Virus record (IMG/VR): IMGVR_UViG_3300036980_000283
Location: 1 to 30,476 of that record
Direction: 5' to 3' (one strand)
Length of the DNA: 30,476 nt
Source of the DNA: a virus
Part shown: piece by piece, positions 1 through 30,476 of the stretch
Position numbering within the stretch: the first letter of the stretch is position 1
Layout of the letters: every line of letters starts with the position of its first letter
Made by a program: the position numbers and the translations under genes
Notes under the pieces: model-generated
Told to the model about the DNA's origin: nothing
Databases searched by the model: none
Seen by the model: the letters and a program-made list of their open reading frames with translations, nothing else

Positions 1-3000
1 TGCATACTGAATCGCCATCGCAGCGTGATCGTTTGGATCTGTGAACAGCGGCTCCGCTTCCCGCTGGTCCTCGGTCATCCCCTTCGTGCGCTCGTAGAAA
101 TCAAGCAGAACCGAGTCAAGTGAGCCGTGCGGCGAGAAGAGCTGCTGATACCACTCAAGGGCCCTGTTCGTCTTCAGCCCAAGATCTTCCGGAACGAGGA
201 CATTGTCCTTGTTTGTGAGATCCCTCCAATTGGCTCCGGTTCCAGGTGCCGCGTCCTCTCTCGCCTTGAACGCCACCCATCCATTCTTCTTCAGGAACTC
301 GGTCTCACGATCCCAGTTCACGATCAGCAGGTAGTTGATCGCGTTGTCCAGCGTCCTCGGCATCGTAGCCTTGAGGGACTCGGTGGCATGTCGCACTCCC
401 GGAGCGGACATTATTCTGTTGGTCCACTCGGCAAGAATGTGCGGATCATCGTTTACGATAAGGCCGGCGCTGCTTTTCAGGGCAGCCTGATTTGCCAACA
501 CCTTTCTGATGTTGTACGGATTCACCATTCCTGAGCTTTGCGCGATCCGTTGAAGTCGCCTCCAATCCGCCGACGCTTCAATGATGCTCTGTGCGATTCC
601 ATCCCAAAGTGGGGCGTGCTGGCGGAGCAGCCGGGACATCACGGGGTTGCCTTCAACAAGCGAAGCGACTCGCTTCATTAAGGTGCTCGCCATGACCTTC
701 GGCTGAATCGCGATGTCTCCCATCGCCCTCCCGAATTGACCGGCCTGCCAGTGCGCCAGCGCAGGTCCAAGAAGCGCACCACTCCAGAAGTTGGTGGTCA
801 TCGCCTGAAGCGATGAAAGCAGGGAGGACTTTATACTTCCGAATACGCTGTTCGCCGCAGCGACACCAGCGTGCTGGTAGTGGTCCGAGCTGGATTTTTC
901 GTAGCGCGCAACCTCTCCAAAGCTTTGCTCGATGGCGCGAAGCGCAACCAGAATCTCTCGATAATCGAATCGGATTTCGTTGAGCGCCCGCGCGCGCTCG
1001 GTCTCGCCCTGGACAGTTGACCCGGCCTGTCCGGATTCCATCCCTGAATTCGTGAGCTGCTTGATCCGATCCCGCATCTGCTCCTTCTTCATCTCCAACG
1101 CCTTGGTTGCCTCCGCGCCAGACTGTAGAAGTTTCAGATTCAAAAACGACCTGAGAGATCCGGTGTGCCTCTGCTGGCTCGCGGCGGTGGCCGTCGAGTA
1201 CGTGTAGAACGTCGATGGGGCCTGAAGTGTTCCGCGCGGCGTGGTGAACGAATTCCTCGCAGATATGGCGCTCACGATCGCATCCGGAACACCTCCCCAA
1301 ACCGAGGTGTTCTTGTATTGGAGGACGTTGTTGTCGTATGCGGTTATGAACCCGCCAATCTCGGTCAGAAGGTTTTTCGAGATCGCCTCGGTGGCGGTGA
1401 CGTAATCTGGATACATCCCCCTGGCCACAGCTTCGTTTGCCAAAAACTGGACCACGCTGTCCCATGTTCGAAACGATTCCACGCCGGACTTCTCGGTGTC
1501 AGCAAGGCGGCGGTAGATCTCAAACATCGGAGACTTGTCGGAGCTCGCCGGGTTCATCTTGTTGAACTCCGTATTGAACTCGGCCATGTATCCAAGAACC
1601 ACTCTCCTGAAGGATTCATCCGTGCTGAGCAGTGCGAGTTTTTCCGCATCGCTCTTCGCCGCGTTCCACTGTCCCACGAACTGCTCAGTCCATTGCGCGG
1701 GGATTCTTGGAACAGTAAACCGGCCATTTCCAATTGCCTTACGGGTGATTCCGAGGCTTCCCATTCGATCCTGGATGCTGTTCGGGGCGGCTGCGATTAT
1801 GGCGTCGTTCCAACGCTTCATGAGCTTGATCGCGGCCAAGTCCTCCACGGTAAGTCGAACGCCGGACCCAACCACGAAATCGCCGACTTCGTAGAGGGGG
1901 CTGAGATTGTTCTGGCCGGCAGCAAGAACCGGCTCCGCGATTCCCTCATCCCATCGCACGGCTTGCTCCGGGCCCCATCCGTGGCTCTCCACTGCTTTCA
2001 GCACGGCTTGCGTCTGGGCAGCCCGCCCGAACGTCGGATTCGCGTCGGCCGCTTCAACCTTGCGCATCACCGTGTCCAGTGTGGCGGCATCGGAAAACGC
2101 CTGCCTCATCGTCCTCCCACCGATGCGCTCCATGACATCCCTCACCGTCTGGAACGAGTAACCTATTCCTCCCATCACGGTAGTGATCCCATCGTAGGGG
2201 TCTATCGGGATACGGATATTGGTGAATGGAAGCCGAACTCTGGTCTGGGTGAATCCGCTCTTTGGATTCATCGACGGCGACATCATGTGCCGCTCGATGT
2301 AGTTCGCGAGGCTGTTGTATTGGTCAGCCAGCAGGGGATCTGCCTGAGTATTTCCAATCGCCCACTGGCGGGCTTCAACAACCCAAGCTGCAAGATTCTG
2401 GATGTTCTTCTCCTCACCCGCAGATGACGGGTAAAGGTCAACGACGTAGTCCTCTCCGCTGAGCGGGCCTTTCAATATCCAATTCCCGACGGACTTGTCT
2501 CGATTGATGAGGCCAACCGGGGCAGCGTTTGGAGCGGTCGGGTCGTAAATAGATCGGACGACGATGTCGGCCTTTGCGGAAGCCTCAGTCACGGCAGCGG
2601 TATAAGCTGGATCGGACATCATCGTTTCAAGCCGATCCCGGGCCATGATGTTTGCGCGCAGCTTCTCGTCGATGGCGTCGATCTCCTTCTCGGATGCCGC
2701 AACGATCTTGAGCGCTCGATCCCGGCCGGTGATGAACTTGTGATACTTCTGGGCGAAAGCCTTGGCGGAAATCTTTCCGGTATTGGCGCTGTTCTTGAAC
2801 CAGGATTCGAAGGCGTCGATGTCGCTTTCCACCTGAGCCGTCTTGGTCAGGATGTCCTTCAGCGTCTGAAGATCCGGAATCAGGCGGGTGTATCCGACGA
2901 GGCCGGGGTTTCCGGTTCCGTCATCAACAGTCATCCATTCCTTCACAGAATCCCCAACGACATTGAACAGCGCATTGTTGGACACCACCCAATTGACGAT

Positions 3001-6000
3001 GTCCTGATTCGTGTGGCCGGGTTGCAGGAGCGCTTCCGGAACCGTCCTGGCGATTGCTGAAAGCCCGTTCTTCAGCGCGGTTGGGGATTTCACCTGATCG
3101 TTCAGGCGTTCCTCTGCAACCCCGAGCCTCGCTCGCCACTGCGCCTGAAGGTTCGCAGATGCCGGCGATGTCGCATTCAAATCAACGAGGTAATCCTTGT
3201 AGTCCGAAGTCAGGTTGTCCAGGACCGCCTGAAGATAGTTCGCCTTGTGCTGGGCCTGGGTAGTCTTTGCAGTCTTCGCAACCGCGGCATTCAGCTCGGC
3301 TTGGAGCGCGGTGATGTTTTGATCCATCTTGTCTCCGGCCTCCCTGTCCAGAGCGTGATGGGAAAGCTGCATCGCGCCGGCCAGCTCCTTGGTCCGCTCC
3401 TCTTCCGTGGTCCCTTCCGGGAGCGAGGATAGCGGGCGCGGCGTCGGGCTCAGGAATGCCCGGTCCAGAAGGTGTTCCAGGATGCCTTGGGCTCGCTTCT
3501 CAACTTTGTTGGCTGCGGCCCCCATCAGCCATCCGGTCATCCCCTGGGTGACCATGCTGCCCTGCACTGCGGCGAGATCCTGCGCTTCCTGAATCTGGGA
3601 CGTGGTCAGGCCGGGATTCGAAGCGGCCGCCTCAACCTTTTTACGGGACGGGAAGAACGCCGCGGAGGGTTCCCTCGGGTTGATCGCGAAGCGGGTTCCG
3701 CCGGGCTGGGTATTTGGGTTGGCTTCCTTAACGTAATATCCAAATGGACGCGTTACGTCTGCTGGAAATCGCTTAAACTCAGAAGGTAATTCAGGTAACG
3801 GCTGGCCGATGATTTCCGGTTCACCATTCAATCTAAGCGCGTCTGCTTCTTTTTTGGTTACGAACCTTCCCGTGTTAGTAATCCATCCATGCTGAAACTC
3901 AACATTGCTGTCTGGTGTGTGGCCAGCCGGTTCAAACAGTTGCATGTGAGAAACGCCTCGGCCCGCAGCAATGACTCCGGTTTCAGGATTCCTAACAGCG
4001 ACCAACCGTATGGATTCCTCCGGATTGATCGCGAAGCTGGTGCCGCCCATAGCCTCCTGCATCGGAACCGGCTGACCGTTCTCGTGCGTGATGGCGATGT
4101 CGGAATCGTTGAAAATTACGAAGTTGTAGGTGGCCTTCTCTGCCATCTTGTCCAGTTCCGCCTGCGCGGCCGCCACATCCTTAAAACCTGTCACCGGATG
4201 GTCGGGGAACGCCAAGTAGGCTTCTTCTCCGGTGCCTTTTTTGACTATGAAGGCCCGCTTACTGTTGACGAACCCGGAAGGAACAGGCTTCCCAAGTCTG
4301 CGCTGCATCTCCTGAATGCTCACCACCTCGAAGTCCGAGCGCACCGGAGCGTACCTGCTGAACTGGTCCAGGTACTTGATGCCCTTGATGCCTAGATCGT
4401 TAAGGAATTCAGATGCGGCGGCGGGATAGCCGGCCAGCATTCTTTTGACTGTCTTGTAGATCGTTTGACCGGACCCGTTCTCGTTCTCCAGCCTCGCTAT
4501 CGACCCAGGTGCTCCAAGTGGGATGCGTGCGTTCCACTTTCGGGTTACTTCGATTTCGTTCGTTAATGAAGACAGGGCGCTCTTTACAAAATCGCTCTGC
4601 TCATTGAACGGCTTGTCCCAGTCCAGAAACTCGGACGGATCTGCTTCGATAGATACTGTGTATTCGTTGCCGCGAGATACGGATGTGACTTTTTTTCCTC
4701 GTAATTGCTTTGCGAAATCAGCGGCGGCTCGAAACGCTTCCATTTCGTAATCTTCAACAAACCTGCCATTCGCCTGCTGCTCTAGCGCACGAACGGCCTC
4801 GTCCACGTTTCCATTGGCAAGCACAACGGCCCATGCCCCGAACGCTCTGGGGTTGCTAGTTGGATCTTGAACAACCGGAAGGTCCGGCCGCCTGACACCG
4901 TCTATTTCAAGATCGACGCCACCGCTAAGTCTATTCGCATATTCTTTCGCAACCTCTCGCGCCTGCGCAAAATACAGACCCCACCCGTAAACCTGAGATC
5001 CCTCTCCGGTTCCAACTTTCTCCAATGAGAACCGGTCAACCTTGTGCGGAGTTCCGTGGTGCGCCTCAATTGCAAACATCGCCGGCCCAATCACGGTGGC
5101 GTTCTTCGCGCGCAACACCTGTCCTCCGGACTCAAGGAAGTAGCGCGAGCGTCCGATGACATTTGACTGCTCGGCCTGCGATGCGCTCACCGCGCGCCGC
5201 CCACGCTTCAGCAACACCTGAACATCATTGTCGGACACCTGAAGATTGAAGACGCGCCTCACCCAGTTCCTGACGGCCGCAACAATCTGCTGCCACAGCG
5301 TCGGGTCCACTTCGGGATTCTCAGCAAGCTTTGCGACGATTTCCTTTCCAACGGTGACGGGATCAACTCCGTAGAGGTCGCGGACCTGTTTCCCGAGATC
5401 GGTTGACGCATGGCGATCCGCAACGCCCTGCATGAACTTCGAGAAATCCCCCTGGTTCCCAAACATCGCCTCGACTCCGATGTGCCCGACGGACTCATGC
5501 AGCAGGAGCCTGCGCGCGCGCTCTTCATGCGTGATGTTGCCGGCCACCATCCACACATTCCCACCATCGGCAACGGCGGCCACCCGGTTAAGCCCGAGGC
5601 CCACGGCGCGCTGCTTGATGTGGGCGGGCAACTGGTCCACAGAATCAACGACATTAACGGTCGGTGCGTTGGCCCATCCAGCGGTTATTCCGGAGACGAT
5701 TTGCTGAATGCGCGGTGAAGGAATTGACGGCTGCGCGGCTGCGGGTCCGATCTCCTGCCAGCCGATGGGGGTTTCAGCAATCGAAGCGGCTTGCGCTGGC
5801 AACGCCGGGGATGCGATAACCGCGGCACCCGGAGCAGCCTGCGTCGCCTGCCACTCTTCGAATGTCGGAATCGTTTCGGGCACCGTGTAGCCCTTGGCTC
5901 GCGCATCTTCCGCAGAGACGTTCCTGAGAATTCCTGGACGCGCCCCCGGAATCTGAAACGTAGGGCGGTCAGCCATCCCGAATTGATACCCAGCGAATGC

Positions 6001-7203
6001 GGCGGTGGGATCAAGTGGCAAATTTGCCGCTTGATCCGGTTGGGTAATTTGCGAACCCGCATCTTGAACTGGCAACGGAGGGGGAGCGGTCAGCGGCGTT
6101 CCCGCTTGGGCTTCCACCCCGCCTTCCGAAGGGGACCGTAGACGTACGCCCCCGACCGCTTCTTCCCCAGTCCTAGCTTCTTGGCTCGGCGGATTAATGA
6201 TCGTTCCAGTGCTTTCGGCATTTTGTTCTCTTTCTCTTTGTGCGATCACCTGCGCGATTCTTGCACGGGATTCTTCCCTTGATTGTTTCTCTTCTCCCCG
6301 CCTAATCATGCTGCGACGAATCGGGACTCCCAGCGCCTGGGTCAACGAACTAAGCAGGAACCCTGTCGCACCGCCGACTCCAGAGTTGCCAACCACATCG
6401 TTGAACAGTCCTCGGTCCTTGTCGTAAAGCTCCTTCGCGGTCAAATTCTGGGCGAGCTGCTGAGCGCCCTCCTGCAACGCCTCTTCCAGCGTGTCCTTTC
6501 CAGCTTCGATGACGAACTTTGAGAATGTGCCTCCGGTCACGCCGTCCAGTCGGCGCATCATGCGAGCGAGCGGGAAAGCTTCGGACGTGCCCACGACGTT
6601 TCCGATTAGCGACGAAAGTTGGGCGGTGCCTTCGTCCGCGCCGCTGGCCTTCGCGTCGTTGTAGAAGTCAACGCCGCTCGCCGCCGATCCAAGTCCTCCG
6701 ATGGCGAGCCACTGCGGGATCTTCAGCAGCTTTCCGCCAAGTCCGCCAGCCATGAATCCGAGCGCTGAGCCAACCCCCTCGGGGAGCTTCGATGCCAGGA
6801 ACGATTCGTCGAGATCCTTTCTGGTCGTCGGGGCGATGGCGTCAGCTCCACTGCGGATGGCCTGCCCAAGCTGGTATGAGTAGCGCTGCGTTGGATCCGT
6901 CGCATCTCCTTCACCGACGATGGCATCGTTGCTTCCGGTGAGCCTGGACAGTCCGGATGCTGCGATTGCAAGCTGCTCCGGAAGCGAAGCCGCGACCCCC
7001 GCGGCACCCCTAATCAACTTTCCACCAACCTGCCTCGCGTAATCCGCCACCGATGGGCTTGCGATATCGGCGGACCTCGGCGGGGCCTCGCGCTTCTTTC
7101 GAAGCTCCTCCAGACCGTTGTAGTCCGCTACGATCTGCTCCGGCGTGTGCTCGTCTGGGAATGATACAACGCCGTACTGCCCACCAAGATCGACGTTTTG
7201 CAT
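1..7203 (-). CDS. Giant polyvalent / ejection protein with HExxGH motif and ADP-ribosyltransferase-like domain (3' partial)
   Basis: One uninterrupted minus-strand frame runs from ATG at 7203 to the left edge, giving at least 2401 residues with no stop. The start lies one base after the TGA of the upstream gene, so translation is probably coupled. The first 400 residues include Gly-rich hydrophobic helices (about 125-165) and a low-complexity Pro/Ala linker. Near residue 572 is LLLHESVGH, an HExxGH motif typical of metallopeptidase-like modules in phage polyvalent proteins. Residues about 712-1035 resemble ART-PolyVal: HHGTPHKVDRF, then GTGEGSQVYGWGLYF, then FLNDLGIKGIKYLD and YNFVIFNDSDI. 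The motif GGTxFAINP occurs twice, at 1053 and 1168. The rest is long, mostly helical and unassigned. Position at the end of the virion operon and size suggest a protein injected with the DNA. The domain calls are from recalled motifs; injection and enzyme activity are inferred. Confidence 0.85.
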   Translation of the reverse strand, partial: MQNVDLGGQYGVVSFPDEHTPEQIVADYNGLEELRKKREAPPRSADIASPSVADYARQVGGKLIRGAAGVAASLPEQLAIAASGLSRLTGSNDAIVGEGDATDPTQRYSYQLGQAIRSGADAIAPTTRKDLDESFLASKLPEGVGSALGFMAGGLGGKLLKIPQWLAIGGLGSAASGVDFYNDAKASGADEGTAQLSSLIGNVVGTSEAFPLARMMRRLDGVTGGTFSKFVIEAGKDTLEEALQEGAQQLAQNLTAKELYDKDRGLFNDVVGNSGVGGATGFLLSSLTQALGVPIRRSMIRRGEEKQSREESRARIAQVIAQREREQNAESTGTIINPPSQEARTGEEAVGGVRLRSPSEGGVEAQAGTPLTAPPPLPVQDAGSQITQPDQAANLPLDPTAAFAGYQFGMADRPTFQIPGARPGILRNVSAEDARAKGYTVPETIPTFEEWQATQAAPGAAVIASPALPAQAASIAETPIGWQEIGPAAAQPSIPSPRIQQIVSGITAGWANAPTVNVVDSVDQLPAHIKQRAVGLGLNRVAAVADGGNVWMVAGNITHEERARRLLLHESVGHIGVEAMFGNQGDFSKFMQGVADRHASTDLGKQVRDLYGVDPVTVGKEIVAKLAENPEVDPTLWQQIVAAVRNWVRRVFNLQVSDNDVQVLLKRGRRAVSASQAEQSNVIGRSRYFLESGGQVLRAKNATVIGPAMFAIEAHHGTPHKVDRFSLEKVGTGEGSQVYGWGLYFAQAREVAKEYANRLSGGVDLEIDGVRRPDLPVVQDPTSNPRAFGAWAVVLANGNVDEAVRALEQQANGRFVEDYEMEAFRAAADFAKQLRGKKVTSVSRGNEYTVSIEADPSEFLDWDKPFNEQSDFVKSALSSLTNEIEVTRKWNARIPLGAPGSIARLENENGSGQTIYKTVKRMLAGYPAAASEFLNDLGIKGIKYLDQFSRYAPVRSDFEVVSIQEMQRRLGKPVPSGFVNSKRAFIVKKGTGEEAYLAFPDHPVTGFKDVAAAQAELDKMAEKATYNFVIFNDSDIAITHENGQPVPMQEAMGGTSFAINPEESIRLVAVRNPETGVIAAGRGVSHMQLFEPAGHTPDSNVEFQHGWITNTGRFVTKKEADALRLNGEPEIIGQPLPELPSEFKRFPADVTRPFGYYVKEANPNTQPGGTRFAINPREPSAAFFPSRKKVEAAASNPGLTTSQIQEAQDLAAVQGSMVTQGMTGWLMGAAANKVEKRAQGILEHLLDRAFLSPTPRPLSSLPEGTTEEERTKELAGAMQLSHHALDREAGDKMDQNITALQAELNAAVAKTAKTTQAQHKANYLQAVLDNLTSDYKDYLVDLNATSPASANLQAQWRARLGVAEERLNDQVKSPTALKNGLSAIARTVPEALLQPGHTNQDIVNWVVSNNALFNVVGDSVKEWMTVDDGTGNPGLVGYTRLIPDLQTLKDILTKTAQVESDIDAFESWFKNSANTGKISAKAFAQKYHKFITGRDRALKIVAASEKEIDAIDEKLRANIMARDRLETMMSDPAYTAAVTEASAKADIVVRSIYDPTAPNAAPVGLINRDKSVGNWILKGPLSGEDYVVDLYPSSAGEEKNIQNLAAWVVEARQWAIGNTQADPLLADQYNSLANYIERHMMSPSMNPKSGFTQTRVRLPFTNIRIPIDPYDGITTVMGGIGYSFQTVRDVMERIGGRTMRQAFSDAATLDTVMRKVEAADANPTFGRAAQTQAVLKAVESHGWGPEQAVRWDEGIAEPVLAAGQNNLSPLYEVGDFVVGSGVRLTVEDLAAIKLMKRWNDAIIAAAPNSIQDRMGSLGITRKAIGNGRFTVPRIPAQWTEQFVGQWNAAKSDAEKLALLSTDESFRRVVLGYMAEFNTEFNKMNPASSDKSPMFEIYRRLADTEKSGVESFRTWDSVVQFLANEAVARGMYPDYVTATEAISKNLLTEIGGFITAYDNNVLQYKNTSVWGGVPDAIVSAISARNSFTTPRGTLQAPSTFYTYSTATAASQQRHTGSLRSFLNLKLLQSGAEATKALEMKKEQMRDRIKQLTNSGMESGQAGSTVQGETERARALNEIRFDYREILVALRAIEQSFGEVARYEKSSSDHYQHAGVAAANSVFGSIKSSLLSSLQAMTTNFWSGALLGPALAHWQAGQFGRAMGDIAIQPKVMASTLMKRVASLVEGNPVMSRLLRQHAPLWDGIAQSIIEASADWRRLQRIAQSSGMVNPYNIRKVLANQAALKSSAGLIVNDDPHILAEWTNRIMSAPGVRHATESLKATMPRTLDNAINYLLIVNWDRETEFLKKNGWVAFKAREDAAPGTGANWRDLTNKDNVLVPEDLGLKTNRALEWYQQLFSPHGSLDSVLLDFYERTKGMTEDQREAEPLFTDPNDHAAMAIQYA
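6010..6036. repeat. 27-bp near-palindromic repeat, copy 1 (inside giant gene)
   Basis: The element is centred on GGCAAATTTGCC and flanked by ATCAAG and CTTGAT arms. Including one more base on each side it forms a 30-bp palindrome with a single mismatched pair. It is read as QAANLPLD (about residues 390-398) in the minus-strand giant gene. Copy 2 at 29745-29771 is 26/27 identical, on the same strand, in an unrelated plus-strand gene. Confidence 0.8.
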
Positions 7204-7204
7204 G

Positions 7205-8659
7205 TCATTGCAGGGGTTGGTAGCCTGGATCCGTTGGGATGTATTCCGGCCTCAAGCCCTGGATATCCGAGGCGCGTGGGATTGATTCGGCGGCGTTGAT
7301 CTCGTCAATCACAGCCTGCCTCTGGTGCGGGGCGAGGAGTTTGAAGTTGGGGTGCTGAGCGAACCTGAGGAGGTCCCCGATGTCCCGGCGTTGAGGCGGC
7401 GGGTTCGCAAATGGAAGCGAATTGAATTTCCTGGAGGAATTCTGAGGGCCAAGCATTTCCCCGGCAGCCGGACGCCTCGGGTCAGACATGTCGATAAATC
7501 TCGGAGGCACCGCATCAATGTTCGACATCCGACGCGGGGCGCTTCCCGGCTTGAAATCCGACCCCATATATCCGAGCGGCTCCGGGGGGGCGTAGAAATC
7601 GGTCGTTCTTGGAACCGCAAAATCCGTTGATCTCGGAGCAAACCCTGGGCTTTCCTGGGGAACCACCACCGGGGATCCGATGTCCGAAACACGCACGGGG
7701 CCTTCAGGTATCACTCCAACAGGCCCAGGCTGCCGCAAAGGCGGAAGCGGAAGCGATGTTGGAGTATCGCTCCAAGCAGCCCCGCGATCCTGAAAAATAG
7801 TCCCCCCAGCCATTGACCTCGTGGGGCCGGTTTGGGCACTCGGCGCTCCCGGCGCAGCCCTTGAAGCCCCCGTCATTCTTTCCTGCATGTCGGCAATGGT
7901 TGGGAACGCTCCGCCTGTGGCCGGCGCATATGAAGGCGTCCCAGCATTTGGAGTCCCACCAATCACCTGGGACCTTCCTGGCGCTCCACCATTTGACACC
8001 GAACCAACTGAATCGGTCGGCTCGGCCGAATCCTCCCGAGGTGGGAGATATTTCGGCTGAACCGTGTTGCTGCTGCGATCGAAGATGACATCCTTGTCCC
8101 CATCAAGTCGCTTGTAGAGCCTCTCCAAGCCAGTCGCATCCGGGATCTTCGCTTTTTTAAAAGCGTCAAATTCTATGGTGTAGTTCTTCGCAGCCCGCGC
8201 GCTGTTGATGGAGTTTGCATTGGCAGCCTTGAAGATGTCCTCGCGAACAGATCTTGCGGCGCTTTTCTGGTCCTCGGTCAAATCCGGTCCGGCGGCGAAA
8301 AGCTTCTCAAGCTCCCGCTGGGTCGGCGGGTCCATGATGTTGTTGTTCAGCTTTTCGATTATCGTTCCGAACTGAAGCCTTGCGCGCTCCTTGGCTGCCA
8401 CATCACGGGTCCTGTCCGTGTCCAGCTTCTGGTTCGCAAGAACGATGTCCCGATGAAGTGCGTAATTCTCCCGCGTAACCTCACGATCCTTGTCGCGTTC
8501 GGCGATTTGAGACTGCGTAACATATCGCTGCTGGGCAGTGGCTTCGCGCGCGATGCGTTCACGGCTCGCGTTCTCAGCAGCGGCTGCGCGCTCCTGGATT
8601 TGGGCAATTGCCTGCCGCGCCGCTTCGGGGTTGGTGTAAACAAAGTCTCCTGCTGCCAT
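7205..8659 (-). CDS. Virion-associated protein with N-terminal coiled coil and proline-rich region
   Basis: 484 residues from ATG at 8659. The first 120 residues are highly charged and Ala/Arg/Glu-rich with clear coiled-coil character. About residues 120-210 are helical and charged. About 215-420 are low-complexity Pro/Gly/Ser/Thr with short near-repeats such as RSTDFAVP and RTTDFYAP. The last 60 residues form a short helical segment (DIGDLLRFAQHPNFKLL). No enzymatic motif is visible and no family is recognised. It sits directly before the giant ejection-type gene, separated by one base, and follows a 117-nt intergenic region that may carry its promoter. A role as an internal virion or scaffold-like partner of the giant protein is inferred from position only. 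Confidence 0.75.
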   Translation of the reverse strand: MAAGDFVYTNPEAARQAIAQIQERAAAAENASRERIAREATAQQRYVTQSQIAERDKDREVTRENYALHRDIVLANQKLDTDRTRDVAAKERARLQFGTIIEKLNNNIMDPPTQRELEKLFAAGPDLTEDQKSAARSVREDIFKAANANSINSARAAKNYTIEFDAFKKAKIPDATGLERLYKRLDGDKDVIFDRSSNTVQPKYLPPREDSAEPTDSVGSVSNGGAPGRSQVIGGTPNAGTPSYAPATGGAFPTIADMQERMTGASRAAPGAPSAQTGPTRSMAGGTIFQDRGAAWSDTPTSLPLPPLRQPGPVGVIPEGPVRVSDIGSPVVVPQESPGFAPRSTDFAVPRTTDFYAPPEPLGYMGSDFKPGSAPRRMSNIDAVPPRFIDMSDPRRPAAGEMLGPQNSSRKFNSLPFANPPPQRRDIGDLLRFAQHPNFKLLAPHQRQAVIDEINAAESIPRASDIQGLRPEYIPTDPGYQPLQ

Positions 8660-8776
8660 ACGTCATATTGGGTTTAGGGCCGCTTTCACATTGACTGTTT
8701 ACCCCCGATTTTGGTTTACTACCACAAGTAAATTGCCCCCCCCCGCGATGTTGAAGCATCCGAAAGCGCGGCACAT
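8660..8776 (-). promoter_or_regulatory. Intergenic region with inverted repeat and a G9 tract
   Basis: This 117-nt gap is unusually long for the leftward operon. Read on the minus strand it holds a run of nine G (8736-8744 on the plus strand as C9) followed by an 18-bp inverted repeat, TTTACT-N6-AGTAAA (8715-8732). GTTTAC also recurs just beside it (8696-8701). No convincing -35/-10 pair was found. A promoter or operator for the two large downstream genes is likely from spacing but not shown. Confidence 0.35.
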
Positions 8777-10024
8777 CTAGATCGGATTGCCGGCCGCGTC
8801 ATGTTGAAAAACCCAATCTTTGTCCATGAGCTTCTTCATCATATTCAGTGCGTGGTGCTCGCCCCCGCACAGAAGCGCAACCATATGGTAAAGGCGGTTT
8901 CCGCTCATCCTCATCAGGTCGGCCATCTGGCGTCGATGCGCTAAAGGCGACCGCTCCCATTCCACCGAGATTGAATAATTATTGGTTACGTCAAGAATCA
9001 ACGGGAAAAGCATCTCGGCATTTTGACGATAGAACGTCGTGTTGTACATGACGCAAGCGCAGAAAAATATGGATACGATCTGCGCCTTGCTAAGCGTTGG
9101 CCTGCCATCCTCCATTTGATCGACGCAATCGTCGAGTCCGTGGATCAGTCCGAAAAACAAATCGCAAAACGCCATCGCCTCCGTATTCCCACAGCAAAGC
9201 TCCGCGTTCCACGCTCGGGCCAGTTGTGAATCCTCCTGCGTGATTGGAGCGATTACGTTCTTCCCGTCGAACGTCGGCTGCCTCGCTGCCCAGTAATCTT
9301 CGTGCCACCTCCAGAGGCCGCGCCCAAGTTCCGGATTCTTCAGGATGGCCTCGCGCGCCACCTGCATCTGCGCTCCGTTGTTCAGGCGTGGCAGGACAAT
9401 ATCCGAGATCGTTCCGAAATGAAGGTGTGCGTAGGAATTCTTCTGCGCATCCGTAAACGCCGTCCCTCCGATGGCGTGATAGAGCAGGGAAGCAGTGTCG
9501 TGAAAGTATCCGCGGCCGTTAAGCGGTTGGCAGACCGGGTAAATCAGGTTCTCCAGCGGGTTGAACGGCGTCACCGGGAACTGCGCCTCGTAGGCTTTGA
9601 CCTGCTCGCGGACCTTCACGGGGTCAATAAAGAGCAGCGACGTATGCAGGCGAGAGCGCGTAATGGCGTTCGCGAACTCATCGAAGAACTCAGGGATGCG
9701 ATACCCGGCCAGCGCGGTGTCAAACTTCCAATCCTCGATCTTCTCGTAAAACACCATGTCCGTATCCACCAGCCAGAACGGTTCCTGCTCATCCCGGACA
9801 ATGCCCTCAATCCATCGGTGGTGAATAGTTAGATCGCCGTCGTGCGGAATAACTCCAACTCCGTCTACCGCCTCCTCTAACCTTTCAATGTCCGAAGGTG
9901 AAAGCCCGTTCCCGTAAACGTGGATTGTTGCAGTTGGGAACCCGATCCGTAGCGTCTTGAACACGAGGAAGCTCATCGGCTCAAGCTCCGGCTTCCGGCA
10001 GGTGACGAGGATGTGGGCGTTCAT
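8777..10024 (-). CDS. Glycosyltransferase-like protein with C-terminal helical domain
   Basis: The preferred start is ATG at 10024, which overlaps the upstream TGA as ATGA; an upstream GTG at 10069 would add 15 residues. The product is 415 residues. The N-terminal half looks like a GT-A nucleotide-sugar transferase: NAHILVTCRKPEL at the start, then PFWLVDTDMVFYE with a D87-T-D89 motif of the DxD type that binds metal and nucleotide sugar, followed by a conserved-looking acceptor half (HDTASLLYHAIGG, HLHFGTISD). About residues 265-415 form a helical Cys-containing domain (LCCGNTEAMAFCDLFFGLIHGLDD) of unknown role. It follows a cupin gene inside a virion operon, so its target may be host surface glycans or a virion component. 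The fold call rests on the DxD motif and general pattern, so the substrate is unknown. Confidence 0.7.
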   Translation of the reverse strand: MNAHILVTCRKPELEPMSFLVFKTLRIGFPTATIHVYGNGLSPSDIERLEEAVDGVGVIPHDGDLTIHHRWIEGIVRDEQEPFWLVDTDMVFYEKIEDWKFDTALAGYRIPEFFDEFANAITRSRLHTSLLFIDPVKVREQVKAYEAQFPVTPFNPLENLIYPVCQPLNGRGYFHDTASLLYHAIGGTAFTDAQKNSYAHLHFGTISDIVLPRLNNGAQMQVAREAILKNPELGRGLWRWHEDYWAARQPTFDGKNVIAPITQEDSQLARAWNAELCCGNTEAMAFCDLFFGLIHGLDDCVDQMEDGRPTLSKAQIVSIFFCACVMYNTTFYRQNAEMLFPLILDVTNNYSISVEWERSPLAHRRQMADLMRMSGNRLYHMVALLCGGEHHALNMMKKLMDKDWVFQHDAAGNPI

Positions 10025-10362
10025 GGGGCTGTGAAATCTACTGCTGCTGAAGTCGGGTCTCCGGTCCACCGTTCAACATTCGCGAACAGGCAGAACCGGC
10101 CAGTAACCGTTGCATCGTGAACCGTCCCGGCGGGGATGTGGAAGCGTCGCCCGAAGTCGTACCAGCCGGTGCGCCCCCGCCGCCCTTCTCCAATGCGACC
10201 ATCCATCTCACCGCCAAGAATTATCAGGGTGGAGTCAATCTTGTGGTGGACGTGAGGCTCGATGACTTCCCCGCGTGGGCACCAGACGAGTTCAACCTGG
10301 CACCTGCGGAACCTGAAAACTACAAACGCCACGCAGCCGTTATGGCGGTGGACGAATCGCAT
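10021..10362 (-). CDS. Small cupin-fold protein
   Basis: ATG at 10362 lies one base after the upstream stop, matching the spacing of neighbouring genes, and gives 113 residues; a GTG at 10422 would overlap the previous gene by 59 nt. Both cupin motifs are visible: G31 followed by H37-V-H39 in motif 1 and P77-A-G-T-V-H82 in motif 2, with a G-x-x-D-G turn between them. The three histidines could hold a metal ion. Small cupins act as sugar epimerases/isomerases, dioxygenases or plain binding proteins; which applies here cannot be told. The gene is coupled by ATGA to the glycosyltransferase-like gene, suggesting a shared task in sugar modification (inferred). Confidence 0.75.
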   Translation of the reverse strand: MRFVHRHNGCVAFVVFRFRRCQVELVWCPRGEVIEPHVHHKIDSTLIILGGEMDGRIGEGRRGRTGWYDFGRRFHIPAGTVHDATVTGRFCLFANVERWTGDPTSAAVDFTAP

Positions 10363-10363
10363 A

Positions 10364-11275
10364 TCAACGGAACGGCGCTGAATAACCGCCAGTTGGCGTT
10401 GCGATGCTTTGGTACATGCCACCGGCCCCTGGATAAATCGACCCAGCCGCAGGCGCTCCGCCTCCGCCTCCGCCGCCTCCGCCTTCCCCTCCGCCCATCC
10501 CGCCGATGGAGCTCAGTGCGCCCTGAGCCAGATTCATGATGCCCTGCTCCTCTGCGGCCATTGTACTGCCAAGCCGATCTGCGAAATTACGGGGCGTCTT
10601 GAATCCCTGCGTCGCCGCATTGACATTTCCAATGGCCTGCCCTGCGAGGTTCCCGCCTGCGCCAGCCGTTGAGATTCGATTCATGATGCCCTGAGTCGGT
10701 CGTCCGGAAACCGCCTCGTAGCCCGCTGATATCTGCGGAACGAACCCGGCCGCGGCGAAATCGTTGGCTTGCCCTTGGGCCGCGGCGGAGTTGAATAGCT
10801 GGGGAACCACGTTGTAAACATTCCGCGCCACGTCGTAATATCTGCCGCTGGCAACCCTGGCATTCCTCAATCGTTCAGCCGTGGAGTCGATGGCACCCGG
10901 ACTGATCCCTCTCGCGCGCTGCGCAAGGATGTTCGAGTTGACGTCAAACCTTGCAAGCGGGGAAACGACGTTGGGGTCGATCTGAGAGAACGCCGTTTGG
11001 AAGATGTTGGCGAGATTCTGGTTGGGATCGTCTGCGAGCCTTCTGTTCAGCAGCGTGTTCAGCACGTTCTCCTGCTGACCGGCAAGCCCCTCCTGCCTGC
11101 CCTGGCCGGCCATGTAAATATCATACGCCAACTGCCCGCCAGGAATTAATCCGCGGAGCGTATTGGCGGCAAGCGCAGCGCCAGCCCGAGCGACTGGTGC
11201 AGTGTAGCGGTTCAGGATGGCCTTGGGTGGCTTGTCTGAGCCTAACAACCCCTGGATTACATTACCTGCTGGCAT
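10364..11275 (-). CDS. Putative internal virion protein, Ala/Gly-rich
   Basis: 303 residues from ATG at 11275, preceded by an A/T-rich stretch and a 94-nt gap. The N-terminus (MPAGNVIQGLLGSDKPP) leads into Ala/Asn/Gln-rich helices. Near the C-terminus there is a strong Gly tract with about ten glycines in a row after GGMGGGEG, then a Tyr/Ser/Pro-containing tail. There is no enzymatic motif, signal peptide or recognised family. Ala-rich helical proteins between the tail nozzle and giant ejection genes are common in podoviruses as internal or ejected virion proteins, which is the basis for this call. The Gly tract is encoded by repetitive GGC/GGA codons and may vary in length. Confidence 0.65.
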   Translation of the reverse strand: MPAGNVIQGLLGSDKPPKAILNRYTAPVARAGAALAANTLRGLIPGGQLAYDIYMAGQGRQEGLAGQQENVLNTLLNRRLADDPNQNLANIFQTAFSQIDPNVVSPLARFDVNSNILAQRARGISPGAIDSTAERLRNARVASGRYYDVARNVYNVVPQLFNSAAAQGQANDFAAAGFVPQISAGYEAVSGRPTQGIMNRISTAGAGGNLAGQAIGNVNAATQGFKTPRNFADRLGSTMAAEEQGIMNLAQGALSSIGGMGGGEGGGGGGGGGAPAAGSIYPGAGGMYQSIATPTGGYSAPFR

Positions 11276-11369
11276 AAATTAAAGTTTTCCATTATTTCCG
11301 GGTGTCGATCGACCCGTATGGCACCCATTCAGTCAACTCCCAAATTCGCTGGTTAGCAAGGCGCGATTG

Positions 11370-11792
11370 CTAGATCTTCCCAAGCCTGCGATGTTCGGCC
11401 TTTAGCAAGTCTTCGTAAGCGTCCAATCCAGCAGCATCAAAATGCCCTTCGCAGGTAGTGCGTCGCTTCGTTTCCCCGCCATGAATTACCGTGTACGAGC
11501 ACGTCGAAAACATCTCGCATCCCGGCACGTCGCACAACGATTTAGGAAGCTGTTCAGAAACGCTTTGCTCGCAACCCTGGATGGCAAAATCTGGAACCAT
11601 GTGGCCTGCATCGCGATGCAGCAGCAGATGCTTGAGGGCGTCCCGATACGAAAACAATCTCACGCCGGGACGGGTCTTTCTGCTGTCGAAGTTCTGACTT
11701 CCGCCGAGCTTGCACTCCTGGCAGACAATAAATCCGTGGCCGTGCTCGTAGAGGTACACGTCCGATTCTGGTGAGTATCGCACTATCGACAT
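11370..11792 (-). CDS. Cys/His-rich small protein, putative zinc binding
   Basis: Start chosen at ATG 11792, 5 nt past the TAG of the upstream gene; the longer frame from 11894 would overlap that gene almost entirely. The product is 140 residues. It has two Cys/His clusters: C24-x2-C27 with H55, H59 and H64 (CQEC, then HLLLHRDAGH), and C87-x4-C92, C98 and C114-x2-H117 (CDVPGC, then CEGH). This spacing fits two zinc-binding units, the first like a split C2H2 finger. The C-terminus is a charged helix. It is not recognised as a named family. Its place among virion genes leaves it open whether it is structural, a DNA-binding protein, or a regulator expressed late. Confidence 0.7.
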   Translation of the reverse strand: MSIVRYSPESDVYLYEHGHGFIVCQECKLGGSQNFDSRKTRPGVRLFSYRDALKHLLLHRDAGHMVPDFAIQGCEQSVSEQLPKSLCDVPGCEMFSTCSYTVIHGGETKRRTTCEGHFDAAGLDAYEDLLKAEHRRLGKI

Positions 11793-11797
11793 GGCTT

Positions 11798-12013
11798 CTA
11801 TTCCCCCACCGGTCCTGCTCCTCCCAGGTTGGCGACCATCCGTTCGAGCGCTTGCACGTCCCGCTGGCGCATGAGCTTCATTTGATCGATCCACTCCCTG
11901 ACCCCTGGAAGCTTCAGCATCTGCTGCGGGGGTTCGGGAAGCGGGGAGAAATGAATCTCAAGCACCTGGTCCCGGCGCAGGCTTCTGCGTGAAAGTTCGA
12001 TGGCTTTACTCAT
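11798..12013 (-). CDS. Small charged helical protein
   Basis: 71 residues from ATG at 12013, overlapping the stop of the nozzle-like gene as ATGA. The protein is rich in Arg, Leu, Glu and Met; residues about 38-62 (REWIDQMKLMRQRDVQALERM) should form one amphipathic helix. No family is recognised. The tight coupling on both sides supports it as a real gene of the tail module. Confidence 0.65.
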   Translation of the reverse strand: MSKAIELSRRSLRRDQVLEIHFSPLPEPPQQMLKLPGVREWIDQMKLMRQRDVQALERMVANLGGAGPVGE

Positions 12014-15000
12014 GGGCTGTCCTGTTGCCCCCAGTTTGAAATCATCTGGTCAAGGCCGGTAAACAGGCCCCCTCCGCCGATGCCATCGATCCTGAATCTG
12101 GCGCTGAGATACCTTCCCCGCCTGAACGTCGGGAAGTAAAACGTGTAATCTGACCTGAGCCCGGCCGCCGCAGCATGGCACTCGAACGGAAGAGTCCTGA
12201 TTGGCCTCCATGTGAGGCACCCGCTCTGGCTTCCGTATCCGACATCCATCTGGAGATCTGACGGTGTCGTCTGTGGCTTCGGCTCGGCGGTCATCCCGAT
12301 CATCTTCACCATCTTCTCGTCGTCCGTCCTGAAGTCGTTTGCTCCGAGCTGCATCACCGACGAGTATCCCCCGTTGAAGTAGAACTCGCCACTGCAAGAG
12401 TAGGCGTCGTAGTCGAGATACGAACCGCCAAGCATCTGCCGGTAATAAACGTCGTCCCGCTGCTCCTTAAGCGTGAAGTCTTCAGCACTTGCCGTGATGA
12501 ATGTCGGAGGGGATGCGCAATCAACGCAGAAATCATCCATTGAAAGCCCCGCAAGGTGCGCGCAAAGCGAGTCTGGATGAACCGGGTAGTCCTCGCTCTC
12601 CTGGGGGTTTCGGATGTAGAGCGGGGCAGGAACGACCGGAGATGCGGATGCTGAACATGGAGGCCCGTCCTTTAGGCCTTGCGCAACCTGGGATGCCCGC
12701 GGGCAAATGCCCCTTTCCTCCATCCACTGCCCAACAGTTGGGCGAATGTCAGCCCTGAACGTGAGGAATGATGTGAATCCATGATCAATGAAGTCCGCCG
12801 CGTTGAACTTCATGTTGAACCGCAGCGTGACATTCGGGCAGACGTTTTCACCTGTTGGCCACGAGAGCCACGCCTCGCGCTTTTCCTCGTTCCAGCCTCC
12901 GGTGACAAGATTGCACGCCTCCCGGTTGATCGTAGAATACGTGGCATCATCCTCGGAGATTCCGTTGAAGATCATCCCGGACGCCTTGGTAATCCACGGG
13001 ATGTGAATTGGGGCCGTATCGAACTGCGTGAAGTACATCACGTCCGACTCGGCCAGCCACATGTGGAAGCTCCCACCAACCACGAGGGAGTATTTGAACT
13101 TCAGCGCGTTTCCGCCGACGCCCTTGATTTCTTCAATGTTGAAGATGTCCTCCCCTCCAACCAGCGTGATTCGGTAGATGCCCTTGTCGGTGTAGCAAAT
13201 CAACCAGTTCCCCAGCGGCTCCATCCTGAGGATGGTTTGCCCGACATCAATTGATATTCTTCCCGCGAGGCTGGTGTCGCTTTCAATGAACGAATCCGGC
13301 TGTTCCAGATCTGACCAGATGAACGTGCCCCCGAGCCTCGTGCCACGCTCCGTGATGTCGAAGAAGATCGCGAATCCCTTCCACACCACAACCCCGCCTG
13401 CGCGCGCAACGTTCAGCGCAACGAGGTCGGAGATCGGAACGAGTTTCTGTTGTGCGCAATTCTCCAGTTCCTCTCCGAGCAGATAAATCGAAGGGTAATC
13501 AAAGTTGTTGGTGTAAAGCAGGTACAGGCCCATCGAAGCCATCATCCCTCGGACGCTGTTGCAGCCGCATTGCGATGAGGTGTATCCTGCGTTCCCTAAT
13601 CCATCAGCGATTATTCTCCAGTTCCCAGCGCCCTGGTTGTACTCGTAGACCCGGCTCATCGTTGAAGCGATGAGCTTCCTTCCGGTGGACGTGACAATCT
13701 CGCCAAGTGCCGTGACGGCCTCTCGGCAGCCTTGGCGATGATACATGTAGCTGCCGCAGTATGTGTAGTCGTACGAAAACTCAGAGGAGTAAATCGGGAA
13801 TTCTGGACCGTATCCGTAGCCGCTGAAAACTTCACTGCCGTAATGGACTGGGCAGGAGATGTAAACGAACGATTGCAGGTAAAAGTATGGAGACCCGGTG
13901 GTGCATTGGGATTCCGAGGAGAATGGATAACCCAGCCCCATTCCAGAATGGTAAAGAACGGTCAGCTCTGCTTCCGTTGGGAACGATGTCTTCCAAAGAC
14001 TCAACGAGTCCATCTGTCCATCGAAGCTGCTGATGAGAAATTCGGAATCAAGACTGATTGTGAACGGGCTCCCCGATGACGCATAAACTCCAGTCGTGTG
14101 CGATGCGGACGCTGTCACCCCGTTATTTACCCTGACATTTATCGTGTTCGCGACCGGGTCGTGCCAGCAGGCGAAGAACACCCATTCTCCAGAGTGGATC
14201 GTGGTGGTGTTGGTGACGCTTACGATGGTCGTTCCATTATTTGAAACATCAAACCTGAACTGGTCGTTCAATATGATCAGGCGATACTCACGTCCTCCGA
14301 CGGTGCCCCACTTTCCAAGCACGTATGCCTGACCGATGCCTTCGGAGTATCTGTTTATCCAGCCAGTGAATCCAAACTTAACCTCCGCCCCCATTTCGAG
14401 CGTCGCGTTCGTGTTTACTTCGAGCCAGTCATCATCGGCGATCCTGAACGTCGCCGCATTTCCAATCAGGCCCGTCTCGGAAGGAACGCCAAAAGCAGTC
14501 AGGGCTATGGAACCCACCGAGTCCGGGTAGCTGGAGGTTTTGGAATCAAACGTCCAATGCGCTGCCAGTCCGGTGGTCGAAACAGATCCGACCATTGTAA
14601 CGTACGGATACCCGACAAACGGATTAAAAATTGGGCATCCCTGATACAGTCCGTAGTGGTCCGGATAATACACTCCGCAGTACGGTCCAGAGGGAGTAGG
14701 AAATTCATCATGCTCCGGCATGACGGAGGTTGGAAAAAAGTAAGGATAGCCGTACCCTGAAAGACCTCCCCCGCCCATCGCGTGGGACGAGAACGATTCG
14801 TAATAGGACAGCCGATCCACGAGCTGGTCGTGAAGGTCCTGGTTGTTATGAATCGCATCCTCCGCAAACAGCCTGGTCCATCCTCCCCCGCGCTGCCTGG
14901 AGCGCGTCGATCTGGTCGTTGAGTTCTTGACCACCCTCCAGTTTCCGAAGCCAATCTCGTCCGCGCTGCTCAGCGTGTCGAACACCCCGACCATTGGCCG

Positions 15001-15030
15001 AACCGGGAAGCTTTTGAAATTTGCGGGCAT
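12010..15030 (-). CDS. Tail nozzle-like protein with LamG (concanavalin-like) insertion
   Basis: 1006 residues from ATG at 15030, 4 nt after the tail collar stop. The N-terminal 75 residues (MPANFKSFPVRPMVGVFDTL) and about 440-850 look like the beta-rich nozzle/stabilisation proteins of podovirus tails (T7 gp12 or P22 gp10 type), with RVYEYN, GGVVVWKGFAIFFD and FIWSDLEQPDSF blade-like repeats. Inserted at about 150-365 is a LamG/concanavalin-like domain: GLAAHWTFDSKTSSYPDSVG, then EWVFFACWHD and GQMDSLSLWKTSF. The insert is flanked by Tyr/Gly/Pro/Cys-rich stretches (about 75-150 and 370-435). The LamG domain could bind surface carbohydrate during adsorption. The LamG call is from pattern; the nozzle role also rests on gene order. 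Confidence 0.7.
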   Translation of the reverse strand: MPANFKSFPVRPMVGVFDTLSSADEIGFGNWRVVKNSTTRSTRSRQRGGGWTRLFAEDAIHNNQDLHDQLVDRLSYYESFSSHAMGGGGLSGYGYPYFFPTSVMPEHDEFPTPSGPYCGVYYPDHYGLYQGCPIFNPFVGYPYVTMVGSVSTTGLAAHWTFDSKTSSYPDSVGSIALTAFGVPSETGLIGNAATFRIADDDWLEVNTNATLEMGAEVKFGFTGWINRYSEGIGQAYVLGKWGTVGGREYRLIILNDQFRFDVSNNGTTIVSVTNTTTIHSGEWVFFACWHDPVANTINVRVNNGVTASASHTTGVYASSGSPFTISLDSEFLISSFDGQMDSLSLWKTSFPTEAELTVLYHSGMGLGYPFSSESQCTTGSPYFYLQSFVYISCPVHYGSEVFSGYGYGPEFPIYSSEFSYDYTYCGSYMYHRQGCREAVTALGEIVTSTGRKLIASTMSRVYEYNQGAGNWRIIADGLGNAGYTSSQCGCNSVRGMMASMGLYLLYTNNFDYPSIYLLGEELENCAQQKLVPISDLVALNVARAGGVVVWKGFAIFFDITERGTRLGGTFIWSDLEQPDSFIESDTSLAGRISIDVGQTILRMEPLGNWLICYTDKGIYRITLVGGEDIFNIEEIKGVGGNALKFKYSLVVGGSFHMWLAESDVMYFTQFDTAPIHIPWITKASGMIFNGISEDDATYSTINREACNLVTGGWNEEKREAWLSWPTGENVCPNVTLRFNMKFNAADFIDHGFTSFLTFRADIRPTVGQWMEERGICPRASQVAQGLKDGPPCSASASPVVPAPLYIRNPQESEDYPVHPDSLCAHLAGLSMDDFCVDCASPPTFITASAEDFTLKEQRDDVYYRQMLGGSYLDYDAYSCSGEFYFNGGYSSVMQLGANDFRTDDEKMVKMIGMTAEPKPQTTPSDLQMDVGYGSQSGCLTWRPIRTLPFECHAAAAGLRSDYTFYFPTFRRGRYLSARFRIDGIGGGGLFTGLDQMISNWGQQDSP

Positions 15031-15034
15031 CGGG

Positions 15035-15667
15035 TCACGTCTTGATGAACCCGTAGCCTATCAGGCACGGATGGATGGTGTTGTGCGGGGATCCGCTTCC
15101 GCTTGGCCCGACGTTGATTTCAGATCTGGCACCGCTTGAATCCACTCCGGACAGATAACTTCCAGTGCCAACGGTGGCGGCGGTGCTTCCGTAGAGGCTG
15201 ACCGAAAGATCTGTCTGGTCCCGGAGGATTGCCGACGTGTTGTTCGGTGTCAGCCCGAGCCGAAACAGTAGGCCGCTCTTATGTTTGTGTTCCCCGTTCT
15301 CGGATTCGGTGAGCGCGTGCGCCTCCTCGCCAACGTACGCATCATTGATGTCCTTGTTGGTAAGAGCGGGAGTTCCGAAGTCTGTGTTAGCAATTGCGGC
15401 TCCGGCACCAATCAGGGATCTCCCCCGGAGGTCTGGAAGGTTGAACGTCGTTGTTGTGTTTCCGTCTCCGTAGCGAGTTCCGATGGCATTGAACAGGGCA
15501 GCGTAAGTCGTCCTGGAGACCTCTCGCCCATCCATCAGCAGCCACCCATCACCGACGTTCATGGTGAGGCAGTAGATGACCGTCCCAGTGGGGGCGGAAT
15601 ACGTTGCCACTTCCTGCTGAAATTCAGAAGAAACCGATCCGTCAGCGGTCAACATCCACGAGAACAA
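15035..15667 (-). CDS. Tail collar domain protein (tail fibre type); 5' end disrupted
   Basis: The frame carries a clear phage tail collar domain: DGWLLMDGREVSRTTYAALF, then TRYGDGN and FNLPDLRGRSLIGAG. A C-terminal receptor-tip-like segment follows, ending PHNTIHPCLIGYGFIKT. Such proteins form fibre or collar parts that contact the host surface. The first ordinary starts are TTG at 15667 and ATG at 15655, but both fall inside sequence that still looks coding: the same frame stays open to 15811 and reads LPSEFGEAIPSANADFCDRF before joining the domain. No ATG, GTG or TTG exists in that upstream part, so either the real gene begins at 15830 in another frame and shifts, or initiation is non-canonical. 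The gene is followed 4 nt later by the nozzle-like gene. Confidence 0.8.
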   Translation of the reverse strand: MFSWMLTADGSVSSEFQQEVATYSAPTGTVIYCLTMNVGDGWLLMDGREVSRTTYAALFNAIGTRYGDGNTTTTFNLPDLRGRSLIGAGAAIANTDFGTPALTNKDINDAYVGEEAHALTESENGEHKHKSGLLFRLGLTPNNTSAILRDQTDLSVSLYGSTAATVGTGSYLSGVDSSGARSEINVGPSGSGSPHNTIHPCLIGYGFIKT

Positions 15668-15830
15668 ATCCCTCAGCTTCTGTGGAACGGCGAGCCACTT
15701 GGTAAAGCGATCGCAGAAGTCCGCGTTGGCCGACGGAATCGCTTCTCCGAATTCAGATGGAAGGATCGGTGATGGCGTAATTGCCTCCTTTCTTTTTTGT
15801 TGAGATTTCGTTCATACTCGGTGACGGCAT
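15668..15830 (-). other. 5' extension of the tail collar gene: 25-codon leader ORF plus frame break
   Basis: ATG at 15830 lies one base after the stop of the adaptor gene and opens a 25-codon frame ending at TGA 15755-15753. Its last residues (GGNYAITDPSI) resemble the N-terminus of a tail protein. The collar frame is +1 to this one and is open from 15811. The two frames overlap at 15756-15811, a stretch that contains a slippery A-AAA-AAG (A6 at 15798-15793) and a perfect AAAGGAGG (15791-15784). Removing one A from the A6 run would fuse leader and collar frame into one ORF. Confidence 0.6.
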
Positions 15831-15831
15831 A

Positions 15832-16680
15832 TCAGGGGGTAGTGTAGAGCGGCTGCATCTCGGACAGTAATTGGGCTATTCCAGCAGAGCAATCCCTGGC
15901 TGGACTGGTGTCCATTTCGTCTTGATACCGATAGCTGAGCATTCTCAAGTTGATCGTGTATGCCTGAAAATACTCATTCATCGCGGCCGAGTTCCGCTCT
16001 TTCAGCGCGAGCTTGTGCTCCACGTAATTGACGACGGCCTCGCGCAGTTGTTGATCCACCGGAACAAGATCGGAGTCGCTCCAGCTTCTTCGGATTCCCT
16101 GCCACTGCATCAGCAGCATGTATCCGCACGGAAACCTTGGCGCGGCGTAGATCTTGTAATCGGGTCCGACGGCATAAATCCGGTCACTGGGCAACAGGCT
16201 CTTAAACTTGCAATCATCCTCTTCCCCGGTGAGGTACGGGGAGCTGCATGAGACATCCCCGTCGATTACGTAATTGCAGTAGGGGGAATCGTAGATCTCG
16301 TTCGCTGGAGGAGTAGTGGCAGGGCAAAGGCAGCGCTGTCTCTCCATCCAACAGTCAACCGCCGCCGTGCTCGCCCGCTGATAAAAATACCGTCGGCAAT
16401 CCAGAGATGGACGGTACGCAAACAGTTGGGTGATCTTTCCAGGTGGGCCTTCAAAAACGGAAGCATTGCAAAATTCGACGAGGCCATGTGCGCCTCCTTT
16501 CTGGATTCGTTCCACGTTGAAATTGCGGAACCACGGAATCAGAGTCTGAATGTCGGCCAGCGCATTCCCGACCTGATCTCGGAAAAGCTCCACCATCTCC
16601 TCTGCGAGATCTTCCGGGGCAACAAGCGGCAGGAGCTGGTTGTGGAAGTCTAAGAACGAGATGTAATTGATGGCGCTCAC
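15832..16680 (-). CDS. Putative head-tail adaptor / upper tail protein
   Basis: 282 residues from GTG at 16680, 3 nt after the upstream stop. No ATG lies near the start, and the N-terminus MSAINYISFLDFHNQLLPL reads well. The protein is mixed alpha/beta: helices in the first 65 residues (PEDLAEEMVELFRDQVGNAL), a beta-rich Cys-containing middle (WMERQRCLCPA, CSSPYLTGEEDDC), and a C-terminal helical part (LREAVVNYVEHKLALKERN). Gene order between capsid and nozzle, plus the helical C-terminus, suggests a connector/adaptor comparable in position to T7 gp11. No specific family is recognised by sequence, so the role is inferred. Confidence 0.6.
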   Translation of the reverse strand: MSAINYISFLDFHNQLLPLVAPEDLAEEMVELFRDQVGNALADIQTLIPWFRNFNVERIQKGGAHGLVEFCNASVFEGPPGKITQLFAYRPSLDCRRYFYQRASTAAVDCWMERQRCLCPATTPPANEIYDSPYCNYVIDGDVSCSSPYLTGEEDDCKFKSLLPSDRIYAVGPDYKIYAAPRFPCGYMLLMQWQGIRRSWSDSDLVPVDQQLREAVVNYVEHKLALKERNSAAMNEYFQAYTINLRMLSYRYQDEMDTSPARDCSAGIAQLLSEMQPLYTTP

Positions 16681-16683
16681 CGG

Positions 16684-17133
16684 TCAGATCTGTTTCTGCT
16701 TGGACTCTTTCATCCTGGCAGTCGGAGGGGGCGGAACGATGAAGCTGGCCGACGTTGGGATATCAACCGGATCCGGCATCTGCCTAGCTTGCTCAGGAGC
16801 AGTTCCTGGACCCTTGGACCATTCGGATTGCTGAGGCTTTGAGAATCTACTTGCCACCGCAGCACCCGGATTTCCGAACTGGAGCGCTGACAGCTCGGTT
16901 CGTTTGAAACTCGGCCTCAAGCTGCCTCCGGATAGTTTCTCTGACTCCTTTTTTTTTACTTCCTCCGCGAATTTCTCCGCGGTGATTTCAGAAATCCCTC
17001 CAGAGTTTCTGCTGATGGCGCTTTGGAATTCCGCGATCAACGCAGGGTCGCTGGTCTCCATGACGTCGAACGTCATCGGGTGACCGAAGATGTATATTGC
17101 CGCCTCGGGCAGCTCCTTTGAGAAGTATCTCAT
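16684..17133 (-). CDS. Small virion-operon protein of unknown function
   Basis: 149 residues from ATG at 17133. A GTG at 17223 in the same frame is rejected because that extension would run through the hairpin at 17169-17200. The N-terminus (MRYFSKELPEAAIYIFGHP) may form a small alpha/beta unit. Residues about 50-75 are charged and helical with a KKK run coded by nine consecutive A. The C-terminal half is Pro/Ser/Gln-rich and probably disordered, ending in a Lys-rich tail (KESKQKQI). It is the first gene after the capsid hairpin. It could be a head decoration or completion protein, but there is no sequence evidence for that. Confidence 0.65.
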   Translation of the reverse strand: MRYFSKELPEAAIYIFGHPMTFDVMETSDPALIAEFQSAISRNSGGISEITAEKFAEEVKKKESEKLSGGSLRPSFKRTELSALQFGNPGAAVASRFSKPQQSEWSKGPGTAPEQARQMPDPVDIPTSASFIVPPPPTARMKESKQKQI

Positions 17134-17168
17134 CGCATGACTTTCATTTGCCCAACCATTAAACAGAC

Positions 17169-17200
17169 CGCCCCGGAATTGCAACAACAACTCCGGGGCG
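17169..17200 (-). terminator. Terminator-like hairpin downstream of the capsid gene
   Basis: Nine perfect base pairs (CGCCCCGGA with TCCGGGGCG) enclose a 14-nt loop, 57 nt past the capsid stop. On the minus strand the hairpin is followed by a weak T tract (TCTGTTT), which suggests a leaky intrinsic terminator. The position is like that of the T7 terminator after its capsid gene, where partial read-through lowers expression of tail genes. It could also protect mRNA ends. Confidence 0.6.
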
Positions 17201-17256
17201 CTACTCTGCTCAACCCCAGGCACTGGCCCGCATCATGCCGATGCCTAAGAGATTAC

Positions 17257-18993
17257 TTAACCGTAGAGGTTGGTGTACCCGGTTCCTCCAGCCACGCCGT
17301 AGACCATTGCGGCACCGTTCGGCGTCAGAGTGGCGTCGAAGTTTTCCACGATGGCACTGGTCGCGGTGCATTCCACGACCATCGTCCAGGTGAGCGACTT
17401 GAGGGAAACGGTTTGGGTCGGATTCGCCATCACGCAGGCGTAGTCCTTGTCTATCGCCGCCAGCTTCTCAAGGTCTCCAGTCGTGTGGGTGACCGCATTG
17501 CTGGTGATGATTCCGGGGTAGATGCTAGTGAAGTCCAGAATCCACAGGAACCGGCCGGCGGACGGGATGCCTTCGGAAATGTGCGCCGAAGCGAAGTCGT
17601 CGAAGAACGCATGAGTCACCACGCGGAGGTCAACGATCGGATACTGCAACCGGTAGGTGTCGTAGTTGAAGCCCATCCGGCCCATCTGCGCCGTCTGCAT
17701 GACACGCTGGGTGTCGACGTTGAACCTGGCCAGTCCGCGGGAGCGGGTGTCGTAGTACTCCATCATGCCGGCCTGAATCTGGCTGGCTGTGAATGAGTCG
17801 GTGAAGATCTCGATCGTCTGGTTCGGGATGCCCTGATCTCCGCGCGCGCGCCAGATGGGGTAAATCAGATTCTCGAACAGCTCAACCAGGTTCAGCCGCT
17901 GGTTCTGGAGATCGAACACCTGGCCGCATTCGGCAAGCTGCTCGTAGATCCCGATCGCATTGGCCTTCCTTCCCACGCAGCGACCTTCGCCGGGGAGATA
18001 CAAGCCCTGCGCCGTGTTCGACCACGTGGTCACTTCCGCCAAGCTTCGGTAGGCTCCGAGAGTCTGATTCGTTGAGATTCGCTTGTTCCAGAACGCCTTA
18101 TTCAGCCATTCCCGCTGGAACATGTCGCCGAGCTGCTTGTTGCGCTGCGTGGCGTCAACGTCCCCGAACAGCTTGAAGTACTCGTTGCCGTCCTGAAGGC
18201 GCTTGAAGTGCGCCTCGTAGAGCTGGTCCGTACACATCGTATGGCGGTCGGTCTCATACCAGAACGGAACGTGCTTACGATCGTTGAGGGCCGGCCGGTT
18301 GTAGCACCAGCGCTCCACGTCCTGAACATTGGCGGATCCCCGGACGAGGACGGCCGCAGAGAGCGGGACACCACCAGTGAACCCGGAGAACACGGCCTTG
18401 GCCGCCGCGCCGAGCGTGTCGTTCTGGGCGGTGGCCGTAACCAGGATGGTGGTCTGTCCGCCAAAGGTGGAAGCCTCCGAGCCGACAACCAGGAACGATC
18501 CGCGCAGGGCGGTGCCACTCGCCGTCCGTGCGCTGACGTAGACGTTCATACCTGGAACGAACCATCGGTCATCCAGCGGAATTGACGCGCGACTCCGAAC
18601 GTGGATGGTATAGGTTCCGGCGCTGTTGAACAGGTTCACCACGCTCCAGAACTCGGAGTTGATGACGCTTTGCTGGTTCGCCATGACGAACGGGGCAATC
18701 TCGGAGTTGCCCGGCCCGAGCGGGGTGACGATCTTCTTGTTGCCGAGCATTCGCTTGTTCGACATCAGGAAGTCGTACAGGCCGTTTTGCTTGGCACCGC
18801 ACGCCTTGATCTCGAACTGCGTTGCAAGCAGCGCCCTGAGATCTCGGTAGTTACCTGATCCGTCCGTGAATATGGTTGTCAGTTCATCGGACTCAGCCGT
18901 AATGACGTCGCAGAGCGTTACCGCCCCGCATTCATTGATGTTGTTTCCGATTGCCGGAAGGCACTTCTCGAAGATGTTCGCGCTTATTGCCAT
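17257..18993 (-). CDS. Major capsid protein
   Basis: 578 residues from ATG at 18993. It lies directly after the scaffold-like gene and is followed by a terminator-like hairpin, the usual place for the major capsid protein. The sequence is mixed alpha/beta with an N-terminal helical part (MAISANIFEKCLPAIGNNIN), a beta-rich segment about 125-215 (WFVPGMNVYVSARTASG, then TILVTATAQND) that could be an inserted surface domain, a helical core about 240-400 (DMFQREWLNKAFWNKRIS, RLNLVELFENLIYPIW), and a beta-rich C-terminus. It has no signal peptide. The length is above the minimal HK97 fold, consistent with the insertion. Identification rests on gene order, size and composition, not on a matched motif. 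Confidence 0.75.
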   Translation of the reverse strand: MAISANIFEKCLPAIGNNINECGAVTLCDVITAESDELTTIFTDGSGNYRDLRALLATQFEIKACGAKQNGLYDFLMSNKRMLGNKKIVTPLGPGNSEIAPFVMANQQSVINSEFWSVVNLFNSAGTYTIHVRSRASIPLDDRWFVPGMNVYVSARTASGTALRGSFLVVGSEASTFGGQTTILVTATAQNDTLGAAAKAVFSGFTGGVPLSAAVLVRGSANVQDVERWCYNRPALNDRKHVPFWYETDRHTMCTDQLYEAHFKRLQDGNEYFKLFGDVDATQRNKQLGDMFQREWLNKAFWNKRISTNQTLGAYRSLAEVTTWSNTAQGLYLPGEGRCVGRKANAIGIYEQLAECGQVFDLQNQRLNLVELFENLIYPIWRARGDQGIPNQTIEIFTDSFTASQIQAGMMEYYDTRSRGLARFNVDTQRVMQTAQMGRMGFNYDTYRLQYPIVDLRVVTHAFFDDFASAHISEGIPSAGRFLWILDFTSIYPGIITSNAVTHTTGDLEKLAAIDKDYACVMANPTQTVSLKSLTWTMVVECTATSAIVENFDATLTPNGAAMVYGVAGGTGYTNLYG

Positions 18994-19008
18994 TGATTTA
19001 TCGCCGGC

Positions 19009-19024
19009 CCGGCTTCATTGCCGG
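19009..19024 (-). promoter_or_regulatory. Small hairpin in the capsid leader
   Basis: CCGGC and GCCGG can pair around a 6-nt loop in the 44-nt gap between scaffold and capsid. On the minus strand it ends 15 nt before the capsid ATG. There is no T tract, so it is not an intrinsic terminator; it may tune capsid translation or mRNA processing, or be chance. Confidence 0.3.
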
Positions 19025-19037
19025 AGGTAGGCGTAAA

Positions 19038-20633
19038 TCAACTTACAGTTTTTCCTGGATTAAAGAGGATTCCGCTCATTGCGGAAAGGGCGGCGGATCT
19101 TCCCGTAGAATGAACGACACCTGTGGAATCAATCTTGGCCCCACTGCCAACGCTTGGGGATGCTGGCTTTTGAACGACTGTAGCACCCTCCGAAGGTTTT
19201 TCGATTGCTAAAGAGTTAGTCGCACCCGACTTTTGTTTTGTTGTGGAAACTCCGTCTGCCGGCACGTATCCGATGGAGCGAGCGATTTTTATCTGGCGCT
19301 CTTTTTCTGTTTTGATGCGTTCCGTTGCGGCGGAAACGGCATCGTTCACCACCTCCGTAACCAAAAGATCGGCCGTCAGATACCAGTGCTTTGACCGCTG
19401 GGCATTTGACATGCGCTGATATTCGGACCTTGTTGCAAACATTTTCCCGTCTGCGGTTTCAGTTCCAGCGAACTGCGCTTCCTTGTCCGAGAGGAGATTC
19501 TTCCACGCTTGGTGCGCGGGGTTGCTGTCATCTATCGCGAACCTCCCCTTCGGATCGTCGATCTGGACGATGGCTTCAATGATGGGTTGAATCGGGGCGA
19601 GCGTCGCATTCATCGCCTCCGCTGTAATCGGGTCCTCTTCAGCAAACTTCTCGAACTCTCCGTTGGAGAGCTTGTCCATGACATTGAGCTTCTTCGCCAT
19701 GTATTGCGCGGCGGAAAAGAAAGTCTGGTTTGAGATCGGGGTCAGCTCCAGCCTGGCGTTGTCGCGTTCAAGAGCCTGGATTCTCGCATCGGACTGCCTT
19801 GTTTTCTTGGACGCGACGCGCTCGGCCGCCATCTCCATCTCGGCCGTCCTGAACTCGTGGTCCGCCCACGGCTTCTCAAGGCTGTCAAAGAATTCCGTGT
19901 GCGCGTCATCGGATGGGTTGAAGTTCCGACCGGGATTTGCGGCCTCCCACCTTGCCGCATACGACTCCGCCTTCTTTACGTGATCGAGAATCACCCGGGG
20001 TGCATCCTTGTACCTCGGGTTTATCTCAGCCAGAGTCTTCGCCACTTCGTAATCGTGGCGATCTTCTGGCGTAAGATTGTCTTCAGCGCTTGGTGCCGGA
20101 GGGGCTTCCTGCCTCAACGCTGGGGCCGATTGCAGCGCGCGAACCGCAGCCGTCGTCGCAGCCGCGGTAATCTGAGATATGTCCGGGGCGGCGGGAGCGG
20201 CCGGCTTCTTCTTGACGATGCTCTTGGGCCGCTCCCCGGTGGCCTTTGCGGCGGCCTCGTCTGGACTCGGTTCGGGGTCGGGTGTAGCAGCGGGTTCGGG
20301 CTTGGGATCGGCCTTCTTTTTGACGGGCTTGAACCGAAGCGCGCTCGCAATCGCGGAGCTGAACTCATCTGGCGGCGCTGCGGGGGCGGGTTCCTCGGCC
20401 TTGTTGAGATCGGGCGAGGCCGGGGATCCAGTAGCGGGCGCAGATGGTGATTCAGGCTCCGGAGTGGCGACCTTCCGTCGCCTTGAGATCATCTGCCTGA
20501 TCTGATGATCGGGATCGTTCTCCGGATCCTGCGGCGTGTATTGCCGGGGGGCTGTGGGGTCCTCCACTGGAGCGGGCGGAGGCGGAGGGGAAAGTGCGGC
20601 TGCGGGTTCTGGTGCGATGGCGGATGCTGGCAT
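19038..20633 (-). CDS. Scaffolding protein
   Basis: 531 residues from ATG at 20633, 17 nt past the upstream stop. A TTG at 20654 overlapping that stop as TTGA would add seven residues and is possible. The first 190 residues are Pro/Ala/Lys-rich and probably disordered (PAAALSPPPPPAPVEDP, KKKADPKPEPAATPDPE). About 190-430 are helical and charged, with coiled-coil stretches (FRTAEMEMAAERVASKKTRQ). The C-terminus is short and basic/neutral (SALSAMSGILFNPGKTVS), where scaffolds usually contact the capsid. Composition and place between portal and capsid genes support a scaffold that shapes the procapsid and leaves before DNA packaging. No protease motif is seen. Confidence 0.75.
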   Translation of the reverse strand: MPASAIAPEPAAALSPPPPPAPVEDPTAPRQYTPQDPENDPDHQIRQMISRRRKVATPEPESPSAPATGSPASPDLNKAEEPAPAAPPDEFSSAIASALRFKPVKKKADPKPEPAATPDPEPSPDEAAAKATGERPKSIVKKKPAAPAAPDISQITAAATTAAVRALQSAPALRQEAPPAPSAEDNLTPEDRHDYEVAKTLAEINPRYKDAPRVILDHVKKAESYAARWEAANPGRNFNPSDDAHTEFFDSLEKPWADHEFRTAEMEMAAERVASKKTRQSDARIQALERDNARLELTPISNQTFFSAAQYMAKKLNVMDKLSNGEFEKFAEEDPITAEAMNATLAPIQPIIEAIVQIDDPKGRFAIDDSNPAHQAWKNLLSDKEAQFAGTETADGKMFATRSEYQRMSNAQRSKHWYLTADLLVTEVVNDAVSAATERIKTEKERQIKIARSIGYVPADGVSTTKQKSGATNSLAIEKPSEGATVVQKPASPSVGSGAKIDSTGVVHSTGRSAALSAMSGILFNPGKTVS

Positions 20634-20650
20634 AGCGTCGGGTGTGACAA

Positions 20651-20950
20651 TCAATGTTTAGACTCAATCTTCACTGTCCACCATTCCTGCTCTTGTTTCT
20701 CCATATCGTCAAGCAGATCCAGAAGTCCTCCTAACCGGACGGCTTCGCTGGTGCTTCGCTTTGCCGCCTCTGCGGGGGTGTCATTCTCCGGATACATCGC
20801 TGCCTCCATTGAGATTATCTGGTGCTCAATGCATCGCGCGGCAACAACCTCCCTTAAAAGGTTGAAAGTTGGGGATCCGAAAAACGCTCGCAGTAACCCC
20901 TGCTGAGAGGAATCCAGGGGCTGACGAGAGGACGTGATGGTGACTGGCAT
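20651..20950 (-). CDS. Small helical protein between portal and scaffold genes
   Basis: 99 residues from ATG at 20950, 14 nt after the portal stop. Residues about 20-90 are mainly helical (SPTFNLLREVVAARCIEHQ, RLGGLLDLLDDMEKQEQEW). No enzymatic motif is seen. Small proteins in this position are common in podovirus morphogenesis operons and are usually of unknown function. Its stop overlaps the alternative TTG start of the scaffold gene. Real coding status is supported by tight packing on both sides. Confidence 0.7.
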   Translation of the reverse strand: MPVTITSSRQPLDSSQQGLLRAFFGSPTFNLLREVVAARCIEHQIISMEAAMYPENDTPAEAAKRSTSEAVRLGGLLDLLDDMEKQEQEWWTVKIESKH

Positions 20951-20964
20951 TCAGTAATCGTCAA

Positions 20965-23436
20965 TCAAAATGCGGGTTGCAGATCTGGGTGCAGGGGCAC
21001 CATTTGCGGAGATACCGGATCAATCGGGGCCGCCGCGGCCCTGATGAGCTGATTGAGCTGGGCCACAGCCTTCGCAAGCTCATTGATTTGCTGCTGCTGG
21101 ATCTGGTTGTCCTGATTGGCTTGAGCCACACCTTCTGCCAGCGGGGACATTTGCTGGGACACCTGCTGAATGGCTGGAGCAACCTGCTGCGCAATTCCCT
21201 GGGCGGCCTCCGCCACGACCTGCTGGGTCTGCTCCCCTGCCGCTTTCAGTGTCGCTGCCTGGGACGCTTCGATTGATTGCTTCACCTGCTCTGCGAATTG
21301 CGTGAGCACCTGCGACATTTCCTTTTGCTGGTCCGCGGCTGGAGCGTTCGTGTCGATGTTCTTTCCGCGGAGCCGAAACTCCTTCGGGAGCCCGGCGGAC
21401 ACGACAATCTGATTGAGAAGCTCAATGAGCTGAACCGTCCCAACCGACTGAATCAAGATCGGATTGTTTGCGATCGACAGGAATATCTTGCTCATCGCGT
21501 CCGCAATCGCTGGATTGTTGATTCGATTCTCGCCATCCCTTGTCGAGGCAAATGTCTCAATACGGAGCGCTGATTTCTTTGCCGTCACGCTCGGCATCGC
21601 ATCCGGGTTCTGCGGATCGTACGCGCTCTTGTCCGAGATCGTGAGCCCGACGGAATCAATGAGCTTCTTGAATTCCTCTTCGGTAGCGGCAAACGCTGAC
21701 GAGATTCCAACCGTGATTTCTTCATCGCCATACGCCATCAATGCGTCATAGAGCATCACCTTCTTTGCATAGTCTCCATCGTCAATGAAGCTGCCGGTGA
21801 ACGAGACGCGCGTTGACGTGTTTCCGGCGATGATGCGGCTCTCCTCGGCGGTCTGCTCGTGCGTGGCAGATTGTCCGACCTCCTGTGGTGACAGCTGCAT
21901 GATCCTGTCCAGCATGTTCAGCACCCCGGAAATCAACTGTGCCAGCTCGGCCGTGTTGTGGTGCGTCAACTGAGGGGAGTAAAACGCTTCCTGTTGATCC
22001 ATTTTCTTCCGGTAGTTCTGCGTGGAGGAGAATGGAATAAAGACCCGCCCATCAAGCTGCTTGTGCCCGCGGTTCTCCAACGCCTGAACGTGTTCAACTG
22101 CCACCATCTCCTTGTCGTAGAACACGGGGGCACTGAGATTTTGCTTCACTGCGGCGATCCAGTTCGTCAGGAAGTTCGAGACGTGATCCTGGAATGGCAT
22201 CACTTCGAGGGCCAACGATCTGAACCTGGCCCGATTGAAATCGGCATCGTAGGCGTAGGTTGGAAACCTGTCGAACGCCAGGGGCTCCGCCCAAATCACC
22301 GTTGAATCGGAAGCGAAAACAAACCGGAACCAGACCGGGTGTTCGTAGCTGCCGAGTCCGTAATCTTTAGGAATGATTCGGCGAAAGTCCTGAGTCAGCA
22401 GCGTGGCGGAATTGGAATTCCCCGTCGTGTAGTAGTTGGAATCGTTCTGCCGATCTAGCGCCCCGACTCCTCCATGTCCATCCCCGGATCCATCAGGAAA
22501 CGACATCGTGCATGGGAACGCCTCGGAGAGAAACCCCCGCACTCCAACGTCAAACCACTCCGACCCTCCGAATGCAATCTTGCCCTTGTTCCAATAGAGC
22601 TTCCCGTCCTGGATGTCCTTGTAGCGGACCAGTTCCCAGTACCCGACGTAGGCACATCCCGAATTTGAGTTCAGGGAGTTCAGCCGGTGGTAGAGATCGT
22701 AGTAAATCCGGCTCGGGTGAGGCATGTTGAACCGAAGCCCCTCTCGAACGATGACCTCTTTTCCGGACTCGTCCTCCTGCTTCTCCACGAACCACGCCTC
22801 GCGCGGGAAGTTGATGCACAGGCCGTAGATGAGGGTTTGAAGGATCGTTTGCTTCTCATCCGCTGGGTAATCGAACCATGAAGACTGCCGCTGGATCGCC
22901 TGCGTGACCACCTCGCAGCGGAGCCTGTTCTCCTTTGTGAACTGGACTGGCTCGTACTTGTAGAGCGGAATCAGATTGCGATCGTTGAACAGCTTCGCCC
23001 ATCGGATGGTGACGTAAGCCATGACGATCGGGACGAAGATGTTGAAAAACACCGGGAGATTGACGGCGTGCTTGGTCTTTCCATCCGCCCCGCAGCACGC
23101 CTTTCCGTTCTCCATGACCACCGGAAGGAGGTGGGTGAGGCCCCAGCTTTCAATCAGGGACATCACCTTCTTTTCGTCCGGGTTGTCGCTGAGCAATCCC
23201 CTGAGCTGCGTGTACGAGACCTGATAAAACGGCTGGTCATACGCCCAGTCCATCGCCTTGAAAAGGCGGTAATCCCTGCGGTTGCGATCAATCCCGTTGC
23301 GGATCCCATCCCGAATCTCTTCAACCAGTTTTTTGACGAGCGGGCGATTCTCTATCGTGTCAGCGTCAAACGCAGCCTTCAGGCTGGCTGGGTCAAGTCC
23401 ATGCTCCTTAACCAATCTGTGAATTGGAACTGGCAT
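20965..23436 (-). CDS. Portal protein with long C-terminal helical barrel
   Basis: 823 residues from ATG at 23436. The body (about 1-650) has the mixed alpha/beta pattern of podovirus portals, with RLFKAMDWAYDQPFYQ near the N-terminus, PVWFRFVFASDSTVIWAEPL in the middle, and a wing/stem-like block LSPQEVGQSATHEQTAEESR followed by NTSTRVSFTGSFIDDG. About 690-800 are a Gln/Ala-rich coiled coil (QQVVAEAAQGIAQQVAP, QIQQQQINELAKAVAQLNQL), as expected for the long barrel of P22-like portals. It would form the dodecameric ring through which DNA enters and leaves the head. It is followed by the small helical, scaffold and capsid genes. Confidence 0.8.
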   Translation of the reverse strand: MPVPIHRLVKEHGLDPASLKAAFDADTIENRPLVKKLVEEIRDGIRNGIDRNRRDYRLFKAMDWAYDQPFYQVSYTQLRGLLSDNPDEKKVMSLIESWGLTHLLPVVMENGKACCGADGKTKHAVNLPVFFNIFVPIVMAYVTIRWAKLFNDRNLIPLYKYEPVQFTKENRLRCEVVTQAIQRQSSWFDYPADEKQTILQTLIYGLCINFPREAWFVEKQEDESGKEVIVREGLRFNMPHPSRIYYDLYHRLNSLNSNSGCAYVGYWELVRYKDIQDGKLYWNKGKIAFGGSEWFDVGVRGFLSEAFPCTMSFPDGSGDGHGGVGALDRQNDSNYYTTGNSNSATLLTQDFRRIIPKDYGLGSYEHPVWFRFVFASDSTVIWAEPLAFDRFPTYAYDADFNRARFRSLALEVMPFQDHVSNFLTNWIAAVKQNLSAPVFYDKEMVAVEHVQALENRGHKQLDGRVFIPFSSTQNYRKKMDQQEAFYSPQLTHHNTAELAQLISGVLNMLDRIMQLSPQEVGQSATHEQTAEESRIIAGNTSTRVSFTGSFIDDGDYAKKVMLYDALMAYGDEEITVGISSAFAATEEEFKKLIDSVGLTISDKSAYDPQNPDAMPSVTAKKSALRIETFASTRDGENRINNPAIADAMSKIFLSIANNPILIQSVGTVQLIELLNQIVVSAGLPKEFRLRGKNIDTNAPAADQQKEMSQVLTQFAEQVKQSIEASQAATLKAAGEQTQQVVAEAAQGIAQQVAPAIQQVSQQMSPLAEGVAQANQDNQIQQQQINELAKAVAQLNQLIRAAAAPIDPVSPQMVPLHPDLQPAF

Positions 23437-23466
23437 AAAAGAATGTGATGCAGATTATAACCTCTT

Positions 23467-23793
23467 CTAATGATGTCCGAATGCTATCATAATGGCTGGC
23501 TTCCCCGTCATCTTCCCCACCTTCCCCATCTTTCCCGATCCTCCCATCTTTCCCATCTTGCCCCCCATCGGACCGTCTTCCGGCGTTTCTGGGGTTTCTC
23601 CGTCCTCGGGCATGTCTGAGGATTCATCCGACGTCTCGTCGGTGGTTTCGATAACCTCGAACGTCGCAGTCTTTGGGTCTGTGCCGACCTGCCTGACTTT
23701 GACGGAAAGCTCGTATTCTCCTCCGTTTTTCCACTCCCCGACCATTTCGTCAATGCCGGGGTCCGTTCTGTCCAAAATAAGTTGTGATGGCAT
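23467..23793 (-). CDS. Small protein with acidic middle and Gly/Lys/Met repeat tail
   Basis: 108 residues from ATG at 23793; the frame continues to a TTG at 23838, but that would run into the divergent terminase leader. The N-terminal 45 residues look like a small beta-rich unit (MPSQLILDRTDPGIDEMVGE, YELSVKVRQVG). An acidic, disordered Asp/Glu/Thr/Pro stretch follows, then a repeated GKM-type tail (MGGKMGKMGGSGKMGKVGK). The strong charge switch from acidic to basic is unusual. It is the first gene of the leftward structural operon, 30 nt before the portal. The function is unknown; the basic tail could bind nucleic acid. Confidence 0.65.
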   Translation of the reverse strand: MPSQLILDRTDPGIDEMVGEWKNGGEYELSVKVRQVGTDPKTATFEVIETTDETSDESSDMPEDGETPETPEDGPMGGKMGKMGGSGKMGKVGKMTGKPAIMIAFGHH

Positions 23794-23861
23794 AGCAATC
23801 GAACCATCCACACTCGAACCGGGTTGTGCAACTACCAATTCCCGTGTTTAACTTCCCCGCC
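23794..23861. promoter_or_regulatory. Divergent intergenic region between structural operon and terminase
   Basis: This 68-nt gap separates the first gene of the leftward structural block from the rightward terminase. Both arms would need promoters here or further upstream. GTTG-N2-CAAC forms a short dyad, and GGTTCGA occurs twice on the minus strand. No consensus -35/-10 pair stands out, so a phage-specific promoter is possible. Confidence 0.35.
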
Positions 23862-25412
23862 ATGATCAAAGTCGATGCGCGCGGATTCGTTTATTCAACG
23901 GATGGGCACTTCCTTCCACCGATGAATCTCAAGCAATACGAAATCTTCGAGGATTACCACAGATACCTTTTGGTCCACGGCCCGCGCATGTCTGGAAAGA
24001 CGTTCGGAATCATTCACCGGGTCCTGCGCCACGCCTTCGATGTTGACGGGGCGATGATTGCGATCGTCTGCAAGACTCTTAAGAACGCCAAGAGCGCAGG
24101 CGTGTGGCTTCTCCTCTGCCGAATGATCAAGTACTGGGAAAAGCACTGCAAGGGGTTCGCGGTAGTTGAAGGCCCGAAGACCGCGGGAGATACAAAGCTG
24201 TCGTTCGTTCGCGTGCGGGGCCGCAACGGGAACATATCTGAAATTCAATGTCACTCCCTGGAGCACGCGCAGGAGGTGGAGGCGAAGTTCAAGAGCTCCG
24301 CATACTCCATGTTCTGGCTGTCCGAACTCGATCAATTCTGCACGGAGCACGCCTTCGACATCTTCTGCGATGCGCTGCGCATGACTCCGTTCATTCCGTT
24401 CGAGATGCATCAGATTATTAGCGACTGTAATCCTCCCGATAGCGGAACCCAGAACTGGATCCACGACAAATGGTTCAAGTTCAAGGACGCTGAGATGCGC
24501 GGGGAAGACACCGAGAAGACACTCCGCTCGAAACAGCATCTTCACAGAATCCTCGCGATGATTGAAGACAACCCCCAGCTGGCCCCCGAGGCGAAGGACG
24601 ATTTGATTGAGCGATACCGGAAGCGGCCGGTGTTCTACAATCGGTTCGTGAAGGGGATATGGGAGGCGGCGCTCACCGATGGCCACTTCACCGAAATCTG
24701 GGATGAAGCAATTCACGTTCTTGGAAAGGACGACGGCCCCGAGGATGAGAACGAATTCATCATCCCAACCGCGGGGTGCCGCACGCTGCTCACGGGCTGG
24801 GATCTTGGAGAGTCAAAGAACCATTCGTTCCACATTCTTGAGAAGATCATCAACGAAGATCCAAAGACCAAACGCCAAATCGTTTCGTTCACCGCGCTGG
24901 ACGAGGTGATCAACGTGCGAAATTACATGTCGATCAAGGAGTTCGCACAGCTCTGCATGGAGCGCATTGAGTTCTGGGAGAAGTGGCAGCTTGAGCACCA
25001 GAAAATCGAACTCAACTGGCGTCACTGGTCGGACACGTCGGCGTTTCCCGATCGCGCATCCGCGGACAAGAGTGACTCCGCAATCGTTCACGAAGCGAGC
25101 CACGGGAGAATAATCCTGGAGGGCGCGCCAAAGTATGCCGGATCCAATCGAGACAAGGTTGGACTGCTCCAGGAGTTCTTACAGCAGCGCCGGCTTTTTG
25201 TTTCCGCACAACTGCACGCGACCAGGGCGATGTTTGCGAATCTCAGGAAAGACCCTACGTCGGTTGCCCACTTTGTGCAGCGAAGCGATCACAAGCACCC
25301 ATTCGACAGTCTGTCGTATCCGATCATTGCGGAGGCCCCCTCTGACATGTTGAAGGGTACGAGAATCGTTACCGCCAACAAGGAGCGTCCAGCCGGGCTG
25401 GTCTTTGCGTGA
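23862..25412 (+). CDS. terL: Terminase large subunit
   Basis: 516 residues; ATG at 23862 is preferred over one 36 nt upstream that overlaps the divergent leader. The N-terminal ATPase has a Walker A G40-P-R-M-S-G-K-T47 and a Walker B-like stretch around MFWLSELDQF (151-158). The C-terminal RNase H-like nuclease shows its acidic residues in order: D314 in LLTGWDLGESK, D391 in HWSDTSAF and D482 in HPFDSLSYP. It would drive ATP-dependent packaging through the portal and cut the DNA. It is transcribed away from the portal operon, whereas these genes are usually co-directional. No small terminase gene was recognised nearby. The family call is strong. Confidence 0.92.
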   Translation: MIKVDARGFVYSTDGHFLPPMNLKQYEIFEDYHRYLLVHGPRMSGKTFGIIHRVLRHAFDVDGAMIAIVCKTLKNAKSAGVWLLLCRMIKYWEKHCKGFAVVEGPKTAGDTKLSFVRVRGRNGNISEIQCHSLEHAQEVEAKFKSSAYSMFWLSELDQFCTEHAFDIFCDALRMTPFIPFEMHQIISDCNPPDSGTQNWIHDKWFKFKDAEMRGEDTEKTLRSKQHLHRILAMIEDNPQLAPEAKDDLIERYRKRPVFYNRFVKGIWEAALTDGHFTEIWDEAIHVLGKDDGPEDENEFIIPTAGCRTLLTGWDLGESKNHSFHILEKIINEDPKTKRQIVSFTALDEVINVRNYMSIKEFAQLCMERIEFWEKWQLEHQKIELNWRHWSDTSAFPDRASADKSDSAIVHEASHGRIILEGAPKYAGSNRDKVGLLQEFLQQRRLFVSAQLHATRAMFANLRKDPTSVAHFVQRSDHKHPFDSLSYPIIAEAPSDMLKGTRIVTANKERPAGLVFA

Positions 25413-25444
25413 AATAAAAGGCCGGCACCTTTCGATGCCGGCCT
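25411..25444 (-). terminator. Intrinsic terminator of the single minus-strand gene
   Basis: GGCCGGCA (25420-25427) pairs perfectly with TGCCGGCC (25436-25443) around an 8-nt loop, with one more A-T pair outside. On the minus strand the stem is followed by TTTTATTT, the classical intrinsic form. It lies 16 nt past the stop of the 25460-25957 gene and directly after the terminase stop, so it could also slow transcription arriving from the terminase side. Confidence 0.85.
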
Positions 25445-25459
25445 GGGGCTGGAGAAGAA

Positions 25460-25957
25460 TTAGACGACCGGCTTCGGTTCCGGGGTGCCGGCAGCGAGAC
25501 CGAGGTTTTTGGCGGCGGCACCGACGACGCTGAGCTTGATGACGTCGCTGATTTCTTCAACTCCGTCGCCGAGATCTGCGTCAGCCCTCACAAGGATTTC
25601 GGTGTCTCCCGGATCGTCTGCGCTGACCAGGGTCGCGGACAGTCCGCCGTCAGCGACAACGAGCCTGGAGTTTCCAGAGATGATCGTCCACGCCGGACTT
25701 CCATCCAACGCCGCGGGTTTTCCGGTATCGGTTCTCGGAGTGAGGGTGACAGCGATTTGCTGCTCGTTCGTGATTTTCAGTTCCAGTGGCATGTTTTTAC
25801 CTTTCGTTTTTGGTTGACCGATGATGAATCCAAATCCGCAGGAGCGTCGGTCATTGTCGCCGCCATTGGAGAGAGCCTTGAGAATCAACTTATCCGTGGC
25901 AAGAATGTCCTTGAGAGTTCTTTCAACTCGATGTTCCCAAGATGGACGTTCTGGCAT
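25460..25957 (-). CDS. Ig-like small phage protein (possible 55-residue N-terminal extension)
   Basis: From ATG at 25957 the product has 165 residues; an internal ATG at 25792, preceded by AAAGG at a good distance, gives 110 residues. The 110-residue part is a beta-rich, probably Ig-like unit: MPLELKITNEQQIAVTLTP, then GSPAWTIISGNSRLVVADGG, GDTEILVRADADLGDGV and a C-terminal Pro/Glu tail. Similar small proteins are recalled from many phages, usually without a proven role. The first 55 residues include a charged helix (RVERTLKDILATDKLILKAL) that could be a separate small protein or a true extension. The gene stands alone on the minus strand with its own terminator, between terminase and the recombination genes. 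Confidence 0.65.
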   Translation of the reverse strand: MPERPSWEHRVERTLKDILATDKLILKALSNGGDNDRRSCGFGFIIGQPKTKGKNMPLELKITNEQQIAVTLTPRTDTGKPAALDGSPAWTIISGNSRLVVADGGLSATLVSADDPGDTEILVRADADLGDGVEEISDVIKLSVVGAAAKNLGLAAGTPEPKPVV

Positions 25958-26018
25958 TGCAATTGAATTTGATTCGGGACAACGGCAATCGCAACAGTAA
26001 AGATTTTCAAAATTCCCC

Positions 26019-26047
26019 TTGACCGACTTAACTGATTAGCTTATTCG
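26019..26047 (+). promoter_or_regulatory. Candidate promoter for the regulator gene
   Basis: TTGACC (26019-26024) is a 5/6 match to the -35 consensus, with TATTCG 17 nt downstream as a weak -10 (3/6). Transcription would begin only a few bases before the ATG at 26059, giving an almost leaderless mRNA. The left arm of the inverted repeat fills the spacer, and the -10 touches the right arm. Confidence 0.4.
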
Positions 26048-26055
26048 TTAAGTCG
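26024..26055. promoter_or_regulatory. Inverted repeat, likely operator for the XRE regulator
   Basis: CGACTTAAC (26024-26032) and GTTAAGTCG (26047-26055) are perfect 9-bp inverted arms with a 14-nt spacer, ending 3 nt before the ATG of the helix-turn-helix gene. The 23-bp arm-to-arm spacing is about two helical turns, as for a dimeric or paired repressor site. Autoregulation is inferred. Confidence 0.65.
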
Positions 26056-26058
26056 CAC

Positions 26059-26310
26059 ATGCCAACCACTATCAAAATCAAAGGGGTATCGAAGTTCGGA
26101 TGCGAGTTCTGCCGGCGCGAGGTCGATAACCGAAGCCTCGGACTTGATCTCGCCGAGGAGCGGGAAAAGCTCGGGCTCTCCCAAGCGGATATGGCCCGGA
26201 TGCTCAAGATCTCAGCGCCGTTCGTTTCTGATTTGGAACACGGAAAGAGAAACTGGACCCCGAGGATGGTCGAACGATACGTCTCCGCACTGCGCGGATC
26301 TAAACCATAA
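26059..26310 (+). CDS. XRE-family helix-turn-helix regulator
   Basis: 83 residues from ATG at 26059. The C-terminal two thirds are an XRE/Cro-type helix-turn-helix: LAEEREKLGLSQADMARMLK with the recognition helix around APFVSDLEHGKRNW and a closing helix RMVERYVSAL. The first 25 residues hold a single C15-E-F-C18 pair, which might form half of a zinc site in a dimer. It is the first gene of the rightward recombination operon and sits directly behind an inverted repeat, so it probably represses its own promoter and possibly the divergent minus-strand gene. The N-terminal CxxC recalls MqsA-like antitoxins, but only one pair is present and no toxin partner is seen. Confidence 0.85.
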   Translation: MPTTIKIKGVSKFGCEFCRREVDNRSLGLDLAEEREKLGLSQADMARMLKISAPFVSDLEHGKRNWTPRMVERYVSALRGSKP

Positions 26311-26320
26311 CCAAACCCCT

Positions 26321-26608
26321 ATGACAAACTTATCGAAATCCGATCTGCTGAACAACGAGCTCGCTCATACCCACGGAGGAATTGGATGGGCGACGGTGGA
26401 AATTATCGACGACGACTACGTTCGCGTCATGGATAAGTCCGCCATCAGGCATCAGGCTTTTCTGGCAGCCGTGAGCCACCTGTCCATCAGGAAACCACTG
26501 AGCCCAGAAGACTATGAGGTCCTGAATCCAGTTCGAGAAGGCCTCGCCAACGGAACCAGCGAGGTCATTGGATCTCACATTCTTTCCGTATCAACTCCGC
26601 CCCACTAA
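26321..26608 (+). CDS. Small protein of unknown function
   Basis: 95 residues from ATG at 26321. A longer frame starting at 26144 overlaps the regulator gene out of frame and is rejected. The product is mixed, with a beta-like segment GIGWATVEIIDDDYVRVMD and a helical segment QAFLAAVSHLS. No family or motif is recognised. It lies 10 nt after the regulator and 11 nt before RecT, with an A/C-rich leader (CCAAACCCCT) similar to that of the next gene. Co-transcription with the recombination genes is expected. Confidence 0.7.
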   Translation: MTNLSKSDLLNNELAHTHGGIGWATVEIIDDDYVRVMDKSAIRHQAFLAAVSHLSIRKPLSPEDYEVLNPVREGLANGTSEVIGSHILSVSTPPH

Positions 26609-26619
26609 CCAACAAAACC

Positions 26620-27702
26620 ATGACAACACCCGCACCATCATCCGAAGTCGCCATCCGAAATCCGAAAGATCTTCAGGCGTACCTGTCCAAGAGTCTTCCG
26701 GCGATCGAAATGGCCCTCCCCAAACACCTCAACGCCAATCGCATGATGCGCCTTGCGATGACGTGCTTCTCCACTACGCCAGCACTTCAGGGATGCACGC
26801 CACGGAGCATCCTCGCATCGGTCGTGGTGGCCTCGCAGCTTGGCCTTGAGCCGGGGATTGCCGGGCAGGGCTACCTCATCCCGTACAAGGGCACCTGCAC
26901 GTTCGTTCCTGGCTGGCAGGGGTTGGTGTCGCTGCTCAATAATACCGGGCGCGCGACCGCATGGACCGGGGCGGTCTTCGAGGGGGACCACTGGGACTTC
27001 GAACTCGGAAGTCGCCCCCGCTGCCAGCACATTCCCGGTGATAATTACGGGGATCCCGACAAGCTGACCTGGGTTTACGCCTGCGGGAAGGTCAACGGAA
27101 GCGAACAGCCTGTCATTGAAGCATGGCCGATGGGGCGCGTCTGGAAGCACCGGGACAAGTTCAACAAGGTCGGAACACGGCATTACTCCTACCAAAATGA
27201 GGAAATGTACGCCCGCAAGGTGGTCCTCTTGCAGGTTTTGAAGTACATGCCGAGGTCCATAGAACTCAACAACGCGATCACCGCCTCTGATGCCGCCGAA
27301 ATGGGGAGGGCTTCACGGGTCGAGGATTCGGTTGTCGTAATTGATTCAGAGGCGTTGGACATTCCCGGGTCTCCTCCGAAGTTTGATGCCCCTAAACCGA
27401 TTGCAGACACCACCAGCCCGGGTCCTAAATCCGAAGGGCCTACTGAGCCGGGCCCCACGACTCCAATGAACCCCGTAAGGCAGAAGCTGGTCAACGCCGG
27501 GGTCACGTTCTCAAGGTTTACTCAGTGGTGTGTTAGCACGGGTCGCGCCGCGGATGCGCACTCGTGGTTTACCGCGGCCGAAGCCGATGGGCTTGCTGGT
27601 GAGCGGCAGTACGACAAGGCACCAAAGGCAATCTGGACCGCACTTGAGCTGGACGACATGGGGGTTTCCAAGTGCATCACTCTTAACGGAGGAGGCGCAT
27701 GA
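26620..27702 (+). CDS. recT: RecT-family single-strand annealing protein
   Basis: 360 residues from ATG at 26620. The conserved RecT core covers about 20-235: LPKHLNANRMMRLAMTCF, then ILASVVVASQLGLEPG, QGYLIPYKGTCTFVPGWQGL and YARKVVLLQVLKYMPRS. RecT proteins anneal complementary single strands during phage recombination and replication. The region after about 240 is a Pro/Ser-rich linker, followed by a separate C-terminal unit (PVRQKLVNAGVTFSRFTQW) that may bind a partner such as a single-strand binding protein. Two genes on lies a RecE-like exonuclease, the usual partner. The gene overlaps the next one as ATGA. Confidence 0.92.
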   Translation: MTTPAPSSEVAIRNPKDLQAYLSKSLPAIEMALPKHLNANRMMRLAMTCFSTTPALQGCTPRSILASVVVASQLGLEPGIAGQGYLIPYKGTCTFVPGWQGLVSLLNNTGRATAWTGAVFEGDHWDFELGSRPRCQHIPGDNYGDPDKLTWVYACGKVNGSEQPVIEAWPMGRVWKHRDKFNKVGTRHYSYQNEEMYARKVVLLQVLKYMPRSIELNNAITASDAAEMGRASRVEDSVVVIDSEALDIPGSPPKFDAPKPIADTTSPGPKSEGPTEPGPTTPMNPVRQKLVNAGVTFSRFTQWCVSTGRAADAHSWFTAAEADGLAGERQYDKAPKAIWTALELDDMGVSKCITLNGGGA

Positions 27703-28043
27703 TTCCAGCTCATCTCCAAAACTTCATCTCGGCATTCAACCACGTTGCGCAGCTTGCACATAACAATGCTGTTGCGAAGGGATTCTGGGACAACCCCGAG
27801 GATGACCTCGCGAAGATCTGCAAGATGCACGAGGAACTGTCGGAAGCGTGCAGCGCCGTCAGGCACGGAAACCCTCCGGACGATAAGATTCCGGAGTTCT
27901 CCGGCGTGGAAGCGGAATTGGCAGACTGCATCGTCCGCATCATGGACTTTGCGGCCGGAAGGAACCTTCGGGTTTCGGAAGCGCTTATCTCCAAAATGGA
28001 GTTCAACAAGAGCCGTCCGCGTCTTCACGGAAAGCTGTCGTAA
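27699..28043 (+). CDS. MazG-like nucleotide pyrophosphohydrolase
   Basis: 114 residues from ATG at 27699, overlapping the RecT stop as ATGA. The all-helical MazG/NTP-pyrophosphatase pattern is present: H44-E-E-L-S-E49 in one helix and E73-L-A-D76 (EAELADCIVRIMDFA) in the next, giving the ExxE and ExxD metal-binding pairs. The length fits single-domain phage members. Such enzymes hydrolyse nucleoside triphosphates to monophosphate and pyrophosphate; in phages they may clean the dNTP pool or lower alarmone levels. The next ATG follows its TAA directly (TAAATG). Confidence 0.85.
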   Translation: MIPAHLQNFISAFNHVAQLAHNNAVAKGFWDNPEDDLAKICKMHEELSEACSAVRHGNPPDDKIPEFSGVEAELADCIVRIMDFAAGRNLRVSEALISKMEFNKSRPRLHGKLS

Positions 28044-28946
28044 ATGAAAACGTTCGTTCCAAACACGGAGGGGATCTTTTTCGATCTTCCATTCGAAGAG
28101 TATCGAAAGGCCCCAGGAATCAGCCAGTCCACGCTGAAGGCGTTCATGGCTGAACCGACACCGAAGCACTTCGTTGAGTCTTCGTCCAGGCCAGCGAAGT
28201 CCACTCCGGACATGGAATTTGGAACGGTGCTTCACGCTTCCATCCTGACACCGGAAGGCGCGAAGCCGTATCACCTTCAACCAAAGACCTACACGACGAT
28301 TTCCGGGGGCAAGAAAGGCGACCCGGACAGGGTGGTTGAAAAGCCGTGGCACGGCGGCGCGGACGCGTGCAAGGAATGGATGAAGACCCACTCGGACCTT
28401 CCCATCATTGATGAGGAGCAGGAGAAAAAGATCCCGACAATTATCGAAACCGTCCGGGGCCTGCCCGTGGCCGGAGACATCATCGACTGCGGCCAAAAGG
28501 AGGTTTCATTCTTCAAGCGGGATGAAGAGACCGGGATCCTATTGAAATGCCGCGTTGACGCCATGGCCACGGACACGTCCGGATCCACGCACATCTGCGA
28601 TCTCAAAAAGGTGAGGCGCGGATATGCGGACTCCGAGCGATTTGCCGTGACGTGCGTGGAGCGCGGGTACGACATTCAGTGCGCCTCCTACCTCAGCATC
28701 ACCGGGGCCACCAAGTTCATGTTTGTCGCCATTGAAGATGAACCCCCGTTTGAGGCGGAGGTCTATGAGATGGACAAGGATTTCTTTCTCCTCGGGTTTT
28801 CAAAGTGGCGGAAGGCTCTTGAGCGATTTGCGAAAGTCATGGCCAGCGGAGAATGGAACGGATACCTAAGGTCTGTTAAAAAACTCAAGGCACCATATTG
28901 GGCAAAAGATATGGATAAGCCTATACCGGAATCCATATATATATGA
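28044..28946 (+). CDS. RecE-like PD-(D/E)XK exonuclease
   Basis: 300 residues from ATG at 28044, directly after the previous stop. The N-terminus (GISQSTLKAFMAEPTPKHF) and FGTVLHASIL with H64 match the RecE/exonuclease VIII-like group. The catalytic core shows ILLKCRVDAM with D172 and HICDLKKVR with D186-x-K188, the D...DxK arrangement of PD-(D/E)XK nucleases, then a helix with a Tyr/Gln pair (YDIQCASYL) as in lambda-type exonucleases. It would degrade one strand at DNA ends to give tails for RecT. Family assignment is confident; the exact strand polarity is from family knowledge. The last codons are AT-rich and overlap the next gene as ATGA. Confidence 0.88.
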   Translation: MKTFVPNTEGIFFDLPFEEYRKAPGISQSTLKAFMAEPTPKHFVESSSRPAKSTPDMEFGTVLHASILTPEGAKPYHLQPKTYTTISGGKKGDPDRVVEKPWHGGADACKEWMKTHSDLPIIDEEQEKKIPTIIETVRGLPVAGDIIDCGQKEVSFFKRDEETGILLKCRVDAMATDTSGSTHICDLKKVRRGYADSERFAVTCVERGYDIQCASYLSITGATKFMFVAIEDEPPFEAEVYEMDKDFFLLGFSKWRKALERFAKVMASGEWNGYLRSVKKLKAPYWAKDMDKPIPESIYI

Positions 28947-29254
28947 ATATAAAAACCATACCTGCGTTCCCAGTTGCATTCGTTCAGGGATCGGATCCCG
29001 CCGGAGCAGATGTAGAGCCCGGCGAGCGCGGGATGAGCCTTCATCAATACTACGTGGGCCAGGCCCTTGCTGGGCTTTCCGGGACGATGGAATTTTTACT
29101 GGCCGCCCTCAACGACGCGAAGGCAATCGAAAAAGCGACGATCCAGGAGCTCATCGCCAAGGCCGCCGTTCGCGTTGCGGATGCCACAATTGCCGAGCTT
29201 GAGGGGCGCATCGACAAAACAAACTCCGACTTGACACCCACGAGCGGGAAGTGA
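28943..29254 (+). CDS. Small conserved phage protein
   Basis: 103 residues from ATG at 28943, overlapping the exonuclease stop as ATGA. The central part PGERGMSLHQYYVGQALAGL is the pattern of a widespread small phage/prophage protein (GM-x-LR-x-Y-x-A-x-x-A) recalled from many genomes without an established function. The C-terminal half is a helix (ATIQELIAKAAVRVADATIA). The -35 of a candidate promoter for the next gene lies within its last codons. Confidence 0.75.
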   Translation: MNIKTIPAFPVAFVQGSDPAGADVEPGERGMSLHQYYVGQALAGLSGTMEFLLAALNDAKAIEKATIQELIAKAAVRVADATIAELEGRIDKTNSDLTPTSGK

Positions 29255-29260
29255 TTTAGT
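29231..29260 (+). promoter_or_regulatory. Sigma70-like promoter
   Basis: A perfect TTGACA (29231-29236) is followed after 18 nt by TTTAGT (29255-29260, 4/6 to consensus). Transcription would start near 29267, about 145 nt before the ATG of the ParB-like gene, so the structured element at 29301-29410 would form the leader. This is the best sigma70-type promoter noticed in the window. Confidence 0.6.
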
Positions 29261-29300
29261 AAACGCACGGCACCTGAAAGCGCCACCTGACATGAATCGT

Positions 29301-29410
29301 GTTTCATCTCTGAACTCACCAGTCTGCGCCCGTCGGCTTTACGGCCGTGCGAGTTGTCTGTCCTCGCCTTTTCAGGGCGGGCGTCGGACTGGTGAACTCA
29401 CGGATGAAAT
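29301..29410 (+). ncRNA. Candidate structured RNA / 5' leader with three-way junction
   Basis: Nested helices can be drawn by eye: 29302-29308 with 29403-29409 (7 bp); 29316-29324 with 29387-29395 (9 bp); 29327-29332 with 29378-29383 (6 bp); then two hairpins, 29334-29337 with 29344-29347 (4 bp) and 29349-29353 with 29363-29367 (5 bp), for 31 pairs in all. The outer helix ends one base before the ATG of the ParB-like gene, so it could control translation. TGAACTCAC also occurs as a direct repeat (29311 and 29393). It lies downstream of a candidate promoter. The known class, if any, is not recognised; a DNA-level role such as a protein binding site is also possible. Confidence 0.6.
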
Positions 29411-30295
29411 ATGAAGGACTACGAAAACCACCCACTGTCAGAACTGTTCCCGATTATCTCGGCGGCGGAAATCAAAGACTTGGCCGAGGACATCAAAGAA
29501 CGAGGACTCCAATCGCCCATCGTCCTCTACGAAGGAAAAATTCTCGACGGTCGCCACCGATACGAGGGGTGCAGTCAGGCGGGAGTAACGCCAAAGTTCG
29601 AGACTTACGACGGCGACGATCCGGTAGGGTTTGTTTTTTCAGCAAATCTTCGGCGGCGACATTTAACCGACGGTCAGCGGGCCATGATCGCGGCAAGGCT
29701 GGCAACAATGACGCATGGCGGGGACCGAAAAAGCGAAGGCAGAAATCAAGTGGCGAATTTGCCGCTTGATCAAGAGAAGGCCGCAGAAACATTGGATGTT
29801 TCGCCGCGCTCCGTGCGCGTGGCCAAGACGGTTATGGACGCTTCTCCGAAGCTCACGAAGCAAGTCGATGCCGGGAAACTTTCCCTCAACGCCGCGCACC
29901 AGCAGGTCAAGGCGAAGGAGAAAGCGAATGGCGAGCCCGTCCTCGACGATACCGACTTCGAGATCCCGCCTGGTCGCGTTGAGATTTGGGCGCGCCGCGG
30001 AGAGGTCCGCGACATCGCAAATCAAATTGCGAACATCCAGAACAGGCTCATCGCCTACCAGGAGGCGAAGGACGAATTGTTCTCCGGCGTAAGCGTGGCG
30101 TCGGTCGTGGAGCGTCTGCGCTACGTTTCCCAGCAACTTCGTGGCGTTCAGCTTCATGCCGTGTGCCCGTCCTGCGGGGGCCGAAACTACAAGAACTGCA
30201 CGGACTGCAAGGGGCGCGGGTTCCTTTCCAAGTTCGCGTGGGAGCGGGTGCCCGATTCGATTAAGGAAGTTCGGTCTAAGGCATCCAAAAAATGA
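29411..30295 (+). CDS. ParB-like nuclease-domain protein with C-terminal zinc finger
   Basis: 294 residues from ATG at 29411. The N-terminal ParB/sulfiredoxin-like domain covers about 5-95, with LSELFPIISAAEIKDLAEDI, then GKILDGRHRYEGC (the GxxR phosphate/nucleotide motif) and ANLRRRHLTDGQRAMIAARL. HGGDRKSEGRNQVANLPLDQ and a helix-turn-helix-like AAETLDVSPRSVRVAK follow. A short helical part leads to a DnaJ-like CxxC pair: C252-x2-C255 and C263-x2-C266 with G268 and G270. ParB-domain proteins bind DNA and CTP or act as nucleases; which applies here is unknown. The segment reading NQVANLPLD is coded by a near-palindrome shared with the giant gene. ATGA overlap with the helicase suggests a role in replication or DNA handling. 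Confidence 0.85.
   Translation: MKDYENHPLSELFPIISAAEIKDLAEDIKERGLQSPIVLYEGKILDGRHRYEGCSQAGVTPKFETYDGDDPVGFVFSANLRRRHLTDGQRAMIAARLATMTHGGDRKSEGRNQVANLPLDQEKAAETLDVSPRSVRVAKTVMDASPKLTKQVDAGKLSLNAAHQQVKAKEKANGEPVLDDTDFEIPPGRVEIWARRGEVRDIANQIANIQNRLIAYQEAKDELFSGVSVASVVERLRYVSQQLRGVQLHAVCPSCGGRNYKNCTDCKGRGFLSKFAWERVPDSIKEVRSKASKK
29745..29771. repeat. 27-bp near-palindromic repeat, copy 2 (inside ParB-like gene)
   Basis: 26/27 identical to 6010-6036, differing at 29755 (G instead of A). It encodes about residues 112-121 of the ParB-like protein, just before its helix-turn-helix-like segment. Because the element is nearly symmetric, both strands read Q-x-ANLPLD. Confidence 0.8.
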
Positions 30296-30476
30296 TTCTT
30301 CGAGATTACCAGAACGGCGCTTCGGATGCAACCTTCGAAGAGTGGAAGGACCATACGTCCACGCTCATCGTCATGCCCACCGGCACGGGCAAAACACAGG
30401 TTTTTGCGGACATTATTCGAAGGACGCTTCCGAAGCGGGCGATGGTCTTAGTCCACCGCGAAGAGCTGGCCTTTCA
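30292..30476 (+). CDS. SF2 DEAD/DEAH-type helicase, N-terminal fragment (3' partial)
   Basis: ATG at 30292 overlaps the ParB-like gene stop as ATGA, and the frame runs open to the right edge, giving 61 residues. LRDYQNGASDATFEEW near the start is the Q-tip/RecG-UvsW-like entry of superfamily 2 helicases; LIVMPTGTGKTQVFADII contains Walker A (motif I), and AMVLVHREELAF is motif Ia. It is probably a phage replication or recombination helicase acting on branched DNA. Later motifs lie outside the window, so its subtype cannot be set. Confidence 0.85.
   Translation, partial: MILRDYQNGASDATFEEWKDHTSTLIVMPTGTGKTQVFADIIRRTLPKRAMVLVHREELAF

Follow-up and report, generated by a model that had tools for sequence, protein, structure and literature searches.

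The window, by which we mean the whole 30,476-base stretch of viral DNA analysed here, contains two copies of a near-palindromic sequence, one located in the linker of a ParB-like gene and the other in the gene of a large polyvalent protein. The features of the locus are the following:

1 to 7203, minus strand: gene of a large polyvalent protein (2401 aa) that runs off the record; it holds the second copy of the site and has a weak match to ART-PolyVal as well as matches to virion RNA polymerase and DarB-like PHROGs
6009 to 6038, no strand assigned: second copy of the site, GGATCAAGTGGCAAATTTGCCGCTTGATCC, a near-palindrome of 30 bp that keeps the reading frame of the minus-strand polyvalent gene and encodes DQAANLPLD
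26620 to 28946, plus strand: genes of a RecT-like annealing protein and of exonuclease VIII, upstream in the same module (PHROG matches)
29411 to 30295, plus strand: ParB-like gene (294 aa), with N-domain, linker, helix-turn-helix (HTH) and a helical C-terminal part; matches to PHROG ParB-like families and, by Foldseek, to Spo0J, KorB, ParB and Noc
29411 to 29707, plus strand: ParB-type N-terminal domain, residues 1-99, of high confidence in the model
29708 to 29770, plus strand: linker containing the site, residues 100-120, of low confidence (pLDDT 53-59, below 50 at 110-112)
29745 to 29771, no strand assigned: ATCAAGTGGCGAATTTGCCGCTTGATC, the near-palindrome that lies in the linker-coding part of the ParB-like gene; it encodes NQVANLPLD
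29804 to 29842, plus strand: recognition helix of the HTH, residues 132-144; P132, R133, R136 and V137 stand at positions whose residues vary together with the half-site among homologs
30292 to 30476, plus strand: start of a helicase-like gene directly after the ParB-like gene, with an MPTGTGKTQ motif in its translation; the record ends here

In the AlphaFold2 model of the ParB-like protein, the ParB-type N-domain and the HTH (helices at residues 121-127 and 132-144) are confidently predicted, and the residues encoded by the site, codons 112-120, fall within the low-confidence linker. The N-terminal domain has a profile match to Spo0J, Noc and ParB chains, and the top structural matches are Spo0J, KorB, ParB and Noc (Foldseek, E about 1e-5). 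Two characteristics of the ParB/Spo0J family, this N-terminal domain and an HTH that reads a palindrome, are both present in the modelled protein, the second of them as a predicted binding activity. The other copy of the site is located in a proline-rich, apparently unstructured stretch of the polyvalent protein.

The 27-mers at 6010-6036 and 29745-29771 are identical at 26 of 27 positions on the same strand (repeat family D16), as the original prediction had noted; the copy at 6010 extends to the 30-bp near-palindrome listed above. This polyvalent-gene copy is nearer to a perfect palindrome than the one in the ParB-like gene, which carries a G at half-site position -3 of its left arm. The prediction was also accurate in that the host genes are read in opposite directions (the minus frame 1-7203 and the plus ORF 29411-30295), that both copies keep the reading frame and encode Q-x-ANLPLD, as seen in both translations, and that one copy lies in a ParB-like gene right before its HTH, which begins at residue 121. 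Both copies give this peptide since, whichever strand is read, the centre of the palindrome coincides with a boundary between codons. With up to 3 mismatches allowed, the genome-wide palindrome search that it proposed returns just these two places in the full 30,476-base record; a reversed-pattern control gives zero matches in the same record at the same limit. The second copy is 23.7 kb away from the ParB-gene site, in the linker of another gene.

Special attention was given to whether the site is conserved as DNA or as protein. Exact DNA scans found CAAGYGGCAAATTTGCCRCTTG recurring in frame as DQ[A/V]ANLPL in ParB-like genes of the GGDR(R/K)S type that belong to distant bacteria and phages; since such scans select on the sequence itself, they cannot separate the two kinds of conservation. 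An 18-base pattern proved too short for genome contigs, mixing chance and terminator-like palindromes (e.g. in Flavobacterium) with real ones, and a codon-degenerate pattern gave just 5 matches in 385 alphaproteobacterial genomes. A search of 289 genomes by N-domain alignment yielded a small number of close homologs, the many other ParBs being distant and devoid of the feature, and single-protein searches of viral contigs found no relatives of the window's ParB-like protein, TerL or polyvalent protein. Our sample of homologs was obtained with queries blind to the linker, namely alignments restricted to the N-terminal domain and ending before it (A1-A3), and comprises 110 non-redundant phage homologs from viral contigs, many of them incomplete, after removal of near-duplicates.

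With a palindrome finder whose score threshold of 6 and gap penalty we set after a first look at the data, the linker that joins the ParB N-domain to the HTH was found to hold a palindrome scoring at least 6 in 99/110 homologs, and the majority of these have it at one constant position immediately ahead of the HTH. Compared with synonymous-codon shuffles, which keep each protein sequence and its codon usage, linker palindromy is in excess at p<=0.05 in 82/110 and at p<=0.01 in 59/110, while control segments of the same genes reach p<=0.05 in 1/110 (N-domain) and 3/109 (downstream). Among the 11 homologs below the threshold, five present an inverted repeat with an arm score of at least 7 if an unpaired centre of 2-8 nt is allowed; overall, 92 linkers have strong inverted repeats, 79 of them with no spacer. 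The palindrome centres vary among phages (AAATTT, CAATTG, GAATTC, CACGTG, CCCGGG) and occur in different reading frames, and the core GCAAATTTGC yields ANL or QIC depending on the frame in which it is read. The linker residues can be wholly different between homologs (ANLP, QICA, SIEA, PIGG, APRG) with palindromy retained. The varied centres, the core used in two frames and the excess over shuffles indicate that selection acts on the symmetry of the DNA and not on the peptide. According to the original prediction, homologs in which ANLPL is kept by varied, non-palindromic codons would have spoken against it; the reverse is observed, as the amino acids vary and the palindrome stays. The plasmid cousins pCAR1, Rts1 and pMKPA34-1, which have a shorter linker, do not have the site.

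To relate the palindrome to the protein, half-site bases were numbered from its centre and compared with every column of our alignment, whose numbering is used here. The recognition helix is where the excess mutual information is highest, with 1.06 bits for base -6 and column 128, 0.85 for -3 and 129, 0.69 for -5 and 125, and 0.46 for -7 and 124. A recognition-helix position is the single best column for -3, -5, -6 and -7; for -4, column 125 (0.61) comes second to a linker column that the palindrome itself encodes (0.76). The correspondences can be read as a code. At column 128, alanine goes with T at -6 (19/20), K/R with G (27/31) and E/Q with C (23/24); at column 129, arginine goes with C at -3 (26/27) and S/A/T/H/N with A (61/62); an arginine at column 125 goes with GC at -5/-4 (66/67); and at column 124 arginine goes with G at -7 (18/20) and glutamate mostly with C. 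In the crystal structure of Caulobacter ParB, R173 bonds guanine 1 of parS (PMC7383237), which by our alignment and numbering would be the same rule as arginine with G at column 124 and base -7.

It is important to note that shared ancestry could produce such associations, and two contrasts were used that lessen it without removing it. Among 49 disjoint nearest-neighbour pairs, matched by the N-domain only in order to limit ancestry, a recognition-helix residue is the top column for -3, -4, -5 and -6 (p 0.003 to 1.5e-6), and the expected column ranks second for -7. When all relatives of at least 60% identity are left out, correct predictions amount to 74/92 for -6 against a baseline of 6, 87/94 for -3 against 62 and 54/95 for -7 against 28, with a small gain for -5 (77 against 72) and -4 (82 against 75). 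Under the same scheme, a protein's own half-site ranks at a median of 2 out of 38, for a background of 9. A close chromosomal homolog (L440), with K/A/E/R in its helix and the half-site ACCTCAA, is consistent with the code. For the window's own protein, V137 has no counterpart in the homolog set, and the left half-site of the ParB-gene copy is atypical, ranking 17 of 38.

Since the half-site bases follow the recognition-helix residues and this relation survives both contrasts, we consider that the ParB-like protein binds the palindrome contained in its own gene, a reading to which we assign a probability of roughly 0.88 on computational evidence, the binding itself being predicted. This option had been raised in the original prediction, and the covariation between helix and site supports it strongly. 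A dimer of the protein would contact each half-site with one of its recognition helices, and binding may load a ParB-type clamp there. With the site in the coding sequence of an unstructured linker just 5' of the HTH, the reader helix and its site would lie within less than 150 bp, so that both would be inherited together and could change specificity together.

Other explanations have to account for the same observations. A palindrome acting as an mRNA or cruciform hairpin, for example as a translation pause or an RNase site, would fit the arm pairing kept across homologs and the short unpaired centre of some of them; it is nevertheless very improbable, given the lack of a spacer in 79 of the 92 linkers with strong inverted repeats, and it leaves the match to the recognition helix with no reason. 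The RNA form was rejected by the types of mismatch, which show no G-U bias (18/116 GT/TG versus 32/116 AC/CA on the sense strand). The alternative offered by the original prediction, a mobile palindromic element that inserts in frame into genes in the manner of the Rickettsia palindromic elements, draws on the two near-identical copies in unrelated genes of the window and on the presence of the same 22-bp palindrome in non-ParB contexts of distant genomes. What the homologs have in common, however, is palindromy and position and not sequence, and the sequence they do carry tracks the recognition helix; moreover, the site occurs essentially once per relative and mostly in 1-2 copies in each bacterial genome, host genomes having for the most part a single one, and no pair of empty and filled sites was seen in closely related genes. 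We therefore hold mobility to be very improbable. It is still harder to sustain that Q-x-ANLPLD is kept for the sake of the protein and that the palindrome is a by-product of its codons: ANL does recur in many homologs, but palindromes are rare in synonymous shuffles of the same proteins, the linker residues change entirely where palindromy persists, and the segment is of low confidence in the model, which leaves this explanation with next to no probability.

In 22/24 relative contigs searched whole or nearly whole, the site is single and lies inside the ParB-like gene; the other two (L163 and L194) have one further weak match each, with 2 mismatches in 16. Given that in relatives the site is well matched only in its own gene, the 26/27 second copy of the window is unusual, and its most plausible reading is that it offers the same ParB-like protein an additional site to bind. 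In a terminase-small-subunit-like gene (L130) we also observed several palindromes that differ from one another and form an in-frame array, some of their half-sites being known from the ParB-like family, and in a RepB-like ORF (L447) two in-frame palindromes of the repABC parS kind.

Regarding the genes that surround it, no ParA partner was detected in 50 contigs with the PF13614 model, whose controls were positive in 14/14, although these contigs are possibly fragments. A ResIII match is present in 12/50, several of them directly downstream of the ParB-like gene. The order ParB-like gene, SF2 helicase, primase was found in the two contigs examined, in one of which an exonuclease and an annealing protein precede the ParB-like gene, and phages LE1 and AP1 have the ParB-like gene directly before a helicase, as the window does. 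The DPPW-type motif of MT-A70-like methyltransferases occurs in the same frame in 51/110 homologs, and the MT-A70 domain was confirmed by Pfam in a bacterial homolog (L110). No AT-rich stretch or sustained GC dip was found at the site and no iterons were found, with 19 extra half-sites in the gene for 13.1 expected.

Judging by this context, the most likely use of the site is that of a single landing pad of the phage, origin-like and beside the helicase and primase, or of an autoregulatory roadblock. Both uses are compatible with the palindrome being the protein's own binding site, and the likelihoods given here apply within that reading. The genes around the site, and its being single, point to a landing pad that is origin-like or serves for clamp loading. 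If the site were a replication origin or the place where a helicase lands, with the ParB-like protein as a putative initiator, the arrangement would resemble that of lambda, where ori lies within gene O, the phage DNA-binding protein's site being in its own gene (PMC4488673). The gene order in relatives, with recombination genes in front in one case, and the helicase that directly follows in the window, LE1 and AP1 speak for this use; against it, iterons and an AT-rich stretch are lacking, so that an origin function has no direct support, and about half of the homologs carry the DPPW-type motif instead. We regard it as possible. An operator within the gene, at which the protein would block its own transcription, is an equally tentative proposal: the only match lies inside the ParB-like gene in those 22 of 24 relatives and the best structural matches include KorB, which is a repressor with the ParB fold, but the site is ~330 bp into the gene rather than at a promoter, and in the window a distant gene holds a second one.

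These characteristics can be compared with those of known systems. ParB/Spo0J-parS (ParABS) and Noc-NBS likewise combine a ParB-type N-domain and an HTH with a short palindromic site and with specificity residues in the recognition helix. ParABS has a ParA partner, which was not found in the 50 contigs of the phage family, and ParB/Spo0J-parS uses a shared consensus, whereas the phage site differs between phages along with the helix and occupies a constant position in the gene, ahead of the HTH. In Bacillus subtilis, a parS lies inside spo0J itself. Sites of DNA-binding proteins within their own genes are known singly, there and in lambda O/ori. KorB of RK2 and other ParB-fold repressors share the ParB fold, the HTH and a palindromic site, which for KorB is an operator; they are transcriptional repressors. 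KorB operators are located in promoter regions, unlike the phage family site, which is inside coding sequence. The lambda system has in common with ours a site inside the protein's own gene (99/110 here) and, for a subset of our contigs, adjoining replication genes, but it comprises four 19-bp iterons and an AT-rich stretch in place of one palindrome with no such stretch, and the fold of the O protein is unrelated to the ParB-like family. The parS sites of repABC, palindromes of a ParB homolog in the rep/par operon (PMC9040568), follow a fixed family consensus, GTTNNCNGCNGNNAAC, while the phage site covaries gene by gene. A survey of ParB-CTPase fold domain fusions described phage ParB-fold proteins fused to methyltransferases (PMC12704722), which belong to the same broad family as ours; a word search of its text found no mention of palindromes. 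Our search of the open-access literature found no published family whose genes carry the site in front of the HTH and in which the two covary.

Taken one step further, the phage ParB-fold family may consist of self-addressed initiators or landing-pad proteins, with other phage genes, such as those holding the window's second copy and the terminase-like array, carrying extra or rival sites; we advance this tentatively. If true, each gene would be a lock-and-key unit, with an origin- or parS-like site beside the helix that reads it, and specificity could drift, or be swapped by recombination, with no loss of the target. Four residues carry information on five bases of the half-site, even among phages that are distant. 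The family also offers a handle on what the orphan, ParA-less phage ParB proteins bind. Selection at the DNA level operates here within a protein-coding linker, where an ordinary alignment would show a protein motif. As the DNA reader and the DNA that is read share one gene, public sequences amount to a large natural experiment on how an HTH specifies bases.

Immediately 5' of the start of the ParB-like gene, positions 29297-29414 of the window hold an imperfect inverted repeat of 28 nt, whose arms enclose 62 nt and which could serve as an operator or a structured leader. At the other end of the window, a very large polyvalent protein is encoded on the minus strand (1-7203), with weak matches to ART-PolyVal, virion RNA polymerase and DarB-like antirestriction proteins.

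In two other phages, Acidovorax phage AP1 and isolate ctsTn925 (L435 and L436), the linker of the ParB-like gene contains an inverted repeat with an odd centre, of the GGGCACTGAGTGCCC type; ctsTn925 has an additional partial copy. The RepB-like ORF of L447 contains the GTTTACAGCTGTAAAC palindrome in two identical copies, both in frame and encoding FTAVN, and this palindrome agrees with the repABC parS consensus (PMC9040568).

Offset 1475, minus strand: GTTTACAGCTGTAAAC copy near one ORF end (L447)
Offset 2216, minus strand: GTTTACAGCTGTAAAC copy near the other ORF end (L447)

Clustered palindromes were also observed. Methylocaldum sp. 14B (L107) presents an array at about 4540-4760, spaced by roughly 60 bp, whose members have an AAATTT core in common and differ in their self-complementary arms, with a repeated CGCGCGTGTGGGTGCCGT-like stretch between them. 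Two or three neighbouring ParB-family-like palindromes, unlike in their arms or centres, make up each of the L033 and L125 clusters.

About 5760-5940: ParB-family-like palindrome cluster (L033)
8344-8399: ParB-family-like palindrome cluster (L125)

In IMG/VR contig 3300048578_000217 (L130), several differing palindromes are arrayed in frame near the 5' start of a gene that, as read from its sequence, resembles a terminase small subunit.

About 494-725: array palindromes ACCTTCGGCAAATTTGCCGAAGGT, CGTGCACATGTGCACG, CAAGCGGCAAATTTGCCGCTTG, CAAACCGCCAATTGGCGGTTTG, ACGCAAATTTGCGT (L130)

Three of these palindromes have 8-bp half-sites in common with the sites of different members of the ParB-like family, and the L130 array is possibly a decoy or a multi-site array.

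Follow-up and report, generated by a model that had tools for sequence, protein, structure and literature searches.

The mRNA leader of phage T4 gene 32 carries a pseudoknot that serves translational autoregulation. Transcription attenuators with antiterminator arms close to the 5' end constitute a general class. Theta (HDV-like) ribozymes of gut phages have been reported from a tRNA-linked context (PMC10879173). A search of the literature found nothing on the leaders or the control of ParB-like phage genes, which are often fused to DNA methyltransferases or sited before a helicase. Here we describe a structured leader ahead of one such gene; most likely it is an RNA element of control, familiar in its general type but unusual in design.

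The window, that is, the whole stretch analysed, is the 30,476-base IMG/VR virus fragment IMGVR_UViG_3300036980_000283, which carries phage genes for RecT, exonuclease VIII, terminase, a ParB-like protein and a helicase. RecT, a pyrophosphatase-like gene and exonuclease VIII are followed by the gene for a 103-aa protein, the leader, the ParB-like gene and a ResIII helicase. The ParB-like gene (29411-30295, + strand; PHROG ParB-like) encodes 294 aa with a C-terminal CxxCxG...CxxCxG knuckle, and its profile matches the solved ParB chains 7bnr/7bnk with an E value of 0.0025; the start of the ResIII/DEAD helicase (30292-30476, + strand; Pfam PF04851) is cut at the window end. The leader element occurs as a single copy in the virus record and, with one copy only, the possibility that it is a mobile element was rejected. 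A DNA similarity search of the leader against phage and plasmid records showed no relative, and the exact 14-mer GACTGGTGAACTCA found only chance matches in viral contigs.

Closely related leaders were not found; distant relatives of the ParB-like gene were. These comprise 21 from bacterial genomes and 80 kept of 101 from viral contigs, plus a second set. Three of them (L128, a Pyrinomonadaceae MAG, and the phage contigs L177 and L227) have the C-terminal Cys knuckle in common and share 41%, 30% and 32% full-length identity with the window protein, respectively; L177 and L227 are 68% identical to each other. In L128 and L177 the gene order is also retained: an annealing-protein and/or exonuclease module, the leader, the gene and a ResIII helicase. 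A search for prophage relatives in Acidobacteriota added none that is full-length and carries the Cys knuckle.

The leader is preceded by TTGACA at 29231-29236 and, with an 18-nt spacer, by an extended -10 element, TGa-TTTAGT, at 29252-29260 (both + strand; a 4/6 match with an extended TGn). The original prediction, made from the letters of the window, had named a perfect TTGACA and a 4/6 -10 ahead of the element, and both are there to be read. We treat the pair as a putative promoter, from which the window transcript is predicted to start near 29264-29267.

Folding of positions 29261-29431 (171 nt), which include a long branched hairpin at 29300-29410 of the + strand, gave -70.9 kcal/mol, compared to -50.5 +/- 4.05 in dinucleotide shuffles (z -5.0); none of 200 such shuffles was equally good, and for the 130 nt upstream of the ATG z falls to -6.3. 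The outermost helix (7 bp, TTTCATC/GATGAAA, 29302-29308 with 29403-29409) occludes the region of the start codon. Inside it lie the main helix C of 11 bp (29316-29326 with 29385-29395), an inner helix of 8 bp (29327-29334 with 29376-29383) and, in the MFE structure, two small hairpins (29335-29346 and 29347-29368). These are the helices that had been described beforehand, with slightly more than the 31 pairs then counted, and the outermost one does end one base ahead of the ATG at 29411. That no known RNA class is recognisable also held: a covariance search of the element against Rfam 15 gave no hits at gathering and chance hits only (E 2.7 and 5). The further claim that nothing comparable exists in the window stands after GC correction, where a sliding fold gives the leader the largest residual (-4.5 sd), but fails in absolute energy, since a few GC-rich coding stretches (around 20350) equal its fold depth. 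The structured leader of the window is real and well formed, and its hairpin is firm.

The start of the ParB-like gene is deeply buried in this structure. Opening the start region would cost 23 kcal/mol, the highest value among 20 starts tested in the window, and the start site is occluded in the default fold, as expected of a translational riboregulator. In the relatives the start costs only 6.6-12.5 kcal/mol to open and the start codon is left open, from which we conclude that burial of the start is peculiar to the window phage.

A second pairing involves the expected 5' end of the transcript. The 5' arm A1 (CGCACGGC, 29264-29271, + strand) lies at the expected transcript start and is the perfect complement of A2 (GCCGTGCG, 29344-29351, + strand), within the hairpin. 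With the hairpin fixed, this 8-bp pairing alone has a p of about 0.07 against shuffles, and the 5'-end pairing of L128 one of about 0.15; taken jointly, the interlocked two-helix layout has p 0.01 for the window and for L128. Combining the 5'-end pairings of the window, L128 and L177 gives p 5e-4, mainly due to L177. The A1/A2 form competes, at almost the same energy, with the two small MFE hairpins (-69.0, before a pseudoknot penalty, versus -67.8). Just before A2 a 3-bp hairpin, CGU-CGGCUUU-ACG (29331-29343, + strand), may form as an alternative to the MFE hairpin; it resembles, by eye only, CGA-UGGUUUU-UCG in L177 and CGA-UGGCUCUU-UCG in L227. A pseudoknot in the window is plausible.

Leaders of ParB-like genes elsewhere offer a comparison. 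Strongly folded leaders (z < -2) precede 17 of 45 ParB-like genes that have an intergenic leader, compared to 59 of 378 intergenic leaders of other genes (p 7.5e-4, with related sequences kept in), while most ParB-like genes are without such a leader (median z -0.26, n=103). The gene is preceded in L128, L177 and L227 by a promoter-like TTGACx sequence and an extensive hairpin; in these distant relatives it is the layout that is kept, not the sequence. A TTGACx-17/18-TATAAT-like pair precedes the leaders of L128 (with a weak -10), L177, L227, L157, L161 and L209. The transcripts of L177 and L227 would begin with bases (CUCCUGCCCGG) that pair over 13-14 bp with part of the hairpin loop, and the two helices interlock. 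A detector of interlocked helices, applied to 104 leaders, also found L157 (14 + 15 bp), L161 (13 + 11) and L209 (10 + 8). In these three, the interlocked helices lie beyond 100 shuffles. The interlocked pseudoknot is seen, far beyond shuffles, in four lineages (L177/L227, L157, L161 and L209), each time behind a strong promoter and with 10-14 bp formed by the 5' arm; for this pairing p is 0.0015 or less in L177, L227, L157 and L161, and 0.013 or less in L209. The arm begins 4-8 nt past the -10 in all five strong cases and is therefore likely to form the extreme 5' terminus of the RNA. The window has the layout in question (promoter; 5' arm no more than 12 nt from the -10, pairing into the next hairpin; ParB-like gene), with a score of 50. 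Among interlocked pairings downstream of promoter-like sequences, 15 genuine regions, of which about 11 are distinct, and no shuffled one reach a score of at least 48.

Between L177 and L227, helix C has changed from A-U to C-G on both sides (TGCCGACCC/GGGTCGGCA versus TGCCGCCCC/GGGGCGGCG), a compensatory change, with an additional wobble-compatible change. A covariance model built from these two leaders (R1) gave no match in the window or in L128, and thus lends no support to descent of the leaders from a common ancestor. A search with the pattern CTCCTGCCCGG...CCGGGCAGG recovered only L177 and L227 as ParB leaders, and its other matches look like chance; one of these, L265, has a second interlocked helix, but before a different gene and without a promoter. 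Among the promoter-linked interlocked matches that do not precede ParB-like genes, L225, L207 and L357 were rejected as coding sequence or palindromic operators.

Some further structures came to light in these searches. In L143, a Dehalococcoidia MAG, a strong structure (about 4330-4526, minus strand) follows a TTGACA/TAAAAT promoter and precedes a small lipoprotein-like gene; it combines a 15-bp end-pairing, a 12-bp nested hairpin and a 9-bp interlocked helix. About 130 bases upstream of the ParB-like start in L369 are three alternating copies of GCTGGCTC/GAGCCAGC, which could fold into alternative hairpins in the manner of a classic attenuator. Ahead of a ParB-methyltransferase gene in L156, positions 1-110 form a hairpin of 24 bp (z about -6); it departs from a perfect repeat at four places, each of them a G-U pair, and the contig start is too near for a view of any promoter.

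On the basis of these comparisons we propose, with a probability of about 0.5, that the leader would act as a cis-acting structured 5' untranslated RNA, a brake on the ParB-like/helicase mRNA, which would be transcribed from a promoter of its own. This reading of the sequence draws on the fold compared to shuffles, the 23 kcal/mol burial of the start, and the promoter and hairpin of the syntenic relatives; it draws also on the enrichment among ParB-like leaders, the interlocked pairings after promoters, the changes in helix C between L177 and L227, and the U-runs behind the hairpin of L161, L209 and L309. Several unrelated phages carry a similarly built, differently sequenced hairpin at this place, which makes an RNA switch or lock on the gene the probable role of the leader. 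Of the three options left by the original prediction (a riboregulator of the ParB-like gene, a free phage RNA, or a DNA site such as an origin or ParB target), the first has the strongest support: the leader is placed behind a promoter of its own and ahead of the gene, a promoter plus a large hairpin occupies this place in syntenic relatives too, and several relatives carry an RNA-type terminator tail or an interlocked 5'-end pairing. Against a brake or lock stand the pairing p values of the window and L128 given above, a weak -10 in the window that a strict consensus promoter scan did not call, burial of the ribosome binding site in the window phage only, the failure of the L177/L227 covariance model to match the window and L128, and the majority of ParB-like genes, which have no such leader.

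If the leader is a brake, then ribosomes would rarely load, because the start codon and its surroundings are buried in the hairpin, unless this were opened or refolded. The pairing of 29264-29271 with 29344-29351, replacing the two inner hairpins, could be the refolded or locked form. Candidate triggers would be RNase III, phage timing, a ribosome on a small overlapping ORF, and the ParB-like protein; for the last of these, autoregulation is an attractive guess. In the relatives the interlocked design would either end in a terminator (L161, L209, L309) or lock the 5' end (L177, L227, L157). Given this shared design, the common principle would be a self-locking leader, with an output (translation, termination or mRNA stability) that would differ among phages. 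A wider suggestion, which we make tentatively and consider doubtful, is that regulatory leaders defined by layout rather than sequence have evolved repeatedly before ParB-like phage genes: the hairpin that comes next would take up the first transcribed bases in its loop and lock the mRNA 5' end; the lock of the window would also cover the start codon.

The two main alternatives are attenuation and a DNA site. In the first, the 5' arm and hairpin would decide whether RNA polymerase stops before the gene. The hairpin of the relatives would then serve as an intrinsic terminator, and the 5' end of the transcript would pair with its loop, as antiterminator or pseudoknot. A terminator-like U-run directly follows the hairpin in L161 (T7), L209 (T5) and L309 (T6), and one is present also in L204; in the first three it points to RNA. 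In L124 (MW202426, about 3060-3160) a promoter-like TTGGAG/TAAAAT has a hairpin with T7 in the next 70 bases, and the ParB-like gene comes directly thereafter, so that promoter and terminator stand right before it. The window and L128, however, have no U-run after the hairpin (C2 of the window is followed by ACTCACGGATGAAA), a terminator scan of the window's + strand found none, and the sole candidate, a 5-bp GCGAG/CTCGC stem with CTTTT, lies inside the element. Attenuation fits several relatives; for the window we consider it unlikely.

The nested inverted repeats might instead be operators, or a partition-like site, at which the ParB-like protein represses its own gene, the RNA fold being a by-product. 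The ParB-like nature of the encoded protein is in keeping with this, as are palindromes in L230 (about 2822-2915): TTAGCARYTGCTAA covers the promoter and recurs about 75 bases further downstream, with a small terminator between the two sites, ahead of a ParB-methyltransferase gene. This looks like a pair of autorepression operators. L177 has a third exact copy of its helix C strand, GGGTCGGCA, at about 3834-3842, just upstream of the promoter. Such upstream third copies are not significant save in L177 (that of L227 is weak), and the idea of a looping operator was set aside since it is clearly significant there only. The arms of the window are not themselves palindromic, and the U-runs, the alignment of A1 with +1 and the internal G-U pairs fit RNA better. 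A DNA site is rather improbable, and an origin of replication is unsupported.

A possible 40-codon leader ORF (29292-29414, + strand) spans the hairpin, and its TGA overlaps the ParB-like ATG (ATGA). Its translation could open the hairpin and pass ribosomes to the ParB-like start, and L209 has a similar frame of 32 codons ending at the same place. The ORF has no clear ribosome site, its own start would cost 16 kcal/mol to open, a Pfam search gave no match, and it is absent from L177, L227, L157 and L161; coupling of this kind is quite unlikely. Very unlikely is a free small RNA, made from the promoter to act in trans, in which case the gene would depend on read-through: the terminator-ended versions of the relatives would release an RNA of 90-110 nt, but the window has no terminator and its structure reaches into the start codon. 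It is highly improbable that the leader is a chance or decaying inverted repeat without function; no close homologous leader is at hand to show conservation, but the z of -5 to -6 and the recurrence in syntenic relatives speak against it. A self-cleaving HDV-like ribozyme is extremely unlikely: the strand order, P1-P2-(P3)-P1'-P2', is that of HDV, and a P3-like hairpin (3 bp, 7-nt loop), judged by eye, precedes A2 in the window and L177, is seen in L227 and is absent in L157, but arm A has 8 bp in the window and 8-14 bp in relatives compared to a P1 of 7 bp, A1 and C1 lie 8-44 nt apart (44 nt in the window), the A2-C2 gap is 0 in L161, a short J1/2 with room for a J4/2 bearing the catalytic C was not found, Rfam gave no match of such kind even at E 10, and there is nothing to cleave off because the transcript starts at arm A. 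Gaps, helix lengths and position all misfit a ribozyme, which is unsupported, as is a known riboswitch.

A class of leaders set by topology and position rather than sequence would escape searches of the Rfam type and, if the 5'-end lock is true, it would provide a simple, ligand-free tuning of mRNA stability, termination or translation. With theta ribozymes the leader would share an interlocked pseudoknot in a phage genome and the same strand order (PMC10879173), whereas the length of P1, the lengths of the joining segments and the placing with respect to the start of the transcript disagree. In common with attenuators it has a promoter, a leader of 90-145 nt and alternative pairings, to which relatives add an intrinsic terminator ahead of the gene; it differs in that no U-run follows the window hairpin. 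The L177/L227, L157, L161 and L209 leaders likewise combine a promoter, a 5' arm at +1, a hairpin loop that pairs back to the 5' end and a ParB-like gene, but show no sequence similarity to the window, a stronger 5'-end pairing and an open start codon. Compared to T4 gene 32, where the pseudoknot is small and apart from the ribosome site, the 110-nt hairpin of the window reaches the start codon, and binding by the gene product is only hypothetical; what the two have in common is a phage gene of DNA metabolism, controlled at translation, whose leader opens with a pseudoknot; in the window both the pseudoknot and the control are proposed.
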